DNA of 64,000 bases from Pseudovibrio sp. JCM 19062 (GTDB taxonomy: Bacteria > Pseudomonadota > Alphaproteobacteria > Rhizobiales > Stappiaceae): positions 195,732 to 259,731 of the forward strand of contig BAXV01000001.1 of NCBI GenBank assembly GCA_001310715.1, in the 5' to 3' direction. This document shows positions 1-64,000 of this stretch, piece by piece (positions within the stretch are counted from its first letter, which is position 1; every line of letters begins with the position of its first letter). The notes below the pieces were generated by a model. It did not search any database, was not told where the DNA came from, and saw only the letters and a list, made by a program, of their open reading frames with translations. The position numbers and the translations under genes are program-made.

Positions 1-1376
1 TATCCAGTTTTTGACCCTGACGCCACGAGTGGCTGAGCTTTCCGTCGACGAACATTTGCTCTGCGATGAAACTAAAAGCGGCCTTGGCAGAGGAGCGCAG
101 CGATTCATGTGAAACAAGGGCATCGGCTTGCACGAGGGCACAGATGAGCATGGCGTTCCAGTCTGCCAGCACTTTGTCGTCTTTGTGAGGTGGGATGCGC
201 TGGCTTCTGTGGTCGAGCAGGATCGTTCTGCATGAGGTCAGCACAGCCTCTTCAGCGGGCTCCAGAAGGCAGGGGAGTGGCGCCGGTTGAGGATGATCTT
301 GCTTCCCAGTTACCCTCTGGGGTGACGTCATATGTGCTGGCGAATAACTTAAAGTGTTCTTCAGGAATGAGGCTCTTCAGCTCGTCGTAAGTCCAGACAT
401 AGAACTTTCCTTCGACGCCTTCACTGTCTGCATCCATGGATGAAGCGAAGCCACCTTCTGAAAGCTTCATGTCGCGTTCGAGCCAATCAATTACTTCGTG
501 GATTCGGACATGAAACAGTTCGTCTTGAGTTTCCTGATAGGCCCAGCACAGATGCTCGATGAATTGGGCGTTGTCGTAGAGCATCTTTTCAAAATGTGGG
601 ACAAGCCAAATTGAGTCGACTGCGTAACGAGCGAGGCCACCTCCCACATGATCATAGATTCCACCTTGCGCAATTGCGCGGGTGGTTTTTAAAAATTGAT
701 CGCGCATGAAGGTGTTCTTTTGCGCTTTCGCGGTCCTGAAAATGATCTCCTGAACGGAGGCCTGAGGAAACTTTGGTGCACCCTTCATGCCACCTTCTTC
801 TTCATCCTGCATGGTGAAGAGTTGCTTGCCGGCAGCGGTGATCATGAAGCCAGAAAGAGGGGAAGCCTCTGACGGTGGCTTGTTGAGAGCCTGACTGATG
901 GCCTGTCGGTTCTCTTCAATGGTGTCGCGATCTGCGGTGAAGCTTTGTGCTATTGCGGATAAGACATCCTTGAATGCTGGAGAGCCGTGACGGGCTTCAT
1001 TTGGGAAATAGGTGCCTCCCCAGAACGGATCACCTTCCGGCGTGAGGAACATTGTTAGCGGCCAACCACCCTGTTGACCAAGCATATGAAGTGCCTGCAT
1101 ATAGATTTGGTCAATGTCCGGGCGCTCTTCACGGTCTACCTTGATGTTGACGAAATGCTCATTCATGAGCGCGGCTGTTGCCTCATCCTCAAAACTTTCG
1201 TGGGCCATGACGTGGCACCAATGGCAGGCGGAGTAGCCAACAGACAGCAGAATTGGCTTGTTTGTTCTTTGGGCTTCTTCCAGCGCATCCTTGCTCCATT
1301 CCCACCAGTGGACAGGGTTATTCTGGTGTTGAAGAAGGTAAGGGCTTGAAGCATTCGTTAAGCGATTTCTGCTCAT
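1..1376 (-). CDS. DUF255 thioredoxin-domain protein (YyaL-like), partial at left edge
   Basis: The N-terminal half of a YyaL/DUF255 protein: a thioredoxin-like domain fused to an (alpha/alpha)6-barrel epimerase-like domain. The start ATG at 1376 gives MSRNRLTNASSPYLLQHQ, the usual opening of the family. The thioredoxin-like CxxC is CHWC in SVGYSACHWCHVMAHESF (about residues 46-63), followed by the family block VDREERPDID. The reading frame breaks twice: near 302 (loss of one G on the coding strand, after NWE) and near 268 (loss of one C). With both repaired the protein continues in frame through KDDKVLADWNAML and runs off the window edge at base 1. The true function of this family is not settled; a redox or sugar-related role is only inferred. 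It is transcribed divergently from mnmE across a 95-base gap. Confidence 0.88.
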
Positions 1377-1471
1377 AAAGAGGTGATCCTGAGTTCAAGG
1401 TATTGCTTGGCGTAAAGGCTAGGTTTAACGCAGTTCATACGAGATCATATAGTTAAAGAACCGGACGTGGA

Positions 1472-2820
1472 ATGAATACACAACAGGAAACCATCTATGC
1501 AGTTTCTAGCGGCGCACTTCCTTCAGGCGTTGCTGTTATCCGTTTATCAGGTCCTCAGTCCGGACCAATCCTGAGAAAGCTGATTAAGGGAAAATTCCCG
1601 ATTTCACGTGAATCCTACCTTAAAAAACTATGGGACCCTGTCGATGGCTCCGTGCTCGATCATGCGCTGGTTCTGTGGTTTGAAGGACCTGGAAGCTTTA
1701 CTGGTGAGGATACGGTTGAGCTGCATTGTCATGGCGGCCGCGCTGTTGTGGCCGCTGTGCTGCGTGCTCTTTCCACCTTTGAAAACACGCGTCCTGCTGA
1801 GCAGGGTGAGTTTACCCGGCGTGCCTTTCACAACAACAAGCTTGACCTGACAGAGGTTGAGGGGCTTGCTGATTTGATCGATGCGGAGACCGATGCGCAG
1901 CGGCGGCAGGCTCAACGTCAAATGGATGGAGCGCTTGGGGACCTTTACTCGCAGTGGCGCGAAACGTTGATCCGCAGCCGCGCGATGATTGAAGCTGAAC
2001 TCGATTTCTCCGATGAAGATGATATCCCTGACTCCGTTGCCGATGAGATCTGGGTGGAGCTGACAAAGCTTCGTGACCAGATTGTCGCGCACCTTTCCGA
2101 TGCGAGGAGAGGGGAGCGCTTACGCTCTGGTCTGCAGGTTGTTCTGCTTGGCCCGCCGAATGCGGGTAAGTCCAGTTTGATGAACAAGCTGGCTCAGCGG
2201 GATGTGGCGATCGTAACACCGGAAGCTGGAACGACCCGCGATGTACTTGAGGTGCATCTCGACCTTGGTGGTTATCCGGTAACGCTGATTGATACAGCGG
2301 GCATTCGTGAAAGTGCAGGTATGATCGAGAAAGAGGGTATTCGCCGTGCGCTCGTTCATGCTGAAAAGGCAGATCTCATTCTCTGGACCCATGCTCCAAA
2401 CGTGGAGGCAGAGGAGCTTCCTGATAGTCTACAGAAGAGCGGCGCGGAGATTTGGCGGCTAAATACCAAGAGTGATCTGGGCTCGATTGAGGATCATGAC
2501 TCTTTCGAAACAACCGCAGAGATCAATGTCTCAGTTCGGGAAGAGGGTGGCATGAACGCACTGCTTTCAAGCCTCGAGTCGTTTGCGGAACAAAATATCG
2601 GATTAATCGAAAACCCGCTGATCACCCGCGAACGTCACCGTGCCCATCTCACTCAATGTGTGGAAGATCTGAATCGTGGCATTCAGGCGGAAGGTTTTCC
2701 GATTGAGCTGAGAGGGGAAGACCTGAGACGGGCGGCTGATCAACTTGGCGGATTACAGGGCGAATTGATGTTGAAGATCTGCTGGATGTGATCTTTCGCG
2801 ACTTCTGTGTTGGTAAATAA
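1472..2820 (+). CDS. mnmE: tRNA uridine-5-carboxymethylaminomethyl synthesis GTPase MnmE
   Basis: MnmE is a dimeric, potassium-dependent GTPase that works with MnmG to place carboxymethylaminomethyl groups on U34 of tRNAs. The N-terminal tetrahydrofolate-binding domain begins MNTQQETIYAVSSGALPSG. The G domain shows G1 GPPNAGKSS (about residue 228) and G3 DTAGIRES. As read, the frame ends early with LMLKICWM. Restoring one C near 2749 (ggcgg to ggccgg) gives GRITGRIDVEDLLDVIF and the invariant C-terminal cysteine motif FCVGK, stopping at TAA 2818-2820 after 449 codons, a normal length. The start is ATG 1472. It is followed by a parS site and then mnmG, its partner, on the same strand. Confidence 0.95.
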
Positions 2821-2837
2821 AAGATGTAGAAGTGCGA

Positions 2838-2853
2838 TGTTTCACGTGAAACA
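2838..2853. promoter_or_regulatory. parS: parS centromere site 1 (perfect palindrome)
   Basis: The 16-base sequence TGTTTCACGTGAAACA is a perfect inverted repeat and matches the conserved ParB-binding parS consensus of bacterial chromosomes. It lies in the 285-base gap between mnmE and mnmG, 3 kb upstream of parAB in the same window. The rest of this gap shows no gene. An in-frame upstream extension of mnmG across part of the gap is not protein-like. Confidence 0.95.
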
Positions 2854-3105
2854 TTTATTGGAAGTTGGGATTTAGTGGGGAAAATATCGTGAGTCCCGTG
2901 GGTAACTAATGCTACGGCATTGGCGACTCAGAGAGCTGTTTTCTTTGACCCAGCGCGTGACCTGTTGTATCAAGTCTTTAATAAAATAGGTAGTTGCCCT
3001 TCTAATTCCCCCAAGTTTTATCTGCGGCCTTCATATGGTCCAGAGGCTCACAGAGAGTATGCTTGGCCTTTCTCTGTACTTAGACGGGCGAAAAGCAGGA
3101 CCGAA

Positions 3106-4987
3106 ATGTCTGATAATTTTGATCTTGAGTTTGACGTTGTCGTGATTGGCGGCGGCCATGCAGGCTGTGAAGCTGCGGCGGCGGCTGCGCGCATGGGTGC
3201 ACATACAGCGCTTATAACTCATCGTTTTGACACCATTGGTGTGATGTCTTGTAACCCGGCCATCGGCGGTTTGGGGAAGGGGCATCTGGTTCGAGAAATC
3301 GATGCGCTGGACGGTTTGATGGGCCGGGTGGCTGATGCCTCTGGTATTCAGTTCCGTATGCTCAATCGCCGTAAAGGGCCTGCTGTTCAAGGGCCGCGCT
3401 CTCAGGCTGACCGCAAGCTTTACCGTGAAGCGATGCAGGCCGAGATCAAAGCGATTGATAATCTGGACGTGGTTGAAGGCGAGGCTGACATGCTGATCCG
3501 TGAGGGCGGTGTCCTCAAGGGGGCTGTGCTTGGAGACGGTCGCCGGGTTTCGGCAAAAGCTGTTGTCATCACGACAGGTACGTTCTTGCGTGGTCTGATC
3601 CATATTGGCGATAAACAGATACCAGCGGGTCGTGATGGGGAAGCGCCTGCGCTTGGCCTTTCAGTTTCTCTGGAAGAGATCGGTCTCCGTCTTGGGCGTT
3701 TGAAGACTGGTACTCCGGCGCGTTTGGATGGCCGGACCATCAACTGGGACATCCTTCAGGAACAGCCAGGTGATGACGAGCTATCCCATTCTCTACGCTG
3801 ACTGATAAGATTCAGATCCGTCAGGTGCCGTGTTACATTACACGGACGACGCCTGAGACGCACAAGATCATTCGTGACAATATCAAGCGTTCGGCAATGT
3901 ACTCCGGCGAGATCAAGGGCAGGGGCCCAAGGTATTGCCCGTCGATCGAAGACAAGATCGTTCGCTTTGGTGATCGTGATGGCCATCAGATCTTTCTTGA
4001 GCCGGAAGGGCTGGATGACCCTACCGTTTATCCAAACGGTATTTCGACCTCATTACCGGAAGATGTACAGATCGAGTTTCTGCGAACTATTCCAGGGCTG
4101 GAAAAGGTTGAGTACTTCAAACCCGCCTATGCGATTGAGTATGACCATATCGATCCGACCGAACTGACAAACACGCTTGAGGTGAAGAAACAAAAGGGCC
4201 TTTACCTCGCGGGTCAGATCAACGGTACTACCGGCTATGAAGAAGCTGGAGCTCAGGGTCTTCTGGCTGGCTTGAATGCCGCCAGAACAGCTCAGGACGG
4301 TGCTCAGGTGGTTGTCGGGCGTGCTGACGGGTATATCGGTGTGATGTTGATGATCTCATCACACGGGGCGTTTCCGAGCCGTATCGCATGTTTACATCGC
4401 GTGCTGAGTATCGCCTCACACTCCGTGCAGATAATGCGGATCAGCGCCTGACCCCGCTTGGTGTTGAGTGGGGATGTGTCGGCGAGACCCGTCGAGTCGC
4501 TTTCGAAACAAAGATTGAAAAGCTTCGAAAAGCCAAAGATTTGATGCAGTCCGCCAAAATCACACCGAATGAGGGTCGCAAGCACGGCTTGCCGATTAAT
4601 CAGGATGGTGTGAAGCGCTCTGCCTTTGATCTGCTGGCGTATCCAGATATCAGCCTCAAAGACCTTACGAAGGTATTTGAGGAGCTGAAGGATCTTGATA
4701 CCAAGATAGCCGAGCAGGTTGCTATAGATGCGATGTATGCGGTCTATCTGGAACGTCAGGCTGCTGATATTGAGGCTCTGAAACGGGATGAGGATCTGGT
4801 TATTCCTAACGGGATTGACTACAGCGCCTTAACCGGACTTTCCAACGAAGTGCGTCAGAAGCTCGAAGCTGTGCGTCCTTCAACCATCGGGCAGGCTTCG
4901 CGAATGGACGGGATCACCCCGGCAGCGCTGACCTTGCTGCTTGTTTATATTCGCCGCTCAGGCAAAAACATTGCTGGTGCTATTTAG
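3106..4987 (+). CDS. mnmG: tRNA uridine-5-carboxymethylaminomethyl synthesis enzyme MnmG (GidA)
   Basis: FAD- and NADH-dependent partner of MnmE in wobble U34 modification. The start ATG 3106 gives [24 protein letters not shown], with the Rossmann dinucleotide motif [10 protein letters not shown] at residues 15-24. Further family blocks are [20 protein letters not shown] and [16 protein letters not shown]. Two frame breaks split it into three pieces. One C is lost near 3781, where repair gives [17 protein letters not shown]. One base is lost near 4347, where repair restores a GVM(I/V)[19 protein letters not shown] segment. The C-terminal helical domain ends at TAG 4985-4987. With repairs it is about 628 residues, the usual size. 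The stop is one base before the rsmG start, so the two are probably cotranscribed and may be translationally coupled. Confidence 0.95.
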
Positions 4988-4988
4988 T

Positions 4989-5654
4989 ATGTCATTCGAA
5001 AACCGGGCTGATTACAGTCAGATTCCACCTGTCATGCGTATGTATGAGGATGTTTCACGTGAAACGTTTGAGCGCCTAGCCATCTATGTAGACCTCGTTC
5101 TCAAGTGGCAACCAGCGCAAAACCTGATCGCACCATCCACCATGAACGATATCTGGATGCGGCATGTGGCCGACTCAATTCAGATACAACGCAGCTTGCC
5201 AGATGCTCGTTCCTGGATCGATTTTGGGAGTGGAGCTGGTTTTCCAGGTCTTGTGACAGCGATTCTGCTGCGACAGGAAGGGGAGGACGGTATCGTGCAC
5301 ATGGTTGAGAGTAATCAGCGCAAAGCGGCTTTCCTGCGCACTGTGGCACGTGAAACAGGCTGCAATGTTAAAGTTCATGCAGGTAGAATCGAAGCTGTTA
5401 CAAAGGGTTGGGAGGCTCCGATTGAAGGAGTTTCGGCGCGCGCACTGGCTTCCTTGCCAATGTTATGTGGCTTTTCTTCTCAGTTTGTTCAACGGGGGGC
5501 GACAGCTGTTTTCCACAAAGGTCAAGATTTTCGACGCGAAATTGAAGAAGCATCTGCCGACTGGTCAATTGATCTGGTAGAAAAAGTAAGTCTAGTAGAT
5601 CCGCTAAGTCGCGTTTTGGTTCTTACAAGAATTGACCCGAAAACCGCTAACTAG
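4989..5654 (+). CDS. rsmG: 16S rRNA (guanine-N7) methyltransferase RsmG (GidB)
   Basis: SAM-dependent methyltransferase that makes m7G527 in 16S rRNA. The start ATG 4989 gives MSFENRADYSQIPPVMRMYEDVSRETFERL. The SAM-binding motif is WIDFGSGAGFPGLVTAILL (about residues 76-94), and the family segment MRHVADSIQ precedes it. It is intact, 221 residues, a normal length. It begins one base after the mnmG stop and ends 11 bases before parA, the classic gidA-gidB-parA-parB arrangement. The codons for DVSRET contain a parS-like site, so this coding sequence carries a second, centromeric function. Confidence 0.97.
   Translation: MSFENRADYSQIPPVMRMYEDVSRETFERLAIYVDLVLKWQPAQNLIAPSTMNDIWMRHVADSIQIQRSLPDARSWIDFGSGAGFPGLVTAILLRQEGEDGIVHMVESNQRKAAFLRTVARETGCNVKVHAGRIEAVTKGWEAPIEGVSARALASLPMLCGFSSQFVQRGATAVFHKGQDFRREIEEASADWSIDLVEKVSLVDPLSRVLVLTRIDPKTAN
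5051..5066. promoter_or_regulatory. parS: parS site 2, inside rsmG (15/16 match)
   Basis: TGTTTCACGTGAAACG differs from the perfect parS palindrome only in its last base. It lies within the rsmG reading frame, encoding part of DVSRET, 0.6 kb upstream of parA. ParB proteins generally tolerate one change at an outer position, so it is likely functional, though this was not tested. Confidence 0.88.
5342..5357. promoter_or_regulatory. Degenerate parS-like site 3, inside rsmG (14/16 match)
   Basis: TGTGGCACGTGAAACA keeps the central CACGTG and the whole right half of parS but has GG in place of TT in the left half. It is again in the rsmG coding sequence, at codons for VARET. It may be a weak ParB site or coincidence within a conserved peptide. 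Confidence 0.4.
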
Positions 5655-5665
5655 GGTGCTGTCGG

Positions 5666-6493
5666 ATGAGCTTACTGCCGCAATCTCCTCGTGTATTGAC
5701 TATCGCCAACCAGAAGGGTGGCGTAGGTAAAACGACAACAGCCATCAATCTTGGCACCGCACTCGCCGCTATTGGCGAGCGTGTTCTGATTATTGACCTC
5801 GACCCACAGGGTAACGCCTCGACGGGTCTTGGGATTGACCGTGCTGATCGTGAGTATTCCACCTATGATGTTTTGAGCGGTGACTCCACGCTGGAACAAG
5901 CCGTTCTGGAAACGGCTGTTCCTCGATTGTGGATCGCTCCATCAACTATGGATTTGCTTGGAGTGGAGCTGGAAATCTCTGCTGCTCCGGACCGCACCTT
6001 CAGGTTGCGGAATGCTATCTCTGGTCTGGCGAAGGCGGCTGAGCTTGGTCAGGCACAAGGGTATTCTTATGTTCTCGTGGATTGCCCGCCATCCCTAAAC
6101 CTATTAACTATCAATGCATTAGCTGCATCTCACAGTATTTTGGTGCCCTTGCAGTGCGAGTTTTTCGCGCTTGAAGGTTTGAGCCAGTTGCTGCGTACGG
6201 TTGAACAGGTGAAGCAGTCTCTCAATGCTGAATTGAGTATCCATGGTATTGTGCTGACGATGTACGATAGCCGGAATAACCTTTCCAGTCAGGTTGTGCA
6301 GGATGTGCGCGAGACTATGGGGGATGCGGTTTATGATACTGTGATTCCGCGTAACGTACGAGTTTCTGAGGCTCCATCTTATGGTAAGCCCGCTTTGCTT
6401 TATGATTTGAAGTGTTCTGGTTCGCAGGCTTATTTACGACTCGCTTCCGAAATTATTCAGCGCGAGCGTGATATGCGGATGGCGGCTGCCTGA
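5666..6493 (+). CDS. parA: Chromosome partitioning ATPase ParA
   Basis: Walker-type ATPase that drives segregation of ParB-parS complexes along the nucleoid. The deviant Walker A KGGVGKTTT is at about residues 18-26 of MSLLPQSPRVLTIANQKGGVGKTT. Walker A' is IIDLDPQGNAS and Walker B is VLVDCPPSL. It has 275 residues and is intact, the usual size for short chromosomal ParA (Soj) proteins without an N-terminal helix-turn-helix. It follows rsmG by 11 bases and precedes parB by 105 bases. Confidence 0.97.
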   Translation: MSLLPQSPRVLTIANQKGGVGKTTTAINLGTALAAIGERVLIIDLDPQGNASTGLGIDRADREYSTYDVLSGDSTLEQAVLETAVPRLWIAPSTMDLLGVELEISAAPDRTFRLRNAISGLAKAAELGQAQGYSYVLVDCPPSLNLLTINALAASHSILVPLQCEFFALEGLSQLLRTVEQVKQSLNAELSIHGIVLTMYDSRNNLSSQVVQDVRETMGDAVYDTVIPRNVRVSEAPSYGKPALLYDLKCSGSQAYLRLASEIIQRERDMRMAAA

Positions 6494-6598
6494 TCCGGCT
6501 ACCGCTTCTACTTGAAAGAGTTTTTATAATTTGTCTCGCAACCGTGCGGGAAGGGGCTGCCAACTCTAGGCTCCAGGATGTTAATAGGTGGAATTGAA

Positions 6599-7498
6599 AT
6601 GGCGAAAACTGAGGAAGTAGGGCGAAGCAATAAGCGACTTGGGCGCGGCCTCGCAACGCTGTTGGGTGACGTAAACTCAGCGCCATCTGTTTCCACTCCA
6701 GACCGAAACCGTGATGTGCGGAAGATCCCGATTGAGTACCTGCAGCCAAATCCGCGTAACCCTCGTAAATCATTCATAGAAGATGATCTGAACAATCTGA
6801 CGGAGTCTGTTCGCCAGAAGGGTATTGTGCAGCCAATTCTGGTGCGTCCTCGCGCGAACATGCCGGGTCATTTTGAGATCATTGCTGGTGAGCGCCGCTG
6901 GCGGGCCGCGCAGAAGGCCGGGCTCCATGATGCTCCTGTTGTCATTCGCGAAGTGACGGATCAGGAAGCTCTGGAACTTGCGATCATCGAGAATGTTCAG
7001 CGTGCTGACCTCAATCCTATTGAAGAGGCTTTGGGGTATGATCAGCTGATTGAAGAGTTCCAATACAGTCAGGTTGAGCTTTCGAAAGTCATTGGCAAGA
7101 GCCGTAGCCATGTTGCAAACACGCTGCGTCTGTTGAAGCTTCCGAATTCCGTGAAGGATTATCTTGCTGAAGGTCTTCTCACTGCCGGCCATGCGCGTGC
7201 GTTGATTACTGCGGAAGATCCGGCTGCGCTGGCTGAGCTGATCGTGGAGAAGGGGCTTACTGTTCGCGATGCGGAGCGCCTTGCTCAGAACCCGGAACTC
7301 TTCAAGAAGAAAGAAGCTGCTCCCAAGCCTGAGAAGGATGCAGATACGCGTGCGCTTGAAAAGCGTTTGGCTGATGGGTTGGGACTAAAGGTCGCAATAG
7401 CTCACAAGCCAGAGAAGGGCACTGGTGAGCTTAAGATCAAGTATAAGAACGTTGAGCAGCTGGACGAAGTTTGTCGCCTGTTGGGCATTCAGAACTGA
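6599..7498 (+). CDS. parB: Chromosome partitioning protein ParB (CTPase, parS-binding)
   Basis: ParB binds parS, hydrolyses CTP and spreads as a sliding clamp. The chosen start is ATG 6599 (MAKTEEVGRSNKRLGRGL), because RLGRGLATLLG is the conserved N-terminal ParA-stimulating peptide. The CTP-binding motif GERRWRAAQ lies at about residues 98-106. The central parS-reading helix-turn-helix includes SQVELSKVIGKSRSHVANT. The C-terminal dimerisation domain ends KYKNVEQLDEVCRLLG. It is intact, 299 residues. A strong terminator follows, closing the mnmE-to-parB block. Confidence 0.97.
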   Translation: MAKTEEVGRSNKRLGRGLATLLGDVNSAPSVSTPDRNRDVRKIPIEYLQPNPRNPRKSFIEDDLNNLTESVRQKGIVQPILVRPRANMPGHFEIIAGERRWRAAQKAGLHDAPVVIREVTDQEALELAIIENVQRADLNPIEEALGYDQLIEEFQYSQVELSKVIGKSRSHVANTLRLLKLPNSVKDYLAEGLLTAGHARALITAEDPAALAELIVEKGLTVRDAERLAQNPELFKKKEAAPKPEKDADTRALEKRLADGLGLKVAIAHKPEKGTGELKIKYKNVEQLDEVCRLLGIQN

Positions 7499-7521
7499 TT
7501 ACACCCCAATTCTCGAATTCT

Positions 7522-7556
7522 AAAGGCCGTGCCTCTTAACTTAGGCGCGGCCTTTT
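7522..7556 (+). terminator. Rho-independent terminator after parB
   Basis: A GC-rich stem (AAGGCCG pairing with CGGCCTT, with inner GCCT/AGGC) is followed by TTTTT, 25 bases after the parB stop. From here to about 7930 no gene is visible; the stretch is AT-rich and holds only the palindrome listed separately. Confidence 0.85.
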
Positions 7557-7755
7557 TGGTTTCGATCCCAAAACTGAATTAGATTCGGGTATGAAACAAA
7601 ATTAATCAGAGTTTGAATGTCTGCCCTTTGTTGGGCCTGCCAACGGACGTTGGCTGGGAGTTTGATCTGTCATTTCATATGGATTTCCGCAGGATCCTAG
7701 CGGTAATCGATAGGCCTCTCATTAAGTATTCTCTTCCTCATAAGCGCTAATTCTA

Positions 7756-7774
7756 TATATGTGTGATACATATA
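7756..7774. promoter_or_regulatory. AT-rich inverted repeat, operator candidate
   Basis: TATATGT and ACATATA form a perfect 7-base inverted repeat around the spacer GTGAT, in the otherwise featureless 370-base gap between the parB terminator and the membrane protein at 7931. Its position and symmetry suit a dimeric regulator, but no regulator is identified and AT-rich palindromes occur by chance. Confidence 0.3.
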
Positions 7775-7930
7775 CAGTGTTCATAGTATTTCGATAAATT
7801 GGTGCGTGATTTGTAGGGTCCGATCATTGACGCCTGAGAAAACTGGAATGCCTTGTTCGGCTCATACGCTCACTCTTTGCGTTGGTGAACGGAGCTGGTG
7901 TGCCGAGAGGTTTGTGGAAGTTGGACCCTA

Positions 7931-8581
7931 GTGAAAGAGCGGGTTCAAGTGAATACGAAAATTGGACTGATACTGCTGCTTGTTCTGTTTGTAATGGGCG
8001 GCATGTTCTCAATTAATCCGGCTCCGCATTTGTTTACCGAACTGGGGCCTTTTGAACTGGCTCAGACCCTTTTCATGATTGCTAGCCTATTGGTTTGGGG
8101 AAGATTGGCGATCAGCAAGAAGCAACAGAATGCGCAGGATGACGGAATTAACTACTCCATAGCTGCATTCTTTGCTCTGCTTAGCTTTGTGGTTATTGGC
8201 AGGGAAACCTCCTTTCTCAAGACCTATGGAGCAGGTAAGAGCCTTGAAAATGGCCTGTTGGTTTTCACCGTTGTTTTATCGCTGGCAGTTCTAGGCGTGC
8301 TCGGTGTTCGATGGGCTCGGAACCTGAGGCGTACCTGGCAGGAATTTCGCGCTTTTATGTCTACTCCGAATTTCCTCTGGGCGATCGCCTCTCTTGCGTT
8401 CGTTATGTTGGGTGATCTGTTCGAAAAAGAACTCCTTCCGATTCACTCGAACCTTGTTTGGGAAGAAACCTTTGAGCTGATGGGGTACCTAGCAATCTTC
8501 ACAGCAGCGTTGATCCCAGAACGTACCGCCGATGCTCCGAGAGCCGTTGAACAAGATGTCGCAGCTCTGCAGAGTTCATAG
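7931..8581 (+). CDS. Integral membrane protein of unknown function
   Basis: I do not recognise a named family. About five hydrophobic segments are visible, beginning with IGLILLLVLFVMGGMFSI and including AQTLFMIASLLVW, SIAAFFALLSFVVI, GLLVFTVVLSLAVLGVLG and NFLWAIASLAFVML. Polar landmarks between them are GRETSFLKTYG, FEKELLPIHS and VWEETFELMGYLA; the conserved-looking acidic/histidine residues beside membrane segments could bind a metal or cofactor, which is speculation. The start is uncertain: GTG codons at 7898, 7931 and 7949 are in frame, and I chose 7931 because GGAAG lies 10 bases upstream. It stands alone, and a bidirectional terminator separates it from holA. Confidence 0.7.
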   Translation: MKERVQVNTKIGLILLLVLFVMGGMFSINPAPHLFTELGPFELAQTLFMIASLLVWGRLAISKKQQNAQDDGINYSIAAFFALLSFVVIGRETSFLKTYGAGKSLENGLLVFTVVLSLAVLGVLGVRWARNLRRTWQEFRAFMSTPNFLWAIASLAFVMLGDLFEKELLPIHSNLVWEETFELMGYLAIFTAALIPERTADAPRAVEQDVAALQSS

Positions 8582-8620
8582 GGCAAGTTTTGGGCGTGTC
8601 TCTGCGATAAGTTCATCGAT

Positions 8621-8658
8621 ACAAAAACACCGCAGGAGTCCTCGAGCGGTGTTTTTGT
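8621..8658. terminator. Bidirectional terminator between the membrane protein gene and holA
   Basis: ACAAAAACACCGC (8621-8633) and GCGGTGTTTTTGT (8646-8658) form a perfect 13-base stem with A- and T-tracts on both sides, so it can end transcription from either direction between these convergent genes. Confidence 0.88.
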
Positions 8659-8678
8659 TTGTAGAGAGGTCGTGGTGT

Positions 8679-9718
8679 TTACCGCCGTCTGTTTGAAGCT
8701 TTAGCCACTTGGGCAATTGCCAGTAGGGTGTGCGATACAATTGCCGTCGAGAGGTTAGCGTTGAGGCGGGCGTCTTTTACGGCCTCGTTGAGGCGGCTTA
8801 GCGCGCGTTCTAGAAAGTCTACATTCCAGATCTCAACCTGCCTGACAATCTTTGAGCGGCGCTTCCAGAAGATTGGTGGGCGCATTCCTCCGATAACATC
8901 TTCTACAGCAATGCGTTGATTGGCTTTTAAGCGGCACAGGTGGAGCATTTGGAAATGTCTGAGGGCTTGAGAAGCGATGACGCCAACGTCCATCCCTGAG
9001 GCCGAGAGGCGCTCCAGTCCGTGGTCCAATGTGACTGTGTCACCTAATGCGGCGGCATCAATCAGCTCATCCATGGCAAAGGCAGAGGCGTCTCCGATGA
9101 TCTCTTCCACATGATGGACTTCAATGCGGTTGTCATTCATCGCGTAGAGGCACAGCTTCTTGAGCTCTCCGCGGCTGGCAATGCGATCTGCGCCGAGCAG
9201 GGTGTGAAGCGCCATACGGGCTTCCTTGCTGATTTGCAGGCTTGCAAGGGCGGTTTCTTCGTCGATCAGCCGGTCTACATCCCGGGCGGTATCAGCAAAG
9301 CAGGGAATGGCGACAGCAGTTTTGCTGGCTTCGAACTTCTTGCGCAGGGCTGATGAGTTTTTCAGATCTCCTGCTTCAATAAGGATGAAAGCTGAGAAAT
9401 CGTTATTCTTAAGAAGCGGTTCTACTGCTGGCAGGATGCTTTTGGTGCCGTTCTCGCGTACCCAGATTGTGCGGCGGCCACCAAAGAGGGGAATGGTAAG
9501 GGCTTCGTCTATAAGGCGGCTTGGGTCGGCTGCGATATCTGAAGCGTCCAGTTTCACCTGAGAGAAGGGATCGTCATTCTCTGCTGCTGCTTTGGAAATG
9601 AGCATTTGTGCTCTTTCCTTCACCAACCCGACATCCGGACCATAAACGAGAATGAGGTTTACAGAGGCAGGCGGTTGGAGATGTATCGATCAATCTCAGC
9701 AGCTTTGAGGGCTACCAT
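8679..9718 (-). CDS. holA: DNA polymerase III delta subunit HolA
   Basis: The delta subunit opens the beta sliding clamp within the clamp loader. The start ATG 9718 gives MVALKAAEIDRYISNRLP, then a frame break near 9672 (one C lost, ccctct read as cctct). Repair continues SVNLILVYGPDVGLVKERAQ, the expected opening of alphaproteobacterial delta with the GPDVGLVKER loop. The rest is open: FGGRRTIWVRENGTKS, then the C-terminal collar region ending ISHTLLAIAQVAKASNRRR-like residues. Corrected length is about 347 residues, normal. It follows lptE with a 7-base gap, the usual leuS-lptE-holA order, and is probably cotranscribed with them. Confidence 0.93.
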
Positions 9719-9725
9719 AATGGTC

Positions 9726-10328
9726 CTATTCTTCAGGATGCGTTGCGAAATAACTTGCGATGCGTGTGTTGATATCAGCAGCAACTACCTTAGTTGCGCG
9801 CGTCTCTGCATCTTTTTCCGCTCTCAGGTTCGCGAAACGTTGGCTTGAAAAGTCAAAGGAGGCGGATGCGAAAGAGCGGCCAGTCAAAAGCGTCGTATCG
9901 GTTGCGATGTCGCTCAATACAAAGCTGGAATTGACTGTGATGTTGTAAGCGGTTGGTACATCAGCAAGCCGTTCAACACCAACTTCAGCGCGGCGTCTAT
10001 CAGTCAGAATCTCCAGCCGATACTTAGGCGGTAGTGCTTTGCCACCACGCGTGAAAGCGAAGATCAGCTGGTTTCGCATGACCTGATTGATGTTCGTGAT
10101 GGCAAACGAGTCCCCGTAGCTTGGGAACTCCATAGTGATTGCCGCCATCTTATCCTGAACGGTCCGTGTCTGTTCCGTCCCATCATCAGTCAGCATTGAG
10201 CTCGTTCCATAAAGAGGACGAAGCTGACAACCAGAAAGAAGGAGGGCCCCCGCAACAATTGTTGCCCCGCCGAGAAGAACCCGGCGGGAGGGGAGACCTG
10301 ATTTAGCAGCGCGGTCAAACAACGACAT
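9726..10328 (-). CDS. lptE: LPS-assembly lipoprotein LptE
   Basis: An outer-membrane lipoprotein that plugs LptD and helps insert lipopolysaccharide. It begins [19 protein letters not shown] with a hydrophobic stretch ending in the lipobox LLLSGC (Cys about residue 34). The mature part opens [10 protein letters not shown], the hallmark of alphaproteobacterial LptE. It is 200 residues and intact. Its ATG lies inside the end of leuS (14-base overlap after frame correction) and its stop is 7 bases before holA, so the three genes form one operon joining translation, LPS export and replication functions. Confidence 0.93.
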
Positions 10329-12927
10329 TTACGATCCTCTGAGGTACCACGATGACTTTGCGTGGGGCCTTGCCGTCCAGAGCTTTCCGAACAGCCTCAT
10401 GTGCCAGAGTAACTGCTTCTACCTCCTCTTTGGAAGAGCTTCTTGCTACTGAAATCTCACCTTTTTTTCTTTCCGTTGATCTGAATCGGAAGCGTAACGG
10501 TATTTTCTACCAGTAGGTTTTCATCGAGAGCTGGCCAGTTAGATGTGGATACCAAACCTTCGTTACCGAGCATGGCCCAACATTCTTCGGAAAGGTGAGG
10601 CGTGATTGGCTCCATGAGCTGCAAGATAAAGCCCACTGCTTCGCGCAGTGCAAATGCCATATCGGGCTTGGACAGGTCTGCCTGAAGTGCTTTGCTGATC
10701 GCGTTGGTGAACTCATAAAGACGGGCTACAGCACGGTTGAAACCGAGGCCGTCGAAGTCTTTTGTGATGGCAGCCAGTGTCTTGTGAGAGACGCGACGCA
10801 GTGCGGTTGCCTCATCACTGAACTCAGCAGGTTTTGCGATGTTGGCTTCGGTCTTTTCTGCAACCTCGTTGACGATACGCCATACGCGCTGAACGTGGCG
10901 CCAAGCACCGATTACGCCATCTTCAGTCCAGATGATGTCACGCTCTGGCGGACTGTCCGAAAGCACAAATAGGCGTGCAGTATCAGCGCCGTAGGTATCG
11001 ATGATGTCGGTTGGGTCTACAACGTTCTTCTTGGACTTGGACATCTTTTCGATGGAGCCAATGGAGATCGGTGCTCCGGTTTCTGCATGAAGCGCTTTGC
11101 GGTCACCCTCGGTGCTGATGATGTTGATTTCAGCGGGGGTGACCCACTTACCATCCGCATCCTTGTAGGTCTCGTGGTTCACCATGCCTTGGGTGAAGAG
11201 GCCTTTGAATGGCTCTTTCACATCCAAGTGTTTGGTGATCTGCATCGCACGGGCAAAGAAGCGGGAGTAGAGCAGGTGCAGGATCGCGTGCTCGACGCCG
11301 CCGATGTACTGATCGACCGGCAACCACTCGGAGGCGACCTTTGGATCTGTCGGGTTGCTGTTCTTTGGATCAGTGAAACGTGCGAAGTACCAAGAGGAGT
11401 CTACGAAGGTGTCCATGGTGTCAGTTTCGCGCTGAGCATCTTTTCCACAGCAAGGGCATTTTACGTTGCGCCATGTGGGGTGACGGTCCAGCGGATTGCC
11501 CGGGCGATCGAAGGTGACGTCTTCTGGCAGAACGATCGGCAGGCTTTCTTTTGGTGCTGGCTGAACACCGCAGTCATCACAGTGGATAACCGGAATCGGG
11601 CAACCCCAATAGCGCTGACGGGAGATGCCCCAGTCGCGCAGACGGTAGTTGGTTTCGCGGTGGGCCTGCTGTTCGCCCTTCACTGCTTGCGCTTCCAACT
11701 TGTCAGAAACGGCATTCTTTGCATCCTCGATGGACATGCCGTTCATGAAGTCAGAGTTAAAGATGGAGCCTTCGCCTGTGTAGGCTTCGGTTCCAACATC
11801 GAACGTTTCCGGGTCTTCACCTTCTGGCAGCACAACTGCTTTCACCGGCAGTTTGTATTTGTGAGCGAAGTCCAAATCGCGCTGGTCGTGTGCAGGGCAG
11901 GCGAAGATTGCGCCGGTGCCGTAGTCCATCAGGATAAAGTTTGCCACGTAGACTGGCAGCTCCCAGGATGGTCCAGCGGGTGCTTGACGCGCAGGCCTGT
12001 GTCGAAGCCCAGTTTCTCTGCGGTTTCGATTGCTTCAGCTGTCGTTCCAATGCGTCGACATTCAGCAATGAAATCCTGCAGCTCTGTATTCGTTTCAGCC
12101 AGCTTCTGGGTGATTGGGTGATCTGGAGACAGACCCATGAAGGAAGCACCGTACAGGGTGTCCGGGCGGGTCGTGAAGATCTCCAGAGTTTCATCACCGG
12201 TTGGAGCGGTTTCTGTGAACTCGAAATTGACTTTCAGACCAACAGACTTGCCGATCCAGTTCTTCTGCATGAGACGAACTTTTTCAGGCCAATCGGTCAG
12301 AGTGTCGATCGCTTCCAACAGCTCTTCGGAATGATCGGAGATCTTGAAGAACCACTGGGTCAGGTCTTTTTGCTCAACAACGGCACCGGAGCGCCAGCCT
12401 TTGCCGTCAATCACCTGTTCGTTTGCCAGAACAGTCATGTCGACAGGGTCCCAGTTTACCTTTGCGTTTTTACGGTAAACCAAACCAGCTTCGAGGAAGT
12501 CCAGGAACAGAGCCTGCTGCTGTGCGTAGTAGTCTTCATCACAGGTTGCGAATTCGCGGCTCCAGTCAAAAGACAGGCCGATTGTCTTCAGCTGGCCGCG
12601 CATCGCTGCGATGTTGTCGTAGGTCCAGCCCTTTGGGTGCACCTTCTTCTCAGCTGCTGCGTTTTCTGCAGGCATGCCGAATGCATCCCAACCCATTGGG
12701 TGCAGGACGTTGTAGCCGCGTGCGCGTTTGAAGCGTGCAACCACGTCACCCATGGAATAGTTGCGAACATGTCCCATGTGGAGGCGACCGGATGGATAGG
12801 GGAACATTTCTAGTACGTAGTACTTTTCGCGCGGATCATCGTTGTCCGTCTCAAAGACTTTCTGTTCGTCCCATACTTTTTGCCAGCGCGCTTCTGTAGC
12901 GCGTGCATTATACCTATCCGTAGCCAT
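10315..12927 (-). CDS. leuS: Leucyl-tRNA synthetase LeuS
   Basis: Class I synthetase charging tRNA-Leu. It starts at ATG 12927 ([21 protein letters not shown]). The HIGH motif appears as HMGH in [20 protein letters not shown], and KMSKS is present in [14 protein letters not shown]. The CP1 editing domain carries the [15 protein letters not shown] block. Two frame breaks occur. One C is lost near 11970; repair restores [16 protein letters not shown]. One A is gained in a seven-A run (10462-10468, T on this strand), which as read ends the protein at NGKKKR. With six A the reading continues as [13 protein letters not shown], through the usual C-terminal domain, to a TGA at 10315-10317 overlapping the lptE start. 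Corrected length is about 870 residues, normal. Confidence 0.96.
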
Positions 12928-13140
12928 TTATTCCGCCATGTGTTTGATTATTTGCCTTGCGCAAGCAAATTACGTTTGCTCGGACTGTCACCAGAAATTG
13001 CCAGCTTGGTCAAGCGCTAGACAGAGGAAAAACCGAGAAGATTTGTCAGAAAATTCTCAATGAAGCGCAAGTCCTCTTGCTTTTGGGCCTTAGGGAGCGC
13101 ATTTCATGTCTCGAATATGGATTTTTCGCTGGAGTTAGAA

Positions 13141-13818
13141 ATGAGCGACGCTGCTGCACTTCGCCTTAAAGAGGTTAAGGAGAACATCGGGAAAGCGGAA
13201 AAGGATGCGGAGCGTCCGAGCGGTTCCGTTACTCTGATTGCAGTCTCTAAAACCTTCGAAGCTTCAGCTATTAAACCGGTATTAGAAGCGGGTCAGCGGG
13301 TGTTTGGTGAGAACCGTGTTCAGGAAGCGATGGGCAAGTGGCCTGAGCTTCTTGAAGAATTCGATGGTGTTGAACTGCATCTGATTGGGCCTTTACAGTC
13401 CAACAAAGCAAAAGAGGCCGTGCAGACCTTTGACGTGATCCACACTGTCGACCGGGACAAAATAGCGAAGGCTTTGAAAGCTGAGATGGATAAGCAGGGC
13501 AAAGCGCCAAAGCTGTTCATTCAGGTTAACACCGGGGAAGAAGAGCAGAAGGCCGGCATTCCTCCAAAGGAAGCCGATGCGTTTATCGCGAAGTGTCGTG
13601 ATGAATATGGATTGGAGATCGAAGGCCTGATGTGCATTCCACCAGTTGAAGAAGCGCCGGGGATGCATTTTGCTTTGCTTGAGAAAATCGCAAGGCGGAA
13701 CGGCTTGGAAAAGCTCTCAATGGGGATGTCTTCAGATTATCCGATTGCGGTTCAGCATGGTGCGACCCACGTTCGTGTTGGGTCTGCTGTCTTTGGCGCA
13801 CGCGACTATTCGCAGTAA
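13141..13818 (+). CDS. YggS/PLPBP family pyridoxal phosphate homeostasis protein
   Basis: A single-domain TIM-barrel protein that binds pyridoxal 5-phosphate and is involved in PLP homeostasis. The chosen start ATG 13141 gives MSDAAALRLKEVKENIGKAE. The PLP-binding lysine is in LIAVSKTF (about residue 37). Further family blocks are GENRVQEA, HLIGPLQSNK, HTVDR and the C-terminal LSMGMSSDYPIAVQHGATHVRVGSAVFG. It is 225 residues and intact. It is divergent from leuS, and a strong terminator follows. Confidence 0.94.
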   Translation: MSDAAALRLKEVKENIGKAEKDAERPSGSVTLIAVSKTFEASAIKPVLEAGQRVFGENRVQEAMGKWPELLEEFDGVELHLIGPLQSNKAKEAVQTFDVIHTVDRDKIAKALKAEMDKQGKAPKLFIQVNTGEEEQKAGIPPKEADAFIAKCRDEYGLEIEGLMCIPPVEEAPGMHFALLEKIARRNGLEKLSMGMSSDYPIAVQHGATHVRVGSAVFGARDYSQ

Positions 13819-13845
13819 GTTTCTTTTCCATGGTGCAGAGTTGTG

Positions 13846-13876
13846 AACGGGCGAGGGATTCTCGCCCGTTTTTTTG
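13846..13876. terminator. Terminator after yggS
   Basis: AACGGGCGAG and CTCGCCCGTT form a perfect 10-base stem with loop GGATT, followed by a run of seven further T. It serves yggS and, with weaker T content on the other side, may also stop the convergent hydrolase gene ending at 13885. Confidence 0.9.
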
Positions 13877-13884
13877 TTTGGCGG

Positions 13885-14865
13885 TTACTGCAGCTGATCG
13901 TGCAACCATTTCATCGTTGTGGAGACCACAAGATCGTTATTTTGCGGGCTGACGATGTCGCCGACAATGAGATGGTCGTTATCATCCCTGAACTCTCGAT
14001 CAGCAGTCGCTGCTTTGGTGCGCCCCACTTTTCGTAGGCGATGTTGGTTTGAGACGAATCAACTGTCTGGTCTTTTTCGCTGTAGATGAACAGGGTAGGC
14101 ACAGTGGCTTTTGCCGGATCCTGTTCTTGTAAGACAGAGATTGCTGTTGCCAGTGGCAAAAGCGCCTGTGTTGGGTAACTGATTGTCCAGCCCATTAGTT
14201 CTTCTGGAGTTGGGGCCTCCGAAGTGGTGCGGGTTTTGCCAAGTATTAGAGGCACGTATTGTCTGGCAAATGGCATATCAAGCAAGAAGCGCCCGGAGAA
14301 TTAATGGCAAAATTCGGTGAGACGAACACCATTGCAGCAATGTCTTCCTTGAGAGGATGATCTTGCATTGCAAGCCATGCCGCAAGGTACTTCCGGTTGA
14401 GGTCGATATAATGATTGTCTTTTCACCGATGCGGCGGCCAATTTCTACAGATTCAGCAAGGTCGTTGATCCAGTCGTTCAGCGTGGGTTCGGCCATTGCT
14501 TCGTTGGACCGACCGTGGCCTGCTAGACGGGTGTAGAACAGATTTGCGCCCAGCTCGTTTGCAACGCGATCCGGTACGGGACGGATTGATTGTTTGCTGG
14601 CGGAAAAGCCATGGATATAGATGACTGAAAGAGGCGTTTTGCTGTTCTTCTCGCCGTTGAACCAGATGATTTCCTTGGCGGTGCCATCACGGATGTCCTG
14701 AAACTTGGCTTCGCTGTTTGACAGGTACAGATCGAGATCCTCGCCCATAACTTCGGGTTTGAAGGTAATCTCAGTATCACGTGGTTCTCTTGGACCTACC
14801 AAGTAGGCAATTGTGCCGCCGACAAGTAAAATCAGCACTGCAAGAATAAAATAACGAAATAGCAT
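13885..14865 (-). CDS. Membrane-anchored alpha/beta hydrolase, copy A
   Basis: A lysophospholipase-like alpha/beta hydrolase with an N-terminal membrane anchor (MLFRYFILAVLILLVGGTIA). The oxyanion region is VIYIHGFSASKQSIRPVPD. The nucleophile elbow after frame repair reads ISTSTGSTLAAWL, so the first Gly of GxSxG is Ser. The acid is in FIYSEKDQTVD and the His in DDNDHLIVGDI. Three frame breaks are present: near 14385 (one G lost), near 14283 (one T lost) and near 13996 (one G lost); with repairs it ends at TAA 13885-13887 after about 327 residues. It is a close paralogue of the gene immediately upstream. Substrate is unknown. Confidence 0.82.
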
Positions 14866-14931
14866 AGGATGGAGCCCTTGTTCCTTAAGGGCACCACTCT
14901 ATTCTATCCTAAGTTGAAATATCAAACGAGA

Positions 14932-15944
14932 TTATTCAGAAGTGTCGTCGTCGTAGATAGTTGGCACACCTATCGAACCCAGCCATTCGGTGATTGCGCT
15001 TGAGACGAGCAGGTTGTTTTCAGGGTTGGTGATGTCGCCTGCGATGACATGGTGACCTGGTCCTGCAGACTCTGTGATCAGCAAACGATGTTTGGGAGCA
15101 CCCCAGTTTTCGAAGAATTTGGCTGTGGTATGTTCATCTGAGGTCCGGTCGCGAATGTCGTAGATGAACATGGTTGGGATGGTTGCGTTTGCTGCATCCA
15201 GACTGCCAACAAGTTTTACGGTTTCGGCGAGGGGAAGCAGGGCTGTTGCCGGGTAAGCGTTGGTCCATGCATAGATTTCCTCAAAGGTGGCGTTGGGGTC
15301 TGCAACCCGGTACTGGCTACAATGAGTGGTGTGTAAAACTCTGCGAAAGGGTAAGTGAGTAGGGAGGTTCCAGATGCGGCGAGCTGGAATACCGGGGAGA
15401 TTAGTACGATGGCTTCCACTTGCTCTTTTAGAGCGTGATCGGTCAGGTCCATCCATGCTGTCAGCGTTCCGCCGAATGAGGTGCCGATGACGATGACCTT
15501 GTCACCGATGGTTTTTCCGACAGCTAACGCTTCAGCCAATGCATTGAAATAGTCATCAACTCCGGGTTCCCCCATGGCGGCTGGTGTGCGGGCATGACCG
15601 GGAAGGCGGGTGTAATAGAGATTGGCCTGAATGGAGCTGGCGACTAGATCTGGTACAGGGCGGATCTCGTCTTTGCTGGCCGAAAAGCCATGCATGTAGA
15701 TGACTGCATACTCTGTTTTGTCTCTGGTATCGGGGTTGTGCCAGATAATTTGCTTTTCAAGGCCGGGCTTAATATCTGAAAAACGGCCTTCTTCCTGAGC
15801 GAGGTATGCTACGGGATCCTGACCAATTTCACTTGCGTTGAATGTGATGGAGGGAGACACGTAGGTGTTGTTCCAATAAATCAGGAAACCAGCAATTAGA
15901 ACAATAACAGATAGTAAAATCAGAAGCTTAGATCTCAACTGCAT
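14932..15944 (-). CDS. Membrane-anchored alpha/beta hydrolase, copy B
   Basis: Paralogue of the next gene downstream, sharing VIYMHGFSASKDEIRPVPD, the N-terminal anchor (LLILLSVIVLIAGFLIYW) and a similar C-terminus. The nucleophile elbow is canonical, VIGTSFGGTLTAW. The acid is in FIYDIRDRTSDEH and the His in GPGHHVIAGDI. One frame break near 15313 (GGGG read as GGG) is repaired to ASTGVADPNATFEEIYAW, giving about 338 residues. The two hydrolases are tandem, 66 bases apart and in the same direction, a probable operon that arose by duplication. Function beyond serine hydrolase cannot be set from sequence. Confidence 0.83.
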
Positions 15945-16062
15945 CGTTACAACGCCTCTTTTTTTTCGCTGATCATGGGTCAGCTTGGCAGGAAACCGGG
16001 TGCATTTGTCAGTTTTCCTTTTTATCCCAGCTTATACAATCTCTAGTAAATGGCAGTTTTGC

Positions 16063-16091
16063 TTGACTCAGCATCTGTATTCTCGTAGATA
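16063..16091 (+). promoter_or_regulatory. Sigma-70-type promoter for the small-RNA candidate
   Basis: TTGACT (16063-16068) and TAGATA (16086-16091) are separated by exactly 17 bases, a near-consensus housekeeping promoter. Transcription would start about 16096-16100, pointing at the hairpin and terminator listed next. Confidence 0.6.
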
Positions 16092-16095
16092 CTGC

Positions 16096-16207
16096 ACCTA
16101 ACTCCTTCTATATGAATTTTGGAGCCACTGACTGGGACCCGCAAAGGTATAAAGAGATCCCGGAGGTCAACACCCGACAGCGCGATGCGCCCTCGGGTGA
16201 TTTTTTT
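16096..16207 (+). ncRNA. Candidate small RNA upstream of ffh
   Basis: About 110 bases between a good promoter and an intrinsic terminator, with no convincing protein. The terminator stem is CACCCGA (16171-16177) with TCGGGTG (16193-16199), an inner GCGC/GCGC hairpin, then seven T. Upstream of it, CTCC/GGAG and an imperfect GGGA-C-C/GATCCC pairing suggest one or two more stems. It lacks the SRP RNA apical motif and is too short for 6S RNA. The rest of the 390-base gap between hydrolase B and ffh shows only TGTACAG written twice (about 16274 and 16311), just upstream of ffh. It could instead be an attenuated leader of ffh. Confidence 0.5.
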
Positions 16208-16335
16208 GCTATGTGCTTTTGATTTGCCGTGGCAGTTTTGACTGGGTGGTACCAAATTCATTCAGGAACGAGTGTACAGTACCTGAGGGTTTATTGTCGG
16301 GCGGCTGTACAGAAACGAGATTTTAAAGGAACGAC

Positions 16336-17891
16336 ATGTTCGATAATCTGTCAGATCGCCTAGGCGGCATTCTAGATAAGCTCACAAAACGTGGTGCGCT
16401 TTCTGAATCCGATGTTAGTGAAGCGCTTCGTGAAGTTCGCCGCGCACTCATTGAGGCTGATGTGGCATTGCCGATCGTGCGTTCTTTCACCGACAAGGTG
16501 AAGCATCGCGCTGTTGGTGCAGAGGTTGTTAAGTCCATTAAGCCGGGTCAGATGGTCGTCAAGATCGTTCATGACCAGCTGGTGGAGATGCTTGGTGAAG
16601 ATTCACATCCGATCGACCTGAATGCTCCGGCTCCGGTTTGCATCATGATGGTTGGTCTGCAGGGTGCGGGTAAAACCACGGCCACAGGCAAGATTGCTCG
16701 TCGTTTGACACAGCGCGACAAGCGCAAAGTTTTGATGGCTTCTCTTGATACGCGCCGTCCGGCAGCGCAGGAGCAGCTGAGAGTTCTGGGTGAACAGAAC
16801 GAAATTGACACGCTTCCTATCATTGATGGACAGCAGCCAGTCGATATCGCAAAGCGCGCGCTGAATGCAGCGAAGCTTGGCGGTTACGATGTTGTCATGC
16901 TCGATACTGCGGGCCGTGGTCACATTGATGAGCCTCTCATGTTGGAGATGGAGCAGATCAAAGCTGCTTCCAACCCGCATGAGGTTCTGCTCGTTGCCGA
17001 TGCGCTGACCGGTCAGGACGCTGTAAATCTGGCGAAGAGCTTTGATGAGCGTTGTTCCATCACTGGTATCATGCTCACCCGTATGGATGGTGACGGTCGC
17101 GGTGGTGCGGCTCTTTCCATGCGTGCTGTTACCGGCAAGCCGATCAAGCTGATTGGTACCGGTGAAAAATCTGAGGATCTTGAAGACTTTCATCCAAAGC
17201 GTATTGCTGATCGCATCCTTGGTATGGGCGACATTGTCTCGCTCGTTGAGAAGGCTGCTGAAGCGATTGATGCGGAACAAGCCGCAGAGATGGCTCGGAA
17301 GATGCAGAAGGGTCATTTTGACCTGAACGATCTTTCTGAACAGCTGAAGCAGATGGAAAAGATGGGCGGAATGTCCGGCATGATGGGCATGCTTCCGGGT
17401 GTTGGCAAGATGAAGAAGCAGCTTGCTGCAGCCAACCTTGATGAAAACATGTTCAAGCGCCAGATGGCAATCATCTCCTCTATGACCAAGCAGGAGCGTG
17501 CAAAGCCTGACCTGCTGAAAGCAAGCCGTAAAAAGCGTATTGCTGCCGGTTCTGGCGTACAGGTTGCTGAAGTTAATAAGCTTTTGAAAATGCACCGCCA
17601 GATGGCCGATATGATGAAGGCTATGGGTAAGGGCAAAGGCAAGGGCATGCTCGGCAAAATGATGGGCGCTATGGGTGGCGGTATGCCAGGCATGGGCGGC
17701 GGAATGCCGAACATTGACCGAAAGCGCTTGAACAGATGGCCAAGTCTGGTCAGTTGCCGGGCGGTATGGAACTGCCAAAAGGATTACCGGGTGGTGGGCT
17801 GCCCGGAGGATTGCCAGGAGCTGGCGGCCCTAAATTGCCCGGTCTTGGTGGCGCACCTGGTTTGCCAGGGCTCGGCAAGGGGAAAAAGTAA
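16336..17891 (+). CDS. ffh: Signal recognition particle protein Ffh
   Basis: The GTPase of the signal recognition particle. The N domain opens MFDNLSDRLGGILDKLTKRG. In the G domain, G1 is GLQGAGKTTATGK (about residue 107), G3 is DTAGR and the TRMDGDGRGGAA block is present. The methionine-rich M domain contains the RNA-binding segment IISSMTKQERAKPDLLKASRKKRIAAGSG in outline, which I give here as a family block. A frame break near 17723 (one C lost, accgaaag for acccgaaag) garbles the last 50 codons. Repair gives IDPKALEQMAKSGQLPGGME and a tail of Gly-Leu-Pro-Gly repeats ending GKGKK, stop TAA 17889-17891. Corrected length is about 518 residues. The next gene begins at the very next base. Confidence 0.96.
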
Positions 17892-18209
17892 TTGAGCGAG
17901 ATCGACAAAACAGAAGAAGCCAAGAAACTTCTTGGTGGACTTCGTTCCAGCATCGACAACATCGACGCTGCTTTGGTGCATATGTTGGCGGAACGATTTC
18001 GCTGCACACAGGCTGTTGGGGAGCTGAAGGCGACCCATGGTCTTCCACCGGCTGACCCGGCCCGTGAAAAACTTCAGATTGAGCGTCTGCGTCGTCTAGC
18101 GCAAGAAGCCAATCTTGATCCTGACTTTGCCGAAAAGTTCCTGAACTTCATCGTAAAGGAAGTCATTCGGCATCATGAAGCTATTGCTGCTGAACACAGC
18201 ACAGACTGA
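17892..18209 (+). CDS. AroQ-type chorismate mutase
   Basis: A small all-helical chorismate mutase (chorismate to prephenate, Phe/Tyr synthesis), 105 residues. It starts at TTG 17892, directly after the ffh stop with no gap, which implies translational coupling. Family positions are visible: the first helix with [20 protein letters not shown], the basic stretch [20 protein letters not shown], then [20 protein letters not shown] and a final helix. In many Rhizobiales a chorismate mutase sits between ffh and rpsP, as here. It overlaps nothing downstream; rpsP begins 20 bases on. Confidence 0.93.
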
Positions 18210-18229
18210 ATACCTAGGAGTAACTAAAA

Positions 18230-18624
18230 ATGGCTACAAAAATTCGCCTGGCACGCGGTGTGCTAAAAAGCGTCCTTTCTACCGTATCGTTATTGCAGAC
18301 GTTCGTTCCCCACGTGACGGCCGTTTCATTGAAGTTGTAGGTCGCTACAACCCAATGCTGCCTAAAGACGCTGAAAACCGCGTTGAGCTGAACGAAGAGC
18401 GCATCCAGCATTGGCTTGGTCACGGCGCAAAGCCAACCGACCGCGTACACCGCTTCCTCGATGCAGCTGGCCTGCTGAAGCGTGATGCACGCAACAACCC
18501 GAACAAAGCAAAGCTTGGCAAGAAGGCTCAGGAGCGTCTTGACGAGAAGCTTGCTGCTGAAGCTGAAGCAAAAGCTGCTGCTGAAGAAGCGGCTGCAGAA
18601 GCAACTGAAGCTGCTTCCGAGTAA
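18230..18624 (+). CDS. rpsP: 30S ribosomal protein S16
   Basis: Small-subunit protein bS16. The true start is ATG 18230 ([11 protein letters not shown]), preceded by TAGGAG, but one G is lost near 18252 (cgcggtgtgc for cgcggtggtgc), so the frame from the ATG fails after 10 codons. The rest reads [20 protein letters not shown] and [11 protein letters not shown], diagnostic of S16. The C-terminal Ala/Glu-rich tail ([16 protein letters not shown]) is a common alphaproteobacterial extension. An essential single-copy gene broken this early is strong evidence for a sequence error. It heads the rpsP-rimM-trmD-rplS operon. Confidence 0.95.
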
Positions 18625-18659
18625 TACAAGCGACCTGATCTGAGAAGGAGATGCCGGTA

Positions 18660-19217
18660 ATGGCAAACAAGCCTGAAGACCGCATTTTAATGGCTCAGAT
18701 CGGGGCTGCTCACGGAATACGTGGAGAAGTGCGGGTCAAGCCATTTGGTGATGACCCGCTTTCTTTTGGCGAATACGGCAAGCTGGAAAGCGAAGACGGT
18801 AGTCGCAAATTCAAGGTGAAGCGGGCGCGCGTGCAGAAAAACGTGGTGGTGACCAAGTTTGAAGGCGTGAATGACCGTAATGAAGCTGAAATGCTGAATG
18901 GCGTGAAGCTTTACATTCCTCGCGAGCGTCTTCCCGAAACGGAAGATGAGGATGAATTCTACCACTCTGACCTCATCGGCCTGAAGGCGATTGATGAGAA
19001 CAAAGAGCAGATTGGTACAGTTCTCGCTCTGTTAGACTTTGGAGCTGGCGATCTTATCGAAATCGCTCCCAAGTCCGGGAGATCTCTGATGTTCCCGTTT
19101 ACGAAGGCTGTTGTTCCAGTCGTCAATCTCAAGGAAGGTTTTGTGGAGGTTCACGCCCCTGAAGGCTTTTATGAAGAAGGCGAGAAGGAACCTGAAGACG
19201 GCTCACAGCCTTCCTGA
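18660..19217 (+). CDS. rimM: 16S rRNA maturation factor RimM
   Basis: Assists assembly of the 30S head domain by binding S19. The start ATG 18660 (MANKPEDRILMAQIGAAHGI) is preferred over ATG 18651 because AAGGAG ends 9 bases before it. Family signatures are IGAAHGIRGEVRVKPF, near the N-terminus, and the PRC-barrel segment with YHSDLIGL and GAGDLIEIAPKSGR. It is 185 residues, intact, and ends with an acidic tail. It lies between rpsP and trmD as in most bacteria. Confidence 0.94.
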   Translation: MANKPEDRILMAQIGAAHGIRGEVRVKPFGDDPLSFGEYGKLESEDGSRKFKVKRARVQKNVVVTKFEGVNDRNEAEMLNGVKLYIPRERLPETEDEDEFYHSDLIGLKAIDENKEQIGTVLALLDFGAGDLIEIAPKSGRSLMFPFTKAVVPVVNLKEGFVEVHAPEGFYEEGEKEPEDGSQPS

Positions 19218-19322
19218 CGGACGGGCATTTCTCTTTTTAGGCAGGACGAGCTAAAATCATTTTGGTGATTTTTGTTCGTCTTGTTTTCGACCTATTCCAT
19301 TGATTGCTAAAGCAGGACCATC

Positions 19323-20026
19323 ATGAGCTTTCGCGCCTCCATCCTGACCCTTTACCCTGAGATGTTTCCGGGAAATCTGGGAATGAGCATGTCCGGGCGT
19401 GCGCTGGAGCGTGGGGACTGGTCTCTCACTGCGAAGAATATTCGTGATTATGCCAGTGACAAGCATCGCTCGTTGATGATACGCCGGCTGGCGGTGGTGC
19501 AGGCATGGTGCTGCGGCCTGATATTCTTGGTAAAGCGATTGATGATGTGACGGAAGAGGGTGACACACGCCCACGGTTGCTTATGAGCCCGCGCGGGAAG
19601 CCGTTTACGCAGGCGAAGGCGCGGGAACTGGCAGATGGACCGGGCGTCATCATTGTTTGCGGTCGTTTTGAAGGTGTAGATGAGCGCGTGATTGAAGCTC
19701 GCGAGCTGGAAGAGGTTTCCATTGGAGACTACATCCTGTCTGGCGGCGAGGTTGCTGCGCATGTGGTTCTGGACAGTATTATCCGACTAATTCCAGGTGT
19801 GATGGGCAACAAGGAAAGTGGAGAGGCCGAGAGTTTCGAGAATGGCCTCTTAGAGCACCCGCATTACACGAGACCGGTAGACTTTGAAGGTCGAGATATT
19901 CCTGCTGTTCTTAAAAGTGGCAATCATAAGCTTATTGATCAGTGGCGTTTGGAGATGTCTGAGAAGATTACTGAAGAACGTCGTCCAGACCTTTGGCAGG
20001 AATACTTAAAGGATAACCGTGGATAA
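19323..20026 (+). CDS. trmD: tRNA (guanine-37-N1) methyltransferase TrmD
   Basis: Makes m1G37 in tRNAs, preventing frameshifting; it has a SPOUT trefoil-knot fold. It starts [21 protein letters not shown] frame break near 19473 (tcgttgatg for tcggttgatg) splits the gene. Repair restores [20 protein letters not shown], the conserved DD(T/R)PYGGG-like loop. The SAM-binding knot follows: [27 protein letters not shown] and [14 protein letters not shown]. The C-terminus is [11 protein letters not shown]. Corrected length is about 234 residues, normal. rplS follows 201 bases downstream. Confidence 0.95.
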
Positions 20027-20227
20027 TTTGTTTTCTACAATTTTTTCATGACAAATCTTGAAAAATCAGCTAAACCCGCGCCGACCGGAGTGGATTCTGT
20101 CTGGCGTTTGACGTTAGGCTTTTAGTTCCACTCCACTTCCCGGCATATTGCCAAGGTTTGGTGAATACGTCCCGGTGGCTGGACCATTTGGGACGCTCTG
20201 ACCAAGATTATAATGGAAGAAACTGCC

Positions 20228-20689
20228 ATGAATATCATTGAGCAGCTCAACGCCGAAGAAATGGCGCGCATCGAAGAGAAGCGTAAGCTTCCTGAGTTCT
20301 CCCCAGGTGACACCGTACGTGTTCTCGTACGCGTTACTGAAGGTACTCGTACTCGTGTGCAGGCCTATGAAGGCGTATGCATCGCACGCTCCGGCGGCGG
20401 CATCAACGAAAGCTTCACCGTTCGTAAGATCTCTTACGGCGAAGGTGTAGAGCGCGTATTCCCAGTTTACAGCCCAATGGTTGAAGGTCTGGAGATTGTA
20501 CGCCGCGGTAAAGTACGCCGTGCGAAACTCTACTATCTGCGTGAACGTCGCGGTAAGTCCGCACGTATCGTTGAAGCTACCAACGTACGCGCAAAGCGCC
20601 TTAACGACGAAGCTCGCGCTTCTGTGGCTGCTGCAAAAGCTGCTGCTGCTGCTGAAAAGGCTGCTGAAGCTAAAGGTTCTGCAGAGTAA
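20228..20689 (+). CDS. rplS: 50S ribosomal protein L19
   Basis: Large-subunit protein bL19 at the subunit interface. The start ATG 20228 gives [20 protein letters not shown], matching the family start, with GGAAG shortly upstream; an in-frame ATG 15 bases earlier is less likely. The core [34 protein letters not shown] and [20 protein letters not shown] is typical. An Ala/Lys-rich tail brings it to 153 residues. The gene is intact and ends the ribosomal operon at a clear terminator. Confidence 0.96.
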
Positions 20690-20717
20690 GATTTACTCTC
20701 AAGCCTTTTTGGTTTCC

Positions 20718-20749
20718 AAAACCCCGCTGAGGAATCGGCGGGGTTTTTT
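20718..20749 (+). terminator. Terminator after rplS
   Basis: AAAACCCCGC (20718-20727) pairs with GCGGGGTTTT (20738-20747), followed by more T. It lies 29 bases after the rplS stop. Confidence 0.92.
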
Positions 20750-20877
20750 GTGTTCTGAGAGCACCTTGAATCCCAGCATAAGCCTTGAGATTGGGTAGGG
20801 ATACTATCAACCTATTTGCTGTAGGATGCTGCGAGACGAGGTAGGCAGATATTTAAGGAAGGGAGTCGTGAGTAGGA

Positions 20878-21734
20878 ATGGTGATCGCATTTATCATCGT
20901 TTTTGTCGGGGGACTGGGCTTCTACGCTGTGTTTATCGAGCCGCTGCTCTCTCCAAAAGTGACGCGACACAAGATTGTTGTCTCTCCTGACGCTCTTGGG
21001 CAGCAACCCGTTCGTATTGCTGTTCTGACGGATCTGCACGCATGCTGGCCCTGGATGCGGCCAAAGCGAATAAGCGGCATTGTGGACCGTGTGAATGGGC
21101 TGGAGGCGGATATTGTTGCTCTTCTTGGTGATTATCACACCGCCATGCACCCTCCCTTTGCAAAACCATTGGCAACTGCCTCGCACTGGGCGCAGCCAAT
21201 GGAGCGACTGAACGCTCCTCTGGGTGCCTTTGGTGTGCTTGGAAATCATGACTGGATTGAGGGCGGTGAAGATGCCAGAGACGCTCTGGAAGCTCATGGG
21301 GTGACTATTCTGGAGAATAGGGCTGCGGGTCTCAACACGTGGGAACTCCCATATCTGGCTGATAGGGCTGGGGGATCAATATGGAGAGGCCTGTCAGATT
21401 CACGGAACTGGGCGGCGTGATGATCTTGAGGCTGCCTTAAGTCAGGTTGAGGATGACAAGCGCCACGCATCTTGTTGGCGCATGAGCCGGACATCTTCCC
21501 CGAAGCGCAAGAATTTGTAGATCTAATGGTGAGCGGGCATACGCATGGGGGCAGGTTCGTCTGCCTTTTGTTGGCGCATTGACCATTCCATCGCAACTTG
21601 GCCGGAAGTATGCGAAGGGCGCATTTGAGGAAAATGGAAGCAATCTCATTGTCGGGAGCGGACTGGGCTGCTCGGGACTTCCAATTCGCTTTCTTTGCAG
21701 GCCAGAACTTTTGCTAGTCGAAATATACGCTTAG
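20878..21734 (+). CDS. Membrane-anchored metallophosphoesterase
   Basis: A calcineurin-like phosphoesterase of the YaeI/YkuE type, with an N-terminal signal anchor (MVIAFIIVFVGGLGFYAVFI). Metal-ligand motifs: DLHACW (the usual D-x-H), GDYH, GVLGNHDW and, after repair, SGHTHGGQ. Three frame breaks occur: near 21351 (one base gained or two lost), near 21452 (one C lost, repair giving DKRPRILLAHEPDIF) and near 21553 (one G lost in the run after ACGCAT). The corrected reading ends LLVEIYA at TAG 21732-21734, about 285 residues. Substrate is unknown; relatives act on UDP-lipids or phospholipids. The 303-base gap before leuC holds no gene that I can see. Confidence 0.85.
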
Positions 21735-22037
21735 ATCACAAAACATTGATCAGCACGGGCCGCCTCGTTGTTCCAATTGAATTTCATATGATTACACCCT
21801 GCTCTTGAGAGAATCTCAATGCAAATAAGCTTGATATTTTTGCGATCCGGGAGGATTAATAGGGCCAGTATAGCGGAGTATGCTGTTTCAGATTCTCCGT
21901 GTTTTGAAGATTTATGCGGCCGCAGAGAGCTGCAGGTAATAAGTGAATGATCCTGTCTTCCGGATCTTGAGCGCTTGGTAGGTGCGATCAGAACCGGGTT
22001 GGAGACTAGGATCAGTCGTTTCCAGGAGACAAGCGCA

Positions 22038-23444
22038 ATGTCGCAGGCCAAAACTCTTTACGATAAGATCTGGGACCACCACGTGGTCAGCACGCAAGAA
22101 GATGGTACTTGCCTGCTTTACATTGACCGCCACCTGGTACACGAAGTTACAAGCCCGCAGGCGTTTGAAGGTCTGCGTATGGCTGGCCGTCAGGTTCGTC
22201 ACCCAAAGCGTACACTGGCTGTTGTTGACCATAACGTTCCAACAACTGACCGCTCCAAAGGTATCGATGATCCTGAAAGCGCGCTGCAGGTTGATACCTT
22301 GGCGAAGAATGCCGCCGAGTTTGGTGTTGAGTACTACTCCGAGCTGGATCAGCGTCAGGGCGTCGTGCACATTATCGGTCCGGAACAGGGCTTCACTCTG
22401 CCTGGCATGACCATTGTTTGCGGTGACAGCCATACATCCACTCATGGTGCATTTGGTTCCCTTGCACACGGTATTGGTACTTCTGAAGTTGAGCACGTTC
22501 TGGCAACCCAGACGCTGATCCAGAAGAAGGCCAAGAACCTGCGCGTGACCGTGAATGGCAAGCTGCCAACAGGGGTGACCGCGAAGGACATTGTTCTGGC
22601 TATCATCGGCGAGCTGGGTACTGCTGGCGGTACGGGTTATGTTATTGAATATGCTGGCGAAGCAATCCGTGATTTGAGCATGGAAGGTCGTATGACCGTT
22701 TGTAACATGTCCATTGAAGCAGGTGCTCGTGCTGGCTTGATTGCTCCGGATGAGAAGACCTTTGAATACCTGAAGGGTCGTCCAAAATCTCCAAAGGGTG
22801 CAGCGTGGGAACAGGCTCAGGCTTTCTGGAAAACGCTGTTCACTGACGAAGATGCAATGTTTGATAAAGAGATCGTTCTGGATGCAGCTAACCTGCCTCC
22901 AATCGTGACCTGGGGCTCTTCTCCGGAAGATGTTGTGTCTGTGACCGGTGTGGTTCCAGACCCAGCTGAGATTGAGGATGAGACCCGCCGCGCATCGAAA
23001 GAGCGCGCTCTGGAATACATGGATGTTAAAGCAGGCCAGAAAATCACCGACATCAAGATTGATCGTGTGTTCGTTGGGTCTTGCACCAATGGCCGCATCG
23101 AAGATCTGCGTGAAGCAGCTGCTGTTGTGAAGGGCAAGAAGATTGCTGACACTGTGAGCGCGATGATCGTACCGGGTTCGGGTCTGGTGAAGGCGCAGGC
23201 TGAGGCTGAAGGTCTGGACGAGATCTTCAAAAACGCTGGTTTTGAATGGCGTGAACCGGGTTGCTCTATGTGTCTGGCAATGAATGCTGACAAACTGAAG
23301 CCGGGTGAGCGTTGTGCTTCGACTTCCAACCGTAACTTTGAGGGCCGTCAGGGCTTCAAAGGACGTACGCATCTTGTTTCTCCGGGCATGGCAGCTGCTG
23401 CTGCGATTGCCGGACATTTTGTTGACGTGCGCGACTGGAAGTAA
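22038..23444 (+). CDS. leuC: 3-isopropylmalate dehydratase large subunit LeuC
   Basis: The iron-sulfur aconitase-family subunit that isomerises 2- to 3-isopropylmalate in leucine synthesis. The start ATG 22038 ([17 protein letters not shown]) has AGGAGA upstream. The three cluster cysteines lie in [12 protein letters not shown] and in [11 protein letters not shown]; substrate blocks include [14 protein letters not shown] and [10 protein letters not shown]. It is 468 residues and intact. The small subunit leuD is not in this window. A terminator follows directly. Confidence 0.97.
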
Positions 23445-23465
23445 TCTCAGGTAAAAATTTATAGA

Positions 23466-23499
23466 AAGGCGGGAGTAGGTGACTATTCCCGCTTTTTTT
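23466..23499 (+). terminator. Terminator after leuC
   Basis: GCGGGA and TCCCGC form the stem around 12 bases, followed by seven T, 20 bases after the leuC stop. Confidence 0.85.
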
Positions 23500-23641
23500 A
23501 TTTTCACACAATTGGTCTGTTGATTTTTGTGTGGTGGATCTAATTACCTGATCTGCTTTAGGTTTGTGTATGTGTGTTTTACACCTGCTTTATTATCCTT
23601 CGCAGAAGTGCGCTTGACAGACTTCACATAGCTGTCATTTG

Positions 23642-24277
23642 ATGCCTACAATATCAAGAACATCTCAAGATGATTTCCGTTGGAACACTCATGTTCTTCA
23701 CGAGACTCGGGAGTATGTTGTGAACGCAGTTGTGTCAGAAGGCGCATTCCCGGCGCTTGTATTGAATGCAGATTACCGACCTCTGTCTTACTACCCCTTG
23801 TCCCTGTGGGGGTGGCAGGATGCAGTTAAGGCTGTGTTTCTGGATCGGGTGAATATCGTTTCTGAATATGATCAGGTTGTCAGAAGCCCGAGTTTAGAAC
23901 TGCAGCTTCCCAGTGTGGTTGCTCTCAAATCCTTTGTAGAGACTGAGAGAAATCCGGCATTTACGCGGTTTAATGTGTTCCTGCGAGATCGGTTTCAATG
24001 TCAGTATTGTGGATCGCAGGAGGACTTGACCTTCGATCATCTCATTCCGCGTAGCAAGGGTGGATTGACCACATGGGACAACGTCATCACGGCGTGTTCT
24101 CCCTGTAATTTGCGCAAGGCGAACAAATCTTGGCAGGAAATGAATATGAGGCCGATGCAGATGCCGTTCATTCCACGGGTGTGGGACCTGCATAACAATG
24201 GCCGCCTGTTCCCGCCCAACTACCTCCATGAGAGCTGGTTGGATTTCCTATACTGGGACAGCGAACTGGAGCCGTAA
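23642..24277 (+). CDS. HNH endonuclease domain protein
   Basis: A 211-residue protein with a C-terminal HNH nuclease domain. The zinc-binding pair CQYCG (about residue 119) and a later CSPCN frame the catalytic LTFDHLIPRSKGG, with the Asn in WDNVITACSPCNLRKAN. The N-terminal part, LVLNADYRPLSYYPLSLWGW, is typical of a widespread alphaproteobacterial and cyanobacterial HNH family usually found as a lone chromosomal gene. ATG 23642 is preferred; TTG 23639 is also in frame. Nothing around it suggests a restriction or mobile-element role, so its DNA target is unknown. Confidence 0.88.
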   Translation: MPTISRTSQDDFRWNTHVLHETREYVVNAVVSEGAFPALVLNADYRPLSYYPLSLWGWQDAVKAVFLDRVNIVSEYDQVVRSPSLELQLPSVVALKSFVETERNPAFTRFNVFLRDRFQCQYCGSQEDLTFDHLIPRSKGGLTTWDNVITACSPCNLRKANKSWQEMNMRPMQMPFIPRVWDLHNNGRLFPPNYLHESWLDFLYWDSELEP

Positions 24278-24356
24278 CCTTAAATGCTGTGGATTATGAC
24301 CGGATCGAAGTTTAAATCAGCGAATGTTGCTTTGGTAAGAGCTGGTATTTGTCGAA

Positions 24357-24958
24357 TTATCGTCCCTGACGACAAGAACCTTGTCTATTTCCTTCTTCTT
24401 CTCTGAATGGAATCACGTTGAGTAAGCGTGGGCGGCGTACTGTCGTTTCCATTAGGTCGATGTCGCCAATTAGATCTAATTTGAATACTGGCTTATAGGT
24501 TCCTATCACCTGAGCAATCACGATAGCTTGCCCCTCTGGAACTTCTGGTAGTTTTAGGTCGTCTATGTTCCTTGTTCGAAATGGAAGTCTGGATTGGAAG
24601 CACAAGACCACATTAGCGTAAGGGAACTATCGTCGTCGGTGTCAAATTCATTTTCTACACTAGCTACAACAACAGCAAAATCATCATTTTCCGCTGTAGG
24701 CCCAACTAATGCTTCCGCTACTAGGTAAAGCTCTTGAGCAGCGGTTTCATCAATACTGTTTTCACGCGTGACAAGATCGACAATTATGAAAGCAGCCCTT
24801 TCATGGAGGCGTTTGGTGCGAAATCCTTCAACAAGAACGGAACTGGCGAGAAATAAAAGCAATAGTATGGGGAACACAATTGCAAACTCGATAGCCGCAA
24901 CGCCTTGTGTATCCTTATGAAAATCGTTTTGTTCCATTAGGGGAAAGCGTTGTCTCAT
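24357..24958 (-). CDS. TadE-family pseudopilin-like protein
   Basis: A small pilus-assembly protein with the TadE signature GVAAIEFAIVFPILLLLFLASSVLVE, here cut to show its key part VAAIEFAIVFP at about residues 20-30. The start ATG 24958 (MRQRFPLMEQ) has GGAGAC upstream. A frame break near 24578 (one A or G lost) divides it; repair joins HFEQG to NIDDLKLPEVPEGQAIVIA and ends with IPFREEEGNRQGSCRQGR. Corrected length is about 200 residues. It is the last gene of a three-gene minus-strand set with the next two. Confidence 0.78.
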
Positions 24959-24984
24959 TATGATACGTCTCCAATGAAGAATTT

Positions 24985-25515
24985 TCAAAAGGGCTCGTTG
25001 ACGAAAGCGCTATTCGATATAAGAGCAATTCGACCATCAGCAACCGATGATAGATTGAGCGCAAAGCCAACTCCGGGCAAAAGAAGTTTTTTTCATGAAG
25101 CATACGCGCATGAACATGAATTGATTTTTGGCACCTGGTTGTAGCCTACGGCCGGGTCTGGCTCAGTGCCGCTGTCACGACAGATTATGTCGGTTTGTGG
25201 TTCACTGCGCAAAGAAGACATCGATATTAGCCGCAATGTGAGGTTATTTCGACAATCTGGTCCTGCCATTACAAGATTATTGCAGATTTCCTCACTGAGA
25301 TCGTTTTTGGTTATTTGCCCGTCTGCTGCCGCACCAATGTAAATTTGCTTCGTCGCATGAATGACTGCCCGGTCGAGAAGCTCACGTTGGGTGTAGATCA
25401 TACCAACTTCGAAAGCGGCAAAAATAAAGTAAAATAAGATGGGAGCTAAGAGTGCAAACTCAATAGCCGTTACACCTTTTGAATTTTGCCAGAAGCGGGG
25501 TAGAAGCGATAACAT
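24985..25515 (-). CDS. TadE-family pseudopilin-like protein with in-frame TGA
   Basis: Starts at ATG 25515, five bases after the vWA gene stop (MLSLLPRFWQNSKGVTAIEF), with the TadE segment GVTAIEFALLAPILFYFIF. The frame meets a TGA at 25093-25095, after SCSCAYAS. Reading on in the same frame gives KKLLLPGVGFALNLSSVADG and ends NSAFVNEPF at 24985-24987, which looks like a normal TadE C-terminus. TadE proteins often have a Trp at this point (consensus-like YxWxxLTP), so TGG to TGA by a single substitution is the simplest explanation. With the extension the gap to the next gene is 26 bases, fitting an operon better than a 135-base gap. Length is about 176 residues with readthrough. Confidence 0.72.
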
Positions 25516-25519
25516 GGCT

Positions 25520-26926
25520 CTAACCCGTAATTCTGAGTTGGGAAATAGCTTTGAATATAGCGTCAAATGCAGATCCGATGTCCAGATCATCTACAAGATA
25601 ATAGTTGCCAGGGTTGGTTGCGCAATACTTGAGCAGTTCCTCAGAGAGCGCGCCCTTATCGATCTGAAACCCAATAGTGAAAACAGTGACACCATTCTCG
25701 CGTAGTTCACCACAAACTCGTTTGAAGTATCCAACTGCGCTATCTGTTTCTGGAGTATCATTTTTGTCACCTTGCGGCAGCAATTTTTGCTCGGTCCCTC
25801 CTGTGATCCGAGGTCTAGACCTCGAACGAGGATGCTTCGGTCTTGATTGGTGAGTTATCTCACCATCTGTCATCAGGATCATAAATTTAAGAGTTTTTAC
25901 GTCGTCGAAATTAGCAGGACGATTTGCTGCATCGCCACCAAGTTGTCCTTTCCACCGAGGTGAAAGGGATTTTAGGCCCCACATTGCACCAACCTCCATG
26001 CCTGTACCGTCTGAAAGTTTCATGTTGTCTATGCGGGACTTGATTTCTTCAGAGTTTGTTGAGTTCAAAAACATCGCGGTAGAGTTAGGTGGGCAATATG
26101 GATTCGTGTATGTGTATCGAGTGAAATTAGGTAACTGCGGGCGAGAGGCAAGAGGAATTACGTTATCACTAATATCTTCAGATCGATACTCGATACAGTT
26201 TTCTCCATTCGTGAAAGTGAATTCATGTCTGGGAATCTCGTTACCTTTTGCATATTCTTCTATGCTTGGATTCTCTATTGTGTCTTCGCTATTGGTGACC
26301 CATTTCTGGAAAAAAGCAGATCCAACATTAACTGTGCCACCAAAAGGAATTAGACTGACGGTCGCCTCCTGAAAGAGGCTGTCGTTAAAAATCTCTTCAA
26401 CAAATTCCTTGGCTGCAGGTTTTAGTTTGTCAATTTTGTCAGAATTTTTCATGGATGAAGAGATATCCAGAACCAATGCGATCTCTGCATCGGTTTTTGT
26501 CTGCGTAGCAACCGAGCTTGCTTGTGCTGTAAGCTCATTGAACCCGACTATCTTTAAAAAGCTTGTTGGTAGATTGATCGATGCGGTTACTTTGATCGTT
26601 CTGGAAGTTGTTGTGACTATCGGATCTGGCACACTAATTTCAACTGTTTGCCATAGAGCTGTGTCGGGCAGATTTGACCTGATGTATTCGTCGACAATTT
26701 TTTCTGAGTCTTCAGAGGAGCGAAGTGAAGCAGCCGCAAGTGCGGCGGACTCCGTTGCATCGCGCAGTCGTGTTTCTACGCTTACGTAGCGTCCAAGTTC
26801 AACACTGCCAGCCACAGCCAAAAGTAATGGGATGAACAACGCTGCGACTATTATTGCTACGTTGCCAGTGTCATCACTATGGAAATCTAGAAGATTCTTT
26901 CGACCCAGACTGAGCAGATCACGCAT
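25520..26926 (-). CDS. TadG-like vWA-domain pilus assembly protein
   Basis: A Flp-pilus-type TadG protein, 468 residues from ATG 26926 (MRDLLSLGRKNLL, with AAGGA upstream). An N-terminal TadE-like hydrophobic segment (GNVAIIVAALFIPLLLAVAG) anchors it. The von Willebrand A domain starts ALVLDISSSMKNSDK, carrying the DxSxS metal-ion-dependent adhesion site, and has a second MIDAS element in MILMTDGE. The C-terminus is VFTIGFQIDKGALSEELLKY and then AFDAIFKAISQLRITG. It heads tadG-tadE-tadE, but no cpaB/C/D/E/F, tadB/C or flp gene is present in the window, so it is either an orphan minor-pilin set or serves a tad locus elsewhere. Confidence 0.87.
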   Translation of the reverse strand: MRDLLSLGRKNLLDFHSDDTGNVAIIVAALFIPLLLAVAGSVELGRYVSVETRLRDATESAALAAASLRSSEDSEKIVDEYIRSNLPDTALWQTVEISVPDPIVTTTSRTIKVTASINLPTSFLKIVGFNELTAQASSVATQTKTDAEIALVLDISSSMKNSDKIDKLKPAAKEFVEEIFNDSLFQEATVSLIPFGGTVNVGSAFFQKWVTNSEDTIENPSIEEYAKGNEIPRHEFTFTNGENCIEYRSEDISDNVIPLASRPQLPNFTRYTYTNPYCPPNSTAMFLNSTNSEEIKSRIDNMKLSDGTGMEVGAMWGLKSLSPRWKGQLGGDAANRPANFDDVKTLKFMILMTDGEITHQSRPKHPRSRSRPRITGGTEQKLLPQGDKNDTPETDSAVGYFKRVCGELRENGVTVFTIGFQIDKGALSEELLKYCATNPGNYYLVDDLDIGSAFDAIFKAISQLRITG

Positions 26927-27146
26927 ATGAAAGTCATCCTTGTGCCGAATTGAGGATTTTACAGGAAGGCCAACCGAAAACCTCAACCAATTGGCACTTT
27001 AAACAAAGTAAATATAAGCAGTAATTTATGTAAAAATCTTCAAGAATAATTGTTCGTTTTTGCGTAATTAAAATTATAGTTTATAGAATGTTTACGAGCG
27101 GTCTTCGCGTCACAACCTCGGTTAAACTGGAGTTCCGCTCCAATGA

Positions 27147-27173
27147 AAAACCCCGCTTCAGCAGCGGGGTTTT
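27147..27173. terminator. Bidirectional terminator downstream of acs
   Basis: AAAACCCCGC and GCGGGGTTTT form a perfect stem around TTCAGCA, with A- and T-tracts. It lies 32 bases beyond the acs stop on the minus strand. The AT-rich DNA from here to 26927 should hold the tadG promoter; I see no clear boxes. Confidence 0.85.
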
Positions 27174-27204
27174 GTGTTTTGTACTTAGCTTTTTGCGGAC
27201 TGGC

Positions 27205-29152
27205 CTAAACGACTTCAGACTTGTTCTGGCGGTTGTCTATGAGGTCGCCAACGACTGTTGGGTCTGCCAGAGTTGAAGTGTCGCCGAGGTTTTCGAAGCT
27301 GTCTTCTGCGATTTTGCGCAGGATACGGCGCATGATTTTGCCGCTTCTGGTCTTTGGCAGGCCGGGGGCGAACTGGATCAGGTCTGGCGAGGCAATTGGC
27401 CGATTTCGGCGCGCACGTGCTTGACCAGTTTCATCTTCAGCTCCTCAGATGGCTCCAAGCCTTCCATAAGCGTGACATAAGCGTAGATGCCTTGTCCCTT
27501 TACGTCGTGCGGATAGCCTACGACAGCGGCTTCTGAAACGTCTGGGTGGGCGACGAGGGCGCTTTCTACTTCCGCGGTTCCCATACGGTGGCCGGATACG
27601 TTGATCACGTCATCGACGCGCCCTGTGATCCAGTAGTAGCCATCCTCATCACGCCGGCAGCCATCACCAGTGAAGTAAAAGCCTTTGTAGGTGGCGAAGT
27701 AGGTCTGGATGAAGCGCTCATGGTCTCCGTAGACCGTGCGCATCTGGCCGGGCCAGCTGTCTGTGATGACAAGGTTGCCTTCGGTCGCGCCTTCCTGAAA
27801 ATTGCCTTCCGCATCAACGATTGCTGGTTGAATGCCAAAGAACGGGCGCGTGGCGGAGCCAGGCTTGAGATCTGTTGCACCGGGAAGCGGTGTGATCAGG
27901 ATGCCGCCAGTTTCTGTCTGCCACCACGTATCGACGATTGGGCAACGCTGTTCGCCGACCACGTTGTGATACCACAGCCATGCTTCAGGGTTGATTGGCT
28001 CACCGACCGAGCCAAGTATGCGGAGTGATTTGCGGGAGGTTTTGGTCACATACTCGTCACCGGCTCCCATCAGCGCGCGAATAGCGGTTGGGGCGGTGTA
28101 GAAGATGTTGACGTTGTGCTTGTCGCAAACATCCCAGAAGCGGCCTGCGTCCGGGTAAGTTGGCACACCTTCAAACATCAGTGTTGTTGCACCGTTGGCG
28201 AGGGGGCCGTAAAGGATGTAGCTATGGCCGGTTACCCAGCAACATCGGCGGTACACCAATAGACTTCACCTGGATGGTAATCAAAGACGTATTGATGGGT
28301 CATGGCGGCATAGACGAGGTAGCCGCCGGAGGTGTGCATCACGCCTTTTGGCTGGCCTGTGGAGCCTGAAGTGTAAAGGATGAAGAGAGGGTCTTCCGCG
28401 TTCATTTCCGCTGGTGGGCAGTCGGCGGAGACCTTTTCGATTTCTTCGTGATACCAGAGATCACGGCCTTCCGTCATGTTGATGTTGCCGCCCGTGCGTT
28501 TCACAACGAAGACTTTGTCAACATTTCCGCATTTCTCGATGGCACGATCTGTGTTCTCTTTGAGAGGCACTGTTCTGCCACCGCGTACGCCTTCGTCAGC
28601 AGTGACGACAAAGCGGGACTGGCAGTCTTCAATACGTCCTGCCAAGCTGTCTGGGGAGAAGCCACCAAACACAACCGAATGGACCGCACCGATGCGGGCA
28701 CAAGCGAGCATGGCGTAGGCTGCTTCCGGGATCATTGGCATGTAAACGGTGACGCGGTCACCTTTCCTTACACCATTGGCCAGCATTACGTTTGCGAAAC
28801 GGTTTACGGACTCGGCAAGCTGCTTGTAGGTGATTATTTTGCTTTGGTCCGGCTCGTCACCCTCCCAGATGATTGCCGGTTGGTCACCGCGCTCTGCAAG
28901 ATGGCGGTCAATACAGTTGGCCGCTACATTCAGCGTACCGTCTTCAAACCATTTGATGGAAACGTTGTGGTAGTCGTAGGAGGTGTTCTTGACCTTTGTG
29001 TACGGCTTGATCCAGTCGAGCCGTTTTCCGCGCTCTCCCCAGAATCCGTCGGGATCCTCAACGGAGTGCTTGTACATCTCCAGGTACTGCTCGTTGTTGA
29101 GCAAAGCGTTATCGGCAATCTCAGCTGGTACTGGATATACGTCGCCAGTCAT
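27205..29152 (-). CDS. acs: Acetyl-CoA synthetase Acs
   Basis: AMP-forming acetate-CoA ligase. The start ATG 29152 ([20 protein letters not shown]) is preferred to two upstream ATGs. The AMP-binding P-loop is [15 protein letters not shown], with WWQTETGG and [16 protein letters not shown] (residues differ slightly from the common [13 protein letters not shown]). Two frame breaks occur: near 28238 (one G lost; repair TADVGWVTGHSY) and near 27398 (one C lost; repair [13 protein letters not shown]). After the second repair the C-terminal [16 protein letters not shown] with the acetylatable lysine appears, then stop TAG 27205-27207. Corrected length is about 650 residues. Confidence 0.95.
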
Positions 29153-29521
29153 AGTCAGTCTCCCCATTTCCTCCATGGGTAATCTCATACCCAAATTCTG
29201 GATCTCATTATGGGCAGCTGCCGTTGGGGCGTCTAGCTAATATGCTTCGAACTTTCGTAGGTCCTGACGTCTTTAGGTGCGTTTTGAACGGGCAAGTTCA
29301 ATAAAACGCTACGTGAGATTTGGATGGTGTGGTCGAAATCGGCTTAAAATCAGGAGCTTCTATCTAGGAATATGTAAGTGCATGGAACCAGATTGAATCG
29401 GATAGATGCTAGGTGATTATTGCAATGAGGGTGTATGGTAGGTGAATTCACCTAGCTAATTTTTGGTAGCCTCTGCATGTTTTGGTGGGCGTCCGATCTG
29501 AAGTGATGCGCTGAGGCGGTG

Positions 29522-29543
29522 GAGGGTGGAGCCAATCACCCTC
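29522..29543. terminator. Hairpin between acs and the GST gene
   Basis: GAGGGTG and CACCCTC pair perfectly across GAGCCAAT, 14 bases past the GST stop, but no T-tract follows on either strand, so it is at best a weak terminator. The rest of 29153-29521 is the acs upstream region; I see no gene in it. Confidence 0.4.
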
Positions 29544-29556
29544 GCACGTTGATGAA

Positions 29557-30158
29557 TCACTGCAGTATTGAGGCTTTTTGATTTGCCTTTGCGAGGGCTG
29601 GTCGCGCCAAGGCTCTTGTAAAATAATCGCTCACTGGACCCTCAGGCCATTCAAACTTGGAGAGCTTGGCCCAGATTGCGCAGTGTCCGATGATGAGGTC
29701 TGCGATTGTGAAGGTATCGCCCATCACCCAAGTGTTTTCACCGAGGCGTTTTTCGAGTTGCTTCATTGATTTGGACCACTCATAGCGGCAGACCGGTTTG
29801 ATGTCTGGAACCGGCGGTCTTCCGGGAGAACGAACGTATGCTTTGCCGACATCCAAAGGATGGAATCCATTTCATCTAGCGCAAAGTTTGTGAAACTGTC
29901 CTGCCGGGCGCGTTCCAAAGTTCCTGTCGGGAATGATAGGCCGGAATGCTTGTCGGCCAAGTAGGTGCAGATTGCGGTTGAATCGTAGATGGTTTCACCG
30001 TCAACGATGAGGGCTGGAATTTTGCCGGACGGATTCACGGCATAAATGGTTTCCTGATGCGGCTTGCTTGGTACGACCTCATAGGCCAAGCCCAACTCCT
30101 CCAATAACCAAAGGACACGCATGGTTCTTGATTGGGGGTGGCCGATAACTTTGTACAT
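29557..30158 (-). CDS. Glutathione S-transferase family protein
   Basis: A two-domain GST. The N-terminal thioredoxin-like domain begins MYKVIGHPQSRTMRVLWLLEEL, with the substrate-glutathione block NPSGKIPALIVDGETIYDSTAICTYLADK in outline (key part GKIPAL, then the Glu/Asp-Ser pair DST). The helical C-terminal domain has MGDTFTIADLIIGHCAIW. A frame break near 29816 (one G lost; repair PEDRRVPDIKPVCR) separates the halves. Corrected length is about 200 residues. Substrate specificity cannot be set. The 490 bases upstream to the carboxypeptidase at 30650 hold no gene that I can support. Confidence 0.88.
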
Positions 30159-30649
30159 GTGATGCTCCTCTTATGGGCCTGATTATCTGCGCAGAGGGCG
30201 AAAAATGGAAGCGGGGATGAGTACGCTTTGAGGATAACCTTTCAAATCGTAGGGAACATGTCTGCAAATGGGCATCTGAGATCATTAACCACGCCAATAA
30301 AAGTGAGTAGACCCTAACAACTAAAGGGGTGATTGCTGCAGTGCCTCTTTGATAGTTTGTTTTGACCAAATAACCATTAGAAGAAAATGCCGCAAAAGGT
30401 TTGGAAATGGTGACCCCTTGCTGATAATGTCATTCCAATATTTGGGGGAGAGGCACCAAACCATATTTCCGGTGTCTGGTGACATAGTTTTTATTGTTTA
30501 TCTCTACGGTACTACCAACGTTAGCTTGGGATGTCCATGAAACTAAACCGACAACGGAGCTATTGAAGGCAGCTAGGCAAAAAAATGTTTGCTGCGAAAA
30601 CTGGTAGGTGTGGAGCAACGAGATCGTGAATTTTTCGATTCATTGGATT

Positions 30650-31998
30650 ATGCAGAGAATTCAATTCCTTGCAGTTTTTGCAATAACTCTGGTCACGGCG
30701 CTGACAGGGGCTCGTGCTGATGTTGCCGCTTGGTTGGTGATGGATGCAGATAGTGGTCGTGTGTTGGAGCATAACGCCGCCTTTGATCGCTGGTACCCTG
30801 CGTCGCTTACCAAGATGATGACTGCTTATATTGCCTTCCAGCATATTTCGGATGGCACGATGGCGATGAATGACATGGTCATGGTCTCCCAGAATGCGCT
30901 CAACCAGCCTCCGAGTAAGATGGGCTTCAAAGTCGGGACCACGATTACGCTCGACAACGCTTTGAAGATGATCCTTGTGAAGTCCGCCAATGACATTGCT
31001 GTTGCCATTGCCGAGCGGATTGGGGGCACTGAAGAAGACTTCATCAAGATGATGAATTCAACGGCGATCCGGTTAGGGATGACCGATACAAATTTCGTGA
31101 ATCCGCATGGGTTGCCTGATAATCGTCAGGTGACGACTGCGCGCGATATGGCAGTGCTTGCCGAGGCGTTGTGGAACCAGTTTCCTCAGTATCGCTCCTA
31201 TATGAGTTATCCCGGAATCCGTTTTGGTAAGAGGACCTTCCGGTCTGGCAACCGGGACTTCCTTTTGCGCATTGACGGTGCGAATGGCATGAAAACCGGC
31301 TACATCTGTAACTCGGGCTACAACGTTGCGACGTCTACAACGCGGAACGGACGCACAATTATCGCGGTTGTTCTTGGGGCGGCTTCCGGTCTGGAACGTG
31401 CCGCTTTTGCCAAAAAGCTTATTGATGGCGGCTTCGAGACGAGAGTTGGAACCAACATCTCTTCCTTCCAGGGAAGCGGAAAATCGAGCCTCCGGCAGAC
31501 AGATATTGTCAGCGCAACACCCAACCAACTGCGCAAGAGCTTGTTGATCGCTTTGGGTCTCAGCGCGGCTCGGTCAGCATGTTGGCGTATTCTGATGCGT
31601 CCAGCCCGAGCCCGGAAGGCAAATCTATCAAGCTTTCCAAGAAGAAAGTAAACTGGGGCCTGATGTATGAAGAAATTCTGGGCCCAGAGATCAAGCCATA
31701 TGCTCCTGTGAGAGTTCGTGTTGGCAATGAACACCCGATTGTTGTGCTGAAAAAGCTTGGAGATTCAGTCCCTTTGCCGACACCTAAGCCGGGGTCAGAG
31801 AGTGTTGGGCCTGAGAGTGATTTGAGCGCGCAGCCAGCTGGCGGGATCCAGCAGCGTATGCTCGGTGTGCCCGTCGGCAAAGGTGCTTTGCTGCAGCCAT
31901 TGAAACCATCGTCTACACGAGAATTGTTTGGCAGCCCGGGTGGCTCTATGCTAATACGCCTGTCTTCGGTAAAACGCAGTAACCGTAGCTACAGGTAG
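30650..31998 (+). CDS. D-alanyl-D-alanine carboxypeptidase (penicillin-binding protein, S11)
   Basis: A periplasmic low-molecular-mass PBP that trims peptidoglycan. The start ATG 30650 (MQRIQFLAVFAITLVTALTG) gives a cleavable signal peptide ending ARA. Active-site motifs: SLTK (PASLTKMM), SAN (VKSANDIA) and KTG (MKTGYI). A frame break near 31530 (one C lost) is repaired to NPTAQELVDRFGSQRGSVSM. A second likely one lies near 31945: as read the end is SMLIRLSSVKRSNRSYR at 31998, but one extra G gives SPGWLYANTPVFGKTQ ending at 31982, which looks more protein-like. About 445 residues. The next gene starts 9 bases on, so the two may be cotranscribed. Confidence 0.92.
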
Positions 31999-32007
31999 TG
32001 CAGAACA

Positions 32008-33159
32008 ATGGCTAATACCCAAAAGAGGCGGAGTCCGCCGACCCCGATCCCGATGAGCGTGATTACAGGCTTTTTGGGAGCAGGCAAAACAACGCTTCTT
32101 AACCGAATTCTCAAAGAGCCAGTTCTGGAGAATACAGCGGTCATCATCAACGAGTTTGGTGAGATCGGTCTCGATCATTTGCTCGTCGATACCATTGATG
32201 ATGGCATTATCGAGCTTTCTTCTGGTTGCTTGTGCTGCACTATTCGCGGCGACCTGATCAATACGCTGGAAGATATCCTGCGCCGGATCGACAATGGCCG
32301 CATGAAGAAGATCGATCGTGTGATTATTGAGACCACAGGTTTAGCAGATCCCGCTCCGGTGCTTCATACGGTGATGCTGCACCCATATCTGGTGATGCGC
32401 TACCGGCTTGATGGAGTGGTCACGCTTGTTGATACCGTGAACGGGTTGGATACGATCCATTCTCACGAAGAAGCGGTGAAGCAGATTGCTGTTGCGGACC
32501 GGCTCGTATTGACGAAGACAGACCTGCAAGAGCCTTCTGATGACCTCTTAGCAGAACTGAAGCATCTGAATCCGGGCGCAAGCGTGCTTAATGCGCAAGA
32601 TGGTTCTGCAACAGCTGCAGCTTTGATCAACTGCGGCCTGTACAATCCCGAGAGCAAAATTCCGGATGTTCAGAAGTGGCTGCGGGAAGAGGCGTATAAG
32701 GAAGAGCAGGGATCTCATGATCACCATCATGGGGAAGGGCATGCTCATGACCACGACCATGACCCGAACCGCCATGGCAAGGATGTACGTGCCTTTACGC
32801 TTGAGACCGACAGGGCAATTCCAGAGGCTGCGCTTGAGATGTTCCTGGATCTGCTGCGGTCCTCACACGGCCCTAAGCTGCTGCGCGTTAAAGGGATTAT
32901 CCAGACCGTAGATCAGCCAGATCAGCCTCTGGTGATCCATGGGGTGCAGCATGTGTTCCATCCACCTACACGGCTTGCTCAGTGGCCTGATGCTGATCAT
33001 AGAACGCGGATTGTCTTCATCACCAAGGGCCTGTCAGAAGGCTTTGTGAAGAAGATGTTTGATGCGTTTACCGGAGGTGTCGCAGCTGACACGCCTGATC
33101 GCACAGCGATGATGGACAACCCGTTGTCGATTGGTGGGTTCAGCGGAACGTTCAAGTAA
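32008..33159 (+). CDS. CobW/COG0523 family GTPase, probable metallochaperone
   Basis: A G3E-family GTPase with Walker A GFLGAGKTTLLN (about residues 22-33), the COG0523 metal-binding CxCC motif as SSGCLCCTIRGD, the Glu-rich switch IINEFGEIGLDHLLV, and NKxD replaced by TKTD. A His-rich loop (SHDHHHGEGHAHDHDHD) at about residues 233-249 points to zinc or a similar metal. The C-terminal CobW_C domain has KGIIQT and VFHPPTRLAQWP. It is 383 residues and intact. No Zur box or cobalamin gene is adjacent, so zinc homeostasis is an inference from the histidine loop. Confidence 0.92.
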   Translation: MANTQKRRSPPTPIPMSVITGFLGAGKTTLLNRILKEPVLENTAVIINEFGEIGLDHLLVDTIDDGIIELSSGCLCCTIRGDLINTLEDILRRIDNGRMKKIDRVIIETTGLADPAPVLHTVMLHPYLVMRYRLDGVVTLVDTVNGLDTIHSHEEAVKQIAVADRLVLTKTDLQEPSDDLLAELKHLNPGASVLNAQDGSATAAALINCGLYNPESKIPDVQKWLREEAYKEEQGSHDHHHGEGHAHDHDHDPNRHGKDVRAFTLETDRAIPEAALEMFLDLLRSSHGPKLLRVKGIIQTVDQPDQPLVIHGVQHVFHPPTRLAQWPDADHRTRIVFITKGLSEGFVKKMFDAFTGGVAADTPDRTAMMDNPLSIGGFSGTFK

Positions 33160-33176
33160 TCTGCGCAACAGCCAAT

Positions 33177-33206
33177 AAAAAAGCCCGCTCATATAGCGGG
33201 CTTTTT
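33177..33206. terminator. Bidirectional terminator between the COG0523 gene and hbd
   Basis: AAAAAGCCCGCT pairs with AGCGGGCTTTTT around a five-base loop, between convergent genes. Confidence 0.9.
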
Positions 33207-33223
33207 GCGTTTCTGTGTTTGCC

Positions 33224-34104
33224 TTAGCGGGTCGGGACGGGAACTTCGCCGCGGTAGTCGTAGAAACCGCGTTGGGTTTTGCGTCCGAGCCAGCCAGCCT
33301 CAACGTACTTTACCAGCAGTGGGCACGGGCGGTATTTGCTGTCTGCGAGGCCTTCATACAGTACCTGCATGATGGAGAGGCAGGTGTCCAAACCAATGAA
33401 ATCAGCCAGTTGCAGAGGACCCATCGGGTGATTTGCACCCAAACGCATTGCTGTGTCGATCGCTTCAACGGAACCAACACCTTCGTAAAGGGTGTAGATC
33501 GCTTCGTTGATCATTGGCAGCAGAATACGGTTCACCATGAAGGCGGGGAAGTCTTCTGATACGGCGATGGTCTTGTTCAGGCCGAGAGTGTAGGCCTTCG
33601 AAATCTCGAATGTTTCATCGCTGGTTGCAATGCCACGTACAAGCTCGACGAGTTCCATGACAGGAACCGGATTCATGAAGTGGATGCCGATGAATTTTTC
33701 CGGGCGGTCTGTGGTGGATGCCAGACGCGTAATGGAGATAGAGGAGGTGTTTGTTCCGAGGATAGCGTCGGGTCTCAGAATTGGGCAAACACTCTGAAAT
33801 ACCTTGCGTTTTACCTGTTCGTTTTCACTTACAGCTTCAACAACCAGGTCTGCGTCACTGAGGGACGCAACATCATTGGATGTTTTGATACGGGTCAGAG
33901 CAAGGTCGCGATCTTCTTCTGTGATCGTTCCCTTTGAGATCTGACGTGCCATATTGCCGTTGATGCTGGCGAGGCGCTGTCGATACGCTCCTGATCAATA
34001 TCGTGAAGAACGACATCAAATCCTGACAAAGCGCTGACGTGTGCGATGCCATTGCCCATTTGACCGGCGCCAATTACACCGACTTTCTTTACTTCGACCA
34101 CCAT
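33224..34104 (-). CDS. 3-hydroxybutyryl-CoA dehydrogenase
   Basis: NAD(P)-dependent oxidation of 3-hydroxybutyryl-CoA (polyhydroxybutyrate and fatty-acid metabolism). The Rossmann motif is [15 protein letters not shown], near the N-terminus. The catalytic His is in [16 protein letters not shown]. The C-terminal domain includes [18 protein letters not shown] and [12 protein letters not shown] frame break near 33975 (one C lost) is repaired to [20 protein letters not shown]. Start ATG 34104 is preferred; an in-frame ATG 12 bases upstream is also possible. Corrected length is about 293 residues, normal. It lies downstream of etfBA in the same direction, a common alphaproteobacterial grouping that couples acyl-CoA oxidation to electron-transfer flavoprotein. 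Confidence 0.94.
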
Positions 34105-34193
34105 TGTCAGATCCAAATTCTTACAAGCACCATTTTAGGGTGCTGTGACCTTGTTGTAGCAACATACATCGCAAGTCTTGCCTCAAACAGCAA

Positions 34194-34228
34194 GAACCCC
34201 AGAATGAAATATTAACATCCCGGGGTTC
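34194..34228 (-). terminator. Possible terminator between etfA and hbd
   Basis: GAACCCC (34194-34200) and GGGGTTC (34222-34228) pair across 21 bases, just beyond the etfA stop on the minus strand. The following T-tract is poor, so it may only attenuate. Confidence 0.5.
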
Positions 34229-34250
34229 CTGAAAAGCTAATCAATTATGA

Positions 34251-35179
34251 TTAGAGGGACTTTTCCAGTTCAGGAAGTGCCTCGAACAAGTCAGCGACAA
34301 GCCCGTAATCAGCAACCTGGAAGATTGGGGCTTCTTCGTCTTTGTTAATCGCGACGATGATCTTGGAATCTTTCATACCTGCAAGGTGCTGGATTGCACC
34401 CGAGATGCCGCAAGCGATGTAAAGATCTGGTGCAACAACCTTACCTGTCTGGCCAACCTGCCAATCGTTTGGTGCGTAACCAGCGTCAACAGCGGCACGG
34501 GAAGCACCAATCGCTGCGCCGAGCTTGTCAGCAACAGGGTGATGACTTCGTTGAACTTCTCTTCAGAACCGAGAGCACGACCACCGGAGATGATGATCTT
34601 AGCGCCAGCCAGTTCCGGACGATCAGAAGCAGCGATTTCTTCACCAACGAAGGAGGAGATTGCCGGATCAGCAGAAGCAGCAGCGGCTTCAACTGGTGCG
34701 GAACCACCTTCAGCAGTTGCAGCGAAGGATGCTGTACGAACGGTCAGAACCTTCTTTGCATCAGCAGACTGTACGGTCTGGATTGCGTTACCAGCGTAAA
34801 TAGGACGCTTGAACGTGTCTGCAGATTCAACAGCAATGATTTCAGAGATCTGCATCACGTCGAGCTTTGCAGCAACGCGTGGCAGGGTGTTCTTGCCGTT
34901 GGTTGTCGCAGCAGCAACGATTGCGTCGTAGCTACCTGCAAGAGCAACGATCAGGTCACCAACCGGCTCAGCCAGTTGGTGCTCATATGCTGCATCGTCG
35001 GCAACGAGAACTTTAGCAACGCCGGACAGTTTGGAAGCAGCTTCAGCTGCTGCGCCACAGTCTTTACCAGCAACGAGAACATGAACGTCGCCGCCCATTT
35101 CGACAGCTGCGGTCAGTGCTTTAGCTGTTGCTTCGTTCAAATCAGAATTGGAATGTTCAGCCACAAGAAGCGTGGTCAT
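34251..35179 (-). CDS. etfA: Electron transfer flavoprotein alpha subunit
   Basis: FAD-binding subunit of ETF, which carries electrons from acyl-CoA dehydrogenases to ETF-ubiquinone oxidoreductase. It starts [18 protein letters not shown]. The frame breaks near 34540 (CCCC read as CCC); repair gives [20 protein letters not shown], then the FAD signature with [20 protein letters not shown] and AIQHLAGM. The stop is TAA 34251-34253. Corrected length is about 310 residues. It follows etfB by 24 bases. Confidence 0.95.
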
Positions 35180-35203
35180 AATGCTAACTCCTTTTGACCT
35201 ATC

Positions 35204-35952
35204 TTAAAGAACGCCAGCTTCGTTTTTGAGCTTGTCTACCAGCTCCTCAACGGAAGCGACTTTAACGCCTGCCTTGCGTGCATCAGGCTCGGCAGTGTTG
35301 AGAACCTTCAGGCGAGGCGTTGCGTCTACACCAAAGTCTGCAAGGGTTTTCTCTGCGATTGGCTTCTTCTTTGCTTCATGATGTTAGGCAGGGAAGCGTA
35401 GCGCGGCTCGTTCAGACGTAGGTCAGTTGTGACGATTGCTGGCATGTTCAGCTTAACAGTCTGCAGGCCACCATCGATTTCGCGGGTGACATCTACAGTG
35501 TTGTCGCCAAGGTCAACCTTGGAAGCGAAGGTGCCCTGCGCCCAGCCCAGGAGTGCAGCGAGCATCTGGCCGGTCTGGTTACAGTCGTCATCGATCGCCT
35601 GCTTACCGAGGATTACGAGGCCTGGCTCTTCTTCTTCAACGATGCCTTTGAGTGCCTTTGCAACAGCGAGCGGCTCAACGATATCGTCGGTCTGAACCAG
35701 AATACCGCGGTCAGCGCCCATTGCGAGGCCGGTGCGGATGGTTTCAGTTGCTTGCTTAGGACCGATGGAAACGACAATGATTTCAGTCGCTTTGCCAGCC
35801 TCTTTCAGGCGAAGTGCCTCTTCAACGGCGATTTCGTCGAAAGGGTTCATGGACATTTTGACGTTTGCCAGTTCAACGCCGGAGCCATCCGCCTTCACGC
35901 GAACTTTTACGTTATAGTCAACGACCCGTTTTACGGGCACGATAATTTTCAT
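35204..35952 (-). CDS. etfB: Electron transfer flavoprotein beta subunit
   Basis: AMP-binding partner of EtfA. It starts [20 protein letters not shown]. The family signature is in [20 protein letters not shown], then [14 protein letters not shown] and [20 protein letters not shown]. One A is lost near 35378 (atgaagca for atgaaagca); repair gives [20 protein letters not shown] and stops at TAA 35204-35206. About 250 residues. It heads etfB-etfA-hbd; the promoter should lie in the 290-base gap upstream (35953-36242), which contains only a short imperfect repeat and no gene. Confidence 0.95.
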
Positions 35953-36162
35953 GTTCCTAGAACCTCCACTAGAAATTCAGGGGAGTTTGCGTCGCAACAA
36001 AGTTGTTCAGACACACTTTCCGCCGGGCTACCAGGGCCAAAAGGGAATGCATATTGCATTGCAATTGCGGCGACCGTAATGAGCAATTTGGGGGCTGTCA
36101 ACGATCGCCTAGGGTAAATAGGTATTGGATTTCAACCATTGTATAAGGCGAAGTGGCCTCAT

Positions 36163-36199
36163 AGTGTAGATAGTTGTCCATAAGTGTTGATAGTTTACC
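36163..36199. repeat. Imperfect 17-base direct repeat upstream of etfB
   Basis: AGTGTAGATAGTTGTCC (36163-36179) and AGTGTTGATAGTTTACC (36183-36199) agree at 14 of 17 positions and are spaced 20 bases start to start, about two helical turns. The position between cobO and etfB could suit a tandem-binding regulator; chance is not excluded. Confidence 0.4.
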
Positions 36200-36242
36200 T
36201 ATTGGTCAACGATTGCTGGTCGAATTATTTACCTAATGATCG

Positions 36243-36817
36243 CTATCTGTTTTTGCCTGCGACCCACAAAACATCGCCTTCACCCTTCAGGTTTGCGTAG
36301 CGCGAGGCTACGAAGAAGAGGTCTGAGAGGCGGTTGAGGTATTGCAGGGCTTGTTTGTTGACCTTCTCTTTTTGCGAAAGGTCAGCAACCAGACGTTCTG
36401 CACGACGAGCAACTGTTCTGGCCTGATGCAGATAGGCGGCCAGCGGAGTTCCCCCCGGTAAGACGAATGATTTCAACGGGGTAAGCTCAACGTTGAGCTG
36501 GTCGATGGCATCTTCCAGCGCGCTTACCTGGTTTTCGGTGATGCGCAGTGGTTCATAGCCGAGGTCTTCGCCGGTATCTGGGGTGGCCAGATCAGCGCCG
36601 AGATCAAACAGATCGTTTTGAATGCGGCCCAGCAGTTCATCCAGTACTGGCATCTCTTTTGAGGCGTGGAGGCGGACAATTCCGACGACTGAGTTGGTTT
36701 CGTCCACGGTTCCGTAGCTTCGATGCGCAAATCATGCTTGGGTCTGCGTTCACCGCTGCCTAGAGCAGTAGTGCCGTCATCGCCGGTTTTTGTGTAGATC
36801 TTATTGAGGGTGACCAT
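36243..36817 (-). CDS. PduO-type cob(I)alamin adenosyltransferase
   Basis: Transfers the adenosyl group of ATP to cob(I)alamin. The N-terminal ATP-binding motif IYTKTGDDGTTALGSGERRPK (residues about 7-27, here given by its parts YTKTGDDGTT and SGERRPK) marks the PduO type. A frame break near 36713 (one T lost) is repaired to RIEAYGTVDETNSVVGIVRL. The C-terminal helical part includes VLPGGTPLAAYLHQARTVAR and RAERLVADL, with LNRLSDLFFVASRYAN. Corrected length is about 191 residues. It follows HIG1 by 23 bases. Confidence 0.94.
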
Positions 36818-36840
36818 TTTGTACCAGTTTCAATCCAGAA

Positions 36841-37035
36841 TCAGGATGTGCTTGCTAGATAAAGAGCCAACATAATCAGTATGATAGCTGCGAACTGTAG
36901 CAGAACGCGGTAGCGCATCAGCTTTTGCGAGCGATTTGGATCTCCGCCGCGCATCATGTTCCAGAGGCCAAGGGCGAGGACCACTGCGACGGCGAGAAGG
37001 GCAATAGGAACCAGAGTGGCAACAATACCGCTCAT
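36841..37035 (-). CDS. HIG1-domain twin transmembrane protein
   Basis: A 64-residue protein from ATG 37035 (MSGIVATLVPIALLAVAVVL) with two membrane segments flanking the HIG1 signature: NMMRGGDPNRSQKLMRYRVL, containing the (I/V)HQxRxxQR-like basic core. Relatives in alphaproteobacteria and mitochondria associate with cytochrome oxidase. It is very commonly encoded beside the cob(I)alamin adenosyltransferase and etfBA genes in Rhizobiales, as here. Confidence 0.9.
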   Translation of the reverse strand: MSGIVATLVPIALLAVAVVLALGLWNMMRGGDPNRSQKLMRYRVLLQFAAIILIMLALYLASTS

Positions 37036-37075
37036 TGAAATCTCCAATATCGATTTGCCTCGGTTGAGGCTCGGA

Positions 37076-37607
37076 TTAATTCAGAACCACAATAGAGGCA
37101 TTCAGTATGGCTGCAAAGCTAACCCAAAGGAGATAGGGCAGATAGAGCCAAGCTGCAAAGATTTGCGCTCTATAAAATAGCCAGAAAGTGAAAAAAACTT
37201 AGCGCTAGCAAGATGATAAGGACAATGAGGCCTAACGCCGGGTTTTGTTGGCCGAAGAATGCCCAGGACCAAACTCCGTTCAAAAACAACAGGATAACAA
37301 ATGTTAACTGAATAGTTGATTTTGCCGGAGGCTTGGCAGTTTCGCTGGTTGGATCCTGTTGGAACTCGGTCGCCATCCAGATGCAGAAGGCCAGAAGTGT
37401 GTAGAGAACGGACCAGACTGGTGCAAATAGCCAGTTGGGTGGATTAAAGGGCGGTTTGTTGAGGGAGGCATACCACTCAGGGATTGCCGGTGTGGTGACA
37501 ATGCCACCGTAAGCTGCTGTTGCGTAACACAAAAGCCCCCATCCAACGAGACGACTCCAGACAACCCTGTTCTTTAACTTTGCTTTTGTGGTGTCGCTAA
37601 GAGGCAC
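37076..37607 (-). CDS. tspO: TspO/MBR family tryptophan-rich sensory protein
   Basis: Five-helix membrane protein that binds porphyrins and represses or tunes tetrapyrrole-related responses. Family residues are visible: W-rich segments PPFNPPNWLFAPVWSVLYT and NGVWSWAFF, and GQQNPALGLIVLIILL. The start is GTG 37607 (VPLSDTTKAKLK) because AAGGAA lies 6 bases upstream; an ATG at 37658 is also in frame. The frame breaks in a seven-A run (37191-37197; T on the coding strand). With six T it continues SFFTFWLFYRAQIFAAWLYL and ends at TAA 37076-37078. About 176 residues. It probably starts the TspO-HIG1-adenosyltransferase transcript. Confidence 0.88.
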
Positions 37608-37795
37608 GGAAATTCCTTTTTTTGCGATGGTTTGCGTCAAAATGCGTTTTTTTCGCATATTTCCGCGTTGATTTGCGTTGCTATGTTAGCGTGTAGAGTA
37701 GCGTCGTATCAATCGCTCTGCATAGCTTGCATTCTTCAAAAATATCACGCTAGATGCAATAAATTAGTCATTCCTTTCTTTAGAGCTTTTCCCCC

Positions 37796-38946
37796 ATGAC
37801 ACAACAAGCCGTGCTAGGTGCGCGCGATGTGAATCTTATTCGCGGCGTCTTTTTTTCTTCAGCCTATTGCGCTTGGTGCCTGGTTTCCGCGTATCGCAGA
37901 AATTCAGCAGAGACTGCAGGTGAGTGAAGGGGAGTTTGCGCTGGCCCTTGTTGGTATGCCGGTTGGCTTGCTGATCATGCTTATGTTTGCCGGGCGGCTG
38001 ACGGAGAGGTTTGGCGCGCGTCAGCTTTTAATTGCCGGCCTGTTCGCGTTCATCTGCCTGATGCCGCTGCGACTTACGCGGAAACTATTTTTCAGCTCTT
38101 TGTGTATTTGGCCGTTGTTGGTAGTGCGCTGGCGTTTGTGGAACTGTGCATGAACGTGATTGCCGATAAGACCGAGCGGAAGAGCGGGCAGCTCATAATG
38201 TCGGGCTGTCACGGGTTGTGGAGCCTTGGTGTGCTGGTGGGAAGCCTGATCAGCTCGGGTTTTTCGTGGGTTGGTTATGGGCCATCCGAGAGCATTTTGA
38301 TGGTGAGTGGTATGGCATTGCTGCCTGCACTGTTCACCTCCTACAGTCTGAGCGAAGGGCGAGAGCCGGATGTTGCTGCGAAGTCCGAGAGTGGCTTTCA
38401 GATGCCGAATTGGACGTTGGTCGCGGTGTGTCTGTTTGCGTTTGGCATCACCATAACCGAGGGGGCGATTGCAGATTGGTCAGCGATTTATGTGCTGATC
38501 TGTTTGACCTTTCCGCCGGATATGCGGGTATTGCCTACAGCACCTTTGCTATGATGTTGACCTTTGGCCGTTTAACCGGCGACTGGTTGCGCTCCCGTGT
38601 TGAGGTTCATGTGGTTGCTGCGGGAATTGTTATCCTCGCGCTTGTCGGAGTTGGTATCCTTGTTATGTCGCCCAATTATGCGGTGTCACTGCTTGGTTTT
38701 GGGTTGGTTGGCCTTGGCGTTTCTGGTGGCTTTCCGTTGGCTGTTACAGCGGCGGCTGAAAAGCCGGGCCGGTCTGCTGCGACCAATGTGGGCTGATGAC
38801 GCAGATCGCGCTTGGAGGCTTCCTCGTCGGCCCTCTCGTCATTGGCTATGCCGCCGACCACTTGGCATTCAGGGTGGCTTCCTGCTTCTGCTCCCGGCGC
38901 TTGCTTGAGCTTGCTTATGAGCCGGTCCTTGATTAAGCGGGGGTGA
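37796..38946 (+). CDS. MFS transporter (YbjJ-like), heavily frameshifted
   Basis: A 12-helix major-facilitator protein. The start ATG 37796 gives MTQQAVLGARDVNLIRGVFF. The reading is broken about six times. There is a gained T in the seven-T run 37850-37856 (repair FFLQPIALGAWFPRIAEIQQ), and losses near 38070 (CLMPAATYAETIFQ), 38495 (SAIYVADLFDLSAG), 38795 (NVGLMTQIALGGF), 38875 (RVAFLLLLPALA) and 38905 (LALSLLMSRSLIKRG). Visible family parts are FAGRLTERFGARQLL (MFS motif A), ELCMNVIADKTER and TFGRLTGDWLRSRVE. Repaired length is about 384 residues. It has the most breaks of any gene here, so a true pseudogene is possible, but every break has the same signature seen in essential genes. Confidence 0.8.
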
Positions 38947-38971
38947 GCGGCCGTTTTAGTTGGTTGGAAAG

Positions 38972-39406
38972 ATGATTAGATTTCGCAGTATTCCCGCTGA
39001 TCTCACCTACGATCTTCGTCACAAAGTGCTTTGGCCAGACTCGCCGATAGAACGTGTGATGGTGTCAGGCGATGAAGAGGCGCTTCATATTGGGGCATAT
39101 GAAGGAGAGGCCCTGATTGGGGTTGGATCCTTCTTCTTTGACCTGCCATTTGTGAGACTACGAAAGCTCGCGGTGTTACCAGAGAAGCAAGGGCGCGGCA
39201 TTGGCAGCAACCTGATCCGCTTTGCCGCCAGCCAGCCCGAGGTACAGAAGGCTGATCAGCTGTGGTGCGATGCAAGGCAAGACACGGTTGTGTTTTACCA
39301 GCGTCTTGGCTTCAAAGTTGAAGGAGATACCTTTGAGAAAACAGGTGTTTCCTATGTAAAAGCGCGGGTGGAGGTTGCGGCACTCTCTCAAGGAAACGTG
39401 CAATAA
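38972..39406 (+). CDS. GNAT family N-acetyltransferase
   Basis: A 144-residue acetyltransferase from ATG 38972 (MIRFRSIPADLTYDLRHKVL). The acetyl-CoA binding motif A is RKLAVLPEKQGRGIGSNLIR, with the QxxGxG/A core QGRGIG. The later VVFYQRLGFKVEGD is motif B. It resembles the ElaA/YjcF type with its LRHKVLWP opening. It is intact, and no partner gene is obvious. It converges on the cardiolipin synthase gene. Confidence 0.87.
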   Translation: MIRFRSIPADLTYDLRHKVLWPDSPIERVMVSGDEEALHIGAYEGEALIGVGSFFFDLPFVRLRKLAVLPEKQGRGIGSNLIRFAASQPEVQKADQLWCDARQDTVVFYQRLGFKVEGDTFEKTGVSYVKARVEVAALSQGNVQ

Positions 39407-39460
39407 GGTTGCTGTGCCAGACCGTGTTTGCGTTGAGCTTGGTGGTGCGCATCTGCAGGG

Positions 39461-40890
39461 CTACAGGATTGGGCTCACAGTTGCGATCACGTTGTTTCCT
39501 ATCCTTTTGAGGTAGGACCAATTGGAAACGGCTTCGAAACGAACCTGCTCTGAACTTTCGAGGTATTGTTGTTGTCGCCCAAGAATAGCCTGCGTTATTG
39601 CCTTGTCTTGCAGGAGAATGTTGTTTTCGTAGTTTAGGTCGAAGCTCCGCAGGTCCAGATTTGAAGAGCCGATTAGTGTGATCTTCTGGTCCATTGTGAG
39701 TGTCTTGGCATGCAGTAGGCCGCCTTTAAACTCGAAGAGCTCGCACCCGGCCTCCAAAAGCTTGAAATAATGGCTGCGGCTTGCGGCTGCCACGATCCAG
39801 CTGTCGTTGATCTTTGGGAAAATCAGCCTGACCTTCACGCCTCGATATGCCGCCGTGCGCAAGGCTTCCAGAACGGTTTCATCGGGGACAAAGTAGGGTG
39901 TCGACAAGGTGAGCTCGAAGCGGGCGGTGGCGATAAGGCAGGCGAAGAGTTGGGGTGTTGCTCCTTTGCGCTCCGTCGGGCCATCTCCCATCACCTGTGC
40001 AGGAAACCCTTCTTCTGCTGGTTCTGACTTCAATTCAAAATCATCAATCCTCTCATCCGTTGCTTGCATCCAATCGCTGATGAACAGAAGCTGGTTTTGG
40101 GTCACAATGGGGCCAGTCAGTCGTAGCATGATGTCGACCCAAGGCGCGTATTTGGCTTTTACCAGAAACTCCGGATCAGCTGAGTTTCTGCTGCCGCAGT
40201 AGGTTACTTTGCCATCGATAATGGTAATCTTGCGGTGGTTGCGCAGGTCCAGCCTGCTGGTCAGCAGGGTGCGAACGGGTTTGTTGATCGGCAAAGCCAC
40301 AGCTAGTTGAACTCCGGCCTCGCTCATTTTTTGCCAGAGCTGTGATTTGATTAACTTGTGAGAGCCGAGGCCATCTGCCATTGCGCGGCACTCGACCCCT
40401 CTTTGGGCTGCCCTTATCAAGGCATTGGCAAGTGCCGTGCCTGTGTGGTCATCAAGCCAGATGTAGTAGAGAACGTGCACATATTCCTGTGCAGCGTCTA
40501 TGTCCGCTATCATGCTGTCACGGGTTGCTGTGGCGTCTTCCATCAGTGCGGCGCTGTTTCCGGCAATCGGATAAAAGCCGTTGATCGAGCCAGCATAATG
40601 GAAGCTATTTCTATATTCCGGATCGATTAAACGATCGACGTCAGCTGGAGTTCCCATGAACAGTGATGCATTTTCACGGATTTCATCAAAAATCTCTTTG
40701 TGACGTTTATCTGCGCGATGGCCAAGGTCGGTTTCCCCGAAAAGGAAGTAAATGCGATGCCAACATAGGGAAGCACGTTCAGGACGATGAACCATGCCAG
40801 ACGTACCGGCGGTGACAGATCATCTCGCAGCAGAATTCGAATTGTAAATGACAGAACGAGAAGAATATGGAGTGCTAGTATAAAGGTCAT
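39461..40890 (-). CDS. cls: Cardiolipin synthase
   Basis: Phospholipase-D superfamily enzyme making cardiolipin from phosphatidylglycerol. Two N-terminal membrane helices (ILALHILLVLSFTIRILL and LAWFIVLNVLPYVGIAF) are followed by two HKD motifs: HRKITIIDGK with downstream GSRNSADPEF, and HAKTLTMDQK with GSSNLDLRSF. A frame break near 40757 (TTTT read as TTT) lies in the second helix; repair gives GIAFYFLFGETDLGHRADKR. Corrected length is about 477 residues. It is last in a minus-strand run with YrhK, an SDR and a UbiH-like gene. Confidence 0.93.
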
Positions 40891-40953
40891 TCGGACTCGA
40901 CTGAGCTGAAATGCAGCTCTGATGTTGGTCGTTGGAAGAACTTCTGACTAGCT

Positions 40954-41265
40954 TCACCTCATATCGGGATTTAGCCAACCCGTATTATTCTCGGATTCGT
41001 CGCGGACTTCCTGATATTTCCTGAGGCGGATATAGGCGAGTTCGCGAAAGAGCTTAATTGTTGGCCGGAAGCCGAACAAAATCGAGCCAATCAAGAACAA
41101 CCAGGTGCCCAAATAGGTGGTTGCCTCTTTGAAGAAGAGGATACTGCCAATAACGAACAAGGCTGCCGCAGCGAAATCGACAGTGGTGTATGCGAGCTCG
41201 CAATAGGCGTAGATTCGCTTGTGTTGCTCACTCAGTGTGTGGTTGTCAGGATGAAATAATGCCAT
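40954..41265 (-). CDS. YrhK-domain membrane protein
   Basis: A 103-residue protein of the YrhK type (MALFHPDNHTLSEQHKRIYA). Two membrane segments are visible, DFAAAALFVIGSILFF and TWLFLIGSILFGFRPTIKL, separated by the short polar KEATTYLG. Function is unknown. It lies between the SDR and cardiolipin synthase genes in the same direction. Confidence 0.8.
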   Translation of the reverse strand: MALFHPDNHTLSEQHKRIYAYCELAYTTVDFAAAALFVIGSILFFKEATTYLGTWLFLIGSILFGFRPTIKLFRELAYIRLRKYQEVRDESENNTGWLNPDMR

Positions 41266-41344
41266 GAGGTGTCTCTTTTGCCGAGCGGCATGAATTCAGG
41301 GCATTGGAAATATGATTCAACTTCGCCCAGTTTGATTTGTAGCT

Positions 41345-42194
41345 TCACTCCTCCGACTTGGCAGACCTTCTCAGGATCATATCGAGCATGGAGGTTGGTA
41401 GCAGGCGGCGCAGGAAGCTCATTATATAAGTTGGAACGGTTACGTAATAACGAGTTTTTGCGGTAGGGGCTTCGATGGCGTGGATGAGTTTGTTCACGAC
41501 GCGTCGGGTGGGAGTTTGAATTTTGTGGTGCCGCCTTTGGAGAGCATGGTGAGGCGGCGGTTGTAGCTGTCGCGGAAGTGGGAGGCGTTCTTTGCGTCCT
41601 CTCCGATCTCCTTGAAGAACATTTTGACGGATGTTTTGGAAAATTCAGAATGAATCGGACCCGGTTCGATTAAGCTCACCTGTATGCCTGAGCCATGCAG
41701 TTCGAGGCGTAGCGTGTCGGTGTAGCTTCCAGTGCAAATTTGGTGGCGTTGTAGGCGCCGCGGTAGTCCATGGCGACGAGGCCGAGGATTGAGGAGCATT
41801 GCACGATGCGGCCATGGCCTTGTTTGCGCATGACCGGAATGACAAGGCGGGTCAGCTCGTGCCAGCCGAAGAAGTTGGTTTCGAACTGGCGGCGCAGGGC
41901 GTCGGTTGGCAGGTCTTCGATGGCACCGGGAAGGCCGTAAGCACCGTTGTTGTAGAGCGCATCAAGGCGTCCACCGGTGATCTCCAGAACTGACTCAACG
42001 GTGGACTGAATAGATTCGGTATCGCAATAATCCAAATGGAAGGCTTCAAAGCCTTCTGAACGCAGGCGTTTAGCATCCTCTGGTTTGCGACAGGTGGGAA
42101 AGACTTGCCATCCTCTGTCTCTTAAGATGTGAGCGGCGGCGTAACCGATGCCGCTGGAACATCCGGTGATGAGGATGGAGCGTTTGTCTTTCAC
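41345..42194 (-). CDS. Short-chain dehydrogenase/reductase
   Basis: A classical SDR: cofactor motif ILITGCSSGIGYAAAHIL at the N-terminus, NNGAYG (NNAG-like) at about residue 85, catalytic Ser in QCSSILGLVAM and YxxxK in YRGAYNATKFALE. Two frame breaks occur: near 41718 (one G lost; repair ALEGYTDTLRLELHGSGIQV) and near 41503 (one G lost; repair PPDAVVNKLIHAIEAPTAKT). After repair it ends at TGA 41345-41347, about 283 residues. It starts 9 bases after the UbiH-like gene, so they are likely cotranscribed. Substrate is unknown. Confidence 0.9.
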
Positions 42195-42203
42195 ATCTGC
42201 TCC

Positions 42204-43444
42204 TTACAACGAATTGCCGAGGAGCAGTTTAGGGGAAGGGCCGGCCATGCCTGCTGCTTCGCCGATGAAGTGCTTTTTCAGGAATGGCATGCGCTCCACA
42301 AGACCGAGGCCGAGGTCGCGGACGGCGCGGACCGGGTCGATGTTGTTGGAGAACAGGCGGTTCAGAACGTCGGTGGTCATGCCCATCTGCCAAGTATCGA
42401 AGCGGCGCCAGCTTTGGTAGCGCTCCAGAATGTGTGCTGCACCAATATCGAGGCCGAGGCGGTGGGCGTCTACCAGCACTTCGGAAAGGGCGGCAACGTC
42501 TTTGAAGCCGTAGTTGAGGCCCTGACCTGCGATAGGGTGGATGCCGTGGGCGGCGTCGCCTGCCAATGCGAAGCGGTTGGAGACGAAAGAGCGGGCCAAT
42601 ACAAGGTTGAGCGGGAAGGCCTGACGTGGGCCGTCCAGTTTGAGCTCACCCAGATGATGGCCGAAGCGGCGCTCCAGCTCGATCTCGAAGGTGAATTCAT
42701 CACCATTGACCAAGCGGTTGGCTTCAGCGGTCTTTTCTGTCCAGACGATAGAGGAACGGTTGCCTTTCAGCGGCAGGATGGCGAACGGGCCGGAGGGCAG
42801 GAAGTGCTCTTCTGCGCGGCCATTGTGTGGGCGCTCATGGGCCACGGTGGTGACGATGCCGCTTTGGTTGTAGCTCCAACGGTTGCATTGGATGCCTGCA
42901 AGGTCGCGGAGTTTGGAACGGACGCCATCGGCTGCCACAATCAGGCGGGACTGGATGGTTTTGCCGCTGCCAAGTGTAATGTTGACGTGGCTGGCTCGAT
43001 AGCGAAGTCTTTGACGCTGTCGGGAGCGTAGATGTGAACACCTGCATCTGTGGCTGCATCATGCAATGCGCCGACCATATGATTGTTCTGAACCATGCGG
43101 GCAAATGGTTCGCCATCATCTACATCACCAGCAAAGGTCAGGAAGACCGGGCGCACGCTGTCGTGCAGCTTGCTGTCAGTGACGATCATTTCTGTGATTG
43201 GCTGGGAGTCTGCTTCCAGTTTGTACCAGATGCCGAGCTGATCGAGCATGCGCACTGCGCCTGCCGCGACGGCGGAGGAGCGTGGGTCATTTTCGATTGC
43301 AGAGCGTGGGCGCAAGTCTACCAGCGCGATTTTCATGGAAGGTTCTGACTGCTTCAAAGCAAGCGCAAGCGACAATCCAACATACCCGCCACCACCTATG
43401 GTGACGTCGTAAAAATCTTCATTGGCGGCTTGTTTTTTGCTCAT
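42204..43444 (-). CDS. UbiH/UbiF/VisC-type FAD monooxygenase
   Basis: A ubiquinone-biosynthesis-type aromatic hydroxylase. The start ATG 43444 (MSKKQAANEDFYDVTIGGGG) gives the FAD Rossmann motif IGGGGYVGLSLALAL. The DG motif is in LIVAADGVRSKLRD and the second FAD motif is FALAGDAAHGIHPIAGQGLN. The frame breaks near 42975 (one C lost); repair gives EPSHVNITLGSGKTIQSRL. Corrected length is about 414 residues. It is divergent from tesB. Which ring position is hydroxylated cannot be told from sequence. Confidence 0.9.
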
Positions 43445-43556
43445 GGAAGTCTTCCCTGTAATCGTTCGGTTAGCCCAATTAACCGTTGACACTACCGATA
43501 TAGCGTCACACTACTCACATTCAATCGAAATCACTACTAAAATAGGTTTGTCTGCA

Positions 43557-44438
43557 ATGACGAAGGCTGTTGAAAATCTACTGGACCTTTTGGATCTGGA
43601 AAAGTTGGAGGAGAATTTGTTTCGCGGGACAAGCCCGCAAAGCGGATGGCAGCGTGTCTTTGGTGGACAGGTGATCGGCCAAGCCCTCGTTGCAGCCTCC
43701 CGTACGGTTGGCGCAGAGCGTCAGGTCAACTCGCTGCATGGATATTTCCTGCGTCCGGGCGATCCCAAGGTGCCGATTATTTATGAGGTGGACCGGATTC
43801 GTGATGGCGGCAGCTTTACCACACGGCGTGTGGTGGCGATCCAGCATGGTCAGGCGATCTTCTCTATGTCTGCCTCTTTCCAGAGCGTGGAAAAAGGTTT
43901 GGAGCATCAGATCGAGATGCCGGATGTGCCGATGCCGGAAGACCTGATGCCGATCTCCGAAATCTCCGATGAGCTGATCTCGAAGGCACCGGAGCCGGTT
44001 CAAAAATACTGGAAGCGGGAGCGCCCGATTGAACTGCGTCCGCTGGATCTGGGGCAGTATTTTTCTCGCAAGAAGCAAGACCCGGTACAGCATGTGTGGG
44101 TTCGTGCGGCTTCCAAACTGCCGGATGATCCGCGTATTCACCAATGCGTGCTGGCCTATGCCTCTGACATGACGCTTTTGGATACTGCGCTGTTCCCGCA
44201 TGGCATCAACGTATTTGTGCCAAACTTGCAGGTGGCAAGTCTGGACCACGCCATGTGGTTCCACAGTGACTTCCGCATGGATGAGTGGCTGCTTTACACG
44301 CAGGACAGTCCGCGCACAGCTGGTGGTCGCGGCTTTAGTCGTGGCAGCTTATATACGCGTGAGGGTGTGCTTGTTGCCTCTGCGGTGCAGGAAGGTCTCA
44401 TGCGGATGAGAGACCGTCCTGTTTCGGGTAAGGGCTAA
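43557..44438 (+). CDS. tesB: Acyl-CoA thioesterase II TesB
   Basis: A double-hotdog thioesterase. The start ATG 43557 (MTKAVENLLDLLDLEKLEEN) matches the family; an upstream in-frame extension is not protein-like. Visible blocks: FGGQVIGQALVAASRTV, HGYFLRPGDP and GGSFTTRRVVAIQHG in the first domain, and YASDMTLLDTALFPHG, DHAMWFHSDFRMDEWLLY and the final VASAVQEGLMR carrying the catalytic Asp/Thr-Gln set. It is 293 residues and intact. Confidence 0.95.
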   Translation: MTKAVENLLDLLDLEKLEENLFRGTSPQSGWQRVFGGQVIGQALVAASRTVGAERQVNSLHGYFLRPGDPKVPIIYEVDRIRDGGSFTTRRVVAIQHGQAIFSMSASFQSVEKGLEHQIEMPDVPMPEDLMPISEISDELISKAPEPVQKYWKRERPIELRPLDLGQYFSRKKQDPVQHVWVRAASKLPDDPRIHQCVLAYASDMTLLDTALFPHGINVFVPNLQVASLDHAMWFHSDFRMDEWLLYTQDSPRTAGGRGFSRGSLYTREGVLVASAVQEGLMRMRDRPVSGKG

Positions 44439-44440
44439 GA

Positions 44441-45125
44441 CTAGTCGGTCTGGGCAGTCTGATTTTCTTTCTGCCCGGCCAGCGCTGCGTTGATCAGTTC
44501 GAGCGCTTCCGGGGAGGCCCAGTCGGCGGGGCCAAACATTGTGCCGATTTCGTAGCCATCTTCACCAATCAGAATGGTGCTTGGCAGACCGGGGGCTTTG
44601 CCCTGGGTGCGCAGGTCGTTGAAAGTCTTCATGGTGTGATCCGAGAAGTACGCCAGATCCTTCACACCGATCTCTTCCAGAAACTCCAGCGGCTTTTGAT
44701 TGCCCTCGCCGCGGTCCATATTGACCGCGATGACGTTGAAGTCCTCGCCGCCAGCCTGACGCTGCAGGTTGTCCAGATGAGGCATTTCTTTGCGGCAGGG
44801 CGCGCACCATGTGGCCCAGAGGTTGAGCAGTTTGGTGCCTTTCAGATCTGCCATTTTGACGAGATTGCCGTCTGCATCATGAAATTCGAGCTCCGAGAGA
44901 TCCAAAGGCCGCTCGGCAGGTAGGAAAGCAGCGACTTCGCCTGTGGTCAAACTCTTGAGATTTTTTTGCGGTATTCATTGAAGAAGAGCTGGCGTGGACT
45001 TGAGGGGGCGCGGAGTTTGGCTGATTATATGCAAATACGGCTCCGCCTACGACGACAAAACCCACGAATGCTACAATAAGCCCTTTTCCGAGGCCGAACT
45101 TTCCGGTAACTGTCAGTTTCTTCAT
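44441..45125 (-). CDS. tlpA: TlpA-family thiol:disulfide interchange protein
   Basis: Membrane-anchored periplasmic thioredoxin used in cytochrome oxidase or c-type cytochrome maturation. The N-terminal anchor is KGLIVAFVGFVVVGGAVFAY. The active site is NLWATWCAPCRKEMP with CxxC as CAPC, then PGLPSTILIGEDGYE with the cis-Pro region. One A is gained in the seven-A run (44961-44967, T on this strand); with six A the reading is AKNLKSLTTGEVAAFLPAER. Corrected length is about 227 residues. Its start is 29 bases from the divergent argH start, as often seen in Rhizobiales. Confidence 0.92.
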
Positions 45126-45154
45126 ATTAAACCCAAATCATAATGAGGCTAGAC

Positions 45155-46551
45155 ATGAGCAACCGCATGTGGGGAGGCCGTTTTGCGGAAGGGCCAGACG
45201 CAATCATGGAAGAGATCAATGCTTCCATCGATTTCGATCGTAAGCTCTACCGGCAAGACATCGCCGGGTCCAAGGCTCATGTCAGCATGTTGGCTGCACA
45301 GGCATCGTTAGCGCAGAAGATGCCGAAAAGATAGCTCAGGGTCTAGACACAATTCTGTCAGAGATCGAAGAGGGTACCTTTACCTTCTCTCGTGCGCTTG
45401 AAGATATTCACATGAATATCGAAGCGCGCTTGGCAGAACTGATTGGCCCAACAGCTGGTCGTCTTCATACAGCCCGGTCACGTAATGACCAAGTTGCTAC
45501 AGATTTTCGCCTTTGGGTACGCGACTCTTTAGACGATATTGAGGCACAGGTGACAGACCTGATGCAGGCCCTTGCTGAGAAAGCCGAGGAACATGCAGCG
45601 GTTGTGATGCCGGGCTTCACACATTTGCAGTCTGCGCAACCGGTTACCTTCGGTCATCATCTGTTGGCGTATGTAGAAATGTTCTCCCGCGACCGCTCGC
45701 GCTTTCAAGATGCGCGTGTGCGTATGAATGAGAGCCGCTGGGGTGTGCCGCGCTTGCTGGTACGTCTTTCCCGATTGACCGCGAGATGACCGCGTCTGCG
45801 CTTGGGTTTGACCGGCCAACTGCGAACTCTCTGGATGGTGTTTCTGATCGCGACTTTGCCATTGAAGCGCTGGCGGATGCTCGATCTGTGCGATGCACCT
45901 GTCTCGTCTGGCAGAAGAGATCGTGATCTGGTGTTCGGCCCAGTTTGGCTTCATCAAGCTTTCCGACAAGTTCTCGACCGGCTCTTCCATCATGCCGCAG
46001 AAGAAGAACCCGGATGCTGCGGAGCTGATCCGCGCGAAGACTGGCCGTATCTATGGTGCGCTGAACTCTCTTCTCGTGATGATGAAGGGTTTGCCGCTGA
46101 CCTATTCCAAGGACATGCAGGAAGACAAAGAGCAGGCGTTTGACGCGTTGTCGAACCTTTCTCTGGCGCTTGCTGCGATGACCGGCATGATGCGTGATCT
46201 TGAGCCAATACGGCTGTTTTGAAGAAAGCAGCGGGTTCTGGCTACTCCACGGCGACTGATTTGGCTGACTGGTGTGTGCGTGTTGTTGGCATGCCATTCC
46301 GTGATGCACATCATGTGACTGGTGCACTTGTTAAGTTGGCTGTCGATAAGGGTGTGGATCTTCATCGCCTGACATTGGAAGAGATGCAGAGCGTTGAGCC
46401 AAAGATCACAGATGATGTCTACAGCGTTCTTTCCGTTGACAAATCTGTGCGCAGCCGTGTGTCTTACGGTGGCACGAGCCCTGTAAATGTGCGTAAGCAA
46501 TCTCGGCGATGGCTTAAGCAGCTTGAGCGTGAGCAGAAGACGGAAAAGTAA
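45155..46551 (+). CDS. argH: Argininosuccinate lyase
   Basis: Final step of arginine synthesis. It starts [20 protein letters not shown] (ATG 45155). The fumarase/aspartase signature is [12 protein letters not shown], with [17 protein letters not shown] and [16 protein letters not shown]. Four frame breaks: near 45301 (one G lost; [16 protein letters not shown]), near 45740 (one C lost; [17 protein letters not shown]), near 45888 (one T lost; [16 protein letters not shown]) and near 46209 (one A lost; [17 protein letters not shown]). Corrected length is about 466 residues, normal. It is followed by the lipoprotein gene and lysA. Confidence 0.95.
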
Positions 46552-46615
46552 GCCTGTTCCCCGGATGATCTTGCAGTCGACGTTGTAACGGTGCAGAAAT
46601 GAAACTGTGAGTAGG

Positions 46616-46631
46616 CTCGGGTTCGCCCGAG
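46616..46631. other. TTCG-loop hairpin between argH and the lipoprotein gene
   Basis: CTCGGG-TTCG-CCCGAG is a perfect 6-base stem with a TTCG loop, 65 bases after argH. It has no T-tract, so it is unlikely to be an intrinsic terminator; it could stabilise or process the argH transcript. Confidence 0.4.
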
Positions 46632-46690
46632 TTGGCAAATAGATCGGATTTCTGGTTTGTTAAGATCGTCCATATTGGAGCAGAGAGAAC

Positions 46691-46963
46691 ATGAGCTCGC
46701 AAAGCATGAAAGAGATTACAAAAGGCCATAGTTCCAAGCTATTAATTGGCCTCACAATTGTTGCACTCGGTCTGAGTGTTTCTGCTTGTGGGCGCAAAAT
46801 TGGCTTGGATACACCAAGCGAGGCGCGTGCGGCTGCCGAAGCTGGCGGGCCGCCACCAATAGATGCTGCTCCCCGACCAGAGATTCCAGATGAGAGAAAC
46901 CAACGGTTCTTCCTGGATCCACTGATCGGTGGGAGTGAGGATGACCCTGACTTCGATTTTTAG
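46691..46963 (+). CDS. Small lipoprotein, LptM/YifL-like
   Basis: A 90-residue protein with a signal peptide (KLLIGLTIVALGLSVSAC) and lipobox SVSAC, Cys at about residue 33, then CGRKIGLDTPSEARAAAEAG. The mature part is Pro/Gly- and acid-rich and ends DDPDFDF. Its place between argH and lysA is where alphaproteobacteria usually encode the short LptM-like lipoprotein. In enterobacteria LptM helps LptD oxidative maturation; assignment here rests on size, lipobox and position only. Confidence 0.75.
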   Translation: MSSQSMKEITKGHSSKLLIGLTIVALGLSVSACGRKIGLDTPSEARAAAEAGGPPPIDAAPRPEIPDERNQRFFLDPLIGGSEDDPDFDF

Positions 46964-47011
46964 GCTGGTTCGCTAAGCCCACAAGGGTAGAGCCAGCGCA
47001 GAGGACTTAAC

Positions 47012-48281
47012 TTGCACTACTTTGAATTCAAGGACGGCGAGCTTCACGCTGAAGATGTTGCGCTGACCGAAATCGCTGCGGAAGTTGGAACACCGTTCTA
47101 CTGTTATTCCCGTGCAACATTTGAACGTCACTTCAAGGTTTTTGATGGTGCGTTCGATGGAATAGACCATCTGACCTGTTACGCACTGAAGGCGAATTCC
47201 AATATCGCCATTCTTACTGTGTTGGCTAAGCTTGGCGCTGGTGCTGATGTTGTTTCCGAAGGGGAACTGCGCCGCGCTTTGAAAGCGGGTATCCCTGCCA
47301 ATAAGATTGTGTTCTCAGGCGTTGGTAAAACCCGCCGGGAAATGCAGTTTGCGCTGGAAGCCGGTATCCTCTGCTTTAACGTGGAATCCGAGCCTGAACT
47401 GAAGCGGCTTTCTGCTGTTGCCTCCGAAATGGGTAAGGTTGCGCCGATCTCTCTGCGCATCAATCCGGATGTGGATGCAAAAACCCATGCCAAGATCTCT
47501 ACCGGTAAGGCTGAAAACAAATTCGGCATTGCGTGGGACCGTGCGCGCGCTGTTTATAATGAAGCAGCGCAGCTGCCGGGCCTGAAGATTACGGGTATGG
47601 ATACTCATATCGGGTCCCAGATCACCCAGCTTGAGCCGTTTGACAATGCCATTGCTCGCCTTGGTGAGCTGATTGCTCTTTTGCGCGAAGATGGCATCGA
47701 GATTGAGCACCTTGATGTGGGGGGCGGTCTTGGTATTCCTTACGGAGGCGGGATCGAAGCGCCGCTGCGACCGAATACGCGAAGGTTGTTCGCAAGCACA
47801 TTGAGCGTCTTGGTGTGAAGTTGATCACCGAGCCGGGTCGTCTGATTGCCGGAAATGCAGGTGTTCTCGTTACCGAAACGATTTACCGCAAAGAGGGTGA
47901 AGCGAAGAATTTCGTGATCGTGGATGCTGCGATGAACGATCTGATCCGCCCGACGCTTTATGAAGCGCATCATGAGATTGGCGCGGTAAGTGAAGCACGT
48001 CAGAACGGTGAGCAGATGCTGGCAGATATTGTTGGTCCTGTTTGTGAGACTGGCGACTATCTGGCGCGCGACCGTGAAATGCCGAAGTTTGAGGAAGGCG
48101 ACCTGCTGGCTGTTTATTCTGCTGGCGCTTATGGCGCGACCCAATCGGCACCTACAACACGCGCCTTCTGGTGCCTGAAGTTCTGGTGGATGGCGACAAG
48201 TTTGCGATCATCCGTCAGCGGCCAAGCTACGATGAGTTACTAAATCAAGACGTTGTGCCGAACTGGGTTGGAAAGACTTAA
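47012..48281 (+). CDS. lysA: Diaminopimelate decarboxylase
   Basis: PLP-dependent last step of lysine synthesis. It appears to start at TTG 47012 (LHYFEFKDGELHAEDVALTE). The PLP lysine is in YALKANSN (about residue 58), with the signature HIGSQITQLEPF and HLDVGGGLGIPYGG. Two frame breaks: near 47763 (one C lost; IEAPAATEYAKVVRKHIERL) and near 48150 (one G lost; ATQSGTYNTRLLVPEVLVDG). The second half carries EPGRLIAGNAGVLV and the catalytic Cys in GPVCETGDYLARD. It ends at TAA 48279-48281, about 423 residues. Confidence 0.95.
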
Positions 48282-48379
48282 CTCTGTTTGAAAGCCCCTT
48301 AGGTTTGCCAGATTGCTGACCTTTGCTAATCGCCGTATGCTGAAAAGAAAAGAAGCAGGCGGCGGTTAGCGAGGCCTTT

Positions 48380-51011
48380 GTGACCCATCAGAATGAGAAT
48401 GGCGGTAATAAAAATCTCAAGAATGCCATAGCTTCAGCAAGCGAATTGCGAGGGCATAAGCGGCATTTTGGTGAACACTCTCTCGCTTTAGGCCTCTGGC
48501 AGGCTCTCTTTTCTCAAAAATTACCCCATCGATTGAAGCGGCTGGCTTTTAAAGCGCAGCTCTATTTGTTTTGGGAGCGGTTCTGGCCTGCGGTTCAGAT
48601 TCCGCTCATCGTGGTTTGCCTTTATGTGGCCATTAGCTTTCTGGGCGCATGGCAACTGCTTGGTTTCTACGGCTCTGCCTTTGTTTCCATTGTGTTTTTC
48701 GCGGTTCTGGCATGGAGCAGCTACCCGCTGTTACGTCTGAAGCTTCCCAGTGAGACTGAGGGGCTGCACAAGGTTGAACTTGCAAGCGGGCTGCCGCACC
48801 GGCCTTTGCTCTCCTATCGGGATGAGCAGGCGACCGGGATGGATGATGACGAGGCGCTTGCTCTTTGGGCTGCCCATCAGAAAGCGTTGCGAACGCGGCT
48901 CCAGAACCTGCGGGTTGGTGGTGTTAATCCACGCGGGTTCGCCAAAGATCCTTATGCTGCGGTTTTGCGGTGATGTTGTTGGTGGTCGGTTATTCCGTTT
49001 CGGATGCGAACCGGTGGTCGAGCCTGCTAACCCCGTTCTACACGCAGGGGGGTGGGAGCGTCTTGCCAGCCCGGATTGATGCTTGGGTGACGCCGCCCGC
49101 TTATACCGGTGAAGCTCCGGTTTTTCTCAGTGGCGATGCCAATCAGTTGCGTGACGAGCGGAATGCACTTTCGATTGCCAGTGGCAGTACGGTTCTGGTG
49201 CGAGCGCAGGGAACGGGTGAGTTTTCCGTCGTCTACTTTTCGCGTCAGGGGCAAGAATTTCTGGAGCCGGAGCGTGTTCAAACGGGTGCGGGGGAAACCT
49301 CCGAGGCGATGACAACCACCGAGTGGCGGTTTCCGTTGAACTCCAGCGGGCGATTGCAGATCCTGCAAAATGACTCGCCCAAGTACTCCTGGAAGATTGC
49401 CATTCGTCCGGACTTGCCGCCGCGTATTCGCCTGTTTGATGACCCTGAAGAGCAGCTGTCAGGCAGCCTAAAGCTGACGTATCTGGTGCAGGATGATTAC
49501 CGCGTGGTTTCGGCGGAAGCCATTATGGACAAGGTTCAGCGGGATGATGAGGATACACCGGGGCGATCTTTGGTTGAGGCGCCGCGGTTTAATCTGAGCT
49601 TGCCGCCGAAAGATGCAACGATGGCTGTTGGGCAGACTTATCAGGACCTGACGGCGCATCCATGGGCGGGGTCGGAGGTGTCTCTTGTGCTCGTTGCGCA
49701 TGATGAGGCTGAGCAGGAGGGGCGCTCGCAGCCGGTTTATATCAAGCTGCCCGAGCGCCGGTTCAACAAGCCATTGGCGCGGGCGGTGGTTGAGCAACGG
49801 CGCAATCTGGCGATGAATGTTGAGAGCTACTCTCAGGTGGTTGATGTGCTGGATGTGCTGATGATTGCGCCGGAGCGGTTTATTGACGATGCCGGCTCTT
49901 ATCTGCCGCTGCGCTTTGCCTATAGCGAGCTGGTGGCAGCCGAAACGGATGACGACCTGCGGGCCATGCTGGATGTGCTGTGGAATGTGGCGCTGACCAT
50001 TGAGGACGGTGGCCTGTCTGCTGCTGAGCGGGCTTTGCGCGAGGCGCAGGAGGCTTTGCGGCGGGCGCTGGAGCAAGGGGCGTCCGAGCAGGAAATTGCC
50101 GAGTTGATGGATGACCTGCGCAAGGCGCTGGATGACTATCTGAAATCCATGGCGCAGCAGATGCGAGATAATCCGCAGCAGCTTGGTCAGATGCCGATGG
50201 ATGAAAACGGACAGCAGATCACGCCCCGCGATCTGGATGACATGTTGCGCCGGATGGAAGAGTTGGCGAAGACGGATCTTTGGAAGCTGCGCGCGAGCTG
50301 TTGGCGCAGATGCAGCAGATGCTGGAGAATATGCAAAATGCCCAGCAACAGCAGCAGACACCCAACGAGCAGCAGCGCCAGATGTTGCAGGCTCTGGAGA
50401 ACCTCGGCGACATGATCCAGAAGCAGCGCAAGCTGATGGATGAGACGCACAAGTTTGATCCTGATAGCCAGCAGCGCCGCCCCAACCAGCGCAGTGACCA
50501 GCAAGACAAGAATGGTGAGATGAGCGATGAGGAGGCGCGGGAAGCCTTCCGCCAGCTGCAAAAGCAGCAGCGCAACCTTTCCGACGAGCTGCAAAAACTG
50601 CTTGATGGTATGGCGAACAATGGTGCCAAGCCGAACAAGGATCTGGACAGCGCTGGTAACTCCATGGAAGAGGCTGGCGATGCGCTGGGTGCTCAAGAAG
50701 CTGATGAAGCGGTGTCCGAGCAAAGTCAGGCCTTGGAATCCCTGCGTAAAGGTGCTCAAGCGCTTGCTGAGCAGCTGGCAGGGCAAAGCGGTGGGCGAGG
50801 GCAGGCGACCACTTCACCGCTTAACGAAGACCCACTGGGCCGTATGCGCCGGGTTGAAGGGCCGGAGTTTGGCAGTCAGGTGAAGGTGCCTGATGAAATC
50901 GAGGTTCAGCGTGCACGGCGTATCCTTGAAGAACTCCGCCGCCGCCTTTCCGACCCCGATCGCCCTCAGCTTGAGCTGGAGTATCTGGAACGCCTGATGA
51001 AGCGCTACTGA
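48380..51011 (+). CDS. TIGR02302 family large membrane protein
   Basis: A protein of about 877 residues starting at GTG 48380. Two N-terminal membrane helices (PAVQIPLIVVCLYVAISFL and GSAFVSIVFFAVLAWSSYPL) are followed by a third around VMLLVVGYSVS. Next comes a large periplasmic-looking part, and then a Gln/Glu/Arg-rich helical C-terminus (LLAQMQQMLENMQNAQQQQQ), ending RRLSDPDRPQLELEYLERL. Frame breaks lie near 48965 (one T lost; DPYAAVFAVMLLVVGYSVSD) and near 50277 (one G lost; LAKTGSLEAARELLAQM). The family is alphaproteobacterial, commonly next to lysA, and has no firm function. Confidence 0.88.
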
Positions 51012-51037
51012 GCTTTATTGTTCTTGCTGCCTGCGGG

Positions 51038-52350
51038 TTAGCTCAGGAGTTGCTCTGCCCGGCTTAAAGCAGGGTCATTGCCTTGCTGGAGGTCTTTTGC
51101 GGTGAGGCTGACCGGATAGTCCGGCTGTATCCCCACACCTTCGAACGTGCTTCCATCTGGAAAGTCGGTGCGTTTTGTCGAGACCATGAGCAGTGTGCCC
51201 GGCAGGGGGGCTTCGAAGTAGGGTTGTCCGGTAGAGCCAGCTGACGCCTCGCCGACAATTGTTGCGCGGCCGGAATGTTTAAGGGGTATCAAAAGGTCTT
51301 CGGTTGATGAGCAGCTGCCGATGTCGATCAGGACAATCAGTTTTCCTTTGAATGGGGCAGGGCTTGCCGGGAGGTGGTCGCCATTTTCGAGGAGCGTCAT
51401 TGATGTTGTTTGGGCGTTGGAAGGCAGGTGAAATGCCGAGAGTTCTCCGTTCTGGAATGCAGGTAGGGCTTGCTCAGTTTTTTTTCGAGGCCCATGAATT
51501 GCGGAGTACGTTCCATCGAGAGTGGGATTGGTTCAACGCAGAATTTCGTCCTCAGATTGGAAGGCGTGTCGCCACCGGTGTTGCCGCGCAGGTCGAGGAT
51601 GAGTGGGGACTGATCGTCGATCTGGCTGAGCAAATCGAGGGCCTGTTGCTCAAACTCGGGCTTTGAGAAGCTGCGGATGATCAGGCGGGGGAATTTGCCT
51701 GAGTGGTCCATCTCAACGCCTTTATGGAGCGACAGCGGATGCTTTGCCCCGATACGGCTGACTTGCAGCCTCTTGCCATTGGAAAGGGTAAGGCCGAGTT
51801 GCTCAGGAAAGAGAAAGCCTCTGAACAGAAGGGTATAGCTCGCCGCTTCAGGTTTTGAGGCACTTACAAACTGCGTGTAGTGGGCGAAGAATTCATCGGC
51901 GGGCCTGTCATTAACCTCCTTGATGATGTCACCTTTTTGCAGGTCAGAAAGAGTTGAGCCGCAAACTGTCCAGACAAGGTCGTTTGGTGTTGAGGCGGAA
52001 GCAGGGAGAGGCCGAGCCCAAAAGCCGAAACTTGGGTTTTGCAAGAGCGTGTGGTCGATGAATTGAGTATGAGCGTTTTGCAGGCGTGCCAGATAGCTTT
52101 GGGTTGCGAGCAGAAAGCCGCGCCGGTCCTGAGTGCCTTCCAGCGCGTTCAGGTAGTCGAAATAGAGATCTGCGTTACACAGGTCAGGCACATTCTCCCA
52201 GTGGGCAAAACAGGTTTCGACAGCGGAGTAGATCCGGCCTGCTGCATAATACTTCAAAGCTGGCGGCATGGGCGCTGAGGGGTCATTCAGGTTTGTCAGT
52301 GCGTTGCGGAGGTCTGGCGTATGTGTGCGTACAGCAGTCTCTTGGTCCAT
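51038..52350 (-). CDS. S41-family (tail-specific-like) peptidase
   Basis: A serine peptidase of the S41/C-terminal-processing type. Visible parts are LILDLRGNTGGDTPSNLR (the DLRGNxGG motif), the nucleophile region IDIGSCSSTEDLLIPLK and the following IVGEASAGSTGQPYFEA. No clear signal peptide is seen from ATG 52350. Frame breaks: the eight-A run near 51485 (repair EKKTEQALPAFQNGELSAF) and one C lost near 51424 (HLPNAQTTSMTLLENGDHLP). Corrected length is about 437 residues. It converges with the TIGR02302 gene. Target unknown. Confidence 0.8.
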
Positions 52351-52472
52351 GAAAAAGCTCGCTCAAATCCTCTACTAAAATATGCAGGTAGAAGAGCAGG
52401 AAACCGGATGTTTGTACAGCGTGCTGGCTTTCCAAATAAATTAGGCTTCCCGATCTCGGGTGCCCGAAGGGG

Positions 52473-53135
52473 TCATGGTAATGGTAAGTCTCGGAAGCAC
52501 TTTACTTGTATGGTGCGTTTGGGAAACTCTGTTCCTGCGATTGGCACACCAATACCAAAAACCGTTAGCCCAGCAGCAAGAGCGGACTCAGCGCCAGGAG
52601 CGGAATCTTCAAAGGCACAAGCTTTTGAAGCACTTAATCCAAGACGTTGTAATGTGGTTTGATAAGGTAATGGATCAGGCTTTCCGCGTGGCAGATCTGA
52701 TCCAGAAACATATAGCTCCACTTGGTTTTGCAGGGACAGTCGATCGATAGCGCTTTGAATATGACGTTCAGGGGATGAGGAGCAAATCGCGATGCGTACC
52801 CCCTTGACATGCAGAGCGCTGAGATACTCCGCTGCGCCTTCAACCGGTAAGGATAGTTCCGGCAGAAGAACGTCTGCGCGGGCGCCAATCTTATTGCGGA
52901 CTTCGTCGTATTCCTCGCCACTTAATGATTGCTCAAACACATCGTCCAAGAATCCGTTCAGACCACGCCCGACATGTTTATCGAGCAGGGACTGGCTTGG
53001 GGTGATACCGTATGCAGCCAATATCTCTCGTTTAGCTTGGTCCCAAACATGCTCGGAATGCACAAGTGTTCCGTCCAGATCAAAGATTGCGGCTTCAAAT
53101 TGATCAAAGCTGATCAGGTTTTCATCCTTCAGCAT
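52473..53135 (-). CDS. HAD-superfamily hydrolase
   Basis: A 220-residue beta-phosphoglucomutase-like phosphatase. The start ATG 53135 (MLKDENLISFDQFEAAIFDL) has GGAGAC upstream and is preferred over an upstream in-frame ATG. HAD motif I is FDLDGTLVHS, motif II is ICSSSP, the Lys of motif III is in DLPRGKPDP and motif IV is AFEDSAPGAESALAAG. It is intact. It is third in a minus-strand set after the DeoR regulator and the GH3-like gene, which suggests dephosphorylation of a sugar phosphate. Confidence 0.88.
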   Translation of the reverse strand: MLKDENLISFDQFEAAIFDLDGTLVHSEHVWDQAKREILAAYGITPSQSLLDKHVGRGLNGFLDDVFEQSLSGEEYDEVRNKIGARADVLLPELSLPVEGAAEYLSALHVKGVRIAICSSSPERHIQSAIDRLSLQNQVELYVSGSDLPRGKPDPLPYQTTLQRLGLSASKACAFEDSAPGAESALAAGLTVFGIGVPIAGTEFPKRTIQVKCFRDLPLP

Positions 53136-53193
53136 GAGTGTCTCCGTTGGTTTGTTGTTTTTTTTGGAGTGAGCTTGTGGAACAAGATGTTGC

Positions 53194-54215
53194 TTAAAGC
53201 TTGGCAGGATATTTTTGTGCCAGCCTTCGTATTTTGTTAGCTGATTGTGCAAGAGCTTCTCGTGAAATATTACCAGTCTCGACTGCGTTTATCAGCGTTT
53301 TTGAAACCTCTCCCAGCTGGGTACCAACATCCGGTGTTAACAGTAAGTCACAGCCAGCTCTGATTGCGTCCACTGCGACTTTTTCAATGCTGTCACCGTG
53401 CATGGTGGCTTTGGAAACCAAGTTGTCTGCCATCACAATACCTTGATACCGAAGGTCCAGCTTCAGGATGTCAATAACAGGCTTTGACCGGAGCGCGGCG
53501 CGTGCAGGATCAAACGCTTTATTGATAGCTGGCCCAACCATGATCATTTCCACCTCGGCGGCAATCACATCAATGAACGGGTTAAAACCGGGCGCATAGC
53601 TGTCGGCGTCGTCTGCCACAATTGCATGGGCGTCAATTGCCGGGTCTCCGGTTATGTTGTGAAAGCTGGGAAGTGCTTTGCCGTTGCAGCTACGCCAGCT
53701 TTTTGGACACCTCGCACATAAGCTGCGGATATACGCCCAACAAATTCAGGATCTATTGAATATGTGCGTCCATCCAACCACGGGTTCACGCCGGTCACCA
53801 AGTCAACGATAGGAGCAAGGAACACGTTCACACCTAAAGCCTTGCTAGCTGTCGCAACGCGATAGGTGATGGCTTCCACTTCCTCTGCACTCATGTCGAT
53901 TAGTTCTTGGTTTGTGGGGAACTGCGGCACAAGACCATGCATGCGGCAGATCCCACCCAACTCTTGATCGACGGCGACAAGCAGGTTGTCGCTCAGTCCC
54001 TTTGCTTCGCGCACCAAGCTGGTAAACGTTTCTGGCGTCTCGGTGCTGCGACGTTCCAAGGACATCTGCCGTGAAACATATTCATCGCGACTTTCACCAA
54101 CCAAGATTGAAATGCCACCCCGATCGAGGAACCGTTTACATTCGTCGCTCAGAGAGGTTGACGCAAAGGCTGGAAAGATTACCGCGTTTGCGTCTTCCTG
54201 GAGGGAATAGGGCAT
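53194..54215 (-). CDS. Glycoside hydrolase family 3 protein, NagZ-like
   Basis: A single-domain GH3 protein of about 340 residues from ATG 54215 (MPYSLQEDANAVIFPAFAST). Family parts: LLVAVDQELGGICRMHGL (the DQEGG-like loop), GVNVFLAPIVDLV, and the KHFPG motif, which after frame repair near 53672 (one G lost) reads ATAKHFPGFHNITGDPAID. The usual KHFPGHG is therefore altered. The candidate nucleophile Asp is in GIVMADNLVSKAT (usual SDDL/SDAL). Unlike NagZ for peptidoglycan recycling, it sits with a DeoR regulator and a HAD phosphatase, pointing to catabolism of some glycoside; no transporter is beside it. Confidence 0.82.
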
Positions 54216-54325
54216 GTTTTTCCTTTTGAGGAGAGGCAGCAGGATGAGAAATTGTGGCCAATCGAGCATGACTGATTGCCGGAATGCTCAGGTGTGAACC
54301 ATTTTATGGCACCTTTGTGCGTAAC

Positions 54326-55084
54326 CTAGCCATCCAGACGACTGACCATAATTCCTAGATCAATGAAGGGCTTCATCACGTCTTGCTTCGCATCGGTAAC
54401 AATGACATCAATCTCGGATAGGGGCAGGGTTTGGTGGCGAGCCCTCCGGTTTATTTTAGTCTCATTAGTGACAACAAGAGTTTGTCGCGCTGCACGGCTC
54501 ATGGCTTTTTTCATCGTTGACTCGTTATGGTCATCAGAGCTTAGGCCAAATTCTACATCAAGCCCGCATGCTCCCAGTATCGCAATGTCTGCTGAAACTG
54601 CGCCGACATTGTTGATTGCTTCATCTCCTGTTGCGATGCCCCCTTGTGCGCTCAAAATTCCACCTAGCAAGAAGACTTCAATGCCTCTTTCCTGACAAGC
54701 AATTGCTACCCAAGGTGAGGGTGTCATCACAACTCTCCCTCTAGAGTGGGAAGGTGCTTGATCACAGAAAGGCTGGTTAGACCGCCATCTACTATGAGTT
54801 GATGAGGCGCCAATTTCTGTAACAGCTGCCTGAATTAGCTTTGGATTGGGGCTATCCCTATCTGCAAGGCGCGTATGAAACGGTAAAGCGGGCTCCACAA
54901 TTGGTACAGCTCCACCGCGTACGCGTTGTGCTTTCCCTGCTGCTTCTAGCGCTAGTATGTCGCGTCGTATCGTATCAAGCGAAACGCCAAACTCTTGAGC
55001 GGCGTCAGCTGCCACGATCTGCTGGCCATTCGTTAGGCGCTCAGCGAGCTCACTTTGTCGCGTGTCTGGTATGTTTAGAATCAT
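54326..55084 (-). CDS. DeoR-family transcriptional regulator with a garbled middle
   Basis: A sugar-type repressor. The helix-turn-helix is AADAAQEFGVSLDTIRRDIL with the DeoR signature TIRRDILALEAAGKAQRVRGGA. The C-terminal sensor includes TGDEAINNVGAVSADIAILG and the TKxxRRA-like TKINRRARHQTLP. The frame is open end to end, but residues about 94-116 as read (around HSRWRSNQPF and PSHSRGR) are not family-like. Shifting frame between two points (near 54802 and near 54732) gives LIVDGGLTSLSVIKHLPTLE, the expected I-x-DGG-T sensor loop. So two compensating indels, net three bases lost, are hidden here. Start ATG 55084. It likely controls the GH3 and HAD genes downstream. Confidence 0.85.
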   Translation of the reverse strand: MILNIPDTRQSELAERLTNGQQIVAADAAQEFGVSLDTIRRDILALEAAGKAQRVRGGAVPIVEPALPFHTRLADRDSPNPKLIQAAVTEIGASSTHSRWRSNQPFCDQAPSHSRGRVVMTPSPWVAIACQERGIEVFLLGGILSAQGGIATGDEAINNVGAVSADIAILGACGLDVEFGLSSDDHNESTMKKAMSRAARQTLVVTNETKINRRARHQTLPLSEIDVIVTDAKQDVMKPFIDLGIMVSRLDG

Positions 55085-55354
55085 GCATAAACCTGCAATA
55101 TGTTGCAAGAGATTGCATATCGAGATGGAGACGCCCTGTCAATACTGCGTGTTAAACAAGCAATATGAGATGTGAGACTGATAGGTTTTTACTGCGATCA
55201 CATCAGGCGGCGGTTGAAGTCATGACAGGGAGAGGAGAGGTAGGGGTAAGGGTGGAGAAGGCCACTATCTTGCGGCTGCTGATCAGGATTTCTCCTCGTA
55301 TGACTGTGAGGCCGTCGCATTAGTGAGGGGTTTGTGGAGCGCATAAATACAAAA

Positions 55355-55380
55355 CGCGATCTCTCGGGGGAGGGATCGCG
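55355..55380 (-). terminator. Terminator after cpdR (minus strand)
   Basis: CGCGATC and GATCGCG pair across 12 bases; on the minus strand the stem is followed by TTTTG. It lies 28 bases past the cpdR stop. Between here and the deoR start (55085) I see no gene; a purine-rich patch at about 55224-55260 is the only notable feature. Confidence 0.65.
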
Positions 55381-55407
55381 TGTTGAAACTGTTATGGAGG
55401 GCTGGGT

Positions 55408-55803
55408 TTATGCAAATGCGGTTTGCTGCGGGCTTTGCTCGTCTTTTAGGGCGGTGGCGACGGCTTTTCTGACTTCTACCAATGAGAATGGCTTGGTCAG
55501 AACGTCCTTCACGCATTTACCGACTTCTTCTGAGCGTTCACGCTGGTCGGCGTAACCGGTCATCAAAAGGATCGGCAGGCCCGGATAGCGAGCGCTGCTT
55601 TGCATAGCAAGTTCGATGCCGTCCATCTCCGGCATTCTGATGTCGGAGAGCAGAAGATCAAACTTGCCTTGCTGTTGCAGCAATACAAGAGCGGCTTCGG
55701 CGCCATCTTCCACGGCGGTCACTTTGTGCCCGTCCAGCTCCAATGCACGTTTTACAAAGGCGCGGACCGCATCATCGTCTTCCGTTAGAAGTATGTGAGC
55801 CAT
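55408..55803 (-). CDS. CpdR-like single-domain response regulator
   Basis: A 131-residue receiver with no output domain: MAHILLTEDDDAVRAFVKRA, with the acidic pair near residue 9, phospho-acceptor Asp in LLLSDIRMPEMDGIELA (about residue 54), Thr/Ser in LLMTGYAD and Lys in VLTKPFSLVEV. The sequence and size fit CpdR, the alphaproteobacterial cell-cycle regulator that, when unphosphorylated, primes the ClpXP protease. The assignment is by similarity to remembered CpdR sequence, not a search. It follows hpt by 15 bases. Confidence 0.8.
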   Translation of the reverse strand: MAHILLTEDDDAVRAFVKRALELDGHKVTAVEDGAEAALVLLQQQGKFDLLLSDIRMPEMDGIELAMQSSARYPGLPILLMTGYADQRERSEEVGKCVKDVLTKPFSLVEVRKAVATALKDEQSPQQTAFA

Positions 55804-55818
55804 AATAGCCCCCCTTAG

Positions 55819-56364
55819 TTAGTCGTCACCTTCCTGCGGCACGTAGCCGATGAATGGCAACTGTCTCCATGCATGCCCCATGTCCATGCCGTAGCCAACC
55901 ACGAATTTATCCGGGCAATCGAAACCCGTATAATCCGATTTGATGTCGGCCTTTCTATGGTTCGGTTTGTCCAGGAGTGCAGCCACCCGGACAGACTTTG
56001 CACCACGTTCGGCGATCAGGTCGCGTGCAAATCTCAGAGTGCGGCCAGATTCGAGGATGTCATCTACCAGAATGACGTCTCTTCCGGTCACATCGCTTTC
56101 GATATCTCGGAGGACTTTTACCTCTCCTGACGATACCGTTCCTCTTCCATAACTTGAAAGGTGTAAAAATTCCATTTCCGGAACGGAACCTGCTCTATGC
56201 AAAGCACGGGCAAGATCAGCTGCAAAAATGAAGCTTCCTTTTAAGACCGCTACAACGAGGAGTTTGTGAGGGTTGTCCTGTGCGATAGCTTCTGCGATTG
56301 CTTTTACGCGTTTCGCAATTGCTTCTTCATCAAACAGCACGCGGATTTCCGGAGTACCGGTCAT
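55819..56364 (-). CDS. hpt: Hypoxanthine phosphoribosyltransferase
   Basis: Purine salvage enzyme, 181 residues: MTGTPEIRVLFDEEAIAKRV. The PRPP-binding motif is DVILVDDILESGRTLRFARD, preceded by LKGSFIFAADLARAL and SSYG. The base-binding region is DKFVVGYGMDMGHAWRQLPF. It is intact. Its ATG directly follows the stop TAG of the zinc-ribbon gene with no gap, so translation is probably coupled. Confidence 0.95.
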   Translation of the reverse strand: MTGTPEIRVLFDEEAIAKRVKAIAEAIAQDNPHKLLVVAVLKGSFIFAADLARALHRAGSVPEMEFLHLSSYGRGTVSSGEVKVLRDIESDVTGRDVILVDDILESGRTLRFARDLIAERGAKSVRVAALLDKPNHRKADIKSDYTGFDCPDKFVVGYGMDMGHAWRQLPFIGYVPQEGDD

Positions 56365-57328
56365 CTAATGCTCGCTCTTTTTTTTCTGGCGCTCAACAAA
56401 GCGCAATTGAATGTCGGCGGCTCGCTCTGGCGGATTATTCAGCCGAGCTCTGAACCGGGTTTTAGTACCTGGTGCAAGCCTGTCTTCTCGTGGCTCAACA
56501 ATCCAGGAGTGTATCTCTTGCGTGTCCTGCGAGCGCAATGCCAGCTTGATGGCCGGAATAAACGTCTCGCTTCTTGCTATATTTTCTACAGAGCCTTCAA
56601 CAACGAGCACGACGGAACCGTCGTCCACCTCGCGGAACGTTCTCAGATCCCTAAATACAAGACCACGTAGATTTACGGTCATACCAGCCAACTGGTAAAG
56701 ACCGGCCAAGTCAGGGAAACTTCTTACAATCGACTCACGGTATTTCACGACTGAAAAGCAGAGCGCGAGTGAAGCAGCAAGAAGGCTTGCTCCCAGCAGG
56801 CCTTTCGCGCTTATAACAGCTGATTTGCGGGATGACTTGGTTTTTTTTCGTGATCTTTTGTCTGGCTTGCGTGAAACACCCTCAGATTTGGTTTTTTTCC
56901 TCGGGTTTCTTATCCTCAGAGCCAGCAGGTCCGGCTGTTTCCTCATATGAGGGGCCTGTTTTGGCTGTTGACTGCGTGCTGGTGTGGATGCCCCAAAAAT
57001 CGTCTGTATCTGAGGGGGCTTCCTTGGGATTTGCAGCAAGGTCTTCCTCTGAAAAGGCTGAGTGGCGCTCGGCATTGCCAGTTGCTCTGGACAGGTCGCT
57101 ATCGTCAAAGCCTTGAGAGGATGAGGGTTCTTTAAGGTTGTCAGCGGTTGTTGAATTGTTGTGTACTTCAGGCCCTGTGTTGGACGGCGCTGCCGGTTGC
57201 TCTTTCCCATCAGGCTCAACATGCCAGATATGATTGCAGCTGGCGCATTTCACTTTGCGGCCAGTATCGCCAATTTTGTTGGTGGGAATCTTATAGGCAG
57301 TGCTACATTGAGGGCAGGTAATTTTCAT
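56365..57328 (-). CDS. MJ0042-type zinc-ribbon/DUF3426 membrane protein
   Basis: The N-terminal zinc ribbon is MKITCPQCSTAYKIPTNKIG with the second pair in VKCASCNHIWHVEP. A long acidic, Ser/Pro-rich linker follows, then a basic stretch and a membrane helix (GLLGASLLAASLALCFSVV), and a DUF3426-type domain (FRDLRTFREVDDGSVVLVVE, ending RFVERQKKKSEH). One A is gained in the seven-A run (56892-56898, T on this strand); with six A the reading joins KKPEEKTKSEGVSRKPDKRS. Corrected length is about 321 residues. It starts the zinc-ribbon-hpt-cpdR operon and is divergent from ftsE, as in many Rhizobiales. Function unknown. Confidence 0.88.
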
Positions 57329-57501
57329 TAAGCGTGGTCCAAAAGCGGTTGCCTTTACAAAAGGATGGTCAAACCGCTTAAATCCTTCATTTTGCTAGCG
57401 TATCCCTCTCCTAAAGCCGAAGGAACTTGTCGGGAATACGTCTCAGAGCCACTAGATATGCAATACACTTACAGGTACTCAAAAAGGTAGGCTTTGACCA
57501 G

Positions 57502-57528
57502 CCTGAGGAGGGGTGCTTCCTTCTCAGG
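57502..57528. other. Inverted repeat in the ftsE upstream region
   Basis: CCTGAG and CTCAGG flank 15 bases that can add further pairs. It sits in the 424-base gap between the divergent zinc-ribbon and ftsE genes, where I find no coding sequence. It may be a hairpin in a leader or small transcript; evidence is only symmetry. Confidence 0.3.
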
Positions 57529-57547
57529 TTGAGTGCCAAAATCTATT

Positions 57548-57563
57548 CTCATATGAATATGAG
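57548..57563. promoter_or_regulatory. Perfect palindrome upstream of ftsE, operator candidate
   Basis: CTCATAT and ATATGAG form a perfect 7-base inverted repeat around GA, about 190 bases before ftsE and 220 bases before the divergent zinc-ribbon gene. The compact dyad is the size bound by many dimeric regulators. No regulator is known for it. Confidence 0.4.
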
Positions 57564-57752
57564 GACATCTATATGCTTAATGAAGTGTTAATTTAATAGG
57601 GGGATATCCAAAGGAACAGGCTCGCACAAATTTGCGGTAGCAGGTTAAGTGAAAAATTGAATGCGAGAAGATTATTTTTTTAGAGTAATTTGCATGAGTT
57701 CGGCCTCATTTTCTGATAGGGCGAAACCTGACTGCTGCTAGGGGAACTTTCG

Positions 57753-58410
57753 GTGATACGCTTTGAGAATGTGGGACTCCGGTATGGCATGGGCGGAAGT
57801 ACTTCGGGATTTGACCTTTTCCATTGAGCCGCAATCTTTTCAGTTCCTCACTGGTCCTTCAGGTGCGGGCAAAACCAGTTTGCTGCGGCTGTTATTTCTC
57901 TCCATGCGCCCCACACGCGGGCTGATTTCCGTTTTTGGAAAAGACACCACCAAGATCGCCAAGGCTGAGCTGCCTTCCATGCGTCGCCGGATTGGTGTGG
58001 TGTTTCAGGATTTCCGGCTGCTGGACCATCTGACCACCTATGAAAACGTGGCTTTGCCGCATCGTGTGGCAGGCAAGTCCGAGTCAGAGTATCGTCCTGA
58101 TGTGATCGACCTGCTGAAGTGGGTGGGACTTGGCGACCGGATGCATGTGCTGCCGCCGGTTCTTTCCGGTGGTGAGAAGCAGCGTGCTGCGATTGCGCGT
58201 GCTTTGATCACCCGGCCTGAAGTTTTGCTGGCAGATGAGCCGACAGGGAACGTGGATCCGCCACTTGCCCGCCGTTTGCTGCGTCTGTTTATCGAGCTGA
58301 ACCGGCTTGGTACCTCTGTGGTGATCGCAACCCACGACTTTCACCTGCTGGAGCAGGTGGAGGCTCGGCACCTTATTCTCAACGACGGGCGGTTAGCTGT
58401 TCATGACTGA
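57753..58410 (+). CDS. ftsE: Cell division ATP-binding protein FtsE
   Basis: ABC ATPase partner of FtsX, controlling peptidoglycan hydrolases at the septum. It starts at GTG 57753 (VIRFENVGLRYG), with AGGGGA upstream. A frame break near 57795 (GGGG read as GGG) follows; repair gives YGMGAEVLRDLTFSIEPQSF. Walker A is GPSGAGKTSLLRLLFL, the Q-loop FQDFRLLDHLT, the signature LSGGEKQRAAIARAL and Walker B VLLADEPTGNVDP. Corrected length is about 219 residues. Its end overlaps the ftsX start by 8 bases. Confidence 0.95.
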
Positions 58411-59484
58411 TACTCGGCAAAGAAGAGAGCCGCCCATGTCCGCTCCAAGACCCGGTGCACGGCGCGGACCACCCGCAGGTCCGAAGCGACCCGGTGGGCC
58501 GCGAAAAGGGCCTCCGAAAGGCAAGGGCGTGCGCCCGCTGAAAAAGGTTGCGGCTAGAAAAACGTCCAGCTTGAGATTCAAGATTAAAGAAAGGCCAGCG
58601 CCGATTGTTCCGCCACAGGCGATTTCCGGTCAGGCTTTGATGCTTGTTGTGGCGATCATGAGTTTTCTTGCCTGCCTGACTGTTGGGTTTGTGACGATCG
58701 TTAATGATGCGGCCAATGACTGGACCAATGATCTGGTGCGCGAAGTGACTGTGCAGATCCGGCCTGCGGATGGCGTGAACATGTTGCAGGAGATTGATCG
58801 CACACTGGCACTGGTTCGCGAGTTTCCCGGTGTGGGCGATGCGCGTGCGCTTTCAGATGAGGAAACCAAGGGGCTGCTTCAGCCCTGGCTCGGGGAAGGG
58901 CTTGAGCTGGAGGAACTACCGGTTCCGCGTCTGGTTCTTGTTGAGATCACCGATCCTGAAATGCTCAACCTGCCAGAGATGAAAGCGCAGATTGAACGGG
59001 ATATCCGGGCGGCCTCTGTGGATGATCACCGCGTCTGGAACCGCCAGCTTTCTGCCATGGCGAATACAGCCGTGCTGGTTGGCTTTGGTATTCTGGTGCT
59101 TGTGCTGTTTTCCATGGTGCTCTCGGTGATTTTCGCAACGCAGGCACCATGTCCGGCAATAAGGATGTGGTAGAAGTGCTTCACTTTGTGGGGGCGGAAG
59201 TGGGCTTCATTGCCTCTCAGTTTCAGCGGCACTTCCTTTGGCTGGGGCTGAAGGGCGGGATCTTTGGGGGCACAATGGCTGCTGTGAGTTTCCTGATTGT
59301 CGGCTTCCTTAGTGGCTCTGATGTCACTTCTGTTAGCGGAAATCAGGTGCAGGCGTTGTTTGGCTCTGCACAGGTAAGCGCAATCGGATATGTTGGGATC
59401 GTTGCTATTGTGGCGCTTGTTGCGGTGCTGACTGCACTGACCTCCCGTCTGGCTGTCCACAGGCATTTGGCAAATATGGACTGA
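58403..59484 (+). CDS. ftsX: Cell division membrane protein FtsX
   Basis: Four-helix transporter-like partner of FtsE. The start ATG 58403 overlaps the ftsE end. The first 70 residues are a basic Gly/Pro/Arg/Lys-rich cytoplasmic extension (RPGARRGPPAGPKRPGG, then GPPKGKGVRPLKK), followed by helix 1 (ALMLVVAIMSFLACLTVGF) and the periplasmic loop (VQIRPADGV, GVGDARALSDEE). The frame breaks near 59146 (one G lost); repair gives SVIFATQGTMSGNKDVVEVL, then the remaining helices including IVAIVALVAVLTAL. Corrected length is about 361 residues, larger than FtsX of enterobacteria mainly because of the N-terminal extension. Confidence 0.93.
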
Positions 59485-59573
59485 GTGCTGTTTTCTTCCC
59501 ATTTTCGCCAGTTCTGATATGTAGTCAGGAAAATATTCTTTCAGATTTGTGGCTCTGAACCTTTTGCCACATC

Positions 59574-60293
59574 ATGGAGCACTCTTTGAATACGCGCGAT
59601 ACTGCGGCAGACTATAAAGCCCCCGGCGAACAAGATCCGGCACCATCTGACGCTAAAAAGCGTTCATGTCGTAAGATGCTTGTACGCCGTAGTGTGCGTT
59701 TCTTCATGATATTGTTCCTGATTGGCCTCCTTTCGTTTGTCGGTGGCTTTTTGTGGTTTGTTGAGGTGCTGCAACCTTCTGTGCAGGCGGTGGTGCCCAA
59801 GCATGCTGACGGTATTGTTGTTTTGACGGGGGGAAGAGACCGGATTTCGCAAAGTCTGGACCTTCTGGAAGTTGGAAGCGCAAAACGCCTTTTGATCTCC
59901 GGCGTGCACCCGAGGACCAGTGCAAAGCAGATTGCGCGGCTGAATTCCAAGCGGATGTGGCTGTTTGATTGCTGTGTGGATCTGGACCGAAAAGCACAAA
60001 ACACCATCGGAAATGCAGAGGAAACGGCGAACTGGGTGCGAGATCACAAGTTTAATTCACTGTTGGTCGTTACGAGTGCCTATCATATGCCTAGGGCCTT
60101 GGCCGAATTGCAGGTTCGCCTTCCAGAAGCGGCGCTTTATCCAAGTCCGGTCTACCATAAAGAGCTGGATTTGGGACATTGGTATCAAAGTTCTTCAATA
60201 ACAAAGCTTCTCCTGCGCGAGTATGTGAAGTATATCCTCGTTCGGCTGCGAGTTGCGGTGGATTTCCTTTTTCCGGTAAATCGTTCCACTTAA
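59574..60293 (+). CDS. YdcF/DUF218 family protein
   Basis: A 239-residue protein with one membrane helix (FFMILFLIGLLSFVGGFLWF) and a DUF218 domain: ADGIVVLTGGRDRISQSLDL, RLLISGVHP, NTIGNAEETANWVRDHKFNS and the signature VVTSAYHMPRALAEL. It is intact. Relatives (ElyC, SanA, YdcF) act at the envelope. It lies between ftsX and plsC on the same strand, a usual alphaproteobacterial order, consistent with envelope assembly. Confidence 0.88.
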   Translation: MEHSLNTRDTAADYKAPGEQDPAPSDAKKRSCRKMLVRRSVRFFMILFLIGLLSFVGGFLWFVEVLQPSVQAVVPKHADGIVVLTGGRDRISQSLDLLEVGSAKRLLISGVHPRTSAKQIARLNSKRMWLFDCCVDLDRKAQNTIGNAEETANWVRDHKFNSLLVVTSAYHMPRALAELQVRLPEAALYPSPVYHKELDLGHWYQSSSITKLLLREYVKYILVRLRVAVDFLFPVNRST

Positions 60294-60358
60294 CTTCGTG
60301 AAGTAATCTCTGAGTTCGTTTTGGCGGGGGGCCACGCGGATATGGTTGTGAAGGTATA

Positions 60359-61138
60359 ATGGTCTTACTACGTTCTATTCTTTTCAACGTGATGTTTTAC
60401 GTCAGTACTTTGATTATCATGTTGATGTGTAGTTTCCTGTTTCTGGTTCCTGTCCGGTACTGCTGGTGGCTGTTGCCGTTCTGGGGACGGGTGGAAAAGT
60501 TTTTGCTTCGCTGGGTGGCGGGTGTGAAATCCGAGATCCGGGGTATCGAGAACCTGCCGGAATCAGGCTGTATTATTGCTTCCAAGCATCAATCTGCATG
60601 GGAAACGTTTGCGCTTGCGGAGCATTACCGTCAGCAAACGTTTATTTTGAAGCGAGAGCTGCGCTGGGTTCCGTTCTTCGGCTGGTACCTGATGAAGTTC
60701 CGGCAGATTCCTGTTGATCGTAGCAAGAAGGGCAAGGGCCTTGCTGCTATGAGCACAAAGGCTGCCGAGGCGATTGCGGAAGGCCGCAATATCATCATCT
60801 ACCCTGAAGGAACACGTCGTCCGGCTGGTGCAGAGCCACATTATAAATATGGTATTGTGCATCTATACAAGACGCTGAACTGTCCGATTGTTCCGATTGC
60901 GGTCAACTCGGGTGTTTACTGGCCACGCCGCCGCTTCTTCCGTTTTCCGGGTACGATCACAGCAGAGATTCTTGAGCCAATTCAGCCAGGGCTGGAGCCG
61001 CAGGAGTTCTTCCAGTTGTTGCAGGAGCGCCTCGAGACTGCCTCCGACCGTTTGCTTGATGAAGCAGAAAAAGCGACGCCAGATAACATCATCATCAAAG
61101 AAGCCCGTGCACGACAGGCAGAATATAAGAAAAAATAA
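60359..61138 (+). CDS. plsC: 1-acyl-sn-glycerol-3-phosphate acyltransferase (PlsC family)
   Basis: Membrane acyltransferase of phospholipid synthesis, 259 residues: an N-terminal helix (FNVMFYVSTLIIMLMCSF), the acyltransferase motif I as ASKHQSAWETFAL (HX4E in place of the usual HX4D), a motif II region LKRELRWVPFFGWYL, motif III YPEGTRRPAG and motif IV CPIVPIAVNSG. It is intact. The HX4E form appears usual for alphaproteobacterial relatives as I remember them. It follows ydcF by 65 bases and is closed by a strong terminator. Confidence 0.92.
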   Translation: MVLLRSILFNVMFYVSTLIIMLMCSFLFLVPVRYCWWLLPFWGRVEKFLLRWVAGVKSEIRGIENLPESGCIIASKHQSAWETFALAEHYRQQTFILKRELRWVPFFGWYLMKFRQIPVDRSKKGKGLAAMSTKAAEAIAEGRNIIIYPEGTRRPAGAEPHYKYGIVHLYKTLNCPIVPIAVNSGVYWPRRRFFRFPGTITAEILEPIQPGLEPQEFFQLLQERLETASDRLLDEAEKATPDNIIIKEARARQAEYKKK

Positions 61139-61168
61139 AGATTTTACGTGGAAATCAGATGTATCCTG

Positions 61169-61208
61169 AAAAGAAGGTCGCCTTTGCCTTAAAGGTGGCT
61201 TCTTTTTT
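61169..61208 (+). terminator. Terminator after plsC
   Basis: A long stem (AAAAGAAGGTCGCCTTT pairing with AAAGGTGGCTTCTTTT, with a few G-T pairs and one mismatch) around GCCTT, ending in a T-tract, 30 bases after the plsC stop. Confidence 0.85.
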
Positions 61209-61262
61209 GACAATGCTCTGGCTCAACTTGTAAAATGTTCTTAGTTTGTTCTATAAAGTGCT

Positions 61263-61667
61263 ATGGGAAATAGTAGGAGAAATCAGGAGAGTGCGGCGCA
61301 GTTCTCGTTGTTTGACGAGAACTTGCCAAGTGGCACGTCTCCACGTGTGTCAGAGGAGCTGGGAGTCGGCAGTCAGTTTAAGTACTGGTCTGGCGCGTCC
61401 GGGCATCGTTACCTCTTTACCCGGATTTCTCTGGAGGAGGTTCCCGACTATGCAGAAAAACTCGTTCTGATTACAGATGCGAAAAGCGAGAGTGTGATCT
61501 GGCTCGGGTATCAGGGAATACCAAACGAGAAGAACCCGATGCCCGTGCTCAAGCCCTCGCAGGGTGCGTATGTCCACCTTCTGGCAGAAGGCAGCACGGA
61601 AAGGGACCGCGCTCAAAATGATCTGCGCACCGGTATCTTTTCCTATATTAAACCGGAAGATGAATAG
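61263..61667 (+). CDS. Small conserved-looking hypothetical protein
   Basis: 134 residues, MGNSRRNQESAAQFSLFDEN, not recognised. The N-terminal 35 residues look disordered; then a compact domain GHRYLFTRISLEEVPDYAEK, VLITDAKSESVIWLGYQG and GAYVHLLAEG suggests a small alpha/beta fold, ending acidic. No membrane segment or signal peptide is seen. Composition and codon use resemble the neighbours. It converges on chaC, 13 bases away. Confidence 0.7.
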   Translation: MGNSRRNQESAAQFSLFDENLPSGTSPRVSEELGVGSQFKYWSGASGHRYLFTRISLEEVPDYAEKLVLITDAKSESVIWLGYQGIPNEKNPMPVLKPSQGAYVHLLAEGSTERDRAQNDLRTGIFSYIKPEDE

Positions 61668-61680
61668 TCTGCGCTCGCTA

Positions 61681-62204
61681 TTAGAGTGACAGCTGCCGTG
61701 CCAGCCATTCTACATTCTGGTCTTTCACACCCATTTCCTTCATGTGCTCGTAGGTGTTGAGCACGTACTCCGGGTTTGCACCTGACAGGCCCTTTGCTCC
61801 TTTTACAATCTTCAATTGTTCTTCCAGAGGTAAGGCACCAGCATATTGGTTGTGTTTCCGGTCTGCGACGAATGTGACTGCGCGTACCTTGCTGCCTTCA
61901 TCATCCAGCAAACGAATGCTGCGGTGTGCTTCCAGATAAACCATGGTTTGCTGTTCGCGTTCGCGGAGGTAATGAAGAGTATGCTGCCAGTTTTCAGGTG
62001 CGACTTTGAACGCCATGCCGATGCAGGCACCGCCTTTGTCCAGCCCAAATACCAGTCCAGGGTTGTCCTGAGTCCCACGATGAACCCATGAATATACACA
62101 GAGAGATCTATGGAGCCGTGCACAATTGCAGGGACAATCTGTTCATAAGGAAAGCCCGGTCGCCAAATTAGTGAGCCGTAGCCAAATATCCATAAATCTC
62201 GCAT
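61681..62204 (-). CDS. ChaC-family gamma-glutamylcyclotransferase
   Basis: Cleaves gamma-glutamyl groups, probably from glutathione. The substrate-binding loop is FGYGSLIWRPGFPYEQ near the N-terminus (ATG 62204). A frame break near 62110 (one C lost) garbles residues 35-60; repair gives GSHRSLCVYSWVHRGTQDNP, then GLVFGLDKGGACIGMAFKVA with the typical CxGxAF block. The catalytic Glu is in YLREREQ, followed by VYLEAHRSIRLLDDEG. Corrected length is about 174 residues. It is divergent from the DUF2125 gene. Confidence 0.9.
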
Positions 62205-62299
62205 AACTATTTTCTCGTAGAATTCTTATATACACATCGCCTATCAGGCTCGTAATCAGCATGCAACTCACAGCACTGTGTGAGGGTAACGGAGAGTAG

Positions 62300-63343
62300 A
62301 TGACTGAACCAAAAGTATCCCGGCCCCCAAGAAAGTCAGCGTATGTCGCCTTGGCGATCTTCGTCATCCTGCTCATTGGGGGATGGTCCGGCTATTGGGC
62401 CGTTGGACGTGGTATTGTTTCTGACGTTATTCGCAATGGAATAAACGTTGCTGAAGCAGAAGGCGGAAGCCTTGAATGCGGCGATCAGAAGCTTGGTGGA
62501 TACCCGTTCCGATTTGAACTGAGCTGTACTCCTTTTCGTATGGATAAGGACGGAGAGTGGTACTTTATCAATGAGTTACGCGCTGTTGCGCTGGCTTATA
62601 ACCCGACCCATGTGATCTTTGAGGGGAGCGGCCCGGCTGAGATAAACCTTGGTGAGGATGGGCCTGCTTATTCTGCGGACTGGACAACAGCACAAGCGAG
62701 TGTGGTTGCTGAAAACAATATGCCCGCACAAGTTGATACCGTCTTCAATGAGCCGACTCTGACCTACACTATCGGAGATCAGTCTCTTGAGTTGGAGGCG
62801 AATCTGACAGAAGCGCATATGCGCCGTGTTGAAGACAATGCGGATGCGCTGGATGTGGCTTTGCGGATCGTCGGTCTGACAGCAGGTAATGTCTCCGGTG
62901 ATGTGCCGCTTGATGTCAGCCTTGTGATGCAGTTGCCGGAGGTTCTGGCGTGCTGGATGGCGAGGTTCGCAATCTAGCTGATTTATTGGTTGATGAAGAG
63001 ATAAGGGTCAATATCTCCAGCCTGCAGCTGCAAAGCGGTGAGTTCTCCGTCAGTACGGAGGGCAATCTGGTGATTGACCGGCAGGGGCGTTTGAATGGAA
63101 CGCTGCCACTGGTGATTACCGGCATTCATCAGCTGAATGAGGTGTTGCGGCCATTGTTCCCACAAGATGCCAGAACGCTTGAGGCGCTTCAGAGAACGGC
63201 GACGAGTATTGGACAGGGAAGTGCGGAAAATGGTGTTCCGACAATCCGGATACCGGTGACCCTTGAAAATGGGCGTGCACGGATCGCGTTTTTTTGATCT
63301 GGGGCCTGTGCCTCAGCTGGTCATAGGAGAAAGCGGCTCTTAA
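62300..63343 (+). CDS. DUF2125 family membrane-anchored protein
   Basis: An alphaproteobacterial DUF2125 protein: N-terminal anchor AYVALAIFVILLIGGWSGYW, then LECGDQKLGGYPFRFELSCT with the family GYPFR motif and two Cys, and a long beta-rich periplasmic domain. Frame breaks: near 62951 (one G lost; LPEVLAVLDGEVRNLADLLV) and a gained T in the seven-T run 63289-63295. With six T the C-terminus continues IAFFDLGPVPQLVIGESGS and stops at TAA 63341-63343, inside the terminator loop. About 347 residues. Function unknown; the fold hints at lipid-transport-like AsmA relatives, which is speculation. Confidence 0.87.
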
Positions 63344-63353
63344 TGAGCCGCTT
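63331..63353. terminator. Terminator between the DUF2125 and GNAT genes
   Basis: AAGCGGCTC and GAGCCGCTT form a perfect 9-base stem around TTAAT, followed by TT. The corrected DUF2125 stop codon lies in its loop. It separates convergent genes. Confidence 0.8.
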
Positions 63354-63358
63354 TTGGT

Positions 63359-63820
63359 TTATGCGAGCGCAAGACGGTCAAGCGCGATAATGAAGCTGGC
63401 TTCGTCGCCAGGTTCAGCCAGCTCTTCAAAGAGGCTGTTGTCGACCTTGTTTTTGCTTGGCACCAGACAGCGAACGTGAAGCCAGTCACGTGCTTTGCCG
63501 ATCTTGGAGAGCGCTTCTAGCAGCGAGCGACCAATGCCTTTATGGCGATGGTCCGGCATCACGTAGATATCGTCCAACTGGCCAATGCGCAGACCGGAGA
63601 TCAGGTCCGGAATATCGAAGAAAGCAGCGAAGCCGACCAGATTTTCGCCTTCATATGCACCGATGATTTCGATGGACTTATCTTCGAGCAGGCGCTCGGC
63701 AAAGACTTCGTCTGGACGACGTGGAGCGCCGCGCTTCAATGCTTGTGCGTTCTCTGCAATGAGAGGGGCCAAGTCTGGCGCATCACCGGGTCTTAAGGCT
63801 CTACAAGTAAGGTCAGCCAT
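63359..63820 (-). CDS. GNAT family N-acetyltransferase
   Basis: 153 residues, MADLTCRALRPGDAPDLAPL. Motif A is DDIYVMPDHRHKGIGRSLLE with the HRHKGIG core; GFAAFFDIPDLISGLRIGQL precedes it. It is intact. Substrate unknown. Upstream to the window edge (63821-64000) I see only AT-rich non-coding DNA. Confidence 0.88.
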   Translation of the reverse strand: MADLTCRALRPGDAPDLAPLIAENAQALKRGAPRRPDEVFAERLLEDKSIEIIGAYEGENLVGFAAFFDIPDLISGLRIGQLDDIYVMPDHRHKGIGRSLLEALSKIGKARDWLHVRCLVPSKNKVDNSLFEELAEPGDEASFIIALDRLALA

Positions 63821-64000
63821 TATACCTCTTCCCGTTCCTTCGTTTAATTTTGGGCTATAGAGGACCCCAAAAATTCCTGAAAATCAAGGTATCAAACCCC
63901 AATTGGTCCGCAAATTTGTGGGATCTCGCATTCGAATGCTTCAAGTTGTATTTGGGACTACATTAATTAAATATGTGCCTGCTGACATGTAGCTAGCTTT

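Follow-up and report, generated by a model that had tools for sequence, protein, structure and literature searches.

The window analysed here, a 64-kb stretch of DNA (64,000 nucleotides), is Pseudovibrio chromosome with approximately 90% identity to P. japonicus and a mostly colinear gene order, and its source is a marine Pseudovibrio bacterium near to, yet distinct from, P. japonicus. A scan of genome contigs together with a search of the genus (16 genomes) yielded no same-species DNA closer than P. japonicus, which is 94% identical over argH, and a scan of viral contigs with MnmE as the query found no relative. A 154,914-bp contig encoding a CobW protein (P0003, 97%) was rejected as a candidate for the same species because it resembles P. 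japonicus slightly more than it resembles the window. Our gene set comprised 51 aligned conserved genes covering 49.5 kb (52 were selected, one of which had no match in the window), in which we counted frame-changing indels that were found in the window only, and thus by construction absent from the aligned relatives, omitting those that fell no more than 15 columns from the end of a gene. Gene names follow NCBIfam profiles, except that rpsP and holA are the names given in the original prediction, for which NCBIfam support was not obtained; the gene called holA had no NCBIfam match at 1e-60.

Genes broken by frame changes occur along the whole window, and all belong to the gene set unless stated otherwise. 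At its left edge, a DUF255/YyaL-like gene (1..1376, minus strand), cut by the window boundary and outside the gene set, was matched by the P. japonicus stop-to-stop protein in three frames successively by tblastn, revealing two frame changes. On the plus strand, mnmE (1472..2820; NF003661) contains one frame change and mnmG (2920..4987; TIGR00136) contains two. The minus strand then carries the gene called holA (8679..9811) with one change, leuS (10315..12927; TIGR00396) with one deletion and one insertion, and two conserved genes (13885..15976) with three and one changes. These are followed on the plus strand by ffh (16336..17891; TIGR00959) with one change; by rpsP (18226..18624, start estimated), which lies outside the gene set and was shown by tblastn to have its first 11 codons out of frame, as the match begins at residue 12, and which has a G-run deletion at 18,260; by trmD (19323..20026; TIGR00088) with one change; and by a conserved gene (20878..21734) with three, one of which involves two bases.

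A gene on the minus strand at 24366..24988, outside the gene set, showed one frame jump by tblastn against a P. ascidiaceicola ORF. An acetate-CoA ligase gene (27205..29203, minus strand; TIGR02188) has two changes, a conserved gene (29557..30158, minus strand) has one, and a D-Ala-D-Ala carboxypeptidase-like gene (30608..31982, plus strand), whose family match fell below curated cut-offs, has two. Single changes were found on the minus strand in genes for 3-hydroxybutyryl-CoA dehydrogenase (33224..34116; NF005715), an electron transfer flavoprotein alpha-like protein (34251..35179; family match below curated cut-offs), and cob(I)yrinic acid a,c-diamide adenosyltransferase (36243..36817; TIGR00636), followed by a conserved gene (37076..37658, minus strand) with two changes, both insertions. 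The maximum in the gene set, six changes, was in a plus-strand gene for an MFS transporter (37796..38946), so named from its relatives, and the adjacent plus-strand gene at 38960..39360, outside the gene set, showed one weakly supported jump between tblastn pieces 72% and 58% identical. On the minus strand, a cardiolipin synthase gene (39461..40890; TIGR04265) has one change, an SDR oxidoreductase gene (41345..42194; NF004649) has two, a ubiquinone biosynthesis hydroxylase gene (42204..43492; NF005599) has one, and tlpA (44441..45125; NF047696) has one, an insertion. Three plus-strand genes follow: argH (45143..46551; NCBIfam) with four changes, lysA (47012..48281; TIGR01048) with two, and a TIGR02302 family gene (48380..51011; NCBIfam) with two, one of which involves four bases. 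Toward the right end lie two conserved genes on the minus strand, one with a single two-base insertion (51038..52350) and one with two insertions (56361..57328); ftsE on the plus strand (57753..58410; TIGR02673) with one two-base deletion; the gene after it (58403..59484, plus strand) with one change; and two conserved genes (61681..63343, listed without a strand) with one and two changes. Every gene that the original prediction had named as broken is affected.

Within the gene set, we detected 52 window-only frame-changing indels spread over 30 of the 51 genes, while the five relatives each had zero to three such events in the same genes, with P. japonicus having one. A frame-blind count over coding blocks gave 55 events in the window (1.05 per kb) versus none in 50.4 kb of P. 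japonicus and 3, 3, 8, and 11 in the other four relatives (45 to 50 kb each). The excess in the window is not due to chance. Adding the two jumps in the DUF255/YyaL-like gene, one in the gene at approximately 24.6 kb, one weak jump at approximately 39.2 kb, and one in rpsP brings the overall figure to approximately 57 frame changes in approximately 34 genes, which is a lower bound that excludes stretches without colinear relatives, such as 52.4 to 55.3 kb, and agrees with the predicted "about 60" in "roughly 35" genes. By size, the gene-set events were 40 one-base deletions, seven one-base insertions, two two-base deletions, one four-base deletion, and two two-base insertions.

The four frame changes in argH divide its coding sequence into five pieces over three frames. 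A separate public assembly contains, on a 262,896-bp contig of NCBI source, an intact 466-amino-acid ArgH (P0124), and the five out-of-frame pieces from the window matched P0124 at 466 of 466 residues, a figure in which residues under two overlapping pieces may score from either piece; P. japonicus ArgH matched at 458. In the corresponding protein search with the MFS transporter, the best 120 of 384 matches included P. japonicus and other named or clustered relatives but no further intact protein of near identity; the search was uninformative due to the clustering of the proteins.

The frame changes have a marked base and run-length signature. One-base deletions in the gene set removed a G or C in 36 of 40 cases, and these G/C deletions fell in runs of 2 to 4 in 32 of 36 cases and in runs of 2 or 3 in 30 of 36. 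Likewise, at block level, 36 deletions were in G/C runs of at least 2, and for 34 of them the run was 2 or 3 long, unlike the long tracts associated with phase variation. One base was lost from 36 of 5,789 G/C runs of at least 2 versus 2 of 5,459 A/T runs (Fisher p = 8e-9). In contrast, all seven one-base insertions in the gene set added A or T, six of them producing runs of 7 to 8, and a base was gained in 9 of 34 A/T runs of at least 6; these nine gained bases could in principle be slippage. Insertions in noncoding blocks were A/T in seven of eight cases, and the misfits were one noncoding insertion in a G/C run and four noncoding insertions in A/T runs shorter than 6. The signature is not one-directional: loss from G/C runs, which had been proposed as the one consistent signature, covers the deletions but not the insertions.

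The deletions also depended on the next base, as an A followed the deleted G run in only 1 of 36 cases versus approximately 10 expected. We observed no methylation-like motif around the deletions beyond this next-base effect, and the literature available to us in part contained no explanation of this dependence. A weaker form of the same deletion context, with six GG-before-C deletions, is present in the assembly of one of the relatives, P. denitrificans JCM 12308 (listed under this species, like DSM 17465, in PMC5563371), for which no statement of the sequencing platform was found in the portions of the literature at hand. With strict polarisation, G/C-run deletions numbered 36 in coding and none in noncoding DNA, with approximately 2.8 noncoding expected, a shortfall that weighs against an artefact; a looser rule gave 37 coding and 2 noncoding versus 2.9 noncoding expected. 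The sites showed no preference for codon phase (chi2 of 1.21 for 16 runs of 2 and 4.05 for 14 runs of 3, df 2).

The distribution of events among genes was as even as gene length predicts. Events per gene fit gene length across the 51 genes (chi2 55.7, df 50, p = 0.26), and 21 genes were intact where length-proportional scatter predicts 20.8, supporting the earlier description of intact genes as interspersed at random. Among the 22 genes with at least 90% protein identity between P. japonicus and P. axinellae, 13 were broken, including leuS, ffh, and argH. These more conserved genes had 0.81 events per kb versus 1.37 in the 26 others, a split that leaves out three genes without an identity value (binomial p = 0.09), and conservation correlated with event rate at a Spearman coefficient of -0.27 (p = 0.06). 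A lower rate in more conserved genes is the direction expected from real selection and counts somewhat against an artefact. The dN/dS ratio, a measure to which very recent decay is invisible, was 0.068 in broken genes and 0.058 in intact genes, showing purifying selection on the broken genes. Eight in-frame stops were flagged, of which three match a stop in the relative and five, at sense codons of the relative, are close to the end of a gene or in what is probably a start extension, so that the protein bodies of the aligned genes contain no nonsense substitutions.

Considering this sequence evidence together, we regard the frameshifts as almost certainly an assembly artefact, whatever the platform, that would be absent from the organism. 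We favor an artefact over decay because of the base and run-length signature, the random scatter, the breakage of 13 of 22 highly conserved genes, the low dN/dS, the lack of nonsense substitutions in protein bodies, and the intact ArgH. In the model that we propose, consensus errors from a single sequencing run would have persisted into the assembly, with bases being dropped from short runs of G or C, in most cases GG/CC or GGG/CCC with a pyrimidine next, and added to A/T runs of at least 6. The living bacterium would keep these genes intact, and raw reads would be expected to reveal the error. The systematic under-calling of G/C runs originally proposed is supported as an artefact but is incomplete as a description, since A/T runs of at least 6 are over-called. 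Apparent gene breaks traced to assembly resemble the spurious pseudogenes discussed in the accessible text of PMC11017572, where near-identical bacterial genomes differ in pseudogene counts and platform, assembler, and coverage are implicated; that work offers statistics across assemblies, whereas the present case concerns a single window, in which the signature can be read base by base.

If the frameshifts are an artefact, their source was probably an Ion Torrent PGM or similar flow sequencer. According to the sections of PMC3623719 consulted, high-frequency PGM indels are mostly A/T insertions or C/G deletions and occur at approximately 1 per 1,000 to 2,000 bp, and strand-asymmetric PGM indels are in runs of two to three in 82% of cases, chiefly as C and G deletions. 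The window shares with these data the C/G deletions, the A/T insertions, the runs of two to three, and a rate of approximately 1 per kb. It differs in that deletions outnumber insertions approximately 6:1, are mostly in runs, and show next-base dependence, whereas just 29% of all high-frequency PGM indels in the same source are in homopolymers. The insertion-to-deletion ratio of 7:40 lies outside the PGM range of 0.37 to 2.7 in Table 2 of that paper, although the comparison is not like for like, as the paper treats read-level sites and the window is an assembled consensus. A different platform, such as low-coverage PacBio CLR, Nanopore, or 454, is a possible but clearly less likely source of the artefact. 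The excerpts of PMC12007338 seen by us describe long-read errors as chiefly short homopolymer indels, mostly deletions in its assemblies, and the genes in the window, like those in the long-read assemblies of this paper (Kastor), are broken by short indels that are mostly deletions. However, the commonest deletion errors in assembly Pss508 of that study involve long A/T stretches, approximately twice as often as G/C, and occur mostly after stretches four to five long, unlike the G/C runs of two to three favored in the window; the lack of a methylation-like motif around the deletions also argues against these platforms. The literature searched yielded no Pseudovibrio genome paper mentioning frameshifts, PacBio, or Ion Torrent that could be linked to the window, and passages of PMC5959193, PMC5563371, and PMC11556074 gave no such link either.

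Among readings in which the frameshifts are real, decay following a recent switch to obligate symbiosis, with many genes inactivated by indels, is very improbable. Abstract listings indicate that Pseudovibrio is commonly associated with marine invertebrates, and the somewhat lower rate in more conserved genes (p = 0.09) is in keeping with such a history. Against it, leuS, ffh, trmD, ftsE, argH, and lysA are all broken, the indels are base and run specific, nonsense substitutions are missing from protein bodies, an intact matching ArgH is present in another assembly, and dN/dS stays low in broken genes, though it is blind to very recent decay. A mutator strain, with mismatch repair loss or an over-active error-prone polymerase truly biased to drop G/C and to lengthen long A/T runs, seems more remote still. 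Mutators are known both to expand A/T runs and to delete one base from G runs, but the loss of either leuS or ffh should be lethal and both are broken, and the protein bodies again lack nonsense substitutions.

The least credible reading is recoding, in which programmed or suppressor frameshifting or transcript slippage would read through the shifts genome-wide at G/C and A/T runs, leaving a living bacterium with more than half its genes out of frame. G/C runs are classic suppressor sites. Perkinsus mitochondria, in the available text of PMC9550989, are reported to have conserved frameshifts in all genes and likewise represent one genome in which many genes need frame changes, but the shifts in the window, unlike those, are of both signs (40 one-base deletions and 7 one-base insertions), lack a codon-phase preference, and are absent from the aligned relatives, as the window-only count dictates, and the genome encoding P0124 has an otherwise identical ArgH that is intact.

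With an assembly artefact as the preferred explanation, the observation is a quality warning and has no biological meaning. If this record were annotated automatically, false pseudogenes and split genes would result, affecting approximately 34 genes in 64 kb at approximately one error per kb. A simple test that requires no reads helps to tell such errors from decay: it compares deletions in G/C runs with those in A/T runs and also considers insertions in A/T runs, whether events scatter according to gene length, and the dN/dS ratio of the broken genes. Errors of this kind would bias counts of pseudogenes, gene loss, and genome reduction for Pseudovibrio.

The window belongs to a contig 259,731 bp in length. 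When genome contigs were scanned with its ParB protein, the first 11 of 14 matched loci were from Pseudovibrio, a marine genus frequently associated with invertebrates, and the top match was P. japonicus KCTC 12861 (98%). DNA identity was ~90% to P. japonicus, ~86% to P. ascidiaceicola, P. denitrificans and strain Alg231-02, and ~81% to P. axinellae (first part), and the match was mostly colinear across the full window. Two stretches, 24276-27159 and 52420-55344, had no multi-species block coverage; the former contains three ORFs resembling P. ascidiaceicola ORFs at 64-71%. At 18651-21734, identity to P. japonicus across neighboring genes moved from 90.0% to 83.0% in trmD, then to 97.6% and 90.9%. 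The trmD gene was nearer P. denitrificans (84.7%) than P. japonicus, and its dS was 1.43. These jumps in identity, together with the affinity of trmD, suggest past recombination.

To count frameshifts, we called ORFs in P. japonicus and required each to have a full-length counterpart in two or more of four further species. This left 52 after one shadow ORF was removed by hand, and the 51 that matched the window (49,505 bases of it) were aligned by MAFFT. Counting indels that were unique to one sequence and away from gene ends, we observed 52 frame-changing events in the window, spread over 30 of the 51 genes (1.05 per kb). The relatives carried one (P. japonicus), three (P. denitrificans), two (Alg231-02), none (P. 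ascidiaceicola) and two (P. axinellae). Because the genes of the relatives had been picked as open frames, we repeated the count on 119 DNA blocks selected regardless of reading frame. Coding events in these blocks numbered 55 in the window, 0 in P. japonicus, 8 in P. denitrificans, 3 each in Alg231-02 and P. ascidiaceicola, and 11 in P. axinellae. Outside the gene set, tblastn detected two frame jumps in a DUF255 gene at the left window edge, one in a gene at ~24.6 kb (within 24276-27159), a weak one at ~39.2 kb, and an out-of-frame start of rpsP. With these extras, the original prediction of about 60 events in roughly 35 genes proved right.

The events had a base- and run-specific signature. 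In the gene set, 36 of 40 one-base deletions removed G or C, and all seven one-base insertions added A or T. Across aligned blocks, a base was lost from 36 of 5,789 G/C runs of at least 2 versus 2 of 5,459 A/T runs (p = 8e-9); per thousand runs, 3.5-4.2 doublets and 16-20 triplets were affected. With C runs read on the opposite strand, the base 3' of the deleted G run (n = 36) was C 24 times (14.4 expected), T 11 times (11.5) and A just once (10.1); the shortage of A had a binomial p of 1.4e-4 as one among 16 positions inspected. The original prediction was correct in diagnosing sequencing error at G/C runs but missed a second class, as 9 of 34 A/T runs of at least 6 had gained a base (6 coding, 3 non-coding). 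P. japonicus and P. denitrificans each had one comparable non-coding insertion. Five insertions in non-coding blocks of the window did not fit these classes: four lay in A/T runs of fewer than six bases and the fifth in a G/C run.

We also weighed whether the frames might be genuinely broken. Events per gene tracked gene length (p = 0.26), with 21 intact genes seen versus 20.8 expected. The gene-set maximum, six frame changes, was in an MFS transporter gene (37796-38946, + strand), and the overall scatter was still compatible with chance. Each of leuS, ffh, trmD, ftsE, argH and lysA was frame-broken; directly upstream of ffh lies a full-length match to the ffh sRNA family RF01793 of Rfam (16156-16207, + strand). 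In an unbiased split by conservation, which omitted three genes that lacked an identity value, the 22 highly conserved genes had 0.81 events per kb and 13 of them were broken; the 26 less conserved ones had 1.37 per kb and 15 were broken, a difference in rate that was not significant (p = 0.09; Spearman p = 0.06). The lower rate in conserved genes leans in the direction expected of real selection, but fast-evolving genes that align less well or carry genuine indels could also produce it. Broken and intact genes had dN/dS of 0.068 and 0.058, indicating about equal purifying selection. We found no substitution-made stops in protein bodies and no codon-phase preference at indel sites, and shifts of both signs were present in the window. 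All 36 G/C-run deletions under a strict rule were coding (~2.8 expected outside), and a looser rule gave 2 non-coding versus 2.9 expected, both weak tests given the little non-coding sequence.

The argH gene (45143-46551) lies in five pieces across three frames. Searching with P. japonicus ArgH, we identified P0124, an intact ArgH of 466 residues on a 262,896-bp NCBI-source contig. Counting a match in either piece where two overlap, all 466 of its residues were identical in some window piece; P. japonicus ArgH reached 458 and P0123, the third protein compared, 454. Since P0124 matched throughout, another public assembly has ArgH unbroken. Judged from this one protein, that assembly is probably of the same species as the window, and the contig may come from a second sequencing of that species or even that strain. 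Separately, the P. denitrificans JCM 12308 assembly contained six unique single-base deletions in coding G/C runs, near window-equivalent 1, 15, 27, 28, 42 and 58 kb (loci L028-L031). All six were in GG before C, the context also favored among window deletions (chance 0.004 given 40% expected from a P. japonicus control), which suggests that this assembly has the error class of the window at a lower rate.

Together, these findings make it almost certain that the window frameshifts are an artefact of some kind. Regarding platform, a long-read assembly described in PMC12007338, where A/T stretches accompany the commonest deletions, does not fit the window. The high-frequency Ion Torrent PGM indels of PMC3623719 resemble the window events in base, run length, sign and rate. 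However, insertions were relatively fewer in the window (7 to 40 deletions) than in Table 2 of that paper (ratios 0.37 to 2.7), and homopolymers there account for just 29% of all high-frequency indels, unlike in the window. PMC11017572 ties spurious pseudogene counts to platform, assembler and coverage. The frameshifts are an ordinary sequencing artefact of a kind already well described, and the use of this result is as a caution about this sequence record.
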